IMG/VR virus record: IMGVR_UViG_3300034374_009468
Span: 1 to 59,960 of that record
Reading direction: 5' to 3' (one strand)
DNA length: 59,960 bases
From: a virus
The notes under the pieces are model-generated. The model ran no database searches and had not been told where the DNA came from. It saw only the letters and a program-made list of their open reading frames with translations. Each line of letters begins with the position of its first letter. Position 1 is the first letter of the stretch. Positions 1 to 59,960 of the stretch are shown piece after piece. Both the position numbers and the translations under genes were made by a program.

Positions 1-87
1 GTAGTAATGGTTAGTTTCTTGTTAACAAGAAATGAAAGTTCGATTCTTTCATGGTAATCACAGGTTCGAATCCTGTCCTGACTACTA
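1..87 (+). tRNA. tRNA-like sequence at the window edge, atypical or truncated
   Basis: A canonical T-arm (5-bp stem ACAGG/CCTGT, loop TTCGAAT) lies at 60-76. It is followed by a segment, 77-85, that pairs imperfectly with bases 1-9 (about 7 of 9 pairs). Between them are two more perfect hairpins: 15-32 (stem TTTCTT/AAGAAA) and 34-50 (stem GAAAG/CTTTC, loop TTCGATT). The second hairpin also looks like a T-arm. Read as one cloverleaf, 34-50 would be the anticodon arm (CGA), but residue 37 would be T, which is unusual. Read as two genes, the 5' part of the first lies outside the window. crAss-like phages often carry tRNAs. The anticodon cannot be assigned safely. Confidence 0.42.
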
Positions 88-113
88 TTTATTTAAAATT
101 AAAACAATAAATT

Positions 114-299
114 ATGATTGAACTAACAAGTGCCAGTACAAATAATCCTATATTGATAAATGTAAACCATATAGGACATATATATGTTAATGATAAAGGT
201 ACTATTGTAGGAGTGACAACCCACAACAATGGTGGGTTTATAGTTAAAGAATCAATAGATTATATATATAATTTATTAGATTTGCATTATAGTAAATAA
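114..299 (+). CDS. small protein, FlbD-like pattern, unknown function
   Basis: A 61-residue protein beginning MIELT, with an early 'ILIN..HI' strand and a late 'FIVKESIDYIYNLL' helix. This strand-strand-helix layout resembles the small FlbD-like family (MI.LT...hhhN...I....G..hhVkEs.eeh...h). The resemblance is by pattern only and does not imply a flagellar role. The leader is A/T-rich with no Shine-Dalgarno, as is usual in Bacteroidota phages. It is the first gene after the tRNA-like sequence and is followed by a UUCG-capped hairpin. Function unknown. Confidence 0.6.
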   Translation: MIELTSASTNNPILINVNHIGHIYVNDKGTIVGVTTHNNGGFIVKESIDYIYNLLDLHYSK

Positions 300-332
300 C
301 AATTTTTTTTTCACAATGGTTTAGTTTTAACG

Positions 333-352
333 GCAGGTTCTTCGGGACCTGC
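333..352 (+). terminator. UUCG-capped hairpin, probable weak terminator or RNA processing stem
   Basis: An 8-bp stem (GCAGGTTC / GGACCTGC, one G-T pair) closed by a TTCG tetraloop with a C-G closing pair, the most stable RNA tetraloop class. It lies between the genes ending at 299 and starting at 374. The bases that follow are TAAATTTTAA, so the U-tract is weak. It may end transcription or protect an mRNA end. Confidence 0.5.
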
Positions 353-373
353 TAAATTTTAACACTAAAAATA

Positions 374-565
374 ATGGATGTATATGTAAGTAAAAAAGAA
401 GTAATTGATGATATAATGGAAACATTAGATTATGAATTACAATATCAAGAAGGTGATATATTAATATATTACAATTCTGACACAGATAATGCTACAAGCA
501 TTGATATAAATACAGAAATAAGTTTTATTCTTAAATCAATTTTAAAGAATGAAAAAGTTGTATAA
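374..565 (+). CDS. small hypothetical protein
   Basis: A 63-residue acidic protein rich in D, E and I, with no recognised motif, membrane segment or signal peptide. The ATG follows the A-rich leader ACACTAAAAATA. The 3' end overlaps the next gene by 17 bases, which suggests translational coupling within a run of small early genes. Function unknown. Confidence 0.55.
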   Translation: MDVYVSKKEVIDDIMETLDYELQYQEGDILIYYNSDTDNATSIDINTEISFILKSILKNEKVV

Positions 566-794
566 AATATTAGAAAATAAATTTTTAGGAGAAACTGTAA
601 AATTTGAAATGATTGTATCAGGAGATATATTAAATACATCTTATGGAATACTTGATGTATTAGAAGATAACTCAATATCTATTGGTACAGACAGTGTGTT
701 TGATATCAAACATATAAAAAAAATAAAATTCGAAACAATATTGAAAATATATTATATCAATGATATTGTATTTGAAATTTCATTAATGAATTAA
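549..794 (+). CDS. small hypothetical protein
   Basis: An 81-residue protein starting inside the 3' end of the preceding gene. The sequence alternates short hydrophobic strands (KFEMIVSGDIL, YGILDVL, SISIGT, VFDIKHIKKIKF), which suggests a small all-beta fold, perhaps a compact barrel. That is inference from the pattern only. No family recognised. Confidence 0.55.
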   Translation: MKKLYKILENKFLGETVKFEMIVSGDILNTSYGILDVLEDNSISIGTDSVFDIKHIKKIKFETILKIYYINDIVFEISLMN

Positions 795-805
795 AATTAA
801 AAAAC

Positions 806-1327
806 ATGAATTATTTATTAATTTTATTAGCCGTTAGTATAACAATTTTTATTTTACTTATAATTAAAGGTAATCAAATAGAAAAAAATAAAATAAAAAA
901 ACATCATTTATACGATAATAGAGATCTTAAAAATATGAGTCTGATTCAAGTAAGTGATTATTTAAATTATTTAAAAGAACAAGATTTAAAACTAAAAAAT
1001 GATTTGAATTTAAAACTAAAAAATGATTTGAATTTAAAAGAAATTAAAGACAAAATCATAAAAAATTTAGGTAATGAAAAAGCTAATATTATTTTTTCAG
1101 ATGAAGTTCCTTTAGGTATTAATTTAAATGAATTTAATTTTTACATAGAATATTTAAAAATATTAAAACCTGAAAATCGTAATTTAAATTTTCAAAAACC
1201 TATAATAACTAAAAATAAAAATAAAACTAAAACTAAAATAAGAAATTGGATTAGAAGTACAAAAGTTAAAGATAGAAGAGAATATGTATTTATTAATGAT
1301 ATTTTAGAAGAAATAAAAATATTTTAA
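806..1327 (+). CDS. single-pass membrane protein with internal tandem repeat
   Basis: A 173-residue protein. Residues 3-21 form one strongly hydrophobic helix (YLLILLAVSITIFILLII) followed directly by lysines, so it is probably an N-terminal anchor with a cytoplasmic tail rather than a secreted protein. Residues of about 58-80 carry an exact duplication of an 8-residue unit (LKLKNDLN) within a charged helical stretch. The C-terminal half is lysine-rich. Composition is extremely AT-rich, mostly AAA, TTA and AAT codons. Function unknown; a membrane-located early accessory protein is a reasonable guess. Confidence 0.6.
   Translation: MNYLLILLAVSITIFILLIIKGNQIEKNKIKKHHLYDNRDLKNMSLIQVSDYLNYLKEQDLKLKNDLNLKLKNDLNLKEIKDKIIKNLGNEKANIIFSDEVPLGINLNEFNFYIEYLKILKPENRNLNFQKPIITKNKNKTKTKIRNWIRSTKVKDRREYVFINDILEEIKIF
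985..1039 (+). repeat. 24-bp direct tandem repeat, two copies plus a partial third
   Basis: Copies at 985-1008 and 1009-1032 are identical. A partial third copy (TTTAAAA) follows at 1033-1039. Because the unit is a multiple of three, the reading frame of the surrounding membrane-protein gene is kept. The signature fits replication slippage. Confidence 0.9.
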
Positions 1328-1347
1328 TAATTAAAACTAAAAAAAAA

Positions 1348-1470
1348 ATGAATGCAAAAGACTATATGGAGTTGCTTGCAAAGATAAAAAATGATATCTT
1401 TGACAAGAGAAAGAAAAGAGAAATTACAGCTGAAGAATATCACGAAGCTATAAAGAAAATTAAAAGGTAG
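1348..1470 (+). CDS. 40-residue SHOCT-like small protein
   Basis: An ATG after an A-run opens a 40-residue ORF ending at TAG 1468-1470. The segment 'LLAKIKNDIFDKRKKREITAE' followed by 'EYHEAIKKIK' matches the pattern of the SHOCT (short C-terminal) domain: an amphipathic helix, then [EI]T.EE[FY]..[KA]...L. SHOCT modules mediate oligomerisation in many unrelated proteins. It lies directly before a strong terminator and so closes the first small-gene run. Confidence 0.5.
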   Translation: MNAKDYMELLAKIKNDIFDKRKKREITAEEYHEAIKKIKR

Positions 1471-1497
1471 TTCTCATAATTTGGTTTTATATATATT

Positions 1498-1530
1498 AGC
1501 CTGTTCATACACTGTGGACAGGCTATTTTT
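1498..1530 (+). terminator. intrinsic terminator between convergent genes
   Basis: A 9-bp stem (1498-1506 with 1516-1524, AGCCTGTTC/GGACAGGCT, one G-T pair) is followed by TATTTTT. It sits between the + strand small-gene run ending at 1470 and the 3' end of the - strand gene at 1529. It ends the + transcript. Confidence 0.85.
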
Positions 1531-1927
1531 ATAATACTCCATCCATTAAAGATAAAGCATCATTTAATTTTTTAAATGCGTCTTCCTTATTCCCTGCAAT
1601 AATATCTTTAAGAGAATCTTTAAGTACATCTTTAGGAATATCTATTTCTACTTCTTCGTGTAAGTTTTGTTTTATTGCCTCAGCTTTTAAATACTGATGC
1701 AATGCAAAAATTACATACATATGGCTTTCCACTGGAGTAAGTTGTGTCAATTCTTTATTCGTGATAATTTTTTCAAACTTCTTGAATATATCTGGTAATT
1801 GACTTGTTTCCTCCACTATATTAAATATAAAAAATGTCAATACATTTTCTAAACCCTGTATAAATGAAGTATTTATTTCAAGGTTTTTGATATTTTTTGA
1901 TAAATCGTATTTTAATGTTTTTTCCAT
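1529..1927 (-). CDS. hypothetical protein, lone minus-strand gene
   Basis: A 132-residue, mostly helical acidic protein with no recognised motif (hydrophobic patch 'VLTFFIFNIV' near residue 30, then charged helices to 'LNDALSLMDGVL'). It is the only - strand gene within the first 19 kb. Its start codon is 15 bases from that of the divergent UDG gene, so the two promoters must overlap each other or the opposing coding sequence. A TATCTTTT box on the - strand (1951-1958) inside the start of UDG is a candidate -7 element. An isolated antisense gene of this kind could be a regulator, but no DNA-binding motif is visible. Confidence 0.7.
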   Translation of the reverse strand: MEKTLKYDLSKNIKNLEINTSFIQGLENVLTFFIFNIVEETSQLPDIFKKFEKIITNKELTQLTPVESHMYVIFALHQYLKAEAIKQNLHEEVEIDIPKDVLKDSLKDIIAGNKEDAFKKLNDALSLMDGVL

Positions 1928-1942
1928 TATAAAATTTAGTTT

Positions 1943-2623
1943 ATGACTATAAAAGATAAAAAAGATTATTTCTTACACAAATTTAAATATAGTAATTGGG
2001 ATATTGTGTATAGACTTATAATAAATCCTGACTTTGAAGTAATAATACAACAATTAACTGATAATGTTAGTGAAGGTAAAAGGTTTACACCAAAGTATTC
2101 ACGTCTGTTTGATAGTTTTTTAAAATGTCCATATGATGATTTAAAAGTTGTATTTGTAGGACAAGATCCTTATCCACAATTAAATGTTGCAGATGGTTTA
2201 GCTTTTAGTTCTTCAATCAATATGAAAGAACCAAAATCTTTATCTTACATATTTGATGAATTGCAAAAACAATACCCTGATGCAAGTAGAAATTGTGATT
2301 TGTCAAGATGGGCTGAACAAGGTGTATTGTTACTTAATACTGCTCTTACTGTTGAAATAGGAAACATTGGTTCTCATTACAACATATGGAAAAAGTTTAT
2401 GTGTACATTATTCGACTTTTTAAATCTAAGAGATGATTTAATCATTGTATTGTTAGGTAGAAAAGCTGAAGAATTTGTATTACTACTTAATAACAATAAA
2501 ATATTAAAAGTACCACATCCTGCATCTGCTGGTTATAAAGGAGGTGTATGGAACTCTGATAATTTATTTGTTAAAATTAACACAGAGCTTGAAAATCTAA
2601 ATAAATCAAAAATTAAATGGTAA
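1943..2623 (+). CDS. ung: uracil-DNA glycosylase, family 1
   Basis: A 226-residue protein, normal family 1 length. It removes uracil from DNA by cutting the N-glycosidic bond. Motif A is GQDPYP at 73-78, with catalytic Asp75; the usual last histidine of GQDPYH is proline here. 'GLAFSS' follows. Then come 'LLLNTALTVEIG' with the uracil-recognising Asn, 'IIVLLG', and motif B as HPAS beginning at His192, followed by an insertion-loop-like segment 'GYKGGVWNSDNLF'. The motif changes (YH to YP, HPSP to HPAS) are conservative for a phage homologue. Together with dUTPase and ThyX elsewhere in the window it points to uracil exclusion. Confidence 0.93.
   Translation: MTIKDKKDYFLHKFKYSNWDIVYRLIINPDFEVIIQQLTDNVSEGKRFTPKYSRLFDSFLKCPYDDLKVVFVGQDPYPQLNVADGLAFSSSINMKEPKSLSYIFDELQKQYPDASRNCDLSRWAEQGVLLLNTALTVEIGNIGSHYNIWKKFMCTLFDFLNLRDDLIIVLLGRKAEEFVLLLNNNKILKVPHPASAGYKGGVWNSDNLFVKINTELENLNKSKIKW
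1951..1958 (-). promoter_or_regulatory. candidate -7 box (TATCTTTT) for the 1529-1927 gene
   Basis: It resembles the Bacteroidota -7 element TAnnTTTG and the two TATCTTT boxes on + at 2632 and 15240. It lies about 24 bases upstream of the - strand ATG, inside the 5' end of the UDG gene. No clear -33 TTTG is seen. Confidence 0.35.
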
Positions 2624-2631
2624 AAAATGCG

Positions 2632-2639
2632 TATCTTTA
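2632..2639 (+). promoter_or_regulatory. candidate promoter -7 box (TATCTTTA) of the replication operon
   Basis: TATCTTTA is preceded by TGCG and lies 19 bases before the ATG at 2658. The same TATCTTTG box with an upstream TGC is found at 15240, ahead of another gene. It fits TAnnTTTG loosely (final G replaced by A). It lies in the only gap between UDG and the long overlapping operon that follows. Confidence 0.45.
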
Positions 2640-2657
2640 GAACTATAAATCAACACA

Positions 2658-3239
2658 ATGTGGGAATTATTCAATTTAGTGCAAAAGAATGATTTGTCTC
2701 CAAATCAATTTTTCTTATTGCTATCTATTAGAGAAAAAATTAGCGTAACAACATTTAATCAAGATGATTACAATAAACTTGTAAAACTTGATTATATAAG
2801 AGATAACAAGATTACTTTAAAAGGTAATAATGTTATAAACAGCATTGATAGTTACTTCTCAGGTAAAAAATCTAAAAGTATCAATGATTTACTCGGTATC
2901 AATTACATCAAAAAAGTAAATGATTATAGAGAATTGTTTCCAAAAGGTAAACTACCATCTGGTTCACCCTCAAGAAATAATGTCAAAAGCTTGACAGAAA
3001 ACTTTGTATGGTTCTTTTCACAATATGATTTTACTTGGGATGAAGTATTAGAAGCTACTAAAATGTATATAGAAGAATACAAAAGAGAAAACTATCAGTA
3101 CATGCAAAACAGTCTATACTTCATTTCTAAACAAGACAAGAATAAAGTTAAATTTTCTAAACTTGCAGATTATTGTGACATGATTAGAGATGGTTATAAC
3201 ATGAACAACAATGATTTATTTAAAGACAAGATTGTATGA
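2658..3239 (+). CDS. replisome-associated protein, possible helicase loader/initiator
   Basis: A 193-residue protein. The N-terminal 70 residues look like a winged helix (helices at 'SPNQFFLLLSIREKI' and 'DDYNKLVKLDYI', then wing 'RDNKITLKGNNVI'). The C-terminal part is helical with several tryptophans ('ENFVWFFSQYDFTWDEVLEA'). Its stop codon overlaps the start of the DnaB-type helicase (ATGA). A wHTH protein immediately upstream of a helicase is the usual place for a phage replication initiator or helicase loader. That role is inferred from context; no specific family is recognised. Confidence 0.55.
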   Translation: MWELFNLVQKNDLSPNQFFLLLSIREKISVTTFNQDDYNKLVKLDYIRDNKITLKGNNVINSIDSYFSGKKSKSINDLLGINYIKKVNDYRELFPKGKLPSGSPSRNNVKSLTENFVWFFSQYDFTWDEVLEATKMYIEEYKRENYQYMQNSLYFISKQDKNKVKFSKLADYCDMIRDGYNMNNNDLFKDKIV

Positions 3240-4177
3240 ATTTATGGCAAGGTCAAAAGCAAGCGTATAAAGATGCTATTAATTACATGCTTAAAAGGAA
3301 AAGTGGTGAAGAAACTTCAATCATCACACCTTGGCCTAAATTTAATGATGCTGGTATTAATGGTATAGAATGGAATAATCTTATAGTTATTGGTGCAAGA
3401 CCTGGTTCAGGTAAAACTTTATTGAAAGATCAAATAATAAGAGAATCTTTCAATCTTAATCCAAATGAAGATTTTAGAGTATTAGAATTTAACTTTGAAA
3501 TGTTACCAAAAACTTCAGCTATAAGACAATTTAGTTCTATAACAGGTAAAACTTACAAAGAATTATTAAGTGCTAATAGTAAAATATCAGATAATGTTAT
3601 AAAATATTGTAGTGAGTATGCAAAACAACGCATTCAACTACCTATTGACACTATTTATAAAAGTGTAACTATATCTGAATTTAAAAATCAAATAGATAGG
3701 TACATGGAATATCATAAGGGTAAAAAAACTATCATTACTCTTGACCACACCCTACTTATTAAAAAAGATGCTAAACACGGTAATAATTTTATGCCTATGT
3801 TGTTTGAATTAGGTGAAGCTTTTACCCATATTAAAAGAACATATCCTTGTACTATAATAGCATTATCACAACTTAACAGGAATGTAGATAATCCTGATAG
3901 AGCTGTTGATGGTAAGTACGGCAATTATATTCTAACATCAGATATATTTGGCTCAGATGCTATGTTACAGCATGCAGATATGTTAATTGGTATGAATAGA
4001 CCAGCACAACAAAAAATAAAGTTTTATGGTCCTCAAAGATATATAATTAAAGATGATAGAACTTTAGTATTTCATTTTCTAAAAGTCAGAAACGGTGACC
4101 CAAGAATGAGTTTCTTTAAAGCAGTATTTGAAAAAATGGAAATTCATGAAATGGAAACACCTGACACACAAGTTTAA
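3236..4177 (+). CDS. DnaB-type (SF4) replicative helicase, ATPase domain only
   Basis: A 313-residue RecA-fold helicase. Walker A GARPGSGKT is at 53-61 and Walker B-like 'KTIITLDHTLLI' lies near 170. 'TIIALSQLNRNVDNP' matches the DnaB H3 motif and 'ILTSDIFGSDAMLQHADMLIGM' matches H4 ('DLRESGsIeqDAD'). The usual N-terminal primase-binding domain of DnaB is missing, so the protein is only the motor, as in several crAss-like phages. It would unwind the fork 5'-3' with the primase at 6035 and polymerase at 15759. Start overlaps the stop of the preceding gene. Confidence 0.88.
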   Translation: MNLWQGQKQAYKDAINYMLKRKSGEETSIITPWPKFNDAGINGIEWNNLIVIGARPGSGKTLLKDQIIRESFNLNPNEDFRVLEFNFEMLPKTSAIRQFSSITGKTYKELLSANSKISDNVIKYCSEYAKQRIQLPIDTIYKSVTISEFKNQIDRYMEYHKGKKTIITLDHTLLIKKDAKHGNNFMPMLFELGEAFTHIKRTYPCTIIALSQLNRNVDNPDRAVDGKYGNYILTSDIFGSDAMLQHADMLIGMNRPAQQKIKFYGPQRYIIKDDRTLVFHFLKVRNGDPRMSFFKAVFEKMEIHEMETPDTQV

Positions 4178-4180
4178 AAT

Positions 4181-4630
4181 ATGAAAGTAGAAGAAAGAAA
4201 ACAGAAATTGTATGAGTTAAAAGAATATCATAAAGATTTCTTTGAAAAAAACAATGGTTTTTATTTGCCTAAAATGGCATATAAACCAAGAGGTAAAAAT
4301 GAACTGCATATAGGATTTTTTCCAAGTGAATTGAAAAAAGCTATTGATATATTTGTAGAGTTTGTAGATAGAGATTATAATATTGAAGGAGAAAGAATAT
4401 TGTATAAATATGAACACAATCCATATTGGGAAGAAGAATATGAAAAATATGTATCCAGCTCAGGTTTTGAAACTTATATTGTTCCTGTAAGTGAACTAAT
4501 TGAAGTCAACAAGAAAATTGATGTTGTAGAAAATGTAATTTCTACTGCGTCTATAAATAAGAAAAGAACAGCACTCGATGTTCTTTTAAACATTGAAAAA
4601 TTATTAATTAATTTAAACAAAAAAATCTAA
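4181..4630 (+). CDS. hypothetical replication-operon protein
   Basis: A 149-residue soluble protein, aromatic and charge-rich ('NPYWEEEYEKYV'), with a helical C-terminus ('DVVENVISTASINKKRTALDVLLNIEKLL'). The start lies 3 bases after the helicase stop, and its final A is the first base of the next ATG (TAATG). No domain recognised. Position between helicase and the Sak4-like ATPase suggests a replication or recombination accessory role. Confidence 0.6.
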   Translation: MKVEERKQKLYELKEYHKDFFEKNNGFYLPKMAYKPRGKNELHIGFFPSELKKAIDIFVEFVDRDYNIEGERILYKYEHNPYWEEEYEKYVSSSGFETYIVPVSELIEVNKKIDVVENVISTASINKKRTALDVLLNIEKLLINLNKKI

Positions 4631-5310
4631 TGGCACAATCAATTTTAGTTATTGGAGAGTCAGGTAGAGGTAAGAGTACATCTATTAGAAATCTCAACCC
4701 TCAAGAAACATTCATTATTAATATAGCTAACAAGAACTTACCATTTAAAGGTTGGAGAAAGAATTACACTCTTATTTCAACAGATAATCCTAATGGTAAT
4801 GTTTCAAAAGCAAGTAATTTTAGCTCTATTATGAAAACTTTGAAGCATATCAGTAAAGAAATGCCTCATATAAAGAATATTGTTATTGATGATTTACAAT
4901 ATATGTCATCATTTGAATATTTTGATAGAGCTGATGAATCTGGTTTTAAGAAATTTACAGATATAGGTAAAAACTTAGCTAATTTAGCAAGACTACCTAT
5001 CAAACTTCGTGATGATTTATATGTGTTTTTCTTTACACATTTAGAAGAAATCAAAGACACCAATGGGTATAACAAGTTAAAAGCTAAAACTATTGGTAAT
5101 ATGGTAGATAACAGCCTTACTTTAGAAGGTTTGTTTTCTATGGTTTTATATGCAGAATTGGTAAAAGTCAATGATGAATTAAAATATGTATTCAGAACAC
5201 AAAATAATGGTTTTGATACATGTAAAACACCTTTAGGGATGTTTGATAATTTATATATAGATAATGATTTAGCTCAAGTAATTGCAGCTATTGAAGAGTA
5301 TGAAAATTAA
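4630..5310 (+). CDS. Sak4-like P-loop ATPase (phage recombination/annealing)
   Basis: A 226-residue single-domain RecA-like ATPase. Walker A GESGRGKST is at 9-17 and Walker B 'IKNIVIDDLQYM' near 80-90. A sensor-like 'DLYVFFFTHLEEI' follows. The pattern (short P-loop ATPase with DDLQY, followed at once by an OB-fold SSB gene) matches the Sak4/AAA_24 phage nucleotide-binding family, which pairs with its SSB for single-strand annealing and recombination. An alternative is a generic phage AAA protein of unknown role. Confidence 0.75.
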   Translation: MAQSILVIGESGRGKSTSIRNLNPQETFIINIANKNLPFKGWRKNYTLISTDNPNGNVSKASNFSSIMKTLKHISKEMPHIKNIVIDDLQYMSSFEYFDRADESGFKKFTDIGKNLANLARLPIKLRDDLYVFFFTHLEEIKDTNGYNKLKAKTIGNMVDNSLTLEGLFSMVLYAELVKVNDELKYVFRTQNNGFDTCKTPLGMFDNLYIDNDLAQVIAAIEEYEN

Positions 5311-5333
5311 TTAACAATTAAAATTTAGAAATT

Positions 5334-5996
5334 ATGTTAAGTACAAAAGAAATCAAAACAAGTAATGGTAATAGCCCAGTTTTAAAACCAGGCAATCATG
5401 TTGTAAAAATCAATGCTGTTTATTTATCAGTGCCTCCATACAACTCAGATGCATATGATTTAGTATTTGAAGTTGAATCAGAACCAGTAGGTGGTGATTT
5501 TAAAGGATTTTTAATTGATTCTAACAATGAAAATGGTCCAAGATATCAAGGTCAAGTAGCAAGAGTAAATTCTCAACGTTATCCATTTGCTGACACAGTT
5601 CTTAAAAATGGTAATGAAATTAACAGAGATCAAGAGATCTTAAAAATGTTAGTGAAAATTGCAGAAGCTTTAGATTTGCGTGCTTCATTGGATCAAATAA
5701 CAGCAGGTAATATTGAAGAATTTGTAAAAAGAGCTAATCAAATCTTCAAAAACGGTAAATACTTTAACATCTGTATTGCTGGTAGAGAATGGGAAAACAA
5801 CCAAGGTTACATCAATTACAATTTATTTTTACCAAAATTTAATAAAAATAAATTAGCTTTGGAAAATCTTGATGTTGAAGATTCTAAATTGATTCAATTC
5901 AATGAAGAAGAACATATCATTAAGATTAAAGCAAAAACTATTTCTAACTTTAGCAGCGATGCTGAAGATGATGATGATGATTTTGACCTCTTTTAA
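5334..5996 (+). CDS. ssb: single-stranded DNA-binding protein
   Basis: A 220-residue protein with a beta-rich body ('GNHVVKINAVYLSVPPYNSDAYDLVFEV') consistent with an OB fold. The C-terminus is very acidic and ends in Asp-Leu-Phe after a run of five aspartates. An acidic tail ending in phenylalanine is the protein-interaction tip of SSBs. It follows the Sak4-like ATPase and precedes primase. A Rho-independent terminator follows at 6004, so this gene closes a sub-operon. Codon use is slightly richer in GC-ending codons than its neighbours, which may reflect high expression. Confidence 0.8.
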   Translation: MLSTKEIKTSNGNSPVLKPGNHVVKINAVYLSVPPYNSDAYDLVFEVESEPVGGDFKGFLIDSNNENGPRYQGQVARVNSQRYPFADTVLKNGNEINRDQEILKMLVKIAEALDLRASLDQITAGNIEEFVKRANQIFKNGKYFNICIAGREWENNQGYINYNLFLPKFNKNKLALENLDVEDSKLIQFNEEEHIIKIKAKTISNFSSDAEDDDDDFDLF

Positions 5997-6003
5997 AGTA
6001 GAT

Positions 6004-6030
6004 AGAGGGGGTTGAATAAATCCCCTCTTT
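6004..6030 (+). terminator. intrinsic terminator after ssb
   Basis: A 7-8 bp stem (AGAGGGG / CCCCTCT, 6004-6010 with 6022-6028) is followed by TTTTATT. It ends five bases before the primase start at 6035, so primase expression depends on read-through or a promoter further up. This could set a lower level for primase than for SSB. Confidence 0.75.
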
Positions 6031-6034
6031 TATT

Positions 6035-7021
6035 ATGATTAGCAGTAAAAATTTAATTACCGATATTAATAATGTTCCTGATTACTGGGTTTTTGAACAC
6101 TATCTTAATTTACCAGAAGCACTAAATGGACAGAATATACAAATCAATTCTATATTCAATCCGAATGATAAAACACCCAGTATGTGCATATATATAGATT
6201 CTTTTACATTTGATAATGTTACAAAGAAACAATATTTATATAAAGACTTTTCAACTGGTAATTTTGGTGATAAAATTAAATTAGTATCTAAACTTTTCAA
6301 TTTATCTCTACCCGCAGCAATAAATCAAATACTGAAAGACTATAATAACTGTAAAGACAAAACTATAAGAAAGATTAATAAAAGTTTTGCTCAAAATAAA
6401 TGGATTTGCAGTGGTTATGAGATAAGAGAATGGACTGATAACGATGCTAAATACTGGTTGAAATACAATATAGGTTCTGCTGATTTAAATAATCATAATA
6501 TCAAAGCTTTAAAGTATTTTACTATAAAAAAACAAGAAGAAGAGAAAAATATATATTCTAAACTAATGTATGGTTTCTTTAACTCTAAAGGTGAATTATA
6601 CAAAGTGTATAGACCTTTAAGTAAAAAGATGAAATTCTATAAATTTAAAACTGAAATACAGAATTATGATTTATTAGAATACAAACAACCATATTTAGTA
6701 ATATGCTCTTCTCTAAAAGATTTGATTACATTAAAATCATTTAAATACAATGTAGAAGCTATAGCTCCAGAGAGTGAGAACTCTATGATTAAACCTATCA
6801 TCATTTATAATCTATTAAAAAGATATAAAAAAGTAATAACACTTTTTGATAATGATGAAGCAGGTAAAAAAGCAGTTAATAAATACAAAGAAACTTACAA
6901 CATTGATGGTTTTGTAATGCCTTTAGAAAAAGACATTTCAGATGCTGTTGCAAAGCATGGTGCTAAAAGCATAAAAAAATTGCTTATACCCTACTTTAAA
7001 AGAGTATTATATGAAAGATAA
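6035..7021 (+). CDS. DnaG-like primase with toprim domain
   Basis: A 328-residue protein. The N-terminal part has the CHC2-like pattern 'NPNDKTPSMCIY..' and 'YKDFSTGNFGDKIKLVSKLFNLS' but lacks the zinc-binding CHCC residues, so it is a zinc-less relic. The C-terminal part is toprim: 'PYLVICSSLKDLITL' (the conserved Glu is replaced by Ser), then 'ITLFDNDEAGKKA' with Asp272 and Asp274 of the DxD metal site. The missing toprim glutamate is notable. It makes primers at the fork with the SF4 helicase. The last 11 bases overlap the RusA gene. Confidence 0.82.
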   Translation: MISSKNLITDINNVPDYWVFEHYLNLPEALNGQNIQINSIFNPNDKTPSMCIYIDSFTFDNVTKKQYLYKDFSTGNFGDKIKLVSKLFNLSLPAAINQILKDYNNCKDKTIRKINKSFAQNKWICSGYEIREWTDNDAKYWLKYNIGSADLNNHNIKALKYFTIKKQEEEKNIYSKLMYGFFNSKGELYKVYRPLSKKMKFYKFKTEIQNYDLLEYKQPYLVICSSLKDLITLKSFKYNVEAIAPESENSMIKPIIIYNLLKRYKKVITLFDNDEAGKKAVNKYKETYNIDGFVMPLEKDISDAVAKHGAKSIKKLLIPYFKRVLYER

Positions 7022-7406
7022 AGAATGGTTTATTCCTTTTAATGTACCCAGTAGTAAAAACAGTAGAAGATGGACTGGCAAATATTTCATAGCAAGTAAA
7101 ACTGTTATGGCATATAGAACTAATACTAAAAAATATTATGAACAGTACGCATCTGATTTTAAAACTGAGTATGATAAATATGAAAAACCTGTAAAAATTT
7201 CATTTACATTTATACGAGGATCTAAACATAAATTTGACTATATAAATCCTGCACAAACAGTACAAGATGATATGGTTAAAAATAACTGGATACCTGATGA
7301 TAATGCAGATAATATGATACCTGTATTTGAAAAATTTATTTATGATAAAAAAAATCCTGGTGTAATAATAAAAATTAAAGAGAATGATAACAAAAGAAGA
7401 GGTTAA
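7011..7406 (+). CDS. RusA-like Holliday junction resolvase
   Basis: A 131-residue protein of RusA size. It starts with 'IPFNVPSSKNSRR', the typical N-terminal strand-turn. The catalytic region is 'KFDYINPAQTVQDDMVKNNWIPDDNADNM', matching RusA's D.DN..K...D.L....h..DD pattern with one acidic position changed (Asp-Tyr-Ile-Asn instead of DxDN). It would cut four-way junctions as a dimer and resolve replication or recombination intermediates before packaging. It overlaps primase upstream and the next gene downstream. Confidence 0.8.
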   Translation: MKDKEWFIPFNVPSSKNSRRWTGKYFIASKTVMAYRTNTKKYYEQYASDFKTEYDKYEKPVKISFTFIRGSKHKFDYINPAQTVQDDMVKNNWIPDDNADNMIPVFEKFIYDKKNPGVIIKIKENDNKRRG

Positions 7407-7764
7407 GTTATTTATGATGAATTTCAATATAACTGATATAGCTGCTGATTTTTCAGGTGGAGGAGATGACGGAGATATAGATAATTTCGATTTTTTAAGA
7501 GATGACGTAGTTATAGAATTAGAAGAAGAAGATAAAAGAAAATATCTTGAAAAACTTTTAGAATTTTTCTATGAAATTTTACATACAGAACTAAATGAAA
7601 AAGGTTATGATTGGATAAACAATGAAGGAGGTTATGGTACAATAACTTATAATTTATCCACAGACAAATACAATATGGATTACAATGAAAGACTAATAGA
7701 TGAATACAATTGGGATTACAATGAAAAAACAATAGAAGAATACAATTGGGAATTTGAATATTAA
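7384..7764 (+). CDS. DUF6878-like protein with C-terminal 12-residue tandem repeats
   Basis: A 126-residue acidic protein. 'DFSGGGDDGDIDNFDF' followed by 'DWINNEGGYGTITYNLSTD' fits the pattern of the DUF6878-type family (FSGsGDsG.I..., ..gW.nneGG.G.h.hd...), known from phages and plasmids. The C-terminus adds two 12-residue repeats (DYNERLIDEYNW, DYNEKTIEEYNW) encoded by a 36-bp tandem duplication. Both ends overlap neighbours, and the next gene is DUF6915-like, so the two conserved unknown families travel together. Function unknown. Confidence 0.6.
   Translation: MITKEEVKLFMMNFNITDIAADFSGGGDDGDIDNFDFLRDDVVIELEEEDKRKYLEKLLEFFYEILHTELNEKGYDWINNEGGYGTITYNLSTDKYNMDYNERLIDEYNWDYNEKTIEEYNWEFEY
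7678..7749 (+). repeat. 36-bp tandem duplication, two diverged copies
   Basis: Copies at 7678-7713 and 7714-7749 differ at a few bases and encode 12-residue repeats at the C-terminus of the DUF6878-like protein. The frame is preserved. Confidence 0.85.
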
Positions 7765-8111
7765 TGGCACACCCAAATATCCACGCTAAATCTTCAGCAA
7801 AAAAATATGGTGGAGTTCCTGAAGATTATTTACATATCCACGAATGGTTTGATGAAACTAAAAGCTGGTTAGGAAATTCAAATCATAGATTATTCAGACA
7901 TCATTCAGAGGGAATTTTTGAATGCGAATCCAAATTCGGTAAATCTTTTATTAATTCAGACGGTAAGACTGTATATACAAGATATGTTGGTGAACAACAT
8001 GTAAAAGAAGATTGCAATAACTATATACCATCTGCAAAGGAATGGATTGTTCATATGAATAATAAAACTAAACCTTTATGGATGTTAAAAACCTTAAACA
8101 TAAATGACTAA
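7764..8111 (+). CDS. DUF6915-like protein
   Basis: A 115-residue protein. 'HPNIHAKSSAKKYGGVPEDY', 'IHEWFDETKSW', 'HRLFRHHSEGIFECE' and 'GEQHVKEDC..YIPSAKEWI' match the strongly conserved pattern of DUF6915 (HP..HA.SSA..fGG.peDYl.iH.WfD.sK......HRalrHH..GiF.aE..fG). The many histidines (H3, H7, H24, H26, H46, H47) may bind metal, but this is not established. The start is tightly coupled to the stop of the preceding gene (TTAATGG). The function of the family is unknown. Confidence 0.7.
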   Translation: MAHPNIHAKSSAKKYGGVPEDYLHIHEWFDETKSWLGNSNHRLFRHHSEGIFECESKFGKSFINSDGKTVYTRYVGEQHVKEDCNNYIPSAKEWIVHMNNKTKPLWMLKTLNIND

Positions 8112-8460
8112 TATAATTTTAGAACAAGCTATAAACATATCAGATATGCTTTATGGCACAAATGAAGATTTTGAATTGGCTGTAGAAAGCTTAAATAATT
8201 TAAAATTAAATGATTTAACAGTAAGCTTAATATTTAATTTAAGTCACGTTTGTAAACCTTATTCAGTAACGACTAGGAGAAGAAAAAACTCATTGAATTT
8301 AAATCCTAAATATGAATTTAAAAGTTTATCTGATTTATATCAATTAGTTCTAAAAGAACCTACTGAATTAAATAAAAGCATTTATGAAGAAATTTTTAAA
8401 AGAGTTATACATAACGCTTTTAATTTAACCATTGATGTAAATATAAGATGGAATCAATAA
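8104..8460 (+). CDS. hypothetical protein, first of a paralogous pair
   Basis: A 118-residue protein opening with 'EQAINISDMLYGTNEDFELA'. The next gene opens with the matching 'EQSCNIIDMLSGSKKDKDLA', and both continue into a similar helical body and a C-terminal region of comparable spacing. The two are therefore diverged tandem duplicates. No motif suggests a function. The gene overlaps both neighbours by 8 and 13 bases. Confidence 0.6.
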   Translation: MTNIILEQAINISDMLYGTNEDFELAVESLNNLKLNDLTVSLIFNLSHVCKPYSVTTRRRKNSLNLNPKYEFKSLSDLYQLVLKEPTELNKSIYEEIFKRVIHNAFNLTIDVNIRWNQ

Positions 8461-8837
8461 GTTATGAACAATCTTGTAATATAATTGACATGTTATCTGG
8501 AAGTAAGAAAGATAAAGACTTAGCTTGTGAAATATTAAAAAACATGTCGAGTAAAAATGAATTGAGATCTAATCTAATTATCGAAATAAGTTTTAGAAAG
8601 TTTAACTTAGATAATGAACATAGATTAAAAAGTAACATGTTTAATGAAATAAAATATCTGGACAAATTAAGAACTGAAATATTTGGTTCAGATAAAAGAA
8701 CAAACATGTGGGAATTATATGACCAATTAAAAGAAAATAGAAATGATGTAGATGAGAGTTTATTTAAAGATTATATGAAACTAAATATTTCAAGAATGTA
8801 TAGGTTTATAAAAAATGTAGAAATTGAATTAAAATGA
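8448..8837 (+). CDS. hypothetical protein, second of a paralogous pair
   Basis: A 129-residue helical protein and diverged copy of the upstream gene (shared 'EQ..NI.DML.G...D..LA...L.N' near the N-terminus; shared '...LYDQL/LYQLV' and 'LFKDY/IYEEI' later). It ends ATGA-style at the start of the metallopeptidase/VWA-like gene. Function unknown; a structural adaptor for the AAA+/VWA pair downstream is possible from position only. Confidence 0.6.
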   Translation: MESISYEQSCNIIDMLSGSKKDKDLACEILKNMSSKNELRSNLIIEISFRKFNLDNEHRLKSNMFNEIKYLDKLRTEIFGSDKRTNMWELYDQLKENRNDVDESLFKDYMKLNISRMYRFIKNVEIELK

Positions 8838-9985
8838 TTCAAGAATTATTATCTAAAACAGTTAAAAACTTGATATTTAAAGAACCTTTTTATGGTCTTT
8901 TCTTATCAGGTTTAAATAAGGTATATGATGAAAATATACCTACTGCAGGTGTTAGTAAAAACAATATTAATGCTCAGCTAACTATTAATCCTAAGTTCTT
9001 TTCTTCCTTATCTAAAGAACATAAATATGGATTGATTAAACACGAACTGCTACATATAGCATTTGGTCATCTCTTAGTAAGAGAAAGCTATGATGATCAT
9101 AAATTATTTAATATTGCTGCTGATTTAGAAATAAATCAATATATAGATTTTGAAAATCTACCAGAAGGTGGTTTGTTATTAAGTACTTTTCCTAATCTGA
9201 ATTTACCAGTTAAAGCAGGTACAAAGACTTATTATAAATTGCTCAAACAAGCTCAAGAACAAGAAGATGAAAATTTGTTAGATTTATTAGAAAAAATGGA
9301 TGGATCTACTCAATATGATCATTCTACTTGGGAAGAATTTGAAAATTTAAATGAATCTGAAAAAAAGCTCATTCAAAAGCAAATAGAACATCAAATAAAA
9401 GAGGCAGCAATAGAAGCCAAAAAAAGTTGTGGTTCTATACCAGGAGAAATAGAGCATATATTTGAAAAAATTAATAAATTAGAACCTGAAAAATTTAATT
9501 GGAAAGGTTATCTAAGAAGATTTGTTGGTAAGTCTAATATCTCTTATACTAAAAAGCTAAGGAGAAAGTATAATAAAAGATATACAGGCAATCCTGGTCT
9601 TAAAATTAAATTTAAAAGTCACATTCTTGTTGCTATAGACACATCTGCTTCTGTTAATGATGATGATTTAAAAGAATTTATAAATGAAATACATCACATT
9701 TATAAAACAGGTAATAAAGTAACAATTATACAATGTGACACGCAAATAAATGATATTTCTGTATTTAATCCTAAAAACAATATCAGTATAAAAGGAAGAG
9801 GTGGAACAGAATTCCAACCTGTTATTGATCATTATAACGCAAGTAAAATTTATACTTGTCTTATTTATTTAACTGATGGTGAAGCTTATGCACCAACAAA
9901 TTGTCCTCATAATACATTATGGGTACACAGTACACAATCTAATATTAATGAATCATTACCTGGTTTTAAAATTAAATTAAATTAA
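8834..9985 (+). CDS. metallopeptidase/VWA-like protein (DUF2201 type), partner of MoxR ATPase
   Basis: A 383-residue protein. HELLH at 70-74 is a zincin-type HExxH motif, in a helix 'YGLIKHELLHIAFGHLL', followed by 'FNIAADLEINQYI' with a possible third ligand. The C-terminal domain is VWA-like: 'ILVAIDTSASVN' with the DxSxS metal site at Asp269-Ser273, 'RGGTEFQPVIDH' (MIDAS Thr) and 'IYLTDGEA'. This two-domain order is that of DUF2201/VWA-like metallopeptidases. Such proteins act with MoxR-family AAA+ ATPases as chaperones that insert metal or remodel partners, and a MoxR gene follows 1 base later. Similar pairs occur in other large phages; the target here is unknown. Confidence 0.8.
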   Translation: MIQELLSKTVKNLIFKEPFYGLFLSGLNKVYDENIPTAGVSKNNINAQLTINPKFFSSLSKEHKYGLIKHELLHIAFGHLLVRESYDDHKLFNIAADLEINQYIDFENLPEGGLLLSTFPNLNLPVKAGTKTYYKLLKQAQEQEDENLLDLLEKMDGSTQYDHSTWEEFENLNESEKKLIQKQIEHQIKEAAIEAKKSCGSIPGEIEHIFEKINKLEPEKFNWKGYLRRFVGKSNISYTKKLRRKYNKRYTGNPGLKIKFKSHILVAIDTSASVNDDDLKEFINEIHHIYKTGNKVTIIQCDTQINDISVFNPKNNISIKGRGGTEFQPVIDHYNASKIYTCLIYLTDGEAYAPTNCPHNTLWVHSTQSNINESLPGFKIKLN

Positions 9986-9986
9986 A

Positions 9987-10460
9987 ATGACACAAGTAAA
10001 ATTAAACATCCAAGAGTTAGAGAGCTTTGTAGACCACATCATTACTAACAACAGATTTATCCAAAATCAAGGTAAAACACCTGTAGCTATTGAAGTTATA
10101 GGTGAAGCTGGTATTGGTAAAACATCAGCTATTAAATCTATTGCTGAAAAGCATGAGTTAGATTTTGTAAAACTTAACTTAGCACAAATTGAGGAGTTAG
10201 GTGATTTAATTGGTTTCCCAGTTAGACAGTTTCAAATGTATAAAGAACAACCAATTGATAAAAACCTAAATTTTAATAATGCTACATCTAAAGTTACTAA
10301 GAAAATAGGTCAATGGGTTGATGAATTAGCAGTAAATGAATATTTGAAACAAGGTTGGAAAATGACCAATAAAAATAGAATGTCTTACTGTCCTCCAGAA
10401 TGGATTTCTGGTAAAAAAGCAGGTGGTATTCTATTACTTGATGACTGGACACGGGCGGAT
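9987..10460 (+). CDS. MoxR-type AAA+ ATPase, exon 1 (158 codons)
   Basis: This exon holds Walker A GEAGIGKT (39-46) and Walker B 'GGILLLDDW' (Asp152-Asp153). The reading frame runs two codons past the likely splice site, into AAA TAA in the intron, so without splicing it would give a truncated ATPase lacking sensor 1 and the arginine finger. Joined to 10801-11556 the protein is 409 residues and reads '...LDDWTRADDNTMVRFIQAVM...', a normal MoxR continuation. The ATPase probably remodels a target together with the VWA-like protein encoded just upstream. Confidence 0.85.
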
Positions 10461-10800
10461 AAATAAAAAATTCAATCAAAAACATTCATAGAGCTGCAAG
10501 TAAAAACAGAACTGCTGGTGGTTTTAAATGGAAGTTTGAATAAACGTTATGTCCCCCGAAAATCCTGTGAACTCAGGGAAACTCCAGAGATGGACAATCC
10601 TGAGCCAAGCTGTATAGAAATATACAGAAGGTGCAACGACTAGATATAGTAATCTTAACAAGTGGTGTTGAAGATAAAATATCCACGAGTGCAGGACAAC
10701 AACTTATGTTTACCAAAACTTAAAGGTTGTTGATGATATAGTCTGAACTACAGATATAATCTAAATGAAACTGTAGAACTAAGAGATAAAGAACTCTTAG
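10461..10800 (+). ncRNA. group I self-splicing intron, about 340 nt
   Basis: The conserved core is visible. A P/Q-like segment GACAATCCTGAGCCAAGC lies at 10593-10610, R is GTGCAACGACTAGA at 10631-10644, and S is GATATAGTCTGAAC at 10735-10748. These closely resemble T4-type group I introns such as td. P1 can be drawn: exon end GGCGGAT (10454-10460) pairs with the guide GTCCCCC (10551-10557), with the required U-G pair at the splice site (T10460-G10551) and one C-C mismatch. GTTAT just 5' of the guide (10546-10550) can pair with ATAAC at the start of exon 2 (P10). The terminal G is G10800, after hairpin CTAAGAG/CTCTTAG. Splicing keeps the ATPase frame. Confidence 0.88.
10463..10543 (+). pseudogene. 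C-terminal remnant of an HNH/NUMOD homing endonuclease in the intron
   Basis: The + frame ending at TAA 10541-10543 reads 'SIKNIHRAASKNRTAGGFKW' followed by KFE. This is the characteristic tail of intron HNH homing endonucleases (NUMOD1 helix-turn-helix followed by [KR]TAGGYxWxY). Only about 26 codons remain, with a stop just upstream at 10460-10462, so the catalytic HNH part is gone. The remnant lies in the P1 loop, between the 5' splice site and the guide sequence, a common place for such ORFs. Confidence 0.75.
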
Positions 10801-11556
10801 GATAACACAATGGTACGTTTTATTCAAGCTGTAATGGAATTAATTGACAGACAAACTTATATCTCTTGGTCATTACCTTCTGATTGGCATATAATCTTAA
10901 CTTCAAATCCTGACAATGGTGATTATTTAGTAAACACTATTGATACAGCACAAAAAACAAGATTTGTATCTGTTGATTTAAAATATGATGTTCAAGTATG
11001 GGCTAAGTGGGCTGAAGAAACAGGTATTGATTCACGTTGTATCAACTTCTTATTACTGAATTCAGAACTTGTAAATAAAGATACTAATGCAAGAGCTATT
11101 ACTACATTTTTCAATTGTATTTCAAGCTTTAGTTCTTTTGAAAACAATTTACCTATCATTCAAATGATTGGTGAAGGTTCTGTAGGTAGTGAATTTGCAA
11201 GTATGTTTACTATGTTTATCAACAACAAACTTGATAAATTAATCAGTCCTGAAGATATTATTACAAGCTCTGATGATGATAAAATTTATAAGAGTTTAAA
11301 AGATGTAATAGGAAGTGATGAGTCTTATCGTGCAGACATAGCATCAACTTTAGCTACACGTGTTGCGAACTTTGCTTTAGTATATGCTAAAACAAATACT
11401 GTAAGTGTTAAGATCATTAACAGATTAAAAATGTTAGCTTCAAAAGATATTTTCACTAATGACTTAAAGTATCTAATTATAAGAACATTGAATGGTGAAA
11501 AGAAATATAAAAAGCTATTAATGGACAAAAACATTATTAACACTGTAATTTCATAG
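10801..11556 (+). CDS. MoxR-type AAA+ ATPase, exon 2 (251 codons)
   Basis: The frame is open from GAT at 10801, right after the TAG that ends the intron. An ATG at 10810 could start translation alone but would give a protein without the P-loop. The sequence supplies sensor 1 ('WHIILTSNPDNGDYLVNTI'), the arginine-finger region ('DTAQKTRFVSV') and a helical C-terminal lid, then a longer helical tail. It completes the MoxR fold begun at 9987. The next gene begins 2 bases after the stop. Confidence 0.85.
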   Translation, partial: DNTMVRFIQAVMELIDRQTYISWSLPSDWHIILTSNPDNGDYLVNTIDTAQKTRFVSVDLKYDVQVWAKWAEETGIDSRCINFLLLNSELVNKDTNARAITTFFNCISSFSSFENNLPIIQMIGEGSVGSEFASMFTMFINNKLDKLISPEDIITSSDDDKIYKSLKDVIGSDESYRADIASTLATRVANFALVYAKTNTVSVKIINRLKMLASKDIFTNDLKYLIIRTLNGEKKYKKLLMDKNIINTVIS

Positions 11557-11558
11557 AA

Positions 11559-12575
11559 ATGAGTAAAAAATCAGTATATCAAGATATAAATCCTGATGCA
11601 TTAAAACATTTTAATTTAGACAAAGAGCCTGTTTACGGGCTCTTTGCTTATAATAAAATCAATGATACAGTTGTTGTATCTGATGAACAACTATATTTTG
11701 ATTTTAAAAATAAATTTTTAGAAAATACAGAATCTATAAATATTAAAAATCACAAAAAGGTATTTGTATTACCTAATTGTCCAATAGGATTAGAAAGAAT
11801 CAAAGAAGTTTGCAGAGAAAAAAATTTAATTCTTACAAACAATTATGAAGAATCTGATTTGATCATTACACATTCTAATTTTCGTGATGAAATTTTTTAT
11901 AAAGGCTATGGTGATATTCAAAAGATTAATAGTAAGATAATGATATATCATATTAAAAATCATATAGCTTTTGATAATACTAATGGTAATGTACCTGAAG
12001 TAGATATGTATGATAAACCTGTTATCTACACTCCATCTTCTTTTAATGATAAACCTACATATTTATTTGAAGACTGTATCTCTTTATTTTATGACAGCTT
12101 TATAATTAGTCCTTTAGCTATAAACTTAGCTTATCATATAGAAACTAATGCTGTACCTGTTATAACTATTGATAATTTAATATTCTCACAAGCAGAAACA
12201 ATAGTTCTTACTGAAGAATTACTTGATGATATAACTGCTATGATGAGAAACGATAAAGAGATGGCTATTCAAATAATCATAACAATTGATTTTAAACAAG
12301 AAATACATTTGTTATGGAAATTAGCTCATGTGATAGGTAGATACTGGATGCCAAGAAATAAAGATTATAAGTATTGGGAACAAAAATCTAATATATCAGA
12401 GCTTCAACAAAAAGATCCTGAAGAAATGATCTTTTATCTTAAAGAAAGAGGTTTATTGAACAAGAAAAACTTTAAGTTTTTTGAAAGCATGTGTCGTGAT
12501 AAAATTGAAATTTATCATAGAGCTTTATATAATTTCAAAGTATTTATTAAAGAAGAATTTAAAGATTATATATGA
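11559..12575 (+). CDS. hypothetical protein conserved-type, with an intragenic hairpin
   Basis: A 338-residue soluble protein with no recognised motif. The first half has alternating strands and helices ('KKVFVLPNCPIGLERIKEVC', 'ESDLIITHSNF', 'KIMIYHIKNH') that suggest a Rossmann-like alpha/beta fold; the second half is helical. It follows the MoxR gene and overlaps the next gene (ATGA), so it belongs to the same operon. A stable hairpin lies at codons 22-29. Function unknown. Confidence 0.65.
   Translation: MSKKSVYQDINPDALKHFNLDKEPVYGLFAYNKINDTVVVSDEQLYFDFKNKFLENTESINIKNHKKVFVLPNCPIGLERIKEVCREKNLILTNNYEESDLIITHSNFRDEIFYKGYGDIQKINSKIMIYHIKNHIAFDNTNGNVPEVDMYDKPVIYTPSSFNDKPTYLFEDCISLFYDSFIISPLAINLAYHIETNAVPVITIDNLIFSQAETIVLTEELLDDITAMMRNDKEMAIQIIITIDFKQEIHLLWKLAHVIGRYWMPRNKDYKYWEQKSNISELQQKDPEEMIFYLKERGLLNKKNFKFFESMCRDKIEIYHRALYNFKVFIKEEFKDYI
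11622..11645 (+). terminator. terminator-like hairpin inside the coding region
   Basis: A perfect 8-bp inverted repeat AAAGAGCC / GGCTCTTT with an 8-base loop lies 64 bases into the ORF at 11559. The final TTT is part of the stem and there is no longer U-run. It codes for KEPVYGLF. It may be an attenuator or simply an mRNA structure. Confidence 0.45.
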
Positions 12576-13591
12576 AATATTTTATAGAGATTAGTAGAAA
12601 CAGTGATGGCGATGTTTTATTACCTTATGAAAAAGCAGGTATTATATATGAATACGAAGATAATAATTATAAAACATTGACTAAATCTGATTTACAAGGT
12701 GTTAAACTTAAAACATTAAAAAACTGCAACCTCCCTTTAGAAATAAGGGAGGTTTTAAAAGAAAATATAAACTGTAAGTTTGTAAGAAAAGATCCTGATT
12801 ATTATGTGTATTCAAAAGAATCTTTCAATAAAATATTTTATATAGAAAGACTTGTGCATATTGATGATTTCTTAAGAGCAATGAAAGCTGATTTAGGAAG
12901 ATTACCATACTGGAATCTTGTAGATGCAGAATTAAAAGAAATGAAAAAGAACCATTCAGACTGCTACGTTTTAATGGATCGTTTTCATTTTATACATAAA
13001 AACTCAGGTTTTATAGTTTTAAATAATGTAAGAGGTTCTTATACAAGACATAATATTGTATACAATAAAAACTTAGAAACATTTAACAAAATAGTAAATT
13101 GTAAATCAGTTTTAAATACAAATTTAATAGAATTAATTGCAGATGAAGGTGAAGTAATAGATAAAGATAGTTACTTAAATCTGTCAAAAATGTTTAATAG
13201 TCAAAGTAGAAAGGATATAGATTTAGCTGTAAACTCAATTTTATTCAGTAGTTGGGAGAAATCTTATGCTTATATAACTTTACTAATATCATTTAATGAT
13301 AATTTTGACACCAATAAATTGACAGGTACTTCTTTGGGAACTGCTTTTCTTGATTATTTTTCTGATGTAGTACATCTTAATTATAATATAACAAGAATAG
13401 GATCTTTGTATTTCAGAACAGAAGAGATAATCAAAATCTTTAAAAATAAAAAACTATTAGATGATGATATAAAAGATCTAATTAGTATGAAAATAAACAG
13501 CTTTATTAGAACCAAAGTATTAGATCATTTTCAAAATGTAAGTAATTTTGAAATTGTAGAGGGTGATATTATTAAACTTAAAATAGATTAA
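12572..13591 (+). CDS. hypothetical protein with an intragenic terminator-like hairpin
   Basis: A 339-residue protein without recognised domains. It is mixed alpha/beta, with 'YVLMDRFHFIHKNSGFIVLN' in the middle and a helical C-terminal half. It overlaps the preceding gene by 4 bases and ends 3 bases before the exonuclease gene. A strong hairpin with a T-tract lies 156 bases after the start codon. Being adjacent to a PD-(D/E)XK nuclease suggests a recombination role, which is only inference. Confidence 0.65.
   Translation: MKYFIEISRNSDGDVLLPYEKAGIIYEYEDNNYKTLTKSDLQGVKLKTLKNCNLPLEIREVLKENINCKFVRKDPDYYVYSKESFNKIFYIERLVHIDDFLRAMKADLGRLPYWNLVDAELKEMKKNHSDCYVLMDRFHFIHKNSGFIVLNNVRGSYTRHNIVYNKNLETFNKIVNCKSVLNTNLIELIADEGEVIDKDSYLNLSKMFNSQSRKDIDLAVNSILFSSWEKSYAYITLLISFNDNFDTNKLTGTSLGTAFLDYFSDVVHLNYNITRIGSLYFRTEEIIKIFKNKKLLDDDIKDLISMKINSFIRTKVLDHFQNVSNFEIVEGDIIKLKID
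12728..12756 (+). terminator. strong terminator-like hairpin inside the coding region
   Basis: A perfect 10-bp stem AACCTCCCTT / AAGGGAGGTT with a 7-base loop is followed by TT, giving four T in a row at 12753-12756. In any intergenic region this would be called an intrinsic terminator, yet the frame of the 339-residue protein runs through it (codons 53-62). Confidence 0.6.
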
Positions 13592-13594
13592 ATT

Positions 13595-14575
13595 ATGACA
13601 GAACAGGAAAAAGTATTTTACAATGAAGAATTTAATTTCAGTTATTCTTCTTTAAAAAAATTGTTGTTTGCACCATCAGTATTCTATAAAGAATATGTAT
13701 TAAAAGAGAAAGAATCTAAAACTTCTAAAAACTTATTAGAAGGTAGTCTTTTACATTGTTTATTATTTGAACCTAATAAGTTCAATGAAAAATTTAAAAT
13801 AAGCTTAGATAAATATCCATCTAAAGATGTAATGAATGTACTAAACATAGTTAAAAGTCTTTCAGATGCAACTAACATTTATGATTGTGATGACTTGCTT
13901 ATATTAAGTACATTAAAAGATAATGACTTATATCAGAGCTATAAAAAAGATGAGTTAAGACTCAGTAAAATTAAAACAGAGGCTAATAATTTATATTGGC
14001 AATACATCAATAATCCTGTTATAGATGTTGTAACTCAAGAAATGGTTGATAAAGCTTTAGAAAGAGTAGAGATACTTAAATCTAATAAAGAAGTTAACAA
14101 GCTACTTTCATTTGAGGATACTCCAGACTTTCCTTTTGATCCTATAGAAGTTTATGTTGAACAAGAATATAAAACTAAACTCACTAATAAAAAATTCGGG
14201 TTAAAAGGTTTTGTTGATTATTGTGTAATTGATAACAAGAATAAAGTTATCACTATAGCTGATTTAAAAACAACTGGTAAATCTATTAGTGATTTTAAAG
14301 AAACTGTTGACTATTATGATTACTGGTTACAAGCAGCTATGTATAAAAAATTAGTTAGTGATAATGTATATGGTGCTGGTGATAAATACAAAGTTGTTTT
14401 TAAATTTATTGTCATAGACAATATGGACCAAGTATATGTTTTTGAAGTAACTGAAGAGACAATGACATATTGGGAAGAAAAAATGACTGATGTTTTAGAA
14501 AAAGCAAATTATCATTATGAAAATAATGATTATTCCTTACCTTTCGAATTTATAACTGGTCATGTTAAAATATGA
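13595..14575 (+). CDS. PD-(D/E)XK exonuclease (RecE/YqaJ/Cas4-like)
   Basis: A 326-residue protein. The N-terminal 'FSYSSLKKLLFAPSVFYKEYV' and 'LEGSLLHCLLFEP' are typical of phage RecE/RecB-like exonucleases. The catalytic core is 'LKGFVDYCVIDN' (Asp208) and 'TIADLKTTGK' (Asp223, Lys225), followed by 'DYWLQAAMYKKLV' (the Qxxx(Y) motif IV). It would resect double-stranded ends to supply single strands for the Sak4-like ATPase and SSB. It overlaps the next gene by 4 bases. Confidence 0.85.
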   Translation: MTEQEKVFYNEEFNFSYSSLKKLLFAPSVFYKEYVLKEKESKTSKNLLEGSLLHCLLFEPNKFNEKFKISLDKYPSKDVMNVLNIVKSLSDATNIYDCDDLLILSTLKDNDLYQSYKKDELRLSKIKTEANNLYWQYINNPVIDVVTQEMVDKALERVEILKSNKEVNKLLSFEDTPDFPFDPIEVYVEQEYKTKLTNKKFGLKGFVDYCVIDNKNKVITIADLKTTGKSISDFKETVDYYDYWLQAAMYKKLVSDNVYGAGDKYKVVFKFIVIDNMDQVYVFEVTEETMTYWEEKMTDVLEKANYHYENNDYSLPFEFITGHVKI

Positions 14576-15084
14576 ATGTATATACTCAATACTTTCAAAA
14601 AAGTAAAGTTTTTTTGTATCCCTTACTTAATTTAAGTAATAGTATAACATATACTCCTGTTGAAACTTATATGTATAGTGAGGATTATCAGCTTACAGAT
14701 TGTAAATTGTTATGTTTATATGAAGTAAAAGATGACAAACAGTTTAAACAATTTGAAATAGATTATTTATTATCAAATGAATGCTTTCATGATGTGAAAT
14801 ATTTAGATGATAAAATACTATATGTCTTTGATCTTTTATCTAAGAAAAAAGATTATGATTTTATAGTAAACGGTCAATATTCTAAAATTTCTACACATTC
14901 AAAAAAGCTTATATTGAATTATTTCAGAAAGAATTCTGTATTATTAAAATATTTAAAATCATTTTTACATCCAGCTAAATTTCACAAGGATTATTCTAAA
15001 GCTTTAGATGTACCTTTGGAATATATTAAAGATGTATATGAGATTTTAAGCAAACCAGATTTAAATAAAGAGAGATATGCATAA
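14572..15084 (+). CDS. hypothetical protein
   Basis: A 170-residue soluble protein, Tyr- and Lys-rich, with helices in the second half ('KKLILNYFRKNSVLLKYLKSF'). No motif recognised. The start overlaps the exonuclease stop (ATGA), and the 3' end overlaps a 50-codon ORF. Likely a recombination-operon accessory protein by position only. Confidence 0.6.
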   Translation: MNVYTQYFQKSKVFLYPLLNLSNSITYTPVETYMYSEDYQLTDCKLLCLYEVKDDKQFKQFEIDYLLSNECFHDVKYLDDKILYVFDLLSKKKDYDFIVNGQYSKISTHSKKLILNYFRKNSVLLKYLKSFLHPAKFHKDYSKALDVPLEYIKDVYEILSKPDLNKERYA

Positions 15085-15229
15085 AAAGTTTGTATTTTTA
15101 GTATTAGAATTTATAAATAGTTATGATTTAGCATCTAACTTTTTGGATTTTTTAGATCATAAAAGATTTTCAAACGAAAAATTTGATGATATATTAGATG
15201 AATATCATAGGTTAAATAATAAATTTTAA
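15077..15229 (+). CDS. 50-residue hypothetical protein
   Basis: An ATG at 15077 overlaps the last codons of the preceding gene (ATGCATAA). The ORF ends at TAA 15227-15229. The product is a small helical acidic/aromatic protein (MHKKFVFLVLEFINSYDLAS..., '...DDILDEYHRLNNKF'). The overlapping start and operon-like spacing support it as a real gene. Function unknown. Confidence 0.5.
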   Translation: MHKKFVFLVLEFINSYDLASNFLDFLDHKRFSNEKFDDILDEYHRLNNKF

Positions 15230-15239
15230 AATTATTTGC

Positions 15240-15247
15240 TATCTTTG
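15240..15247 (+). promoter_or_regulatory. promoter -7 box TATCTTTG
   Basis: An exact TAnnTTTG match, preceded by TTTGC, 22 bases upstream of the ATG at 15270. It matches the box at 2632 and sits in a real gap between genes. No good -33 TTTG at 19-21 bp spacing is seen, so recognition may differ from the host consensus. Confidence 0.55.
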
Positions 15248-15269
15248 TTTTATAACACAAAAATATAAT

Positions 15270-15689
15270 ATGGAAGGAACAGATTTTAAGAACATGTTGA
15301 TTATATCAACACCTTTTAGAAACATACCATCATTTTCTTTAATACCTACGAGCTTAAATTGCCCGTATGTTGAAGCATTATATGATCCAAGCTCTTCTAT
15401 ACTTGCTATAATAAGCAAAGTTCAAAAGAAAGCATTTCATATGATTCCAAGATTAGATGAAGATGGTCAACCTAAAAGATTAAAAGTTCCAAACAAACAG
15501 ACAGGGAAGACTGTTAAAGAGCAGAGGGTGAGTGTAGAAACTTTTTCTGAATTTTACATTACAGATAAAGATGAAATTAAGAATTTCATAAATCTGTTTG
15601 CTATTAATTCTGATACTTATGATATAGATAAGTATTTGGAAGTTGATGTAAAAGAAACTAAAGTTTCCCCTCTTATTCTCTCTACATAG
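15270..15689 (+). CDS. hypothetical protein with its own promoter and terminator
   Basis: A 139-residue protein ('STPFRNIPSFSLIPTSLNCP', 'LDEDGQPKRLKVPN..TGKTVKEQ', '..YITDKDEIKNFINLFA'). The C-terminus is beta-rich, and the central basic loop 'RLKVPNKQTGKTVKEQRV' could bind nucleic acid. It is flanked by a TATCTTTG box upstream and an intrinsic terminator downstream, so it is probably a separate transcription unit and well expressed. Codons use more GC than most neighbours. No family recognised. Confidence 0.65.
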   Translation: MEGTDFKNMLIISTPFRNIPSFSLIPTSLNCPYVEALYDPSSSILAIISKVQKKAFHMIPRLDEDGQPKRLKVPNKQTGKTVKEQRVSVETFSEFYITDKDEIKNFINLFAINSDTYDIDKYLEVDVKETKVSPLILST

Positions 15690-15710
15690 ATGGTGTTCAT
15701 TGTATTTAAT

Positions 15711-15738
15711 AGGGTATGTGAAAGCATACCCTTTTTTG
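15711..15738 (+). terminator. intrinsic terminator
   Basis: A 7-bp stem GGGTATG / CATACCC with a 6-base loop is followed by six T (15732-15737). It separates the 139-residue gene from the DNA polymerase gene. Confidence 0.85.
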
Positions 15739-15758
15739 TTTAATTAAACTGATATAAT

Positions 15759-17744
15759 ATGACTGACCATTGGATAATGGATTATGAAACTTTAGTAAAT
15801 TGTTTTGTAGGTGTATTTACCCATAACAAAAAAGATGAAACTAAAATCTTTGTAGTACATGATAATAGAAACGACTTAAAAGAATTTTTAAAATTCTTAA
15901 ACAAAAATTACAAAAACAAAGAGAGACATATATCTTTCAATGGTTTAGAGTTTGATAGTCAGGTAACACAATATATAATAAACAACTATAAAAGATTGTT
16001 AAAACTTTCTGGTTGTGAAGCAGCTAATGATATTTTTAAATATGCTATGAGCTGTATAAATAACAGCAGACAAGGTAATTTTCCAGAATACTCTGAATGG
16101 AAAATGAACATCAAACAAATTGATTTATATAAACTAAATCATTGGGATAATCCAGCAAAAAAATCAAGTTTAAAATGGATACAGTATAGTTTAGATTTAG
16201 ATAATATTTTAGAAATGCCTATTCATCATGAAACATCTGTTGAGACAGATGAACAAATAGATATTATTGTAAACTATTGTGTTAATGATGTAAGCTCTAC
16301 TAAAGAAATCTATAACATATGTAAACCAGAGATACAACTAAGACATAAGTTGTCTAAAATGTATGGTCTTAATTTGTATTCAGCTTCTGAGGCAAGAATT
16401 GCTAAAGAAATATTCAGGTATTATCTTGAAAAAGAAATGAATACTAATATAAAGAATTTAAAGACTTATAGAGATAGAATTGTAATATCTAATTTAATAC
16501 TTGATTATATTGAATTTTCTTCTCCTCAGTTCAAAAATTTATTGAAAGTTTTTAAAGAACTTTCTTTAGATGCTTATAACTTAAAAGGTAGTTTTGCACA
16601 TGAAGTTACTTATAAGAATGTAGAGACTCATTTTGGTTTAGGTGGTGTTCATGGTGCAAGAAAGAAAGGGGTGTATGAATCCAATGATGAATTTATTATA
16701 ATATCTTCTGATGTTACATCTTTTTATCCTAATTTGACAATTAGAAATAAGTGGTCTCCAGATCATTTTCCTAATGAAGTATTCTGTAGATTGTATGAAT
16801 TCTTCTTTAATGAAAGAAAGAAAATACCTAAATCTAATCCTTTAAATTATGTATATAAAATTATATTGAATACTGTTTATGGTTTAAGCAATGATGAAAA
16901 CAGTTTTTTCTATGACCCAGAACTAACAATGAAAATTACAGTTAATGGTCAATTATCACTAATGATGCTATATGAAAGTATAATGGAAAACATTCCTGAT
17001 GCTGTATCTTTAATGCAAAATACTGATGGTATAGAAATAATGATACCGAGAATATACTATGATAAGTATATGCAAATATGTGAAAATTGGGAAAAAACTA
17101 CTAAGTTAAACCTTGAGCATGATACATATCAAAAGTTAATTATTGCTGATGTCAATAATTATATAGGTGTATTTGAATATAAAGAATATGATATACAGAC
17201 TTGGGCTAAAATTAAAAAGGAAACTCCTCACTACTTATTTAAAACTGAAAACAATAAATATTATTGTGCTAAAGTAAAAATAAAAGGTAGGTTTAACTTT
17301 CATGATTTACCTCTTCATAAGAATAAGTCGCGAGCTGTTGTAAAAAAAGGTATTTATTATTATTTCATACATAATGTAATGCCTGAAGAATATCTTAAAA
17401 GTAATGAAGATATATTTGACTATTGTATAGGCTCTAAAATAAAAGGTAATTGGACACAGAAAAGTAGTTTTATAAAAGATGGACAACATATAATTGAAGA
17501 TCTTCAGAAAATAAATAGATATTATATATCTAATACGGGTGTTAAAATATATAAAAAGAATAATGATGATAAGAGAGTAATTCAAAATGAAGCTGGTAAA
17601 TGGTATCAAACCATCTTCAACAAATCAGAGTTTAAAAAGAAGTTTATTGACTATAATATTAATTATAGTTATTATAAAAATGCAATAGAATCAGAAATAA
17701 ACAAGATTCTAGATGAACATTTCAAACAATTAAAACTTTTTTAA
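15759..17744 (+). CDS. family B DNA polymerase with 3'-5' exonuclease
   Basis: A 661-residue protein, short for family B but typical of crAss-like and protein-primed-size phage enzymes. Exonuclease: Exo I 'WIMDYETL' (Asp8, Glu10), Exo II 'HISFNGLEFDS', Exo III 'YCVNDVSSTKEIY'. Polymerase: motif A 'DVTSFYPN' beginning at Asp318, motif B 'NPLNYVYKIILNTVYG', motif C 'MQNTDGIEI' with Asp423; the usual second Asp of the YGDTD motif is replaced (NTDG), as in several phage PolBs. The C-terminus has a thumb-like helical part. It replicates the phage genome with the helicase, primase and SSB upstream. Confidence 0.93.
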   Translation: MTDHWIMDYETLVNCFVGVFTHNKKDETKIFVVHDNRNDLKEFLKFLNKNYKNKERHISFNGLEFDSQVTQYIINNYKRLLKLSGCEAANDIFKYAMSCINNSRQGNFPEYSEWKMNIKQIDLYKLNHWDNPAKKSSLKWIQYSLDLDNILEMPIHHETSVETDEQIDIIVNYCVNDVSSTKEIYNICKPEIQLRHKLSKMYGLNLYSASEARIAKEIFRYYLEKEMNTNIKNLKTYRDRIVISNLILDYIEFSSPQFKNLLKVFKELSLDAYNLKGSFAHEVTYKNVETHFGLGGVHGARKKGVYESNDEFIIISSDVTSFYPNLTIRNKWSPDHFPNEVFCRLYEFFFNERKKIPKSNPLNYVYKIILNTVYGLSNDENSFFYDPELTMKITVNGQLSLMMLYESIMENIPDAVSLMQNTDGIEIMIPRIYYDKYMQICENWEKTTKLNLEHDTYQKLIIADVNNYIGVFEYKEYDIQTWAKIKKETPHYLFKTENNKYYCAKVKIKGRFNFHDLPLHKNKSRAVVKKGIYYYFIHNVMPEEYLKSNEDIFDYCIGSKIKGNWTQKSSFIKDGQHIIEDLQKINRYYISNTGVKIYKKNNDDKRVIQNEAGKWYQTIFNKSEFKKKFIDYNINYSYYKNAIESEINKILDEHFKQLKLF

Positions 17745-17745
17745 A

Positions 17746-17928
17746 ATGAGTAGAAAAGATTATAATTTATGTGCGGAAACAATAGCTAAGTCTAATTTAC
17801 CTATGGAATTAAAATTACAGATAGCTGAAGACTTTGCTTATAGTTTTCAAAGAAATTATCAGAATTTTAATGTTGATAGATTTATGGAATTTGTAGAAAA
17901 AAATGGTAAAAACGATTTAAGTTTATAA
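17746..17928 (+). CDS. 60-residue hypothetical protein
   Basis: It begins one base after the polymerase stop. The sequence 'MSRKDYNLCAETIAKSNLPM' with 'ELKLQIAEDFAYSF' is a small three-helix layout common in short phage proteins of Bacteroidota. No motif. Coupling to polymerase suggests co-expression. Confidence 0.55.
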   Translation: MSRKDYNLCAETIAKSNLPMELKLQIAEDFAYSFQRNYQNFNVDRFMEFVEKNGKNDLSL

Positions 17929-17949
17929 ACTAAATTTAAAAAGTTTTAT

Positions 17950-17957
17950 TATATTTG
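17950..17957 (+). promoter_or_regulatory. promoter -7 box TATATTTG
   Basis: An exact TAnnTTTG match in the 53-base gap before the DUF932-like gene, 24 bases upstream of ATG 17982. This decides the start: an upstream in-frame TTG at 17955 would lie inside the box. Confidence 0.5.
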
Positions 17958-17981
17958 TTTAAAGAAAAAAAATTTAATACA

Positions 17982-19004
17982 ATGGGTTACAAAAGACCAA
18001 CACAAACTACAGAGAGTGCGTTAATAAATTCTGCATTACCACAACACGGTAATACTTATACAGTTATATCTCACGAGAGTATAATTAATACAGTAAAAAG
18101 GTTATTAGAAGCTAATAACCTTAGTATTGTAAACACTACTTATATTGCTAATTATAAGTCTCAAGTTGCTCAAGCTTTTTATCATGTTGAACCTAATGAT
18201 TATGAATTAGAAGATGCTAATTTAAACATGATGTTTACATGGACTAATTCTTATGATAAGACTGTAAGATTTCAATGTTCTTTAGGTGCAGTTACAAAAA
18301 GAACTAAAAATCATATAGTAACTGATAATATAAGTTTTGCCAGAAAACACACAGGCACAGCTGATGAAGAAATGGAATCTCAAATTGAAAATCAAATCAA
18401 ATTTTCTAAAATGTATTTTGATAAGATTGTTAAACTTAAACAAGCTTTAATCAAAATTCAATTATCGGAAAGAGAAAGATCTGAAATTTTAGGAAGATTG
18501 TATTTTGATGAAGAGATTTTAGAAACAAATCAATTAACTGTATTAAAGAAATATCTTCAAGAGGGATATGAAAACTATCCTACTTCTAATGCTTGGGTAT
18601 TTTACAATAGTATTGTAGATGCTATGAAAACAAGTCATCCTAGAAACTGGTTAAAAGATAACTCAAATTTAAACAGATTCTTCTATGATAATGTTATAGA
18701 ACAACATACAATAGAAAATATAAAAGATGCTGAAACTGTACCATTACCAGTTTTTGAAAATGAGGCAACTGAAGAAGAAGTTGTTGATATGTTGTATGGA
18801 GTATCTGATGACAATGAAGTAATTTCTAAACCTTCTTTTGATAGTTTAGATATTGAAGAAGATGATGTTATTCAGTTAGATGAAGAACTTCTTGAGAGTT
18901 TAGAATCTTATATTGATGAGGAAAGTGAAAACTTAGAACAAGTAAAAGAAGAAATGAGCTTTCTAGATGATGAAGAAGATGACGATTTTATTATGTTTAT
19001 ATAG
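17982..19004 (+). CDS. DUF932-like phage protein
   Basis: A 340-residue protein from ATG 17982 (A-rich leader). 'TYTVISHESIINTVKRLLEAN', 'AFYHVEPNDYELEDANLNMMFTWTNSYD', 'FQCSLGAVTKR' and a helical tail 'QNQIKFSKMYFDKIVKLKQAL' fit the layout of the phage/plasmid DUF932 family (surface strands, then a conserved central 'N..NS.D' region, then helices). The last 70 residues are very acidic (clusters of Asp/Glu). The role of the family is unknown; these proteins are often made early and abundantly. A terminator follows. Confidence 0.5.
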   Translation: MGYKRPTQTTESALINSALPQHGNTYTVISHESIINTVKRLLEANNLSIVNTTYIANYKSQVAQAFYHVEPNDYELEDANLNMMFTWTNSYDKTVRFQCSLGAVTKRTKNHIVTDNISFARKHTGTADEEMESQIENQIKFSKMYFDKIVKLKQALIKIQLSERERSEILGRLYFDEEILETNQLTVLKKYLQEGYENYPTSNAWVFYNSIVDAMKTSHPRNWLKDNSNLNRFFYDNVIEQHTIENIKDAETVPLPVFENEATEEEVVDMLYGVSDDNEVISKPSFDSLDIEEDDVIQLDEELLESLESYIDEESENLEQVKEEMSFLDDEEDDDFIMFI

Positions 19005-19036
19005 TTGCTGTAATAAGAGTGTATGAAATAGTTAGT

Positions 19037-19070
19037 GAGGTGCGGTCTACAACAGACTGCACCTCTTTTT
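19037..19070 (+). terminator. intrinsic terminator ending the left + block
   Basis: An 11-bp stem (19037-19047 with 19055-19065, one G-T pair), loop TACAACA, then TTTTT. It ends the + transcript just before the convergent - strand block begins its 3' end at 19073. Confidence 0.88.
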
Positions 19071-19072
19071 AT

Positions 19073-19297
19073 TTAAGGGTAAGTCCAACCTCCCATTTTG
19101 TATTTAGGGTTTTTTGCAACCTTTTTTTTTGTCATACCTCCCATTTTATACATCTCACTACCTCTTCCAGCTTGACGTATTCTTTCAACAAAAGGATCTG
19201 ACATGTCCATAGAACCACCTCCCATTTGCATTTCTGTTAAGAATGAAGGACTATAACCTTTCATTCCTCCATAACCATATTTCTTTTTACCGTACAT
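19073..19297 (-). CDS. Gly/Met/Lys-rich small protein with GG motifs
   Basis: A 74-residue protein, low in complexity, with 'KKKYGYGGMKG', 'MQMGGGSM' and two copies of 'YKMGG' (one before M, one before W). The same [KRM]GG motif recurs in virion proteins of the right-hand block (for example QKGGKTG, RRGGMIP, QRGGEVK), so this is probably a virion-associated or capsid-cargo peptide. It is the last gene of its - strand cassette. Confidence 0.55.
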   Translation of the reverse strand: MYGKKKYGYGGMKGYSPSFLTEMQMGGGSMDMSDPFVERIRQAGRGSEMYKMGGMTKKKVAKNPKYKMGGWTYP

Positions 19298-19308
19298 AAG
19301 TTTAAAAT

Positions 19309-19980
19309 TTAAATAGATCTAAAAGACATTATGGCTCCAGTAATCATTGTGTTTAAACCACTTGAAGTATGAATCCATAATTCTAATATACCTTCTTTTA
19401 TATTATATTGTTCGAAAAATAATTTTTTAATTGTATTAGTATCTTTAAATTCTCTTTCAAATTTGGTCCAAGCTACATCTAAATGACCATGATTAGCTGT
19501 AGTTTCTAAAGGAGCAGCTCCAACATTTGCACTACTCATGAGTTCTAAAAAGTTAAAAGGGTTATTAGGATCTACTAATCTAACACTCCAATTAACTGAC
19601 TCAGTAAATTCTGTAACACAAGTTAATCTTAATTGTAATTCTAAATCTCTTTCTAATATATCATTAAGATGTAATACTGGATAGACAGCGGTTGGTTCCC
19701 ATTTTGCAGATATAGTGTTTGTATAAAACCAATTTGGTGAACTGTCAGGATAATCTGTTGTAGTAGGAACAGGAACAGCTATTGTTTTATCAAAATTTAC
19801 TCTTGGTACTAAATCATCTACATTAATAAGTAATACCTCCCTATCAGGTTGAGATGACAATACTCTTAAAGGGTTAGGTTTTCTTTTCCTACCCAAAATC
19901 AGTACATCTTGATCTTCTTTCTCTTTAACTATAAGTTTTCTCTTAAAAAGATTTAATATGTCTTGTAATATGTGATTCAT
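19309..19980 (-). CDS. hypothetical probable virion protein
   Basis: A 223-residue protein. After a short basic helical start ('MNHILQDILNLFKRKLIV') it is mostly beta: 'EVLLINVDDLVPRV', 'FYTNTISAKWEP', 'LELQLRLTCVTEF', 'NWSVRLVDP', 'GILELWIHTSS'. This looks like a beta-sandwich of the kind found in phage decoration or fibre proteins, though no family is recognised. The start overlaps the stop of a 33-residue ORF (ATGA). Confidence 0.55.
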   Translation of the reverse strand: MNHILQDILNLFKRKLIVKEKEDQDVLILGRKRKPNPLRVLSSQPDREVLLINVDDLVPRVNFDKTIAVPVPTTTDYPDSSPNWFYTNTISAKWEPTAVYPVLHLNDILERDLELQLRLTCVTEFTESVNWSVRLVDPNNPFNFLELMSSANVGAAPLETTANHGHLDVAWTKFEREFKDTNTIKKLFFEQYNIKEGILELWIHTSSGLNTMITGAIMSFRSI

Positions 19981-20078
19981 ATACAGCTTTTTGATTTACA
20001 GCATAAATCTTTACGGCAGTAACCTAAACAAATTTTACCTTTTGTAATCCAACGAATGAATAAGCATAAATGTCTCAT
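19977..20078 (-). CDS. 33-residue cysteine-rich micro-protein
   Basis: Start ATG (- strand, 20078-20076) overlaps the stop of the holin-like gene as ATGA, and its own stop overlaps the start of the 223-residue gene as ATGA. The two exact overlaps argue that it is translated. The product has six cysteines in 33 residues, in the last two-thirds as '..CLGYC...DLCC....SC', plus many basic residues. It could bind metal or form disulfides. No family recognised. Confidence 0.6.
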   Translation of the reverse strand: MRHLCLFIRWITKGKICLGYCRKDLCCKSKSCI

Positions 20079-20293
20079 GATTCTTTATTTTTAAATAAAC
20101 CTAATGTTATACCTTCTAATAAACTATTTTTAGCCCACAAAAACACCCAACCTAATAATGAAACAGGGAGAATGCTTGCGAAAATGCTAAAATCTTTTTC
20201 ATAAAATATATTCATAATAACCATTGTAAAAGATGCCAATAGAAATAATAATCCTATTACTGATGTAGCACCTTCTCTCAATCTATTCTTCAT
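20075..20293 (-). CDS. holin-like small membrane protein
   Basis: A 72-residue protein from ATG 20293, whose start overlaps the stop of the upstream gene. An in-frame TTG further up at 20356 is rejected because it lies deep in the preceding gene. Two hydrophobic segments, 'VIGLLFLLASFTMVIMNIF' (about 11-29) and 'FASILPVSLLGWVFLWA' (about 38-54), are separated by a charged loop, with a basic N-terminus and charged C-terminus. Size and topology match class II-like holins. It is next to other small membrane genes. The call is from topology only. Confidence 0.6.
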   Translation of the reverse strand: MKNRLREGATSVIGLLFLLASFTMVIMNIFYEKDFSIFASILPVSLLGWVFLWAKNSLLEGITLGLFKNKES

Positions 20294-20531
20294 TTTTTTT
20301 TCTACCTTTTCTTTTGTTACCAAATAGTGCCTTAAATACATCACCAATTTGGTCAAGCAATTCTACAAAAGCTTTTACAACGTCTGATATTTCTTTAAAT
20401 AGATTTTTACCAAAACATTTTAAATCTGCATACCATTTTTTTAATTTCATAACTATTTTAGTTTTTATTAACCATGTCCATCCCTTACTTAAAGAAAATG
20501 TCCATAAAATTTTTAAAAATCTTTTGATCAT
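20283..20531 (-). CDS. basic amphipathic small protein
   Basis: An 82-residue protein, strongly basic and tryptophan-rich near the N-terminus ('MIKRFLKILWTFSLSKGWTW') with an amphipathic helix 'LFKEISDVVKAFVELLDQIG' and a Lys/Arg-rich tail. It may be a peripheral membrane protein. It lies in the small membrane-protein cassette and overlaps the holin-like gene. Function unknown. Confidence 0.55.
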   Translation of the reverse strand: MIKRFLKILWTFSLSKGWTWLIKTKIVMKLKKWYADLKCFGKNLFKEISDVVKAFVELLDQIGDVFKALFGNKRKGRKKNEE

Positions 20532-20532
20532 A

Positions 20533-20847
20533 TTATATGTTTTTTAATCTATCATTTTCTTTTTCTAAAAAAGCTACTTTAATACGCAGCTCACTAACTT
20601 CTTTAGTTAAATCTAAAATTTGTTGTCTCATTTCATCTTTCTCAAGAGAACTCTCTTCAAGAAGTGTTTCTAATTTATTAACTCTATTTTTTAAATCGTC
20701 TCTATACAAATTAGATTCTTTACGTTCTGAAATACTATTTTCAATTTTAAGTTTCATTCTATTCTCATAGAACCTCCAACCTCCTGCTGAAAATAGTACA
20801 GTTATTAGAGTTACAATAATTGTTGTTAAGTTATCAGGGGTTTCCAT
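20533..20847 (-). CDS. membrane-anchored coiled-coil protein
   Basis: A 104-residue protein. One N-terminal membrane segment ('LTTIIVTLITVLFSAGGWRF', about 7-26) is followed by a heptad-rich coiled coil ('LKNRVNKLETLLEESSLEKD' onward) to the end. The layout (N-in anchor plus periplasmic or cytoplasmic coiled coil) recalls i-spanin-like and other Bacteroidota phage membrane proteins. Another gene at 24137 is a unimolecular spanin, so a second spanin is not needed; a structural role in the lysis cassette is also possible. Confidence 0.6.
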   Translation of the reverse strand: METPDNLTTIIVTLITVLFSAGGWRFYENRMKLKIENSISERKESNLYRDDLKNRVNKLETLLEESSLEKDEMRQQILDLTKEVSELRIKVAFLEKENDRLKNI

Positions 20848-21211
20848 GTTTTATGCTTTTTCTATAATAATGATTAAGAATTCTCCTAGAATTAAAAAAA
20901 GCACTTATAGATAATATAAACCAAAACCAGTGTGTAGGACAATTATAATCACCATTTCTAAAAAACAACATTACAGCTACAATTGACATTATAAATGTAC
21001 TTACTGACATTGTTTTTCTTATCTTTAAGGATAAAAATAATGTACTATATAAACTGCAAAAACCTATAATAATACTTACAAACACCATAAAATTACTACC
21101 ATGCTCTAAAGTATAAGAGATAGGAAAGAATATTAACCAAATTATTCCGTGTAGTATTTCTGTAGGTTCTGAATCATAAAAAGTTAATATCTTATTTAAT
21201 CTAGAAATCAT
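20834..21211 (-). CDS. polytopic membrane protein
   Basis: A 125-residue protein with about four hydrophobic segments ('IIWLIFFPISYTL', 'FMVFVSIIIGFCSLYSTLFL', 'STFIMSIVAVMLFF', 'HWFWFILSISAFF') and a basic C-terminus. It is the first gene of the - strand cassette 21211-19073 and lies just below a palindromic A/T element. The family is unknown; similar short polytopic proteins sit in lysis cassettes of crAss-like phages. Confidence 0.6.
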   Translation of the reverse strand: MISRLNKILTFYDSEPTEILHGIIWLIFFPISYTLEHGSNFMVFVSIIIGFCSLYSTLFLSLKIRKTMSVSTFIMSIVAVMLFFRNGDYNCPTHWFWFILSISAFFNSRRILNHYYRKSIKHGNP

Positions 21212-21236
21212 GTGATATTATTTAAGTGCACATAAA

Positions 21237-21260
21237 TAATATACAAATAAATATTTATTT
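21237..21260 (-). promoter_or_regulatory. candidate late promoter/operator element
   Basis: On the - strand the sequence AAATATTTATTTGTATATTA (21256-21237) lies 26 bases before the ATG of the membrane cassette. An almost identical element with one extra T stands before the virion gene at 58404. The part at 21245-21260 is a perfect 16-bp palindrome (AAATAAATATTTATTT) centred in the divergent gap between the - cassette and the + gene at 21286. Confidence 0.5.
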
Positions 21261-21285
21261 TTAATAACTTAAACACAGTTAAATT

Positions 21286-21477
21286 ATGGAAAAGGTTAAT
21301 AAAACCACATTCAAGAGAAAGATTTATGTTACTCTATTACCACCAGAAATCTTATTTGGTATCAAGACTTTAAATTGTAAAGTTTTAGCAGAAGATGATG
21401 TTTATAGACCTATGTATGGGTTAGAAATAGGCTTCATTTTTTTCACTATTACATTCTTACATATTTCTTGGAAATGA
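21286..21477 (+). CDS. small protein with possible C-terminal membrane segment
   Basis: A 63-residue protein with a basic start ('MEKVNKTTFKRKIYVTLLPP') and a hydrophobic C-terminus ('EIGFIFFTITFLHISW'), which could be a tail anchor. It is the first gene of the nucleotide-metabolism block but is separated from nrdB by a terminator. Function unknown. Confidence 0.5.
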   Translation: MEKVNKTTFKRKIYVTLLPPEILFGIKTLNCKVLAEDDVYRPMYGLEIGFIFFTITFLHISWK

Positions 21478-21501
21478 TTTAAAATTTCTGTAAATTAGAT
21501 A

Positions 21502-21529
21502 ATAGCTGCTATATTGCAGCTATTTTTTT
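21502..21529 (+). terminator. intrinsic terminator before nrdB
   Basis: An 8-bp stem ATAGCTGC / GCAGCTAT (21502-21509 with 21516-21523), then a run of T to 21529. It ends the small gene at 21477. nrdB starts 19 bases later, so nrdB needs read-through or a promoter inside this short region. Confidence 0.8.
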
Positions 21530-21547
21530 CCTCTATAAACTATAAGT

Positions 21548-22528
21548 ATGAATAAGAACATTTTTGCTCCGAGAGAGCATATACTTCCCTATGAGTATCC
21601 TCAACTACTCAAATACAAGGATGCTATTAGACACTCTTATTGGATTGATACTGAATACAATTTCACCACTGACATTAATGATTTTAAAGTAAATGTTAGT
21701 GATGTAGAGAAGTCTGTAATCAAGAAGACAATGTTAGCTATTGCTCAAATTGAAGTCAATGTAAAAACATTTTGGGGTGACTTATATAAACATATGCCTA
21801 TTACAGAAATAGGTGATGTAGGTTATACTTTTGCAGAGTCCGAAGTAAGACACAAAGATGCTTATGCTAGATTATTAAGAATACTTGGCTTAGAAGAAGA
21901 GTTCAGGAATGTTGTTAAAATTCCTGCTATTAAAGGGAGAATTGAATATTTGAATAAATATCTATATCATTCTAAGTCAAGTAACCCTTTGCTTTATACT
22001 AAATCTATTTTATTGTTTTCATTATTTGTAGAACATGTATCTCTATTCAGTCAGTTTCTAATAATGATGTCCTTTAATAAACACAAAACAATATTTAAAG
22101 GTATATCAAATGTAGTAGAAGCTACAAGCAAAGAAGAAAACATACATGGTAATTTTGGAGCTGAATTAATCAACATCATTAAAAAAGAAAACCCAGATTG
22201 GTTTGATGATAAATTTAATGATATGGTAATTCAAGCTTCTAAAAAAGCATATGATGCTGAGTGTGGTATTTTAGATTGGATTTTTGAAGAAGGAGAACTG
22301 GAATTTTTGTCTGTTAATACTATTAAAGAATTTATTAAAAATAGATTTAATAATTCTCTTAAAATTTTAGGTATAAATCCTATTTTTGGAACAGATCCTA
22401 AAGAAATAGATAAAACAATGTGGTTTGATGTTGAAATTACATCAACTAAAGAAGGTGATTTCTTTTATAAAAGACAAATTGATTATAATAAAAAAAGCAA
22501 AAGTATAACAGCAGATGACTTATTCTAA
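21548..22528 (+). CDS. nrdB: class I ribonucleotide reductase, small subunit
   Basis: A 326-residue beta subunit. 'LAIAQIEVNVKTFWG' supplies the first carboxylate region, 'FAESEVRHKDAYARLL' carries the E-x2-H ligands and, seven residues after the glutamate, the tyrosine in the radical position, and 'EATSKEENIHGNFG' the second E..E-x2-H set. It generates the radical that NrdA uses to reduce ribonucleotides. nrdA overlaps its 3' end. It belongs with dUTPase and ThyX in dNTP supply. The tyrosine suggests a class Ia/Ib type radical, not the Phe/Leu-bearing variants. Confidence 0.92.
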   Translation: MNKNIFAPREHILPYEYPQLLKYKDAIRHSYWIDTEYNFTTDINDFKVNVSDVEKSVIKKTMLAIAQIEVNVKTFWGDLYKHMPITEIGDVGYTFAESEVRHKDAYARLLRILGLEEEFRNVVKIPAIKGRIEYLNKYLYHSKSSNPLLYTKSILLFSLFVEHVSLFSQFLIMMSFNKHKTIFKGISNVVEATSKEENIHGNFGAELINIIKKENPDWFDDKFNDMVIQASKKAYDAECGILDWIFEEGELEFLSVNTIKEFIKNRFNNSLKILGINPIFGTDPKEIDKTMWFDVEITSTKEGDFFYKRQIDYNKKSKSITADDLF

Positions 22529-24140
22529 ATATTACTGGTTAAATAATGACAGTAGAAATTTTTTAAAAAACGGATATACTAAATTAGATCCTGTAGAAAG
22601 AATTAAAGAAATAGCTTTAAAAGCTGAGATAAATTTAGGCATAAAAGGTTTTGCAAATAAATTTGAAGACTATATGGCTAAAGGTTTTTATTCTTTATCT
22701 ACTCCCGTATGGGTAAATTATGGTACAAAGAAAGGTTTACCTATAAGTTGTTATGGTTCTTCAGTAGAAGATGACATGTATGATATTTTAAACGGAGCTG
22801 TTGAAATAGGTATGATGTCTAAATACGGTGGAGGTACAAGCAAGTACTTAGGTAATATAAGACCAAGAGGTTCTTCTATAAAATCAGGAGGTAAAGCTGA
22901 TGGTCCAGTACACTATGCTTCCATATATGATACTGTTATTGATGTATGTAAACAAGCTGAAGCAAGAAGAGGAGCTTGTGCAGTGTATTTACCATTAGAA
23001 CATCCAGATATTTTAGAATTTTTAGATATTGCTACAGAAGGTAATCCTATACAAAATTTACAATATGGAGTTACAGTAGAAGATGAATGGTTAAACTCTA
23101 TGATTGAAGGTGATGAGATTAAAAGGAAAATTTGGGCTAAAGTAATTCAAAGAAGAAATGAAATTGGATTGCCATATATAATGTTCAAAGATAATTCTAA
23201 TAATAATACACCTTATAAAGATTTAGGGTTTGAAATTAAAGCTAGTAATTTATGTTCTGAAATACAATTACCTGCTGATGATGAGATTTCTTTCGTATGC
23301 TGTTTAGGTTCTATAAATCTTTTGCATTGGGATGATATTGTAAAAACTGATGCTATTGAAACCTATGTTCAATTCTTAAATGCTGTAATGAATGAGTTTA
23401 TAAATAAAGCTTGTGCTTTACCAGGTATGGAAAAAGCATATGAATTTGCTTTAAAACATAGAGCTATAGGTTTAGGTGTTTTAGGATGGCATTCTTTGTT
23501 ACAATCTAAATTAATACAATTTGAATCTTTAGAAGCTAAAAGTTTAAACAATAAAATTTTTAAAATTATTAAAGAAAGAAGTGATGCTGAATCTCAAAGA
23601 TTATATAGATATCACGGTTTTAGATGTATAAGAAAAGGTTTTGCTAATACTACACTTCTTGCAATAGCTCCTACTAAATCAAGTTCATTCATATTAGGTC
23701 AGGTTAGCATGGGTATAGAACCTATCAAATCAAATTACTTTATTAAAGATTTAGCTAAATCTAAAACAGTTTACAAAAATCCATTCTTAGAATTAGAGTT
23801 AGAAAAATATGACTTGAATACTCCTGAAGTATGGGATAGCATTCTAAAAAAAGATGGATCAGTACAACATTTAGATTTTCCAACTAAAGCTGTATTTAAA
23901 TCGTTTATTGAAATTTCTCCTAAAGAAATAATTATACAAGCTGCACAAAGACAAAAATATATTGACCAATCACAGTCTTTGAATTTAACAATACATCCTT
24001 CAACCCCTGCTAAAGATATAAATCAATTATATCTGTATGCTTGGAAAGAAGGTATTAAAACTTTGTATTATCAATATAGTCAAAGTGCTGCTCAATCTTT
24101 TAGTAGAAATATTTTAGAATGTGTAAACTGCGAATCATGA
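22515..24140 (+). CDS. nrdA: class I ribonucleotide reductase, large subunit
   Basis: A 541-residue catalytic subunit without an ATP-cone, so shorter than cellular NrdA. Redox cysteines are in 'PISCYGSS' and 'FVCCLGSINLL', and the active-site N-C-E is in 'KASNLCSEIQL'. 'TLYYQYSQS' holds the paired radical-path tyrosines. The C-terminal 'ECVNCES' gives the mobile CxxC that is re-reduced by thioredoxin or glutaredoxin. Absence of the cone implies loss of overall ATP/dATP control, common in phage enzymes. The last bases overlap the spanin start. Confidence 0.93.
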   Translation: MTYSKYYWLNNDSRNFLKNGYTKLDPVERIKEIALKAEINLGIKGFANKFEDYMAKGFYSLSTPVWVNYGTKKGLPISCYGSSVEDDMYDILNGAVEIGMMSKYGGGTSKYLGNIRPRGSSIKSGGKADGPVHYASIYDTVIDVCKQAEARRGACAVYLPLEHPDILEFLDIATEGNPIQNLQYGVTVEDEWLNSMIEGDEIKRKIWAKVIQRRNEIGLPYIMFKDNSNNNTPYKDLGFEIKASNLCSEIQLPADDEISFVCCLGSINLLHWDDIVKTDAIETYVQFLNAVMNEFINKACALPGMEKAYEFALKHRAIGLGVLGWHSLLQSKLIQFESLEAKSLNNKIFKIIKERSDAESQRLYRYHGFRCIRKGFANTTLLAIAPTKSSSFILGQVSMGIEPIKSNYFIKDLAKSKTVYKNPFLELELEKYDLNTPEVWDSILKKDGSVQHLDFPTKAVFKSFIEISPKEIIIQAAQRQKYIDQSQSLNLTIHPSTPAKDINQLYLYAWKEGIKTLYYQYSQSAAQSFSRNILECVNCES

Positions 24141-24577
24141 GATATTTTTTACTCCTCTTTGTTTTATTTTTTTTAGGGTGTTTAACTGAACAACGTGCAC
24201 AAAAACAAATAATTAAAATACAAGAAAAACATCCTAGATTATTTCAAAATGATACATCTTATATTTATAAAATAGATACTTTTGAAATTGAAATACCTAG
24301 TTATATATTAGATACTATATTACCTATAAGAGATACAGTAATTGTAGAGAATGAAAGAATCAAAACTATAATTAAAATAGTTAATAGAGATACTATTCCT
24401 CATTACTTTATAAATTCAGAAATAAAAGGAACCAAAGTACCAGTCATAGTTAGAGATACTGTACCTGTTATTAAAACAGAAATAATAACTAAAACAGAAT
24501 ATGAAAAATATGTTCCATGGTATGTATGGATGGCTTTTGTTTTTATAATTTTTGCTGTAGCAAAACTTAAAGAATAA
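24137..24577 (+). CDS. unimolecular spanin (u-spanin)
   Basis: A 146-residue protein. The start is taken at ATG 24137, overlapping the nrdA stop as ATGA; an upstream ATG (24119) would add six residues before the signal and is disfavoured. N-terminus 'MRYFLLLFVLFFLGC' is a lipoprotein signal with lipobox LGC, lipidated Cys15. The C-terminus 'YVPWYVWMAFVFIIFAVA' is a membrane helix. An outer-membrane lipid anchor plus an inner-membrane helix joined by a beta-rich periplasmic part ('KIDTFEIEIPSYILDTIL', 'IVNRDTIP') is the definition of a u-spanin, which fuses the two membranes at lysis. Confidence 0.75.
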   Translation: MRYFLLLFVLFFLGCLTEQRAQKQIIKIQEKHPRLFQNDTSYIYKIDTFEIEIPSYILDTILPIRDTVIVENERIKTIIKIVNRDTIPHYFINSEIKGTKVPVIVRDTVPVIKTEIITKTEYEKYVPWYVWMAFVFIIFAVAKLKE

Positions 24578-24598
24578 TTTTTAATCAAAATTTAAATT

Positions 24599-25144
24599 AT
24601 GTTATTTTCAAAAAAAATCAAAGTTGAATTAGTAGATCCAAGTCTTAGTCAGTTTGAACCTTTTTTAAAAAAAGGTACAATCAATTCGAGCGGTTATGAT
24701 TTAAAAGCTATTTCAATTAAAGGTATGTATCACCACAATAACAACAAAATTAATGTTACAAATAGTGGTGATTTAATGGCAAATACAATGTTTAAGAAAA
24801 ACGGTTATTATGATTTACCTCCTGGCAAAAGAATCTTAATAGGTACTAATGTAAAGTTTCAGTTTCCTAAAAATGTTGAAGCTGAAGTAAGAAGTAGATC
24901 ATCTTTACCTTTTAAAAAAGGTTTAATCTTAGCAAATGGTGTAGGTACTATTGATAATGACTATATAGGAGAAGTTAAAGTAGCTTTGATTAATACCAGT
25001 GGTGTATCAGTAAGAATAACACAAGGTGAAAGAATAGCTCAAATTCTATTTAAAAAATCATATAATCCTGACATTGAATATGTTAAAAAAATAGATGTAG
25101 AAACTAAAAGAGGATCTGGCGGTTTTGGTAGTACAGGTTCTTAA
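24599..25144 (+). CDS. dut: dUTPase
   Basis: A 181-residue trimeric-type dUTPase. Motif 1 'SSGYDLKA', motif 2 'RSRSSLPFKKG', motif 3 'GVGTIDNDYIGEVKVALIN', motif 4 'GERIAQILF' and the Gly-rich motif 5 'RGSGGFGSTG' are all present in order. An insertion of about 30 residues separates motifs 1 and 2, making it longer than the usual 140-150. It hydrolyses dUTP to dUMP, feeding ThyX and limiting uracil in DNA; it thus complements the UDG at 1943. A terminator follows. Confidence 0.92.
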   Translation: MLFSKKIKVELVDPSLSQFEPFLKKGTINSSGYDLKAISIKGMYHHNNNKINVTNSGDLMANTMFKKNGYYDLPPGKRILIGTNVKFQFPKNVEAEVRSRSSLPFKKGLILANGVGTIDNDYIGEVKVALINTSGVSVRITQGERIAQILFKKSYNPDIEYVKKIDVETKRGSGGFGSTGS

Positions 25145-25154
25145 TAATATTTTT

Positions 25155-25183
25155 AAAGAGGAGTTGATACTCCTCTTTTTTTT
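25155..25183 (+). terminator. intrinsic terminator after dut
   Basis: A 9-bp stem AAAGAGGAG / CTCCTCTTT with loop TTGATA, merging into a T-tract to 25183. Confidence 0.85.
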
Positions 25184-25201
25184 AAAATTAAATTTTTAAA
25201 T

Positions 25202-25435
25202 ATGAAATCTATTAAAATAGGTAGAGAAGAATATGATATATTTTCTGGAGATTATATATTAGACAATGGAGCTGTATTTCAATTTTGTTCAGGAGATAAT
25301 CGTGTATTAAAACAAAAAAATTTTAGTAATTACAGATCTTTAAGGATACCAAAAAGTAGGCTTAAAGAAATTCCATTTAATAACATGAAAAAAAAAACTT
25401 ACCCAAACGGTAATGTTAAATATTTTTTTGATTGA
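25202..25435 (+). CDS. hypothetical small protein
   Basis: A 77-residue basic protein ('EEYDIFSGDYILDNGAVFQF', 'RSLRIPKSRLKEIPF') with a possible small beta fold. It lies between dut and thyX. No family recognised. Confidence 0.5.
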   Translation: MKSIKIGREEYDIFSGDYILDNGAVFQFCSGDNRVLKQKNFSNYRSLRIPKSRLKEIPFNNMKKKTYPNGNVKYFFD

Positions 25436-25453
25436 AATTTTAAATATAAAAAG

Positions 25454-26407
25454 ATGTATAAAGCAGAAATTATTGAAGATAGTCTATCTCCAAAAGGGGA
25501 TAGACTTACTACATTTGTTGTAGTATTTCCACGTATAGTACTAGCTGAGTTTAATACTCATAGAATGTTTTCTAGAAACAGTGCAAGTTCAAGAGCTATA
25601 CCATTAAAAAAAATGGTTAAAATGGTACAAGAAAATCCTTTTATTCCTATTGCATGGCAAGAAAATCATATAGGTATGCAAGGATTTAACTATTTAACAG
25701 ATCAATTAGAAATAGATTTAGCAGTAAGTAATTGGCTTGAAGCTAGAGATAGTGCTTTAGATTCAGCAATTAATCTTAATAGTCAAAGTAATGTAACTAA
25801 ACAACTTTGTAATAGACTTCTTGAACCATTCATGTGGCATAAAGTAATTATTACTTCTAGTAAAGAGGGTTTACAAAACTTTTTTAAACTAAGATGTCCT
25901 AGTTATTTTGGAAAGTATAAAAGCTGGAAAGATGCTTGTGTAGTTAATGGTAGTTTAGATTTTAATGCTTCTACATTAGAACGCTTAGAAAACAATAAAT
26001 CACAAGCAGATATTCATATTCAAGCTATTGCTGAGTTAATGTGGGATGCATATAATGAGAGTACACCTAAAAATTTAAAAGAAGGTGATTGGCATTTACC
26101 TTTTAGTAATAATATTGATTGGGGTAAATTATATCCAGAAACTCAGCCAGATTTAGATAATGTAACAGCTTTACAAGTAGCTCATGATAAACTTATAAAA
26201 ATATCTGTTGCTAGATGTGCTAGAATTAGTTATCAAACCTTAGGTGATAATCCTGTAATAGATTATGAAAAAGATATAGATTTATTTTATAAACTTAAAA
26301 ATAGTGAGCACTGGTCACCTTTTGAACATATAGCTAAAGCTACTGATACTAGTGATTGGGACAGAAACTTTAAAGGTTTTAAACAACTAAGATCAATTTT
26401 AGATTAA
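25454..26407 (+). CDS. thyX: FAD-dependent thymidylate synthase
   Basis: A 317-residue protein, longer than the usual 210-250. 'FNTHRMFSRNSASSRAIP' (His36, Arg37, Arg41, Ser46, Arg47) is the ThyX signature (RHR-x7-S type). 'EHWSPFEHIA' near the end is a second conserved block. The middle contains 'HIQAIAELMWDAYNE'. It methylates dUMP to dTMP with CH2H4folate and FAD. It completes the RNR-dUTPase-ThyX route. The last gene before the bidirectional terminator. Confidence 0.88.
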   Translation: MYKAEIIEDSLSPKGDRLTTFVVVFPRIVLAEFNTHRMFSRNSASSRAIPLKKMVKMVQENPFIPIAWQENHIGMQGFNYLTDQLEIDLAVSNWLEARDSALDSAINLNSQSNVTKQLCNRLLEPFMWHKVIITSSKEGLQNFFKLRCPSYFGKYKSWKDACVVNGSLDFNASTLERLENNKSQADIHIQAIAELMWDAYNESTPKNLKEGDWHLPFSNNIDWGKLYPETQPDLDNVTALQVAHDKLIKISVARCARISYQTLGDNPVIDYEKDIDLFYKLKNSEHWSPFEHIAKATDTSDWDRNFKGFKQLRSILD

Positions 26408-26412
26408 ACAAA

Positions 26413-26441
26413 AACAGCATCTGTGTTAAACAGATGCTGTT
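26413..26441. terminator. bidirectional terminator between convergent blocks
   Basis: A perfect 12-bp stem AACAGCATCTGT / ACAGATGCTGTT with a 5-base loop. A-rich sequence precedes it and T-rich sequence follows, so it can work in both directions. It lies between thyX (+) and the 3' end of the giant - strand operon at 26445. Confidence 0.9.
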
Positions 26442-26444
26442 ATA

Positions 26445-29400
26445 TTATTTAATATAAAAATCTCTTTCTTCTAAATAGTTATTCCATTTTTGTATAGTAT
26501 ATAAAATAGGAACTACATCTCTCCATTCTTTAGCTAGTTTAAGTTCTCCTTTTTTAGGTCTTCTTTGATAAACATAATCACTATCAGCATAAAAACCTTC
26601 TTTACCTTTTATAACTCTTGCAAAAGGTGTAGAAACAGTTTGCGATAAAGCTTCTCCCATTTCCCCTAATAATTTTAAAGATGCTATAGGTGTATCTGCA
26701 GCTTGCCATACTTGAACATAAGCTGAAGGTAGAAAAGGCATAAATATAGTTAACTCTTTATAAGTTCTATCTGATTGATACATTAATATATTTTCAAATC
26801 TTTTTTCTAAATCAGAATCATCTTCATCACCACTAAAGAAACTCTGGAATATTTGTTTTAACATAAATGTAGTAAGTGTGATCATCAATTCAGCAACAGT
26901 TCTGTAAACATTAGCCATTTTATTATTAGCATATTGTTCTGCTTCTACTTCACTTTTACCTAAATTATTCAAAAAAGCTTCTTTTTGTTCTTCTAAAAAA
27001 GTTTCTTTGTATTTAAATAACTGTAAGTTTCCTTCAGCTATTTGTTGTTTAACATAAGCTAAAAACTTGAAAAAAGAAATATATCTCCCTTCCATCCAAC
27101 CTAAATTTTCATCAAAATATTCTTTTCTATATCTAGCTTTTATTGCGGGTATTACCCATTTATGAAATTGAAATATTAACTTTCCCCATGTAGCAGACTG
27201 CATTACTACTCTGTCTTCATAAGCATAACTACCATGTGCTTGTTTAATAACTTCTCTGATATAGTTTCTTAAATTATATCTAAATGCGTCATCAAATTCC
27301 ACTATAGTTCCATCTTTCTTCTGTATTTTAAAACCTTCTTTCAAAACTAAAGTTTGAGTGCTACCATCAAAATCCATAGCATCATATAAAGATAAAGTTT
27401 CACCAGTTGATTCATTTATTGCAACTTGGTCCATAACTATACTTATACCCATTTTAGTTTGAACATTATATTCACCAGCATCTTGAAAGATATATCCAAA
27501 TTCTTTAAATTTAGACCACCATGATTGATATGTAGAATCAGCACCTGAAGTTTTTTCACGTATATCTCCTTTATCATCCATCATCCTAAATAAATCAGCA
27601 AAAGCTTCATATTTATTCATTGGTTTATTTGGATTATAAGCTGAATTATTAGCAAAATTTAAAGTATTAAATGTTAAAATATCTTTTAAATTATCACTGC
27701 TTTCACCATAAGCTGTTCTTTGAATTAAACCAGGTATAAAAACCTTATTATATTCTAAGACAGCTCTAGCATAAGATTTTTTTGATGTAAATCTTTCACC
27801 TAAAGCTTCAATAGAGTTATTTAATCTACCAAGCGTATAGTTGTTAAAGTTACCAAATACGTTAAAAGCTATATAAGACAATGATGTCTGATCAATTATT
27901 TTTTCAGCAACTTTGTCATAAAAGTTTTTAGTCAACTGATCATTATCATAATAAATCATATGCATAAACTTCTTAGCTCTTCTTAAAATATTACTTTCAG
28001 AACCTTTTACGTAGGTCTCTTTTTTATCACCTTTTAAATATGTTACTAATTTGCTACCTGAAGCTTGAGTATATTTTCTATTTTCAATAGCTTTTACCAT
28101 AGCGTTTAGAGTATCTTCTATAGTACCCATTACTCTATAATGTTCAGCCATACCAGCAAACTTTTTTAAACCTGTAGCTAAATCTAAATTTAATTCATCT
28201 GCTCCTATTGAATTTTCTATTGATAATCTTTTAGAATTTAATTCTTTAAGTTTTTTCTTGTAGCTTATAATATCTATACTCTTATTTTTTCTTTTTTCAT
28301 GTAATAGATCTATTTCATCTATAACAGCTTTTAATTCAGATTCATCTTTTATTTTACCTGTATAATAAATAGGTAATGAATCTATTATTTCCCCATTTTC
28401 ATCAGTTGATACTAATCTTTGAGTGTTAGTTTCAGTAGTAAGATTATCTATACTTCTTGTCATCTTTGTCCAAAGACGTGTTACAATATTAGGCTTAGAC
28501 TTTAAATTATTGTATAACTTACTTCTTATCAAAGGAATTTTACCTGTCATAGATGATTTTACACCTGGAGGTAATGCATTTAATAATTTTTCCATAGTTT
28601 CAACATGAGCTAAGTAATATTCTTTTTGTGCTCTACCTAATTCAGTATCTGTATTTTCCATTATAGACTTATATCTTTCATTAAGTAAAGATTCTCCTTT
28701 AGATGTAAAGCTTGTAGTCACTATATATTTCTTCTTAGGAACCTGAATAGTAACGCCTGAAGATATTTGCCCTGTAAATAATCCGTTTTTTCTAACAGGT
28801 TGTGTATACTCTATACTATCAAAATATTTAGTTTTATAAGCTGTATAAGCAGCATTAGAAACACCTTTTGATTTCTTTGTCCAATATCCTCCTTTACCAT
28901 TAGAAATATATACTTCATATTTATCCCTAATATCTTTGAATTCTTGAGTATATTTATGAAAATCTCCATCTATTGGTTTATTACCAGCACCTTTTCTTTC
29001 AGCTTTCCAAAAATTACTGTATGCTTCTTTTGCTTTAGCTAATCTGATATTATATTCAATATCAGCTTGAGAAGCATTTTTTATATCATACACAGGTCTA
29101 TATTGTTTCCATACTCCATTTTCATCTATTAATTCATTTCTTAATTTAGTTAATGTTTCTTTATAAAGAGGACCCATTTTAGAAATTATTTCTCCAGTTG
29201 GTAAACCATTTTTATCAAATTCTAACATGAAATGAAATAATTTCTGAACATCTTTTTCTGGTGAAGCTTTTTGCAATCTATCAGCTAATAAATTTATTTT
29301 ATTGTTCATTTCTTCTAAAACATCATAAAACTCCTGCTTTTTATTTTTATATATTTTATCCATAAGAGCTAATAATGTATCTGAGGAAGAAGCGGTCTCA

Positions 29401-32081
29401 CCTACTTGAAGAACAGTACCTGTTATATCTTGAGCTACAGTAAGTAAATCATCTAAATCTTGTTCTGAAAAGTTTCTATTACTATTACTTTTAATTATTT
29501 CTTTTACATAATTTGTAATAGCTTGATCTATTATTCCAGTTTCATTACCTACTCCTACAAGAGTATTTAACTCTGATTGCAATTTTAAAATTATACTTCT
29601 TTGAGTATCATTTAAATACTCAGATTTTTTTACTTCATATAAACCTCTAAAAGTTTCAGCAAATCTGTTAAAGTTTAAAACATAACCTATATAATTTTCA
29701 TTATTAAAATTAGATGGTTCTTCTATATATTCTTTAAAATCTTTTATTTGTTTTAAAGCATCTCTCAATAAGGTTGTATATAAAGCACTTCTTGCTCTTG
29801 GACCTTCATTTTCAGCTAAAATTATTGTAGAAATACTATTTACTATATATTCTTTGGTTTGTTTAGTAGATCTATTCATATAGATATTACTCTTAATATT
29901 ATCAATAACTTCTTGCTTTTTAAGCAAAGCTTCTTTATATCTTTGTAATATGTTATAAACAATCATGTGATCACCTGATTCATGAGGTTTTTCTTCCTCT
30001 AACATTTCAGTTTCTGTAAGCATATCTTCTACAGTTACTTCATCTTCAGGTACTTCTATATCTCCTATTTCAATTTCTAGATCTAAATCTTTTCTTGAAG
30101 AAAATATTTTATCAATAGTATTTCTATTTTGAGAAATGGGGTGTTTAATTATTTCATCTTGTTCAAAAGCTCCAGTAAAAACTTGATTCTTACCTTTTCC
30201 TAAAACTTCAACTTTTACATGCATTGTTTGAACTGCTTCTTCTGATGAATCAAATTTATAACCCATTAATTCAAGCATAGCTCTATACATATTTACTTGA
30301 AAATTATGTTGTTGTCTAGTAGATAAAGATTTAATACCTAAATTTATTAAACTAGAATCTTCTTTTAATTCCCATTCTCTTTCGGGTTTTCCTTCATTAA
30401 AAGTTGCTGGATTTTTACTGGTTTTTAAATCTATTATTCTAAGTTCTCCATTTGGTAAAATAATTAATATATCAACTGTACCTGCTATTCTAGCATCTCT
30501 ATTGTGAACTATAACTTGAGGTATAGCTACACTACCTATAGGTATAGCATCATTTATAAAATCAGATAAAAAATCATAAGCTTCTTCACCTTTATTAAAA
30601 TTATCTAACATAGGTAATTTACTTGCTATTTCATTATAAGGTATACCTGATAAAATAGCATTCATTAAACTATCAAAATAATTACCTATTGTTAAATTTA
30701 ATTTATATTCTTCTAATCTAGCTGAATCCATTTTACCTTTTATTATTGTAGATACAGGTGTATATTCAGTAGCATCTGAACCATTAATTGCGTGATTTAT
30801 ATTAATATAAGTGTGACTTTCTTCATCAAATACTATTAAGTCTTTATGTTCATTTTCTCCTTCTAAGTTTTTACTGGCAAATAAATCATTAAACTCTTCT
30901 TCAGATGTCTGAGCAAGTTTAAATAATTTATTAATAATAGCACGTTGTTTATCATTAGCTCTCTCTAAAGCAAAATTCACAACTCTTTTTTTATCTTCTG
31001 ATAAACTATATTGTATTTTTCTTGAAGCTGTAGCATTAGGATTGAACTGAACTCTTTTAGTATTTAATTTTTTAGCTAGATCAGATAATGTTGTATTATC
31101 TCTGATTGAAATAGGTTCTATATTCAAATTTAAACCTGTGACTGCTTTATATAACTTATTTATAATATCACTTACCCATATTAGAAATTCTCTCAATCTA
31201 TTTTTAAAATTATTAGATGTGTTTTTTTCATATTCTTTTTTAAAATGTTTTGTTAAAGCTTGAGTTACTAATTCTAACTTTCTATCTTCTTTATTAAAAC
31301 CTTCATCATCATTATATAAATCTTCTATTTCTTCATTTAAAAGAGGGAAATTTTTTTTACTTTCATTATACAAATTATTAAATAGAACTAAATTATTAGT
31401 TTGTAAACTATTAACAAATGGATGAAGAACTTCTTCTATAGCTGTTTCATTTGTCACCTTTTCATCTATAAGTATAACTTCTCCATTATAATAAAAAGAG
31501 TTTACTTTTTTAAAATCAACTTTTGATTTAATATTATTAGGTAAAGAGTTATAATATCTTTCTGCTTCTTTTTCTGTTAAGTACTTAATTTTTACATCTG
31601 GAAATAAATCTCTTAAATAACCAATTAAATTCAAAGTTCTATTGGAATTATTATTAGCTTCCATAGATTTAGAATCTATAGGAATTCTTTTTTTAGGATC
31701 AATAGATACTTCTTTATAGGTTTTCTTTTTTTCTATTTTTAAAACATCTGATGAAATACCATTAAAATTTAAATACCTTCTAGCTAATTCTAATTTTACT
31801 TCTCTATTTTTATCATCAGGTATGATGTATCTATTTCTAGCTTTAGTTAATAAACCTAAACTAGCAAGATTATTAAGGATAGTATTTTGAAAATTAGAAA
31901 TATTATTTTTTAGATTTTTTTTCTCTAGTGATAGAAAATCTTTCATATCACTTAAAGTAGGGAAATCATCACTTTCATTAGCTTCTTGCCATTTATTAAT
32001 ATAAATGTTAGTTGTAATTTCGCTACCTACATATTCAGCTAATACTTTATATTCTTTTAAATTTTTATTATGACATTTCAT
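26445..32081 (-). CDS. large virion/ejected protein with PD-(D/E)XK nuclease domain
   Basis: A 1,878-residue protein, second of the two giant virion genes. The start is ATG 32081, which overlaps the stop of the preceding giant gene as ATGA; an in-frame TTG at 32090 is disfavoured. Residues of about 440-640 hold a nuclease fold: 'YTPVSTIIKG' near the start, then 'AGTVDILIILPNGELRIIDL' ending in Asp551-Leu-Lys and 'HNFQVNMYRAMLELMGY'. The rest is helical, with an aromatic C-terminal part 'GKLIFQFHKWVIPAIKARYR'. Its counterpart in crAss-like phages is co-packaged with the RNA polymerase protein. A host-DNA nuclease delivered at entry is one idea; a structural role is another. Confidence 0.8.
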   Translation of the reverse strand: MKCHNKNLKEYKVLAEYVGSEITTNIYINKWQEANESDDFPTLSDMKDFLSLEKKNLKNNISNFQNTILNNLASLGLLTKARNRYIIPDDKNREVKLELARRYLNFNGISSDVLKIEKKKTYKEVSIDPKKRIPIDSKSMEANNNSNRTLNLIGYLRDLFPDVKIKYLTEKEAERYYNSLPNNIKSKVDFKKVNSFYYNGEVILIDEKVTNETAIEEVLHPFVNSLQTNNLVLFNNLYNESKKNFPLLNEEIEDLYNDDEGFNKEDRKLELVTQALTKHFKKEYEKNTSNNFKNRLREFLIWVSDIINKLYKAVTGLNLNIEPISIRDNTTLSDLAKKLNTKRVQFNPNATASRKIQYSLSEDKKRVVNFALERANDKQRAIINKLFKLAQTSEEEFNDLFASKNLEGENEHKDLIVFDEESHTYININHAINGSDATEYTPVSTIIKGKMDSARLEEYKLNLTIGNYFDSLMNAILSGIPYNEIASKLPMLDNFNKGEEAYDFLSDFINDAIPIGSVAIPQVIVHNRDARIAGTVDILIILPNGELRIIDLKTSKNPATFNEGKPEREWELKEDSSLINLGIKSLSTRQQHNFQVNMYRAMLELMGYKFDSSEEAVQTMHVKVEVLGKGKNQVFTGAFEQDEIIKHPISQNRNTIDKIFSSRKDLDLEIEIGDIEVPEDEVTVEDMLTETEMLEEEKPHESGDHMIVYNILQRYKEALLKKQEVIDNIKSNIYMNRSTKQTKEYIVNSISTIILAENEGPRARSALYTTLLRDALKQIKDFKEYIEEPSNFNNENYIGYVLNFNRFAETFRGLYEVKKSEYLNDTQRSIILKLQSELNTLVGVGNETGIIDQAITNYVKEIIKSNSNRNFSEQDLDDLLTVAQDITGTVLQVGETASSSDTLLALMDKIYKNKKQEFYDVLEEMNNKINLLADRLQKASPEKDVQKLFHFMLEFDKNGLPTGEIISKMGPLYKETLTKLRNELIDENGVWKQYRPVYDIKNASQADIEYNIRLAKAKEAYSNFWKAERKGAGNKPIDGDFHKYTQEFKDIRDKYEVYISNGKGGYWTKKSKGVSNAAYTAYKTKYFDSIEYTQPVRKNGLFTGQISSGVTIQVPKKKYIVTTSFTSKGESLLNERYKSIMENTDTELGRAQKEYYLAHVETMEKLLNALPPGVKSSMTGKIPLIRSKLYNNLKSKPNIVTRLWTKMTRSIDNLTTETNTQRLVSTDENGEIIDSLPIYYTGKIKDESELKAVIDEIDLLHEKRKNKSIDIISYKKKLKELNSKRLSIENSIGADELNLDLATGLKKFAGMAEHYRVMGTIEDTLNAMVKAIENRKYTQASGSKLVTYLKGDKKETYVKGSESNILRRAKKFMHMIYYDNDQLTKNFYDKVAEKIIDQTSLSYIAFNVFGNFNNYTLGRLNNSIEALGERFTSKKSYARAVLEYNKVFIPGLIQRTAYGESSDNLKDILTFNTLNFANNSAYNPNKPMNKYEAFADLFRMMDDKGDIREKTSGADSTYQSWWSKFKEFGYIFQDAGEYNVQTKMGISIVMDQVAINESTGETLSLYDAMDFDGSTQTLVLKEGFKIQKKDGTIVEFDDAFRYNLRNYIREVIKQAHGSYAYEDRVVMQSATWGKLIFQFHKWVIPAIKARYRKEYFDENLGWMEGRYISFFKFLAYVKQQIAEGNLQLFKYKETFLEEQKEAFLNNLGKSEVEAEQYANNKMANVYRTVAELMITLTTFMLKQIFQSFFSGDEDDSDLEKRFENILMYQSDRTYKELTIFMPFLPSAYVQVWQAADTPIASLKLLGEMGEALSQTVSTPFARVIKGKEGFYADSDYVYQRRPKKGELKLAKEWRDVVPILYTIQKWNNYLEERDFYIK

Positions 32082-35000
32082 ATATAACAATTTTTTAAAT
32101 TTTCAATAAACTCCTCTATAGTAACACTAGTATTATTAAATTCCTGAAATAAATCTTCTGCAGTCTTATTTAATTTTTTTATTTGTTCTGGTGTTAAATC
32201 ATTAAGGAATCCTTTAATTTTATTTTTAGCTTTTAAAGTTTTAATAAAAACATCAGATGGAGCTTCAACATCAATATCAATATCATCAAAATTAATATCA
32301 TCACCTTCTTCTGGAGTTTTTCCAGAAATAGTTTGTGCTTTTTGATCTATGATTTCTTGAGGTATTGAATCAATCATAGATTCTATATCATCAATATTAA
32401 AATCTGGTTCATTAGGATCTAAGTACTCTTTACCGTTTTTACTTTCTATAAAAGCTTTTATTTCTTTCCCTGATATTCTTTCACCAAACATAAAACCTCC
32501 TGCCCATTGAGAGAAAGCACCTTCTGGTTGGAACTCTTCATATTCAGCATAATTAGCAGTAATAAAATCTTCATTAACATCGTTTGCTGTTTTAGAAGTA
32601 CTATAACTCACAAGTCTAAAATGTCTATAACTCTCAGTAATAGAATCTCCAACTTTTAATACATAAGGTATTTCCATTTCAAACACTTCTCCTATAGTTT
32701 TATTACCATAAGTAACAAATTCTAAATTATTATTTCTTATATTAGACTTGATTAAACTTTTATTTATACGTTTATTTTTATCTTTTAATTTTTCACCTTT
32801 AAGTTTTAAACCTTTTCTTTCAGAACCATAACCTTTTATAGAACCAACTTCGGTATTTTTTTCAGGATATAAATCAATTATTAATTTAGAATTTGAAATA
32901 CTATCCCGTATATAAATATATTTAGAGCCTAGATTTGTATCTAAATCTATCTTGACTTGTTTTAATATATCTGACATAGCCTGTGCTATCTTAGGACTTT
33001 TCTCTTTGATTTTCTTATACTCAGGTATTAAATTATCTAAATAAACAATTTTTTTATAATTTTTAAATTCCTTCTTTGACTTACCACTAATAAAACTATA
33101 AAAAGATTCTTTGAACTGAGATAATTGGTCATCTGTAACCAATTTTCCATCTTTATTTTTATAAGGTATTCTTAAAGCATTTTTCATTATTCCAAACTTA
33201 GAAATTAAGTTTTTATCTGCATATATAAATAAAGTATCAGGATTTTCTTGTACGTCTTTTAAAGTAAACTCTCTTACTGAATTTATATCTGATTTTATAG
33301 TGACTAAACCTGCACGGAAATTTTTAAGTTTAAATCTTAATTTATTACTTTTTAAATAACCAATTATAAAATCTTGAAAAAGACTTTCTTCATCTGTACC
33401 AAAAGTATTTAACATGTTAGTTTCAGTAGGATTTAAAAAAGCAGTTTCAATACCGTCTATTTGCTCCAAATACCTTTCATATATAAAAGGTGTTACAGCA
33501 TCTAATAAAGAACCGTAGTTATAAGACATTCCGTCTTTTACCATTATATAATGTATCAATTCGATAACAGAATCTCTTGTATAAGGATTTGTATATAATT
33601 TTACTAAATCTGATTGAATCTTAATTTTTGCAGAATCATTTAATTTTACAAAAGTATTTGCCATAGCTACATTAATACCATAGTTATTGTTTTCATCTTG
33701 GGCTTCACTTGCTATTACAAAATATTTAAGGAAAAAATTATTAGGATCTCTTTCTCTTAAACTAGATACTAAATCAGTTACTTTCTTACCTTCTAACTGA
33801 GGATATAAAATACTATTAGATAAACTACCTATCATACTAGAACCTGAAAGTTCTAAATTTTGCATGTAAGCTTTAATAGTAATATAACTTAATAAATCTA
33901 ATCTGAACTTTTCTAATTCTTCATCTGATACTTGTCTAAGATCAATATTTCTAATAAACTTATTATACATATTCATAAAGACTTCTGTCCGTGTTAAAAA
34001 TACTCTAGGTAATAGTTTATCTTTTATTTCTACAAATATATTATGTAAATTTCCTTGCCAAGTATTTTTTAAAATAGGTCTTATGTTAATTACAACTTCT
34101 CCTTTTCTGATTCTTGAATCAAAATATTTTTTATATTCAGAGTTTGTTAAATTTAAACCTAATGCTTCAGCATCTTTTTCTTTTCTTAATACATCTGTGT
34201 ATCTTTTACCAGGACCTTTTGTATGATTTAAAACAGAACCTAAATGACCAGTATAGTTTTTAATTTGTAAAGCTGTATAAAATTGCTCTAGAACACTATA
34301 TGTAGCACTTATTAAATAAGGGTCCATTTCTTCTAACTTCTCACTATTAACTTCATTTGTGATTAAATATTCTAATAATTCATCATTTACAGAAATTAAA
34401 AGAGGAATTTCTTTTTTACCCTTAGCTTTATCAAATAATCCAGGTAAACTTCCAAGTTCAATTTCAGTTAATTTTTTAATACCTGGATCTGTAGGTGTCT
34501 CTTTGTTTATTGCTTTGAAATATAACTGCTGTATTAATGGGTTATTTATTAATAAAATTGATGTTTTTAAAGGAACACCTAAAGCAACCATATTTGCAAC
34601 AACAGCAAGAGCATCTTTATTTAACCCCAATTTTGCAGATAAACGCAATTTAGCATTATCTGTCATTGCAGTAATTAATGCAGATATTAAATATTGTTTT
34701 CTATAAGGTACTCCTTTACCATCATCTCCTGCATATTCACCATCAAAATCTTCATATAGTATCTCATCAAATACTAAATTTTTTGTTAGTAATTCACCAG
34801 ATTGCTCATCTCTAATAACAGGTAAAGAAATTTTATATTCTTTTAATAAACTTAAATATAAGTTTGGTAAAACAGCTGCTCCAATAGAATTAGCTCCTGC
34901 TTTATTGGCTTCAAAAGCTTTCATTTTATTCATTAAATTATCAATATCTACATCTTCTTCTGAGTTAAGATTTTCAAAATAAGGTATAGTTTTAGATAAT

Positions 35001-38000
35001 TCGTCTAATAGATCTGTTAAAGGTTTAGTATCTGCAGGTTCATGTTGAATAGCTACATCTCTACCTTTAGTATTTGTAATATGTTCATTACCAAGTAAAG
35101 CAAATTTATAATCTAATATTTTATTATTTATAGCTTCTGTATAAGGTTCTTCATCATATTTATTTTTATATGAAACATAATCTTCATATGTTAATGGCAG
35201 ACCTAATTGAATAATTGCTTTAGCAACATTTTCTGAAATATTTTTATCATCAATGTATTTTAAAACATTATTTGTTAAACCAGAAGGATTCTTTTTATTA
35301 AACTTATCTACAGCTGCTCCATATACAGAACCTTGTTTTTTAACATTCTTACTTACACTTTTTATGTAATGTTCATAACCTTCCTTATTATCATTAACAT
35401 TTCCGTATTCATAAAATTGCCCATTTTCATAGAAATAAGCTTTCATGTGCATGTACAATTTATCAATATCAAAATCGGCACCTGATATTTCTATTAATTC
35501 TCTAGCAACAACTACTGAAGAACCGTAATATCCTGGCATGAAGTCTACCCATTTAACATTCATAAATGAATGTTTATCTTGAGAAGGAATACGTACAGTA
35601 AACATTTTAGATAAAAAGTCAGGCATTTTCTGATTAGTTCTTGCAAACATTTTAGCCATATTGATTTCATGTGGAGCCATTATCATTTCAGAATATCTTT
35701 GACCTGTATATTTATATTTGTCTTTTTCTACTTTTACATATTCTTTCATATTGTCTCTTAATCTATCAATTATAATTACAGGTCCTTTTTTCACAGCTTC
35801 AGCTAAACCACTTAAGTTTTTATCATCTCCTGCAATAGGACCGTTGTCTATATTATATTCTATTGCATTAGCATCATACATTCTGTGAAATACATCTTCT
35901 CTAATAATTTCTTGTTCATCAGGCATACCATTTTTATCTACACTGTATACTTTTCTATAAACTCTTACACCCATATCAGATACTAATGCTGCAGAAACTC
36001 CAGGAATTTTAGAAGCCATAACACCTTTAGTAAAGAAACTTAAGAATAATTGCTCAAATTTTAATACTGTTTGTGGATTATTTAAGTTATATTTTTGTTG
36101 TCCGTTTTCATCTACAGAAAACATTTCAATAATGTTACTTGTAGCATTAGATGCTTCTAATCCAGCAGCAGCATACATTAAAAAACTATATAATTCAGGT
36201 AGTAAAGAATTAGCTTTTTTACTTTTATCTAGTAATTCATTAGCTTTTTCTAAGTCAAATCTAAATATTAAATTTCTCTTATTTGTATAGTTTAAACGAT
36301 CTCTGTTAGTTAAAGCTTCATTATAAACATTTCTTATCTGAGCAATTGTAAAAGTTTTACCGTTTATGATTACTTCTGTATCAGGATTTTGTTCTGAAGT
36401 TATTATTGTCCTAACTTGGTTAGGATCTGTTATTTCTATTTTATTAGATGGGTTTATGGTTTGCAATCTCATATATTCTGCATCCATATCCATTCTATTA
36501 TCTGTTGAGTATTCTCTTCCAGAAGTAGCATCTTCGAAGGTTTGAATATTCATTTTTAATTTTTTCAATGCTGAAGCTGGTGCAGCTAAAGCAAGAGTTC
36601 CTCTACCTTCTGCCCACTCTCTTTCTTCAAATTTTTCCATTGAAACTCTAAGATTGTGAAGAGCTATTTTATTAGGTTTAGGTTTCCATATTCCATCTTC
36701 TTCATAAGATGTATATTCTTTAGTTAAAAAGAATATTGATGTTTTTAAATAAATCTTACCGTCATCATAAACAAACTTTTTAGAGTTCATCATAGCTTGC
36801 ATTTTAGCATAGCTTTGACCCCCTTCTGCGGATTCTAATAATTCTTCATATGGTATTTCTTCACCGTTTTCAATTCTTTGTAATAATCTTAATTGTTTAG
36901 GTGTTGTTTTACCTAAACCAAACCAAAAATGTTTAAATGCTTTTATTGTCCCGTAAGTTTGACCATCCGCTATTTGAACATTAGATCCTTCACCATAACT
37001 TTTAGTATTTTCAGGATCTTGAAAACCAAACATTGATATGTGTTTAGTTTCATGCATTATACCAAATTCTTCTGCAATAGCAGCTGTAGCAGCTGTATCA
37101 CCAGCAGCATTAGAACCTTTAGCACGTTTTATTTCATCTGTACTATCTTTTAGAATTAAAGCTCTATCTCCTAATAATATTTGATTTAAAGCTGAAGTAT
37201 TTAACCAATCATTAAAAAATATTTGTTTGAGGTTATAAGTAAAGTCATCTGTTAAATTTAATAAGCTGTTAGATAAATCTACTTGACTTGTTTTTTTACC
37301 ATCTGCATTTTTTAAACCTTCTTTAATGTAAGAACCTAATAAAGTATCAGCAGAAATCTGAGACATTTCATTTAAGAATTTTTCAAATTCTTTTTCTAAT
37401 CTATTGATTAAGAATGCTTTAAATTCTTCCATTCCTCCTAATTGTTCAATAGCCTCTTCAAAACTTAAATCATTATTTTCTGCAATTATATTTTCAATTT
37501 CTGTAGCCCAATCTTTTAGCATTTTAGGATCTGAAGCTATTTCAGTTTCTTGAGTATCTTCTACATCTTGATCAATTCCTGCATAATCTTCAAAAGAAAC
37601 ATATTCTTCTGTTTGTGGTAAATTAAGTTTACCTGTGTCAAACCATTCTTTACTGAATATTACATTAGAAGGAATTGTACCTGCTTCGTTAAACATATCA
37701 ATTAATTCATCACCGCTGTAACCATTTAAAGACTTTTTACTTCCCACATGTCGGTAAGCAACTTTAAAAGTTTTATCTGGGTTAGCTCTAGCAGTCTCAT
37801 ACATTTGTTTAACATTTGCTGTTATTTGGGCTGGAGTTACACTTTTCTTTTTACCAGGCTCAGTAACTGTAGTTAATCCATAAGCATTACCAGAGTCAGA
37901 TAACTTATTATCCATTTTCTCTCCTTGTTTAACTCCGAATTGAGTACTAGCTACTAACGCTGCACCTCCTGTGCCCCTTGAAGGATTACCATTCACTCCA

Positions 38001-41000
38001 ATAGGATTACTACCAAATACAAATACTGTATTAGGCTCTGGGGTTATATTTCCTTCATAGTATTGTTCTGTTACTCCTTCTTTAATAGGATATGTCTGAT
38101 TTGAATTTTGTTTTTGTGCTTTTCTTAATTTATTATCTTTTAAAATTGATGTTAATTCCTTTCTCCAATTAGGGCTGTCCATGTTAATAGTAGGAATACC
38201 CTTTCTTCTAGCCATTTCTACAGCTTGCCCTGTACCACCTTTTGGTCTTAACGGATTATCTGTTTCTTTTGCCCAAAAAATAACAAAATCAACAGGAGTA
38301 TCTAAATTATCACCAAATACTTGATTAGTATTGCGAGCCATTAGTTTTAATGCTCCAGGCTTTAAATTTTTAGGAGATGGGTGTATTTCTTTTGCTATAT
38401 CTTGTTCTTTTTCTCTATTACCTTGATTTTCAGGACTAAATAAATTTTTCTTTTTTGCACCTCTTGAAAATGCAGCATCTGCACCTTCTTCTTTACCTTT
38501 AAATGTGACCCCTGTATTTAAAGTATAACCCAATTCTTCAAGATATTTAGCCACTTTTGTCATTGTATCTTTTACTTTTGGATCTGTACTTCTACTACCT
38601 ATACCAGCATAAGTCATTGTAGGAGTTGAAGATCTACCAGGTAGACTATTAAATATAGGTTGATTTTTTTTCGGGGGTTCAGGTTTATATTTTGAATCTG
38701 CAAATAATTTTTCATATTCTGAAATATCTGTACCTGTTAAAAAAGCATCTGTTAATATGTTTGTTAATTCTTGTTTATCTAAGTCAGATAATTTAGAAAA
38801 TTGTTTTTTAATCCATTCTACAAAACTTTTCCACCAGCCCCAAGCTTCTCCTTCTTGTTTTACAGCTTGTTCACCAATAGATTGTACTAAAGCTTCTTCA
38901 CTTCCCCATTTCTTAATGGCTTCCTTAACTATTGCTGAATTTCTAAATTTAGCAATAAAGAAGTGTGCATATTCATGTGGTATAGTATCTATTCTTTGAT
39001 TTACTAAGTCAATAAGAATTTTACCTTTCATTGAATCTACATCTTCAATGATTGCTTGACCTATAATTCGACCTTCATTTTTCTGATTAAATGTTTGAGG
39101 AGCATTATCTTCTGCAAAAGAAAAATATCTAAAACCTTTATTTGTAAACTTATATTTATCTTCTAAAAAAGGTTCAAAATAAATCAGATCGGCAATATCT
39201 TTAGCTCTACCCATATTAATTTTAGCTTCAAATATTTGTTTCCAATCTTTATAATAATTATCAAATACTTCAGGATAATTTCCTTCATTAGTTCTTAAAA
39301 AGAAATCTAAAACGTATTGTTTATTTAAACCTGTTTCAGGATCTATTTCTGTAGGATGAGTAACATGACCTGTAATAGTTAAACTTTCTGCATTTTTGTG
39401 ATCTTTTCCTATAAATACAACATCTAAAACAAAATCAGGAAACATCTGTTTGACATTCTGATACCAAGTCATTCTTTCAAGTAGTGGTGTAACTTCCTTC
39501 ATAAATGTCTTGTTATCTCTTTTAGCAGATAATTCCATACCTCTTGTAGATAACCATGTATAAAAAGGAACTGCAGTTGGTTCTTGTCTAAAAGTTTCTA
39601 ATGAAATGACACCATCTAAATCATGAAGATCTTCGTTAACAGATCTATATAAAGTTCCATATCTTCTTATTACTTGAGAACCACTTAACTTATAATTTAT
39701 AAAAGGATTTTCGAATAATTTTTCTAATATAGCTTTAGCAAAAGGATCTTTATTAAGAGTTTCTTGATAAAATTTTTGTTCAAAAACCTCCCCTTTTTCA
39801 TTCACTATATTGCCATTTTTATCTTTTTTATAACTTCTTAAAAATTTAGTATAATCTTGTTTGTAAACATCATCTACAATATCAAGAACTAAATTTTTTA
39901 ATTCTTCAGAATTATATTCATTAACAGCTGATACACCTAATATATTTTGATTAATCCAGTTTAACAATTTATTAAAAGCTCTAACTAAAGGATTTTCTGC
40001 ATATTTATTTTTAAAACCTTTTGCTTCAAAATAATCTTTAGTTAAATCAGGGTTTATTCTTTTTTCACCTATATAATTATTCTCATGTCCAAACTCTAAC
40101 ATTTCTGCTATGAAATGTATAATGGCTTGTTTATGAGCAAATGGATTAAAACCTTCTTTAGAATATTCTATATTTTCACTTATTAATTCATCATCATTAT
40201 ATGTATGATATTTATCATATATTTTTTTATAACCTTCCCAATTGTTTATAGATTTCCAAAGCTCTACACCAATAACACTTTTTTTACCTAAAAAAGTATA
40301 TATTATATTTGCTGTTTGTAAAGTGAGTTCTTTATTAGTAATCTTACTGCTTAATGACAAATACTTTTGTAAAGTATCAAAAGCTGCTAAAGGAGTACCT
40401 GTTTTAAATTTTAAAGAATCTAATAAGTCATTATCATTTTCTACTACTTTTATATTTAATCCTTCTATGAAAGTAATTAATTTATCAGCTAGTTGTCTAT
40501 CAAATTTACTTCTTCTTGTATCAGAAAATAATTGATTATATACATTTTTACCAGCTTTAAAAAATTCAGGTTTTTCTAAAATATTTAGTTCAATATTAGG
40601 ATAAACTTTCTTTAAAATTTCTATGATTTTTTGATAAGTTTCATAGTTTTCATCTGTTATATTTGACTCTTGTAAATCAGTAACTATATCTTGTTCTTGT
40701 TTTGCATATTCATCTTTAGTCATATACACATACATAGGGTTTCCTTGTAAAAAATCAGCTATTGCTTTTGAATGTGTATAGCGAGTTATATTTCCAAACT
40801 TTATTTCATATACAGTAGAACCTGTTAATTTTTCTTTATTTTCTTCAGTTACTACACTATTTCCAAATAAGTTAACGTAGTATAAAAAAGTAGAAGGTTT
40901 TACTATAGCAACTCTTCCTAAACCTACTATTTTTGTTTCTAAAGGTTTCGTCTTACTTTTTTTATCTGCAGATGATATTATGACATCTCTTTCTTCTTTA

Positions 41001-44000
41001 GCTGTAGTATATTTTAATACTTTAGATGCTGTTTTATTATCATAGATTAATATTCTTTGATCACCTCTTATTAAATTAATAAGTTGTTTTTCAGATGTTT
41101 TTAGATTAGATTCTTTAGTTATAACATTCTTTTTCTCTTTGACAGGAGTAAGGATGTATCTATTTTTACCAAATACTTGAGCTCGTTTTTTTCCTTTATT
41201 ATAATTTTCAATATCTCTTTGATCTCTAGTATTAGGATTTACATTCTTTTTAATTCTTTCAAATTCAGATATAATATTATTTATAAAACCTTGAAGAGCT
41301 TTTTCAGTTAATACAGGCATCCCTTCTTTATTATATTCTACAGTTTTTATTACTGGTAAATATGTTAAATCACCTGTATTAGAAGCTTCTAAGACACGTA
41401 TTAAAACAGGAGCTAATGCTACTTCTTCTTTTTCATTATTTTCATTTTCTACAATTACTGTATTGGATAATTTACCAGTGTACTTGTTAAATAATCCTGG
41501 ATAAGAATTTATAATAACATTTAAAAATTCTCTTGGTGTCAAATCACCATAAGTTTTACCAACACCTCCTGATTCCTCAATACCGTCTTCTGTTTGACTT
41601 ATTCTACCTTGTTTAAATCCAGATACTCTTGTTATATGTAAACCTTTGTTTCTTGCTAATTCATAAAAAGCTTCGTTATTCAAAAGCCAATTTCTAGTAA
41701 GGAACTCATCTTTTTTTAATTCATTTAATTTATCTTCATTATTTAATAGCAACATGGTTTTTAAATGGAAAGAAGATTTTTGATGTGCATATACTAAATC
41801 ACCATTAGGATTTTTAAATACAGATGCTCCAATTGTTTCATCAAATTCAGCATTAGCCATTGATATTTTTTTAAGTATTCTACCACTTCCTAAATCTCCT
41901 GTGGAAAAAATACTTATATCATTATCAATAGCAGTCTTCATATATTGAATATTAGTACTTGTTAATGATTCTACATTTGTATAAGCTTCTAATAATGTTG
42001 CTTGTTTTTGTGTTTTTATTTCTATATTTTGTAAAATCATATAAGCTATATATTGAGAGCTTAATATGATTCCTGTATATTTCATTAAATCTTCTCGCAA
42101 TTCTTTTGCTATTTCTGCTAATTCTATATCAGATATTGATTCTATGCTATTACCAGATATATAAGCTTCAAAATCTTCTAAAAATTCTTTAGCTTTATCT
42201 TTTAAAAGAACACCATCAACATCTTTAACCTTATCATTATATTTTTTATATATGTTAATATACGCTTGACCCCAAGTGTCTATTTGAGCATTGGCATCGT
42301 CTCTTTGAGAAGCTGAGTAAATATATATTTCGCCATCATTATTTCTATGTATAAATAAGTAATCTACTCTAAAGTTTTCTAACCCACTTAATAAAGCATT
42401 TAAAAAGAAAGGATCTTTTGTTTTACTTGACCAATCACCATTAGTAATATCTTCTTCTGCTATTCCTAATCTGTTAAAAATTCTATTTACTACAGCTCTA
42501 GTGTGAGGATTATGTTCCCCAAACAATAAAAGTTTATTAAGTATTTCTGTAGGATTTGTAGTATTAGCAGTAGCTTTTAAAATACCATTATAAGCATAAG
42601 CAAAATCAACAGGAACTATTAATCTTTCACCTTCTTTTAACTCTTCATGATTAAACATATCACTTTCTTCTACTGTAGTAGTCATTATAAACTTTCTAAG
42701 CATTGATGATATAGAGTTCCATCCTCCATAATTACTAGCATCTTTATCCCAATCATTAACTGTTCTTAAACCCTCATCATCTTCTTGTTCTTCATATACA
42801 TAAATAGAATCATCTATTTTTACATCTACTAAACTTAAATATGTAGTAACAGCTTTTTTTATTTCATCATCAAAACGTACAAAAGCTGCATAGAAATCAT
42901 TTAAAATAAGCTTTAATTCAAAACTTAATTCTTTATTAAACGGTTTAGTAAAATCATATAACTCTTTATAATCTTTAATTACCTCATCTAATATTTCATT
43001 CCTTGTTTTTTCTTCAAAATCATCATCTCTATAATTTGCTTTACTTATTCTAAATGCTTCCTCTCTTTGCAAGTAAGTTGCTGCTATACTTCTAATCATA
43101 GCATTTGCAGCATCTGTATCCAATGTTTTATATAAATTTCTTTTAGCATCTATTACTTCATAAGGTATCATTATAGCATTGGCTTCTACTGTAATACCTT
43201 GTTCAGCTGCTAATGTAAATCTATTAATTACTGGAGTTGAGGATTTAAATTTACCAGAATCTATATTTTCATATAATCTTCTTAATTCATTTTTAGTAAA
43301 TCTTGAGAAAAAGGCTTTAATCCACTCAATTAATCTTGCAAAAAATGATTTGTTTGCAGGATCAGTTTTAGTAGATTTTGGAGATTGTTTAAATAATTCA
43401 AATTGATCTGCTAAATATTCTTCGTAATAAAGTTTAACTAAATCAGATCTAGATAGATCTTGATATTCTGAAGTTAAATTTTTAAAATCATTTAAAGCTT
43501 TTTCAAAACTTATACCTTCTTTTCTTAGTTTAGCTCTTACTTCTTTTGCAGCAAGTCTTAAATATTTATTTTGTTGTTCGTCTGTTAATAAAAGTCTAAA
43601 TACAGCGTGAAATGCTTCATGATATCTAAAAGGTGTTTCAGCTCCTGTATATAAAGTACCTTTTACTCTCATACCACCAGCTATATCTGATAGAGCTAAA
43701 GCAAAAGCTCCTACTCTTACACCACCAGATTTCATATTATTACCTAATACAGCTAAATCTTTAATATCAATATAATCAGGTAAATTTTTAGCTGCCCAAT
43801 CTAAAAATACATTTATATTTTCAACATCTATTTCATCAAGAACTACACCTTTTAAAATCTTATTACCTGTTATTTGAGACATTAAAACATTAAGATCCCT
43901 TTTTAAATTATTTAATTCTTCATCATTATCTACTATACTTCTGTCTCCTTTTAAAACAGCTTGTTCAAATAATTCTTCTTGTTTTTTTCTAATAATAGAT

Positions 44001-47000
44001 TCTAGTTCTGATATTCTGTCAGATAGCGTATCCTTATCTAAATATTCATTTACAGTTATTCCTGATTCTTTAATGGTTGGAGTTTCTTGTATATCCTCAT
44101 CTTTTTTTAATTCTTCAGTTTTATATTTATTTTCTATTAATTTAATTTGATTGTAAAATTCATTTTTAATGTCATTAATATTATTAGTTTGATTTTCTGT
44201 TGCATTTTCATCAAAAATATTCTCTATTCTTTGAACATAAGATTTTAATATTTCTTTTTCTTCTCTATATTGTTCAGATATTAAATCTACTTCTTTTGAT
44301 AATTTATCAACATATTCTTTACTAAAACCTGGAACATCCTCAAACTTTTCATAAAAAAATTGCTCTATGATTTTTCGCTTATTATCATAAAATGCTAATT
44401 CTATATCTGTTAATATAGCTCCTTCATTTAGTATATTTATTATTTCATTATTTATATTAATTATCTTTTCAGCAGAATTTCCTAATAACTCATCTAAATC
44501 TTCAACTTCTTCTTCAGATATTTTTTCATCAATTTTAACTTCAGGTTTTTCTTTTTCTATTAAATCTCTTTTCTTTTTTTCAGCTTCTACAATTAAAGGA
44601 ATATCTTTTGTAGCCTGAATATCTACATCATTTTGCGAAATGGTTATTTGATATTCTTTTCTTACCTCTCTTGAATGATTTGTTTCTGTATTATTTAATA
44701 TTTCTTCAACAGTTGCTTCATTTGAAATATTCTTTCTAATATCATCAACAGTAATATTTACATTTATACCTAGCTCTTTTAAACGTTTATTGACGTTGTT
44801 AAAATGTTCTTGAAACATGTCAAAATAAACATTATATTTATCTTCTCCATCTTTTATTTTTTCTTGAGCTTCTATTATTTCATTAAAACCTATTCTTTCA
44901 GCACTATTTTGATTGTATTTATTTTTTAATTGCTTTTCGTATTTTTTTGTTTTGTTGTCATATTTAAGAAATTGTATTTCTATTCTTCCTCTAGGATCTA
45001 ATTCTAAACTAATTATTGTATTTGGTTTAGATATAATGTAAATTTTACTATCAATTTGTTCATCATTAAATTTTACATTATAAGCTAGATTTCTTAAATC
45101 TTGCTTCTCTGCAGTTTTTTTTGTATCTTCTATTAAATTTTCATTTACCGTTTTTTCACTTTGTTTTATTAAAGCATCAACAAAAGAAACAAATTCATCT
45201 CTATCTAATTTACTAGGTTTTAATTCTACAAGAGTATACTCACCACCTTGATTTTTTACAACTAGTACATAAGCTCCTTTATTTCTGGCAGTTTTATATA
45301 ATTTTTCTCCTAATTCATCTTTTATTTCTCTATGTCTAGATGCTGGATTAACACCATTTTCAAATTTTATAGTACTTAAGGTTTTATCTCTTCTAGTAAA
45401 TACTCTTTCACCTTTTTCATTGACAGTAAATTGTTTTCTGTTATCATATATTACTATATTCTTACCATCAATAGTATTATAATATAATGCATTAGGGCTT
45501 ATACTTTCTCTTTCATTTTCTTTAAATCTGTTTGTCATGTTAAAATAAAAACCCGCATTTTCTAATTCTTCAGGTGTAATTATTAAAGGTCCTTCTGTTT
45601 TAGTTTCTTTAGTTGTATCTTCTAAAGCAGCTAATTCAGCATCATATTTAGCATTAATTTGTTTTTTAAGTGAACCTTCTCCGTAAAAAGATTTTGCGTC
45701 ATATATAACATAAAAAGGAGCTGCATTAGTATTGCTTATTATGTGGTTGATAACTTTAACACCTTTTACTTCAGGATTAGACTGTTGAAAATCATTAAAT
45801 AAATGAAACACATAAGGAGCATCTTTTGCTTGATCTGTGCCGTTATATTCTTCTTTTGCAGTTTTAGCAGTATATTTTCCAGAAGGATTTTGAGGAGTGT
45901 TAATTTTATAACCTAAAGAAATTAAATAATCATATAATTCTGCTTCTGTCATATTAGCATCTATTACTACAAAATCAGAATCGTTAATTTCACCCTCTAT
46001 AGGCTGACCATATCTATTAACAAAAAAGGAGTTTGTAACAGATGCTACGTTTAACCCATTTCCAAATTGACTTATTTGTTGCCCCTTTTCTTTTTGGAAA
46101 GACTCAAAATTAAAATCTTCAGGTTTTACTTTAGTGTGATGAAAAACAGGTTTTACTTTATCTAACTCTTCTTGTCTTCTTTTTTCTATATCAGCTTTTT
46201 GATTTCTTAAACTTGACAAAGATTTTTTAGATTCTACTAATCTTATTAAATTAGCTTGTATAGCAAAATTCTCTTTAATCTTTTCTAAATCTGCATTGTC
46301 TATTTCTTCATTATATTTATAAAATATATTTCTTGCTGTAAATAAATCAATATTTCTAGGATCTATTACATTACCTTCATTATCATAAATTATAAAATTC
46401 TTATTTGGTAAATAAGCTATTATACCTTCGCTAGAATCTGAAACATTTAAACCTGCTTTTTTTAAGTCTCTATCAATTTGATTTCTCAATTCTAGGTCAG
46501 ATATTCGTATACCAATACTATACTTATCGGAAACTCTGCTTAATTGTGAATTAGGCTCTTTATCTGTAAAGGTAAATTCTCTTTCTGTAACAGTTCCTGA
46601 TTTAGGATTATCTGAAACAACAAGTTCTAATCCTTTTCTTTGTTCAGGTGTTAGATTTGAAAATATATAATCTAATCTTTGAATAGCACTAGCTCTATCT
46701 TCACCTTCATTTTCATATGGAATGTATCTTATTGGATCATTTATTCGTATCCTAGATACCTTATCTGATTTAATTGTAGGAGTTAATTTATCAATTGAGT
46801 AATTTTTTTTAAACTCTTCTGGAGAATTAATTGTTATAATTGTACCATCTTCTGAGACAATTTCCAGAGTATTAGTCACTTTAATTTTTTCTGGTGTTGA
46901 TAATACTTGAAACTTTTCTTCTCCTGAAAAAATATACGCTCCTTGAAATAGGGTGACTCCGCCATATTGAAAATCAACAGGTAAATCATTACTGTGATAT

Positions 47001-50000
47001 TTATTTTCTAATTTTTCTACAGCTTTTTTAGCATCTTCTAAAGAACTAAAAATTGCTCCATTTTTATTAAATATTGTTGAATCACTTAATAATTGATCAC
47101 TTAACTCTAAACCTGTTTTTGTTATTATTTTGTAATTAGTAATATATCCTCCATTAACAAAAGTTTTTAAAATTCTAACTATATAATTATCACTTTTATG
47201 TTTAATCAGCACTTTTAAAACATCAGCTTCTTCATAACTTACTTCAGGAGTATCTAAATAAAGTAATATATTAGTATTGTTTTCTTTATTCTTATTTAAT
47301 ATATCAGGATCTTCTTTAGTAGTATCAAATGAAAGCCAATCTTTTAATCCTATATCTTTTATAAAATTATCTTGTATAACACTTTTATCAGTTTTGTTTT
47401 TAGATAAAGTTTCCTTCCATTTAGTTTTTAAAAATTTATAGGTATCTATTATGTTTAAAGCTAAATCTGTTTTTTGCCATTCACTTAAAGTTTGTGTATT
47501 TTGTTCTGCTTTAGAGGCAATATTCATACTTTCTTTATAAACTCTATATAAAGTTTCTTTTAAAACAGGATGGTAAGTATCACTTAATTTATCAAGTTGT
47601 ATATCAAAATCATAATCCAATATTTCATCATCACCTTCTTCTTTTTGTGTTACTTTTTTATTTCTAGTCGGAGGTTTTGCTGCATCATCAGTTTCTTCTT
47701 CTTGGTTAGCTTCTTCTTGGGTAGCTTCTTCGCTTATACCATTATATACATCTATTAAGTTTTGTATCTTTTTATATACAGGTCCAGAATCTTTAGTAAC
47801 CGTTCCATCTTTGTGATAAAAAGTTTTTAAAATTCTTGTATCATTAAAAAATAAAAATCCTTCTACTTCATTAGCATCTGGATATACACCTAAATCAGCT
47901 AATCCGTTTAATAGATTATTTTTTTCTATTGTTCCTATATATTTTTTTATTCTGGCTTCTACATTTTCTTTATTCTTTTCAAATAAAGATTTATAAATTG
48001 CAGTTTGTCTTTCTAATACTCTATCAAAGTTTTCAGGTACAGCTAAATATTGCAAAGCTCTATTATTTGCTTTTGCTCTTTCACTTAAAGCTCTATGGTC
48101 AGTTATCTTTTTTAATACTTCTTTAATTCTATTAACATCTACAAAATCTCCTCTTGTATCAGCTAAAAACTGTATGTATTCTTTTAAAGGTTCTAGTATT
48201 CTTTTGACTTTACGTTTATCAAAAGAACCATCTTGTTTAAGGTTATCTTTTAAATTTAATACTTCAGATACTTTTTTTAATTTTTCAATCTTTGTTTGTT
48301 TCTCTTGCTTTAATTTTTTACCTTCTTCTGAATCATCTAAATTTTCAATTTCTATTTTAAGTAAGTTTATTTCACTTTTAATACTATTTTCATCCAGTAA
48401 TACTGTTAAATCATTAGCTTGTATTTTTTTTAGAATTGGGTCTGATGCTAACTCATTATAAATTTTATCTGCTCTTTCTAAAGCTCTATTAAAACTATCT
48501 TGAGTAAACATCTGCAAATATCTAATATGTTCAAAAGATGCATATTTAGTTAATTCGTTTTTATACTCTTCTGTATTTTTATCATATTTATTAGGATCAT
48601 ATGGATTTACTAAAGCGTCTTTATTTTCATTATAAGCTTTTTCTGCTTTATCTATTAGATTAATTAAATCATTAGCTCTTTCTCTTAATTTACCTTGTTT
48701 AATTTCCTCTTTAAAAGTAGGGAAAGCCTCATTTAATTCTTCATCTGTAAGATTTAAAAAATCTTGCAACTCTGTTCTGAATAAATCTACGCTCCCACTT
48801 TCCATTAAACCATATATATGATGAAATTTTGCAAAGTCTTTAGCGTCTATAAACTTAAACATATCTCCATCATAAGAAGCTTCATTCATTTCACTATTAA
48901 CTTCATTTTGAATTAAGAAGTTATTTATATGTTTATCTAAATAGGCAACAGGATCATCTATGAACTCGTTATAATTTTTGTTTCTTTCTTCTACAATCTT
49001 TTTTACTTCCGCTTCTCTTCTTTCTTGGTATTCTTTATAAGCTTCTTTATCAAAAATTCTATTTTTTAAATCTGGTAAAACTTCAAATATTAATTTCTGA
49101 GGTCCTTTAGCTAAACCACCCATTAGAAATCCAGATAAAAATGTTTCTATACCTTGACCTGATGCTTGAGAACCTATAGCTTCATTTATACTAGCTTTGT
49201 ATAAGTCTGCACCACCTCCTAAAGGATTTTCTTGTAGCTTTGAAAAATAATACTTTGTACCATGAGATATAGCTTCTTGACCTAATTCTTGAACACCTTC
49301 TGCTAAATTTGCTGCAAAATATCTTAAAGAAGAATTAATAGTAGCATAACCAATACCTTTAGCACCAGCTGCTTTAAGTTTATTTATTCTACCTTTAACA
49401 CCTTTACCTGCATCGCTATATATATCTCTTAATAATTTACCATCAGGTCCTACTATATTGCTTTGTCTAATGGCTCTACCTGCAGTACCACTTATACTAT
49501 TATTTAAATTTCTAGTAAGTGTTTTATTAAAACCTTTAAATGCTGTATCTAATACTAATTTATTTGACATATAGATCAAACCAAAATTCATCATAGTTGT
49601 AGCAAAAGCTGCTTTGTTTGCATTTTCTCCAACTAAAGCTAAGTTTGGTTCTAAACCTTGTAATTTTTTTTGTTCTTCTATCGCTATACCATTAGCTATT
49701 TGTTGTTGTAGTACAAAACCAGATTCTAATTTAGATTCAGACATTGCATAGTTTATAGCTCTTACTTCTCTATAAAAACCACCAAACATTGTTGACATTT
49801 TTGCAATACCAGATAAACTTTTACCAGCTGTTTTAGCTGTTTGTAATTTTTTTACGGCAGCCATTGTTTCTGGTAAAAACAAAGTGCCTAATACACCCCA
49901 TTCACCACTCTTAGTAGCTTGCCAAAAGGTTCTTGCATTATCAGTTTTATTAAGTGTTTGTGATAATTGTCTAGTTGCTTTAGCCATTCTACCTAATACA

Positions 50001-50827
50001 AAGGTATTACCTATAGATTTACCAACTGCTCTTACAACTTTTGTCGCATTAAGACCTGTTCTTGCAGCAGCTGCAGGTGCAGCAGTAAAACCTGTAGCTG
50101 CAGTAATTGCTGCAAGTGCTAATTCTTCAACAGCTACAGATAATATAATACCATAAGTATATCCAAAATTTAAAAACAAATTGCTTGCAAATCCTGTAAT
50201 CCCTCCACGACTTGACATACCTATCCCCATAGCTTTTTCAAATTCATCTGATGTTTTTACATCAGGCATAGTATAAGGATCGTTATCAAACATATCACCA
50301 AAAGATCTATAGTTACCTCTAATAGCACTACCTGCTAATTTATAAAACTGGGTAAGCATTCTTACAGTATCAGAAAAAACTGTAGAGTTATCATTATAAT
50401 ATTCTTCATTATTAGCATAAGGGTGAAATCCTAATTTTGAAAAATTTCTATGGCTGTAAAATCTATCAAACTGAGTCTTTTTTGCTGAAAATACAAGAGG
50501 GTCTGCTATAGAAACTTGATCTGATTTTGGAATAGGGGCACTAAATATGCGGTCAAAATTATTTTTATACGGATCATCGCTTAGATTTGTATCATTATTT
50601 TCACTTGGATATACTGATTTTATATCATCTGTAAATGGAACTGTATATTGTTCTATAATTGGTTGATAATGATCTAACAACTTTACATACTCTGGATCTA
50701 AACCTGGTGTAAAGTCAGGTATATCTGGAGAATCGTACCAAGCTTGTGGCGGATTAAAATCTATTTGTTCTGCACTAGGTAATGCATTATTTATATTTTC
50801 AAATTGAGGGTTTCTTTGATTTTCCAT
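32078..50827 (-). CDS. giant polyvalent virion protein with crAss-type RNA polymerase
   Basis: A 6,249-residue uninterrupted ORF, near 700 kDa. Order by motif: N-terminal Ala/Gly-rich hydrophobic stretch (about 220-270); long helical regions; ART-like domain beginning 'VFHHTKVKPEDF' near 1560; zincin HEAFH at 2403-2407 with later 'YYEEYLADQFELF'; nucleotidyltransferase-like 'LHDLDGVI' near 3735; second zincin HEYAH at 3951-3955; SLOG-like 'YAGIGSRSTD' from 4073; macro-like 'VFVFGSNPIG' from about 4265; then the polymerase, with DFDID at 5118-5122, the metal-binding loop of crAss double-psi barrel RNA polymerases. This is the protein known to be packaged and to transcribe early genes. Downstream, ATGA coupling to the 1,878-residue protein. 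Confidence 0.9.
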   Translation of the reverse strand: MENQRNPQFENINNALPSAEQIDFNPPQAWYDSPDIPDFTPGLDPEYVKLLDHYQPIIEQYTVPFTDDIKSVYPSENNDTNLSDDPYKNNFDRIFSAPIPKSDQVSIADPLVFSAKKTQFDRFYSHRNFSKLGFHPYANNEEYYNDNSTVFSDTVRMLTQFYKLAGSAIRGNYRSFGDMFDNDPYTMPDVKTSDEFEKAMGIGMSSRGGITGFASNLFLNFGYTYGIILSVAVEELALAAITAATGFTAAPAAAARTGLNATKVVRAVGKSIGNTFVLGRMAKATRQLSQTLNKTDNARTFWQATKSGEWGVLGTLFLPETMAAVKKLQTAKTAGKSLSGIAKMSTMFGGFYREVRAINYAMSESKLESGFVLQQQIANGIAIEEQKKLQGLEPNLALVGENANKAAFATTMMNFGLIYMSNKLVLDTAFKGFNKTLTRNLNNSISGTAGRAIRQSNIVGPDGKLLRDIYSDAGKGVKGRINKLKAAGAKGIGYATINSSLRYFAANLAEGVQELGQEAISHGTKYYFSKLQENPLGGGADLYKASINEAIGSQASGQGIETFLSGFLMGGLAKGPQKLIFEVLPDLKNRIFDKEAYKEYQERREAEVKKIVEERNKNYNEFIDDPVAYLDKHINNFLIQNEVNSEMNEASYDGDMFKFIDAKDFAKFHHIYGLMESGSVDLFRTELQDFLNLTDEELNEAFPTFKEEIKQGKLRERANDLINLIDKAEKAYNENKDALVNPYDPNKYDKNTEEYKNELTKYASFEHIRYLQMFTQDSFNRALERADKIYNELASDPILKKIQANDLTVLLDENSIKSEINLLKIEIENLDDSEEGKKLKQEKQTKIEKLKKVSEVLNLKDNLKQDGSFDKRKVKRILEPLKEYIQFLADTRGDFVDVNRIKEVLKKITDHRALSERAKANNRALQYLAVPENFDRVLERQTAIYKSLFEKNKENVEARIKKYIGTIEKNNLLNGLADLGVYPDANEVEGFLFFNDTRILKTFYHKDGTVTKDSGPVYKKIQNLIDVYNGISEEATQEEANQEEETDDAAKPPTRNKKVTQKEEGDDEILDYDFDIQLDKLSDTYHPVLKETLYRVYKESMNIASKAEQNTQTLSEWQKTDLALNIIDTYKFLKTKWKETLSKNKTDKSVIQDNFIKDIGLKDWLSFDTTKEDPDILNKNKENNTNILLYLDTPEVSYEEADVLKVLIKHKSDNYIVRILKTFVNGGYITNYKIITKTGLELSDQLLSDSTIFNKNGAIFSSLEDAKKAVEKLENKYHSNDLPVDFQYGGVTLFQGAYIFSGEEKFQVLSTPEKIKVTNTLEIVSEDGTIITINSPEEFKKNYSIDKLTPTIKSDKVSRIRINDPIRYIPYENEGEDRASAIQRLDYIFSNLTPEQRKGLELVVSDNPKSGTVTEREFTFTDKEPNSQLSRVSDKYSIGIRISDLELRNQIDRDLKKAGLNVSDSSEGIIAYLPNKNFIIYDNEGNVIDPRNIDLFTARNIFYKYNEEIDNADLEKIKENFAIQANLIRLVESKKSLSSLRNQKADIEKRRQEELDKVKPVFHHTKVKPEDFNFESFQKEKGQQISQFGNGLNVASVTNSFFVNRYGQPIEGEINDSDFVVIDANMTEAELYDYLISLGYKINTPQNPSGKYTAKTAKEEYNGTDQAKDAPYVFHLFNDFQQSNPEVKGVKVINHIISNTNAAPFYVIYDAKSFYGEGSLKKQINAKYDAELAALEDTTKETKTEGPLIITPEELENAGFYFNMTNRFKENERESISPNALYYNTIDGKNIVIYDNRKQFTVNEKGERVFTRRDKTLSTIKFENGVNPASRHREIKDELGEKLYKTARNKGAYVLVVKNQGGEYTLVELKPSKLDRDEFVSFVDALIKQSEKTVNENLIEDTKKTAEKQDLRNLAYNVKFNDEQIDSKIYIISKPNTIISLELDPRGRIEIQFLKYDNKTKKYEKQLKNKYNQNSAERIGFNEIIEAQEKIKDGEDKYNVYFDMFQEHFNNVNKRLKELGINVNITVDDIRKNISNEATVEEILNNTETNHSREVRKEYQITISQNDVDIQATKDIPLIVEAEKKKRDLIEKEKPEVKIDEKISEEEVEDLDELLGNSAEKIININNEIINILNEGAILTDIELAFYDNKRKIIEQFFYEKFEDVPGFSKEYVDKLSKEVDLISEQYREEKEILKSYVQRIENIFDENATENQTNNINDIKNEFYNQIKLIENKYKTEELKKDEDIQETPTIKESGITVNEYLDKDTLSDRISELESIIRKKQEELFEQAVLKGDRSIVDNDEELNNLKRDLNVLMSQITGNKILKGVVLDEIDVENINVFLDWAAKNLPDYIDIKDLAVLGNNMKSGGVRVGAFALALSDIAGGMRVKGTLYTGAETPFRYHEAFHAVFRLLLTDEQQNKYLRLAAKEVRAKLRKEGISFEKALNDFKNLTSEYQDLSRSDLVKLYYEEYLADQFELFKQSPKSTKTDPANKSFFARLIEWIKAFFSRFTKNELRRLYENIDSGKFKSSTPVINRFTLAAEQGITVEANAIMIPYEVIDAKRNLYKTLDTDAANAMIRSIAATYLQREEAFRISKANYRDDDFEEKTRNEILDEVIKDYKELYDFTKPFNKELSFELKLILNDFYAAFVRFDDEIKKAVTTYLSLVDVKIDDSIYVYEEQEDDEGLRTVNDWDKDASNYGGWNSISSMLRKFIMTTTVEESDMFNHEELKEGERLIVPVDFAYAYNGILKATANTTNPTEILNKLLLFGEHNPHTRAVVNRIFNRLGIAEEDITNGDWSSKTKDPFFLNALLSGLENFRVDYLFIHRNNDGEIYIYSASQRDDANAQIDTWGQAYINIYKKYNDKVKDVDGVLLKDKAKEFLEDFEAYISGNSIESISDIELAEIAKELREDLMKYTGIILSSQYIAYMILQNIEIKTQKQATLLEAYTNVESLTSTNIQYMKTAIDNDISIFSTGDLGSGRILKKISMANAEFDETIGASVFKNPNGDLVYAHQKSSFHLKTMLLLNNEDKLNELKKDEFLTRNWLLNNEAFYELARNKGLHITRVSGFKQGRISQTEDGIEESGGVGKTYGDLTPREFLNVIINSYPGLFNKYTGKLSNTVIVENENNEKEEVALAPVLIRVLEASNTGDLTYLPVIKTVEYNKEGMPVLTEKALQGFINNIISEFERIKKNVNPNTRDQRDIENYNKGKKRAQVFGKNRYILTPVKEKKNVITKESNLKTSEKQLINLIRGDQRILIYDNKTASKVLKYTTAKEERDVIISSADKKSKTKPLETKIVGLGRVAIVKPSTFLYYVNLFGNSVVTEENKEKLTGSTVYEIKFGNITRYTHSKAIADFLQGNPMYVYMTKDEYAKQEQDIVTDLQESNITDENYETYQKIIEILKKVYPNIELNILEKPEFFKAGKNVYNQLFSDTRRSKFDRQLADKLITFIEGLNIKVVENDNDLLDSLKFKTGTPLAAFDTLQKYLSLSSKITNKELTLQTANIIYTFLGKKSVIGVELWKSINNWEGYKKIYDKYHTYNDDELISENIEYSKEGFNPFAHKQAIIHFIAEMLEFGHENNYIGEKRINPDLTKDYFEAKGFKNKYAENPLVRAFNKLLNWINQNILGVSAVNEYNSEELKNLVLDIVDDVYKQDYTKFLRSYKKDKNGNIVNEKGEVFEQKFYQETLNKDPFAKAILEKLFENPFINYKLSGSQVIRRYGTLYRSVNEDLHDLDGVISLETFRQEPTAVPFYTWLSTRGMELSAKRDNKTFMKEVTPLLERMTWYQNVKQMFPDFVLDVVFIGKDHKNAESLTITGHVTHPTEIDPETGLNKQYVLDFFLRTNEGNYPEVFDNYYKDWKQIFEAKINMGRAKDIADLIYFEPFLEDKYKFTNKGFRYFSFAEDNAPQTFNQKNEGRIIGQAIIEDVDSMKGKILIDLVNQRIDTIPHEYAHFFIAKFRNSAIVKEAIKKWGSEEALVQSIGEQAVKQEGEAWGWWKSFVEWIKKQFSKLSDLDKQELTNILTDAFLTGTDISEYEKLFADSKYKPEPPKKNQPIFNSLPGRSSTPTMTYAGIGSRSTDPKVKDTMTKVAKYLEELGYTLNTGVTFKGKEEGADAAFSRGAKKKNLFSPENQGNREKEQDIAKEIHPSPKNLKPGALKLMARNTNQVFGDNLDTPVDFVIFWAKETDNPLRPKGGTGQAVEMARRKGIPTINMDSPNWRKELTSILKDNKLRKAQKQNSNQTYPIKEGVTEQYYEGNITPEPNTVFVFGSNPIGVNGNPSRGTGGAALVASTQFGVKQGEKMDNKLSDSGNAYGLTTVTEPGKKKSVTPAQITANVKQMYETARANPDKTFKVAYRHVGSKKSLNGYSGDELIDMFNEAGTIPSNVIFSKEWFDTGKLNLPQTEEYVSFEDYAGIDQDVEDTQETEIASDPKMLKDWATEIENIIAENNDLSFEEAIEQLGGMEEFKAFLINRLEKEFEKFLNEMSQISADTLLGSYIKEGLKNADGKKTSQVDLSNSLLNLTDDFTYNLKQIFFNDWLNTSALNQILLGDRALILKDSTDEIKRAKGSNAAGDTAATAAIAEEFGIMHETKHISMFGFQDPENTKSYGEGSNVQIADGQTYGTIKAFKHFWFGLGKTTPKQLRLLQRIENGEEIPYEELLESAEGGQSYAKMQAMMNSKKFVYDDGKIYLKTSIFFLTKEYTSYEEDGIWKPKPNKIALHNLRVSMEKFEEREWAEGRGTLALAAPASALKKLKMNIQTFEDATSGREYSTDNRMDMDAEYMRLQTINPSNKIEITDPNQVRTIITSEQNPDTEVIINGKTFTIAQIRNVYNEALTNRDRLNYTNKRNLIFRFDLEKANELLDKSKKANSLLPELYSFLMYAAAGLEASNATSNIIEMFSVDENGQQKYNLNNPQTVLKFEQLFLSFFTKGVMASKIPGVSAALVSDMGVRVYRKVYSVDKNGMPDEQEIIREDVFHRMYDANAIEYNIDNGPIAGDDKNLSGLAEAVKKGPVIIIDRLRDNMKEYVKVEKDKYKYTGQRYSEMIMAPHEINMAKMFARTNQKMPDFLSKMFTVRIPSQDKHSFMNVKWVDFMPGYYGSSVVVARELIEISGADFDIDKLYMHMKAYFYENGQFYEYGNVNDNKEGYEHYIKSVSKNVKKQGSVYGAAVDKFNKKNPSGLTNNVLKYIDDKNISENVAKAIIQLGLPLTYEDYVSYKNKYDEEPYTEAINNKILDYKFALLGNEHITNTKGRDVAIQHEPADTKPLTDLLDELSKTIPYFENLNSEEDVDIDNLMNKMKAFEANKAGANSIGAAVLPNLYLSLLKEYKISLPVIRDEQSGELLTKNLVFDEILYEDFDGEYAGDDGKGVPYRKQYLISALITAMTDNAKLRLSAKLGLNKDALAVVANMVALGVPLKTSILLINNPLIQQLYFKAINKETPTDPGIKKLTEIELGSLPGLFDKAKGKKEIPLLISVNDELLEYLITNEVNSEKLEEMDPYLISATYSVLEQFYTALQIKNYTGHLGSVLNHTKGPGKRYTDVLRKEKDAEALGLNLTNSEYKKYFDSRIRKGEVVINIRPILKNTWQGNLHNIFVEIKDKLLPRVFLTRTEVFMNMYNKFIRNIDLRQVSDEELEKFRLDLLSYITIKAYMQNLELSGSSMIGSLSNSILYPQLEGKKVTDLVSSLRERDPNNFFLKYFVIASEAQDENNNYGINVAMANTFVKLNDSAKIKIQSDLVKLYTNPYTRDSVIELIHYIMVKDGMSYNYGSLLDAVTPFIYERYLEQIDGIETAFLNPTETNMLNTFGTDEESLFQDFIIGYLKSNKLRFKLKNFRAGLVTIKSDINSVREFTLKDVQENPDTLFIYADKNLISKFGIMKNALRIPYKNKDGKLVTDDQLSQFKESFYSFISGKSKKEFKNYKKIVYLDNLIPEYKKIKEKSPKIAQAMSDILKQVKIDLDTNLGSKYIYIRDSISNSKLIIDLYPEKNTEVGSIKGYGSERKGLKLKGEKLKDKNKRINKSLIKSNIRNNNLEFVTYGNKTIGEVFEMEIPYVLKVGDSITESYRHFRLVSYSTSKTANDVNEDFITANYAEYEEFQPEGAFSQWAGGFMFGERISGKEIKAFIESKNGKEYLDPNEPDFNIDDIESMIDSIPQEIIDQKAQTISGKTPEEGDDINFDDIDIDVEAPSDVFIKTLKAKNKIKGFLNDLTPEQIKKLNKTAEDLFQEFNNTSVTIEEFIENLKNCYI

Positions 50828-50831
50828 ATTG

Positions 50832-53800
50832 CTATTTTTTTACCGCGTTACTATTATCTTTTTCTTTTACTATATTAGCGTTTCTTATATTATAAATCTC
50901 TTGTTCCAATTGTTCTACCCAAGGATCTATAGTGGTTCTAATATCATAACCTTTAAAATCTTTTGATCCTACATATTCTTGAATTATATAATTACCTGTT
51001 TCAGGATCATAAATTTGATAATTAACTTTACTATGAAATAATGTAGGATTTGCTAAATCTTGTTTTACTTGCAAAGAACCTGCGTTTTGTAAAGTAAAAG
51101 TATAAGTGTTATCATTGCCATAAATTATATCAGTCATTACTTTTGAATAATTAAATTCACCTGATTTTCTAGGATTTATATCATTCATTTGATCAAAAGC
51201 AAATGTAATATATTCATATTTATTTATCTCACTTTCAGATGTTCCTGTAGGTAATTGTTTTTTCAACCAATCTTTATTCATTCTTATAACATACCCTGCT
51301 TTAGTTTGATCTAGTTGTTCAGCACCACCATATACAGGATTATATATTATTTCACCATTAGGTTCAGTATCTGAAGGTGTTTTACCAGTACCTGACAATT
51401 GTTGACTTTCTATATCTACTAACCAGTTACGCAATATATTAAAAGCTTTCTCATCACTTACTTTAGTAAATTCATCTTCATCTCCAGTACCTAATATACC
51501 TGGTTGTACAGTCATATTAGCTTGAGGTGTTATTTGCAATTGATTCCATAAAGTAGAAATAGTAGATCTAGCTGTTTGATTTAAACTTCTAGGATTAACT
51601 GGTATATTATAACTAGGATTTAAAAATCCAGTGCCTTCTTCATTTTGAGGTCTTGCTTGTGTACCTTTATAAAATGCATTTAAATCAAATATAGGAAATA
51701 TTTCTCCTGTTCCTTGATCACCTTGATCTGATGCAGGTAGTTCTGTTTGAGATTGAACTAAAGCTGTATATAACTGATCATATAAAAAACTTGCATCTTC
51801 TGTAGCACTGACTCTTCTAAAATTACCTATTCTTCCGCTACTTTGTTTAGAAGATAGTCTATAATTATGAATTTTATTCCCAGTATGATCTATAGTACCT
51901 TCCAATCCAGCACTAAAATTAGGTCTGATGTAGGTATTTAAAACACCAGCTTCAGCTAATTCTAGATATTGATCTATAAATTTCTGCTTAGAAACTACAG
52001 ACCCATCACGTTTTAAAAATTTTAATTTTCCTCTTTTATTTCCGTTTTCATCTGCAACAACTCTCAAACCTTCTCTTAAACTATTATATGTTATTTCTAT
52101 TCCGTTTAATTTAAAGAAACTATTTAATGTAGTTCTATTAGCACTTGATGTAAATTCATTTTCACCATTAATTTTAATCCTGTTTACAATACCATTACCA
52201 TATGCCTCAGCTAATCTATCGATACCTTCATAGTATTGTTTATTTTGGTTTTCATAAGCTTTAGAAAGTCTGTCAATATTTGTAAAATCTGAACTTATAG
52301 CAAAGTCAGGATCATACAAATTATTTGGTTCACCTTTCCTGTTGGTTTTACTAGTAAAATCACCTATTATACTATCTATTACATAGGCGTATCCATATAA
52401 AGTCCATTCATCCATATCAGAAATAGCATTATAAAAAGACTTTTCATTTTTATTATTTGAACTACCTATACCTGTTATACCTTTCTCTTTAACCAAATCT
52501 TTATATGCACTACTCTTTAAAAAAGCTTGTTTTATTTTTTCATTGGATAAAGCTGTTAATATAAAATTTTTACCTGCTGGTAATACATCCCTAGTATATT
52601 TCTCGTCTATTTGTTGTTGATTATAACTTAATACATCCTTGTCTATAATAGATATAGTACCAGGTGCACCATAAGAAGGTTTTGCTGGTTGTAGCAAAGG
52701 TTGAGGTGCATATGCTAAATCTAAATCTTTTTTATATTTTTCTAGTTCTTTATCAAGTTCATTTTTTTCTCTAGCTAGTTTTATATCATTTAATGTTGTA
52801 TAATCATCTAAATTTTTTGCATACTCAAATTCTCTGTTTCTTTTAAATTCAGGATTTTCCATAATTATTTTATAAGACTCATTTTGCTTACCATAAGTTA
52901 TAGCTGCAGCAATCATATCATTTTTCATATTATACTGCATGGATAAATTATAAGCCTTATTTAATAAGTCGGCAGTGCTTTGAGTATTTACTTGTCTGTT
53001 AGCTTCTCTTTGTGCTTGATTAACTGTATTCATTTCTTCAATCTTAGCCAATCTCGCTTCATGTATTCTACGCATTTCTTTTTCATGGTCAGAACCAGGT
53101 ACAATACCGTATTTTTCTCTAAACTCTTCCCAACCTTGTTGACTAAGAGTATATTCTTTTACCTCTTCTTCTACTTTTTCTTTTTTCTGATTTATTAATG
53201 CTGTATATTGACTTATCTGTTGCTGAGCCCAAGCTTGTTCAGCAGCTTCCTTACTTTGAAATTTTCCAGACTGAATACCTTCTTCTGCAAAATCTCTTTG
53301 CTCTACATAACTTTTAGTGTGATAAGCTTGTTGTACTCTAGGATCATCCATTAAAGATCTTTGTACAAGTTCTAAAGCTTGTTGTGTAACAAGATTGCCA
53401 TTCTTTTGTCTTACTACCCACTGTCCACCAGGAGTAATAAAATCTTTCTCTACTTCTATCCCTGATTCTTTTAACAGTTCTAAAGACATTTGATATAAGT
53501 CTGCATCAGGAACATATCTTGGTAATTGAGCAGTTAAAGCTTTATCTGGATCGGATTCTATAAAATCTTTCATTTTATAATCCATAGCTTTAATACCTGT
53601 ATCCCAATACATATCTCTTCTTTTTTGATCAGGATCATTTAATAACCTATTAGCATGACTTTTTTCTTGTTGATATACTTTAGTCATAACCATATCTTTT
53701 ACTATTATATCTGTTTCAAAGAATGGTTTAAATACAGATTTAGCTGCATCAACATTTTGTACTAAGGATAGGTCCATACCTGATATCTTTTCTAATTTAT

Positions 53801-54017
53801 CAGATAAACCTTGAGTGAACTGCTCTCGCATTTCTTGAGTGTCTTTCCTAGATAAAGGAGCATAAACAATCTTACTATATAGATTATTTAATTGCTTATA
53901 ATTTGTATTATATCTAGTAGTCTTTGTATCTAAAACTGCGGATAAAAACTTATAGTCAGGAGTAAAAGGTTTAAACTCTGGCATATAAGATTTAGATCCA
54001 GGAATATACGTAGCCAT
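50832..54017 (-). CDS. large virion cargo protein
   Basis: A 1,061-residue protein just upstream of the RNA polymerase giant (4 bases apart). It begins 'PGSKSYMPEFKPFTPDYKFL' and is mainly helical, with Gln/Lys/Glu-rich coiled-coil stretches between about 230 and 470 ('INQKKEKVEEEVKEYTLSQQ'). The C-terminal third is beta-rich. In crAss-like phages a helical protein of this size at this position is packaged with the RNA polymerase as capsid cargo; I assign it by position and composition. Confidence 0.65.
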   Translation of the reverse strand: MATYIPGSKSYMPEFKPFTPDYKFLSAVLDTKTTRYNTNYKQLNNLYSKIVYAPLSRKDTQEMREQFTQGLSDKLEKISGMDLSLVQNVDAAKSVFKPFFETDIIVKDMVMTKVYQQEKSHANRLLNDPDQKRRDMYWDTGIKAMDYKMKDFIESDPDKALTAQLPRYVPDADLYQMSLELLKESGIEVEKDFITPGGQWVVRQKNGNLVTQQALELVQRSLMDDPRVQQAYHTKSYVEQRDFAEEGIQSGKFQSKEAAEQAWAQQQISQYTALINQKKEKVEEEVKEYTLSQQGWEEFREKYGIVPGSDHEKEMRRIHEARLAKIEEMNTVNQAQREANRQVNTQSTADLLNKAYNLSMQYNMKNDMIAAAITYGKQNESYKIIMENPEFKRNREFEYAKNLDDYTTLNDIKLAREKNELDKELEKYKKDLDLAYAPQPLLQPAKPSYGAPGTISIIDKDVLSYNQQQIDEKYTRDVLPAGKNFILTALSNEKIKQAFLKSSAYKDLVKEKGITGIGSSNNKNEKSFYNAISDMDEWTLYGYAYVIDSIIGDFTSKTNRKGEPNNLYDPDFAISSDFTNIDRLSKAYENQNKQYYEGIDRLAEAYGNGIVNRIKINGENEFTSSANRTTLNSFFKLNGIEITYNSLREGLRVVADENGNKRGKLKFLKRDGSVVSKQKFIDQYLELAEAGVLNTYIRPNFSAGLEGTIDHTGNKIHNYRLSSKQSSGRIGNFRRVSATEDASFLYDQLYTALVQSQTELPASDQGDQGTGEIFPIFDLNAFYKGTQARPQNEEGTGFLNPSYNIPVNPRSLNQTARSTISTLWNQLQITPQANMTVQPGILGTGDEDEFTKVSDEKAFNILRNWLVDIESQQLSGTGKTPSDTEPNGEIIYNPVYGGAEQLDQTKAGYVIRMNKDWLKKQLPTGTSESEINKYEYITFAFDQMNDINPRKSGEFNYSKVMTDIIYGNDNTYTFTLQNAGSLQVKQDLANPTLFHSKVNYQIYDPETGNYIIQEYVGSKDFKGYDIRTTIDPWVEQLEQEIYNIRNANIVKEKDNSNAVKK

Positions 54018-54029
54018 ATTTTTTTATTT

Positions 54030-56612
54030 TTATATACCCATCTTACCTATGTAAAAAGGTGATGCATATCTTTTTAATTCCGAACCTCTTTTATACTGTC
54101 TTCTTCTACTTGATGTAGTCATATTACCAGGGTAACCATTATTTACATTTTGAGATTCCTTATATTCCCTTTGTATATTAGTTTGTTTACTTCTAGAATC
54201 AGGATCACCTAAAATATATGTAATCATTTCATGTGTTGGTTCGATACCTTCTCTTTTTAATCTAGCTGCAGTATTGAAATACTGTTCTGTTTTATCAGGT
54301 TCTTGAACAGGATCAAAGGCTTTACCTGAAACTTGATGAATCATTCCACCAGTCATTGGATCAGTTTGATAGTAATCTTGCATTAAGTTAAGATTATATG
54401 TATTAGCCATATTTGTAACAGCATTAGCATAAGCATCTGCATATTGTTCTCTATCAAAGTTCTTTTCATCCATATAACTTTGTAAAGCTAAAGCTGTATC
54501 ATCATATTCTTTTACATTTCTATCAGCTCTTGTTCTATTAGCTTGAGCATCCATTTGAGCATTTTGAGAATAAGCTCTATTTACAGTGTTTACATTTCTG
54601 TTTTGAACTTGTCCAACAGTATTAGCTATTTGTTCCATTGCTTTACCTGCAGTAGAAGCTGATCTAGCACTTCCTGCTTGAACACCTGCAAAAGCATTAT
54701 TAGCTTGGTTCATAATATTCATCTGCTCATTAATTGCAGCAACAGCTCTAGTTGGATCTTCTAATACATAATCTACATTTACATTTTCTACATCAGGTTG
54801 CCAAGGTAAGAATATATCTCTATCTCTATTAGCAATAGAATTTAGTTTTAATAAATCTTGCAACCACATTTCAGGCTTAGGTGGTTTTCTTTCTTCAGCT
54901 TCTCCTGGTAAAGGCATACAAGCACATCCATCTCCTGTTTCAGCATTATAAGGAATCCATCTATGATTTTCTTTAGCATTACATTCAGCTTCTAATTCAG
55001 CAGCATTCTCACAAGGTTCTGGATCTGGTGTAGGTTCTACTGGTATTTCTTCAGGTTCTTTTATAGGTATAACTCCTGCTTGATGACCTAATGTATTATT
55101 ACCAAATATGTTATCTATTCTAGAAATTAAAAGATTATTAGCATAATTTCTTGATTCATTAGGTCCTAATTGATTTAAAAATAATCTTTGATTACCTAAT
55201 TCCTTTTGAGCATCAAACAAGGCTTGATAAAAAGCTTGATTAGCTATTGTGTTTCTATCGTTAATTTGATATGCTGTATAAATATTAGGATCTCCTACTA
55301 ACTCTTCTGTTTTATCAAGTAAACTTTGTGTTTGAGTATTCCATACTTTTTTATTACCATACAAAGAATGATCTAGATTAGGATGTAATCTGTAAAGTTT
55401 TCCATCAGGAGCTTTTTGAGTAGCTAATAAATCTGATATTGTATAGTTATTTTTTTGATATGCTAAAAATTCATTTACCATATCATCATAACTATAAACT
55501 TGTTGAGGTCCAAATTTACCCTCAACCTCTTTTAATTTCTTTAAATATAAATCATAAGCTAATTTTAATACAGGTTCAAAACTAGCATCATTTTGTATTA
55601 AGTCTTCTAATTGTGCATAAGCATCTCTACCAGCTGTACCTGTATCAAGCTTTGTTAATCCAGATAAATCCAGTGGATACTCTGGAACTAGCCCTCCTTT
55701 TTGTGCATAATACATATCAGGTGGAGGAGGTGGTGGTATCATACCCCCTCTTCTCATCATAGGAGGTCCTTGCTGTTGCATCATCTGTTGCTGCATCATT
55801 TGTTCTTGAGGAGCAGCTTGTTGTTGCATACCTTGACCTTGCTTCATTTGATGAGCTTGTTCCATAAATTTTTGTAAAGCTAACACTTGTTGTTGTTGCT
55901 GAGGTGGCATTGAATTTAATGTTTTCATCAACGCTTGTTGCTTGCTCATTTCTTCAACTTTAGCAGTAAAAGCAATAGGGTCTTCACCAATAGATACTAA
56001 GTAAGGGTGTGATGTAACAGGTACACCATCTTCAAAATTCTTACTAAGTTCTTGATTAAATGCTAATTTGGAAAGATTCATTTTATTTTTCTTTAACATT
56101 AAATCAGCAGAGTTTACTTGTACATCATCAGCAAATTCATCATCTATAGCTCCATAGTATTTATTTAATTGAAATTTTCTAGACACTTTAGCTGGAGTCA
56201 TTGATTTTTTTGTTTCTATACCGTATTCAGCTAAATCTTTACCTTTAATATTCATGTCTCTGAAATCAGAGTAAACAAATGATTGTTCAGGTAAATATAA
56301 AGGAACACCTCCTTTACTATGTCTTGGACCTTTTATATCATACAAACCATATAAACCATCATTATTTAAATCAGTAAGTACGGTTTCTCCACCTTCAGCT
56401 TCTAAGTTTGCAGCATCTCTAGGTACAGATGATAAACTATATCTAACATCATCTTTTTTTGAATTGCCACCATCTGTATCAGTAGGGTAGGTTTTTAAAC
56501 TAAAACCTATTTGATCTCCTGTTTTCCCACCTTTCTGCATCTGCTTTTTAACAACCTTACCGTTTTCTATAACGTATCCTTCAGGTAATTTATTAATTTT
56601 TACTTTTGGCAT
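54030..56612 (-). CDS. virion protein with Gln/Met/Pro-rich linker
   Basis: An 860-residue protein. The N-terminal domain has 'MPKVKINKLPEGYVIENGKV', 'QKGGKTGDQIGF', 'VRYSLSSVPRDAANLEAEGG', 'TVLTDLNNDGLYGLYDIKGP' and 'HSKGGVPLYLPEQSFVYSDF', a block recurrent in crAss-like virion genes. Residues of about 225-300 are a low-complexity Gln/Met/Pro linker ending in 'RRGGMIPPPPPP' and 'YYAQKGGLVPEY'. A Cys-containing segment 'CENAAELEAECNAKENH' lies near 535. The C-terminal part is helical. Probably a tail-muzzle or cargo protein; exact identity not determined. Confidence 0.6.
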   Translation of the reverse strand: MPKVKINKLPEGYVIENGKVVKKQMQKGGKTGDQIGFSLKTYPTDTDGGNSKKDDVRYSLSSVPRDAANLEAEGGETVLTDLNNDGLYGLYDIKGPRHSKGGVPLYLPEQSFVYSDFRDMNIKGKDLAEYGIETKKSMTPAKVSRKFQLNKYYGAIDDEFADDVQVNSADLMLKKNKMNLSKLAFNQELSKNFEDGVPVTSHPYLVSIGEDPIAFTAKVEEMSKQQALMKTLNSMPPQQQQQVLALQKFMEQAHQMKQGQGMQQQAAPQEQMMQQQMMQQQGPPMMRRGGMIPPPPPPDMYYAQKGGLVPEYPLDLSGLTKLDTGTAGRDAYAQLEDLIQNDASFEPVLKLAYDLYLKKLKEVEGKFGPQQVYSYDDMVNEFLAYQKNNYTISDLLATQKAPDGKLYRLHPNLDHSLYGNKKVWNTQTQSLLDKTEELVGDPNIYTAYQINDRNTIANQAFYQALFDAQKELGNQRLFLNQLGPNESRNYANNLLISRIDNIFGNNTLGHQAGVIPIKEPEEIPVEPTPDPEPCENAAELEAECNAKENHRWIPYNAETGDGCACMPLPGEAEERKPPKPEMWLQDLLKLNSIANRDRDIFLPWQPDVENVNVDYVLEDPTRAVAAINEQMNIMNQANNAFAGVQAGSARSASTAGKAMEQIANTVGQVQNRNVNTVNRAYSQNAQMDAQANRTRADRNVKEYDDTALALQSYMDEKNFDREQYADAYANAVTNMANTYNLNLMQDYYQTDPMTGGMIHQVSGKAFDPVQEPDKTEQYFNTAARLKREGIEPTHEMITYILGDPDSRSKQTNIQREYKESQNVNNGYPGNMTTSSRRRQYKRGSELKRYASPFYIGKMGI

Positions 56613-56614
56613 AA

Positions 56615-58399
56615 TTAAAGTATTTCAATATCTGCACCTGCAGCTATTAGTTTTGCAATAGTCTCCATATCTAAATCTACAATCTTTGCTTTTTGATCTG
56701 GCATCATAGGTCTTTGCATTTGTGGTTGTCTTATTTGTTGTTGCATCATTTGCTGCTGTGACATTTCTTTACCATCTTGTGCAAAATACCCTACATCTAA
56801 ATTATCTGGTTGTGCCAATCCTGTATTTACATCCCACATTCCTCTATCTCCTTCTCGTTCATTATACATACCAAATGCTTTATCTGCCATTCCCATCATT
56901 CTGAAATCTCTCTTAGCATCTCTTGCTTTTTTATTCTGAAACATTTCATTTACAACACCTGCTCCTGCAACTAATGCACCACTAGTTTTACCAAATGCTT
57001 GCATACCTGGAGAGTCCATAGCATATTTAATTGTACCTGGTATTCTATTAGTTCTTTTTATTTGAGGATCTTCATACGGCATAGGTCTGTATACAAAATC
57101 TTCTAATGGATCTGGAGTAGGTAAATACAATTGTTTAGTCGTTAAAGGTTCTGGTATTTCACCTGCTGTTTGATACTTTGTTAAGTTTAAACCAAAAGGA
57201 TCATTTTTAAAATCAATTTTAGGAGGTATTAAACTTTGCAATCTTTGTAAAGCTGAAGTCGTATTTGGAGATCTTGGAATATTATATGCTGGTACATTAT
57301 ATCCTAATTTTTTAAGAGGAAATGTTCCTGTTACATTTGGTAGATTAGCAATGTTTTCTCCCATCATGGTTTCTCTTAAATAAGGATTATCCGCATCATC
57401 ATAAACTTGAACAGTGCCGTCAGGAGCAACACCATAAGATTGACCAGGTTTTAAAGAATAAGATTTATCCATACCTTGTATTTCTCTAAGCAATTTTCTT
57501 TGATAAGGATTATCTTTAATTCTTTGTTGAACAACTCCTAAGCCAGTATAATCATTTAATTGATCTCTTGTAAAAGCACCTTCTGGAGCATCTATACCAA
57601 TATTAGTTTTACCTAAATAACGTCTTTTTTCAGGAAATAAATTAGGATCTATTTTTCTAGATGACATAATACCTTCATACTGTTTTGTATCAGGATTATA
57701 ATCTATAATACTATTCTCTATAACATCTTTTTCATACTGATCTTTTGTCCTTAATTTACCTTCATATAAATCTGTAGGATCATACACATAATTTCCTTTA
57801 TTAGGATCAAAATTATCTTCTTTTACTTTATAACCATAATAAAAAGGCCTACTTGCTTTGTGTCTAGCTCTTTTAGTTTTCATATTTCTAAAAGCACCGT
57901 CAGCTAAACCATCATTATTTTCATCTTTACCACCAAATAGTTCTCCTACTGATTCCATGAATACACCTAATGCACCACCCACATTACCTTTAGATCCTAA
58001 ATCTTCAGGTATATAAAAACCTTTAGCAGGAGTAAAATTTTCTCTAACTCTAAAACCTTGTGAAGCAGTTAATGGAAACATAGACATACCTCTTTGTGCT
58101 TGAGGTAAAGGTTTTATTTGACCTTTTTGGACATAGTTATCTTCATCATAATTTTCATACACACTTTTTCTAAGCTGTTCTATATCATTTTCCTCATACC
58201 CTACTTCCATAAAAGCTTGATTAATATCTTCTACAGGTATGTATTGAGTCAATAAATCCTTATATATTTTTTCAGCAGGTATACCATTAGTAAGCATAGC
58301 AAGAACATCATCTTTCAAACCATAAAAGTTTATTTGTTCTTGCTGCTCTTCACCATTTTGGTTTAAACCTTCATTATTTAAACTATCTTGTTCCATCAT
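56615..58399 (-). CDS. virion-associated protein, function unknown
   Basis: A 594-residue protein. The start has two adjacent methionines; the first ATG is at 58399. N-terminal helices ('GLKDDVLAMLTNGIPAEKIY') are followed by 'QAQRGMSMFPLTASQGFRVR', an EF-hand-like 'DENNDGLADGAFRN', and a C-terminal Gln/Met-rich end ('QQQMMQQQIRQPQMQRPMMP') like the linker in the next gene. The shared low-complexity tract suggests they contact one another or share a transport route. It is preceded by the 21-bp element at 58404. Confidence 0.6.
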   Translation of the reverse strand: MMEQDSLNNEGLNQNGEEQQEQINFYGLKDDVLAMLTNGIPAEKIYKDLLTQYIPVEDINQAFMEVGYEENDIEQLRKSVYENYDEDNYVQKGQIKPLPQAQRGMSMFPLTASQGFRVRENFTPAKGFYIPEDLGSKGNVGGALGVFMESVGELFGGKDENNDGLADGAFRNMKTKRARHKASRPFYYGYKVKEDNFDPNKGNYVYDPTDLYEGKLRTKDQYEKDVIENSIIDYNPDTKQYEGIMSSRKIDPNLFPEKRRYLGKTNIGIDAPEGAFTRDQLNDYTGLGVVQQRIKDNPYQRKLLREIQGMDKSYSLKPGQSYGVAPDGTVQVYDDADNPYLRETMMGENIANLPNVTGTFPLKKLGYNVPAYNIPRSPNTTSALQRLQSLIPPKIDFKNDPFGLNLTKYQTAGEIPEPLTTKQLYLPTPDPLEDFVYRPMPYEDPQIKRTNRIPGTIKYAMDSPGMQAFGKTSGALVAGAGVVNEMFQNKKARDAKRDFRMMGMADKAFGMYNEREGDRGMWDVNTGLAQPDNLDVGYFAQDGKEMSQQQMMQQQIRQPQMQRPMMPDQKAKIVDLDMETIAKLIAAGADIEIL

Positions 58400-58403
58400 A
58401 ATA

Positions 58404-58424
58404 TAATATACAAAATAAATATTT
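58404..58424 (-). promoter_or_regulatory. candidate late promoter element, second copy
   Basis: - strand AAATATTTATTTTGTATATTA (58424-58404) differs from the element at 21256-21237 only by one extra T. It ends 4 bases before the ATG at 58399. If it is a promoter the leader is nearly absent; it may instead be a leader or operator sequence. Confidence 0.45.
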
Positions 58425-58449
58425 AAAATACTAACTTACAGTCATAAAA

Positions 58450-59960
58450 TTAGAATATATCATAAGGTAAAGTATAAGTTGTACCTATAAAAGGTTGTTT
58501 AGGTTTAAATGATTTAACTTCTCCACCTCTTTGATATGTATTTGTAGCATTTTCATGTATCTTATTAAATAGAGGAAGTGTTTTTAAATGTTTCTTTACT
58601 CTTCCTGAATTATATATAGAATACATTTGAGAAGGTGTATATTTATCTTTATGAGCATTGTAAAAATTATATACAGCTTCAACTTGATCATCAAAAGTTC
58701 CAGTATAATTTTTAGGTAAATATTTTTTAAAAGATTTACGATTTATTTGAAACTCACCATCTGAATGGAAAATAGAAGGGAACATATCTTCATAAGGTAT
58801 ACGAACATCTGTACCATGCTTTGATTCTTTTCCATGAACTGCAGAAAGAAAATTTAAAAGATCTTCATCAAATTCTAAACCTCGATTTTTTAAGCTATTA
58901 TTAATACGTTGTTTACTATCATAATATCTTGGTGCATAAGGTACTTTAGAACCACGTTTAACTAAATCATTACTTTCTTCAGGTAAAATATATACAGAAC
59001 TACCTTTTTCTAGTGTATCAAAACAGATAGTTTTTCCATTTACATTGATACAACCATTACTCATATCTCTAGTTTCAGGTGATCCGTTTGCATTAAAAGC
59101 ATTTATACGTTTTTCATTACCTGTACTATGTATTGCTTTAGAACTATATAAACCTGCATCAGATTTAAGAGTAAACATATTTCCATCACCATAATCTCTA
59201 GTTCTACTAGCCACTATATCTCTATTACGTGTACCTAAAGGTCTACCTCTCATAGCATCCGTTGCAACATTCCAAAGTTTAGATTGTACACTACCAGGAT
59301 TTTTATTTACATCAGTGCGATGCTGAGCAATAGTAAAATGACCAGAAGGTGTAATTTTACCTTCTGTTTCTTCTAAAAATTTAAAATAATCGTCATGAGT
59401 TTTACCTTTATTTGCATCATCTTCATACCAATCTCTCATTGATATTGAATAATCTCTATCCTTATTATCAGTACCTGTGATTACAGGTTCTGTACTTATA
59501 AGTCTATTATTAGAATCATAATAAGCAATTGTATTAGTTTTTTTATCTAAAATAGCATAGTTTTGATTTTTAGCTCCTTCGTTTTCAATTATAGATTCAT
59601 TTTGAGCAAATATTCTTGGATTAGATGTCTCTTTTATATCGGCTACAGGAATTGAATATTCAGCATTATATCTGTCTTTGTATAATTTATCACCTTCTGA
59701 TAATATGCCACGTTCTTCTGGATACATCATCTTCATATGTATCATTTCTCTTTGTGGTACAGTTAACGACTCCCACCAAAATCTCATATCTCTATATTGT
59801 TCATAAGAAGGTGATTTCACTTCTCCTTTTTTTTGATATTTTTGAAATTCCTCTATAGAACTGTTAATGCTACCACCTCTTCGTTTTAACATCCTTTTAG
59901 ATGTTCCTATTGGTTGATCATATATAGAACCTCTAAATGTATCTACAGAACCACCTTCTT
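58450..59960 (-). CDS. L,D-transpeptidase/lytic transglycosylase-like virion protein, 5' partial
   Basis: The frame is open to the right window edge (upstream codons read EGGSVDTFRGSIYDQPIGTS before the internal ATG 59892), so the true start is outside. A YkuD-type L,D-transpeptidase domain is seen: 'YAILDKKTNTIAYYDSNNRL', 'PSGHFTIAQHR', 'AIHSTGNEK' and the catalytic SNGC (Cys281 counted from ATG 59892). The C-terminal part resembles a lytic transglycosylase: 'NFLSAVHGKESKHG', 'HSDGEFQINRKSFKKYLP', 'AVYNFYNAHK'. Together they would cut or remodel peptidoglycan at entry. The ends carry RRGG, EGGSV and YQRGGEVK motifs, as in neighbouring virion proteins. Confidence 0.75.
   Translation of the reverse strand, partial: EGGSVDTFRGSIYDQPIGTSKRMLKRRGGSINSSIEEFQKYQKKGEVKSPSYEQYRDMRFWWESLTVPQREMIHMKMMYPEERGILSEGDKLYKDRYNAEYSIPVADIKETSNPRIFAQNESIIENEGAKNQNYAILDKKTNTIAYYDSNNRLISTEPVITGTDNKDRDYSISMRDWYEDDANKGKTHDDYFKFLEETEGKITPSGHFTIAQHRTDVNKNPGSVQSKLWNVATDAMRGRPLGTRNRDIVASRTRDYGDGNMFTLKSDAGLYSSKAIHSTGNEKRINAFNANGSPETRDMSNGCINVNGKTICFDTLEKGSSVYILPEESNDLVKRGSKVPYAPRYYDSKQRINNSLKNRGLEFDEDLLNFLSAVHGKESKHGTDVRIPYEDMFPSIFHSDGEFQINRKSFKKYLPKNYTGTFDDQVEAVYNFYNAHKDKYTPSQMYSIYNSGRVKKHLKTLPLFNKIHENATNTYQRGGEVKSFKPKQPFIGTTYTLPYDIF

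What the first reader, a model, noticed from the sequence alone, without database searches (positions are those of the whole stretch)
32078..50827. 6,249-residue polyvalent protein fuses an RNA polymerase with several effector-type domains
One ORF combines the DFDID polymerase (5118-5122), two HExxH zincins (2403, 3951), an ART-like domain (about 1560), a nucleotidyltransferase-like motif (about 3735), SLOG-like and macro-like domains (4071-4400) and a hydrophobic N-terminus. The known crAss RNA polymerases are large, but this domain mix in one chain makes it a delivery system for many activities at entry.
Basis: partly seen in the sequence, partly recalled or inferred. Interest (0 to 1): 0.85.

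Follow-up and report, generated by a model that had tools for sequence, protein, structure and literature searches.

The report
Giant phage RNA polymerase with cargo insert
A bacteria-infecting virus of the crAss-like group makes one enormous 6,249-residue protein whose RNA polymerase core is shared with its relatives, but it carries an extra, apparently swappable block with a second protease-like domain and two domains of kinds linked to blocking bacterial immune signals.

Summary
The ORF is real: 6,249 aa, standard code, but on the minus strand (50827 to 32078). Residues about 4450-5840 are a crAss-type virion RNA polymerase; a profile built without phi14:2 finds the solved phi14:2 enzyme 6vr4 at E=1e-17, and DFDID is invariant in 80/80 relatives. 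Zincin 1 (HEAFH2403) is conserved (75/75) and belongs to the ordinary giant chain of this clade. The novelty is an insert of about 1,040 aa, residues 3398-4440: zincin 2 (HEYAH3951, motifs invariant in seven aligned sequences), a SLOG/DprA-like domain (phrog_768, 160 bits) and an A1S_2505-family 'macro-like' domain (over the NCBIfam cut-off). The closest relative lacks the insert cleanly. All nine viral-contig relatives of the A1S_2505 domain lie on crAss-type RNA polymerase chains, usually after the catalytic domain, so modules move around within these proteins. Not supported: the ART-like domain (about 1560) failed every test; the nucleotidyltransferase at 3735 rests on a motif alone; Pfam Macro does not match; both AlphaFold models were poor. 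Giant crAss RNA polymerases (to ~6,000 aa) and polyvalent RNAP-protease-ART fusions (N4-like phages) are published. Verdict: new variant of a known kind; delivery at entry is inferred, not shown.

The parts
32078..50827 (-). Giant ORF, 6,249 aa, ATG start, standard code
   Evidence: longest of 49 RNAP open frames compared (relatives 4,285-5,478 aa where not truncated)
50060..50191 (-). Hydrophobic segment, residues 213-256
   Evidence: Hydropathy; similar segments in close relatives, so not distinctive
45488..46207 (-). Residues 1541-1780, claimed ART-like; about 200 aa longer here than in the closest relative; identity unproven
   Evidence: No Pfam/NCBIfam hit, no PF18760 hit in the window genome, hhalign to a relative's ART no better than random segments, AlphaFold pLDDT 46 (85)
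43208..43840 (-). Zincin 1, residues 2330-2540 (HEAFH 2403-2407, EE 2469-2470)
   Evidence: H, E, H and both E invariant in 75/75 relatives; weak match to the zincin Pro-Pro endopeptidase 6fpc, E=0.01 (96); profile matches in cr112_1, cr55_1 and cr50_1 (88)
41138..43210 (-). Conserved block 2540-3230, unknown function, in about 75 relatives
   Evidence: no convincing PDB match
37508..40636 (-). Lineage-specific insert, residues about 3398-4440
   Evidence: Absent from the giants of the relatives except the A1S_2505 end in a few; closest relative G001 joins the two sides with no counterpart
39128..39790 (-). Residues 3680-3900 with GS...HDLD motif, claimed nucleotidyltransferase; unproven
   Evidence: Motif only; no family, tblastn or structure support
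38633..39160 (-). Zincin 2, residues 3890-4065 (HEYAH 3951)
   Evidence: 54% identity to a domain in another phage's RNAP chain; DT.PHEY.H and S.E.LV invariant in 7 aligned sequences
38108..38620 (-). SLOG/DprA-like domain, residues 4070-4240
   Evidence: phrog_768, 159.8 bits, E=1.1e-46 (56); not found in 33 related records
37580..38095 (-). A1S_2505-family 'macro-like' domain, residues 4245-4416
   Evidence: NF049995 56.9 bits against cut-off 45; phrog_2072; nine viral-contig relatives lie on crAss RNAP chains
33308..37480 (-). RNA polymerase region, residues 4450-5840
   Evidence: 6vr4 at E=9.9e-18 (95); hhalign 99% over 759 columns of phi14:2 gp66 (118)
35462..35476 (-). Catalytic DFDID, residues 5118-5122
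   Evidence: Invariant in 80/80 relatives and aligned with phi14:2 DFDID
26445..32078 (-). Downstream 1,877-aa protein, homologue of phi14:2 gp65, with PD-(D/E)XK exonuclease-like region
   Evidence: 44% identical over most of its length to G001's 2,225-aa protein
50832..59892 (-). Upstream genes in the same direction (1,061, 860, 594 and at least 480 aa), in the place of the cargo and tail genes of phi14:2
   Evidence: Order as in phi14:2 (34); 1,061- and 860-aa proteins match neighbouring genes of relative G001 (73); no PHROG match for the four (22)

Best explanation
This is the catalytic RNA polymerase chain of a crAss-like phage. In this clade the polymerase core is fused in one polypeptide with a large N-terminal zincin-bearing region that in other crAss phages is, at least in part, a separate cargo protein. 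In this phage the chain has also acquired, immediately before the polymerase core, an insert of about 1,040 aa with a second zincin, a SLOG/DprA-like and an A1S_2505-like domain. Shown by sequence: the polymerase homology, the zincin motifs, the insert and its clean absence in relatives, and relatives of its zincin and A1S_2505 domains in other crAss transcription-block proteins at other positions. Inferred: the chain is packed in the virion, threaded partly unfolded through the tail and refolded in the cell; the polymerase starts early transcription; one or both zincins cut the chain or host proteins; SLOG and A1S_2505 bind or destroy nucleotide signals of host immunity.
For: Polymerase. Conserved giant architecture: 44, 107. 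Zincin 1: 45, 88, 96. Insert and empty site: 44, 73, 74. Zincin 2: 46, 52, 60, 62, 71, 73, 75. SLOG: 11, 56. A1S_2505 domain recurrent on RNAP chains: 15, 37, 51, 55, 59, 61, 93, 102. Synteny with phi14:2 virion genes: 34. Virion packaging and ejection of homologues: PMC10172136, PMC10136315. Proposed roles of zincins: PMC5512222. Proposed roles of SLOG and Macro domains against ADP-ribose signals: PMC9503650.
Against: No expression, proteomic or biochemical evidence. AlphaFold models of 1536-1772 and 3441-4070 are of low confidence. The A1S_2505 domain does not match Pfam Macro, so an ADP-ribose role is a guess. The window is a 60-kb fragment without read data. The N-terminal 2,000 residues have almost no detectable match to reference crAss cargo proteins.
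Confidence: 0.75

Rival explanations
1. Polyprotein: the 6,249-aa chain is only a precursor. One or both zincins cut it during assembly or after entry into separate polymerase, SLOG/A1S_2505 and N-terminal chains, giving the separate-subunit state of Steigviridae such as phi14:2.
For: Conserved zincin in 75/75 relatives; the corresponding regions are separate genes in cr112_1 and phi14:2; the polyvalent-protein literature proposes autoprocessing for N4-like RNAPs.
Against: No cleavage site is recognisable here; many relatives keep 4,300-5,500-aa chains and no cleavage data were found.
Confidence: 0.35
2. The insert does not act on the host: SLOG/DprA-like, A1S_2505 and zincin 2 are accessory parts of the polymerase or of ejection (DNA binding, folding, threading).
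For: The A1S_2505 domain's nearest relatives are RNAP chains of crAss phages; the SLOG family is annotated DprA-like DNA recombination-mediator.
Against: The modules are absent from most relatives and change position, so they are dispensable for polymerase and ejection functions.
Confidence: 0.25
3. Assembly artefact: two phage genomes were joined inside this ORF.
For: The SLOG/A1S_2505 part is GC-richer (32-35% against 26-28% for flanks); the insert is absent from the closest relatives.
Against: The frame is open through both junctions; the A1S_2505 domain lies just before the polymerase also in L032 (44) and at the N-terminus of the cr112_1 RNAP; other domains of the insert occur in crAss RNAP chains.
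Confidence: 0.05

Closest known systems
Cellulophaga phage phi14:2 gp66 virion RNA polymerase (PDB 6vr4)
   Same: Homologous polymerase region, same catalytic motif and context, same gene order next to gp65- and gp67-like genes
   Different: phi14:2 gp66 is 2,180 aa in a separate gene; no zincin 1 counterpart detected in the part of gp67 compared and none of the insert domains found
Giant RNAP proteins of Suoliviridae (cr55_1, 4,551 aa; cr50_1, 4,774 aa) and p-crAssphage gp44/gp45
   Same: Zincin-bearing region and polymerase in one chain (cr55_1, cr50_1); cr50_1 also carries the A1S_2505 domain (37); p-crAss gp45 is annotated 'RNAP associated protein fused to zincin protease'
   Different: A1S_2505 is C-terminal in cr50_1; no SLOG and no zincin 2 of this type detected in them; shorter
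Relative G001 (IMGVR_UViG_3300049846_000430), 5,223-aa giant
   Same: Closest found, about 34-51% identity along the whole backbone, same neighbours
   Different: Lacks the insert; carries a Pfam ART-PolyVal domain in the next protein instead
Polyvalent proteins, N4-like virion RNAP with MPTase and sometimes ART (Iyer et al. 2017, PMC5512222)
   Same: RNA polymerase plus zincin metallopeptidase plus other enzymatic domains in one injected chain
   Different: Their polymerase is T7-like single-subunit; here it is the double-psi-barrel crAss type

Membership tests
crAss-like virion RNA polymerase | DxDxD catalytic motif in homologous context | tested here: met
   DFDID 80/80 relatives; aligned with phi14:2 (40)
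crAss-like virion RNA polymerase | Sequence homology to the solved phi14:2 enzyme | tested here: met
   6vr4 E=9.9e-18 (95); hhalign probability 99% (118)
crAss-like virion RNA polymerase | Packaged in the virion and active after ejection | not testable with these tools
   Known for homologues only
Crassvirales | MCP, TerL, portal and other order-level markers | not tested
   Not identified; the window is a 60-kb fragment; placement rests on transcription-block homology and synteny
Polyvalent protein (Iyer et al. 2017) | Two or more unrelated enzymatic domains in one chain of a mobile element | tested here: met
   RNAP, two zincins, SLOG
Zincin metallopeptidase | HExxH plus downstream glutamate ligand | tested here: met
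   Zincin 1 (45); zincin 2 (71)
Zincin metallopeptidase | Fold, or match to a curated family such as PF18818 | tested here: inconclusive
   PF18818 not hit in the window genome; weak PDB match 6fpc; low-confidence model
ADP-ribosyltransferase (ART-PolyVal) | Match to PF18760 or to ARTs of relatives | tested here: not met
Macro domain (PF01661) | Match to the Pfam Macro model | tested here: not met
   instead NF049995 A1S_2505 is met
SLOG/DprA-like | Match to a curated or built family | tested here: met
   phrog_768 159.8 bits; no Pfam match
Pol-beta nucleotidyltransferase | GS...DxD motif plus fold or family match | tested here: inconclusive
   Motif present, no family match, poor model

The most novel reading that the evidence does not exclude
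The phage physically couples its injected RNA polymerase to an immune-signal blocker (SLOG plus A1S_2505 domain) with its own release protease, so that the first protein into the cell both starts transcription and disarms NAD/ADP-ribose-based defence; crAss-like phages exchange such modules as cassettes inside the polymerase chain.
Probability: 0.25. Interest if true: 0.8.

Novelty: new variant of a known kind. Interest (0 to 1): 0.5.

Why it matters
It shows that the giant polymerase chain of crAss-like phages accepts whole enzyme modules between its conserved blocks, and that the same modules recur at different places in related phages. The empty site in relative G001 makes it possible to ask directly what the module adds: remove it and test entry, early transcription and sensitivity to nucleotide-signalling defences. 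It also gives the poorly understood A1S_2505 domain a recurrent partner, the virion RNA polymerase.

Tried and rejected
ART at ~1560: Pfam/NCBIfam, PF18760 over the window genome and relatives, tblastn, viral-contig scan, AlphaFold and hhalign against relatives' ARTs with 30 random control segments: no support. Nucleotidyltransferase at 3735: motif only; no homologue, poor model and meaningless fold search. Pfam Macro: no hit at E<=10. HETKH4592 as a third zincin: not conserved. Apparent repeat at the insert junctions (overlapping BLAST ends against G001): chance overlap. Homology of block 2560-3220 to phi14:2 gp66 N-terminus or to cr55_1: none found. Zincin 1 in the searched part of phi14:2 gp67: none. 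Stops between ORFs in L106/L107 as true gene splits: mostly TAG in the same frame, probably recoded.

Full report
OBSERVATION. The stated interval holds one ORF of 6,249 codons without an internal stop, on the minus strand; residue i starts at window 50827-3(i-1). HExxH is expected 0.05 times and DFDID 0.007 times by composition. A third HExxH (4592) exists but is not conserved.

THE POLYMERASE. tblastn with residues 4853-5352 finds RNAP proteins of crAss-like phages, at modest identity; the alignment with eight crAss chains places DFDID on phi14:2 DFDID. A profile search returned 80 related loci from viral contigs, with DFDID invariant in all 80. A profile of the window and 20 of them, without phi14:2, finds the solved phi14:2 RNA polymerase 6vr4 at E=9.9e-18, and hhalign aligns it with gp66 over 759 columns, probability 99%.

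THE BACKBONE. In relatives one chain covers window residues about 100-1530, 1770-2080, 2265-3230 and 4450-5840. Untruncated relatives have open frames of 4,285-5,478 aa; the window's is the longest of the 49 compared. A crAss fragment read with TAG as glutamine has 5,337 aa, and a review already cites crAss RNAPs up to ~6,000 aa (PMC10136315), so length alone is not new. HEAFH2403 and Glu2469/2470 are invariant in 75/75 relatives; the best PDB profile match is the zincin Pro-Pro endopeptidase 6fpc, weak (E=0.01) but aligned over HExxH and the distal Glu. The same region matches near the C-terminus of a separate cr112_1 protein and inside the giants of cr55_1 and cr50_1. Zincin-RNAP association is annotated in p-crAssphage.

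THE INSERT. Residues about 3398-4440 have no counterpart in the closest relative G001, whose 5,223-aa chain otherwise aligns throughout, and blastp coverage there falls to zero across the 80 loci except for the A1S_2505 end. The insert contains: (a) zincin 2, HEYAH3951, 54% identical to a domain in a 5,323-aa RNAP chain of another phage, with relatives in the protein after the RNAP, in other large phage proteins and in contigs binned to bacterial genomes; the HEY.H and S.E.LV motifs are invariant in the seven-row alignment; (b) a SLOG/DprA-like domain, phrog_768 at 160 bits, not found in 33 related records; (c) a domain of the NCBIfam family A1S_2505, over its cut-off. All nine viral-contig relatives of (c) lie on crAss RNAP chains, mostly downstream of the catalytic motif; in cr112_1 it is at the N-terminus of the RNAP protein, in cr50_1 and Kolpuevirus 'frurule' after the catalytic motif, in cr116_1 before it. 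G001 instead has a Pfam ART-PolyVal domain inside an extra stretch of the next protein. Modules are thus gained, lost and moved within this gene block.

WHAT FAILED. The ART at ~1560 and nucleotidyltransferase at 3735 gained no support from families, homologue searches or structure prediction. The orphan regions had few or no homologues, so poor AlphaFold confidence does not exclude those folds. Pfam Macro does not match the A1S_2505 domain, although its glycine-rich motif is reminiscent of macro domains; that is recall, not a test.

MECHANISM. Homologous proteins are virion cargo: phi14:2 gp65-67 and crAss001 gp47, gp49, gp50 by mass spectrometry, with a model of partial unfolding during ejection (PMC10172136). 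Polyvalent-protein work proposes that zincins process such chains or act on host proteins (PMC5512222), and that phage SLOG and Macro domains counter ADP-ribose signals and are usually standalone (PMC9503650). The best reading is an ejected RNAP chain with an added, possibly counter-defence, module. Packaging, processing and the immune role are inferred.

NOVELTY. Polymerase, fused zincin and polyvalent principle are known. New, as far as the tools show, are the combined zincin-SLOG-A1S_2505 insert inside a crAss RNAP chain, its empty site in a relative, and the recurrent association of A1S_2505 with crAss RNAP chains. A library search for 'crAss-like' with 'polyvalent protein' gave one paper, on an N4-like phage; most subscription papers are not in that library.

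Noticed in passing
L116 4615-11289 (relative G001): The protein after the giant has an extra stretch (residues about 333-688) with a Pfam ART-PolyVal domain over the cut-off, where the window's 1,877-aa protein runs through without it (318/320).
   Followed up: partly
L095, L106, L107: crAss-like fragments whose transcription-block chains are interrupted by in-frame TAG codons; read as glutamine, L095 gives a 5,337-aa RNAP chain and a separate next protein with a zincin 2 homologue.
   Followed up: partly
window residues 3460-3690 (about 39758-40450, minus strand): By eye looks like a degenerate zincin that has lost HExxH; not tested.
   Followed up: no
L118 3-15800: At least 5,266-aa chain with a zincin 2 homologue and weak crAss similarity on a contig binned to a Spirochaetales MAG; probably a phage contig.
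   Followed up: no
window 26445-32078: Neighbouring 1,877-aa protein carries a PD-(D/E)XK exonuclease-like region, in line with the nuclease reported in crAss transcription-block proteins.
   Followed up: partly
window 37508-38632: The SLOG and A1S_2505 parts of the insert have 32-35% GC against 26-28% for the flanking blocks.
   Followed up: no
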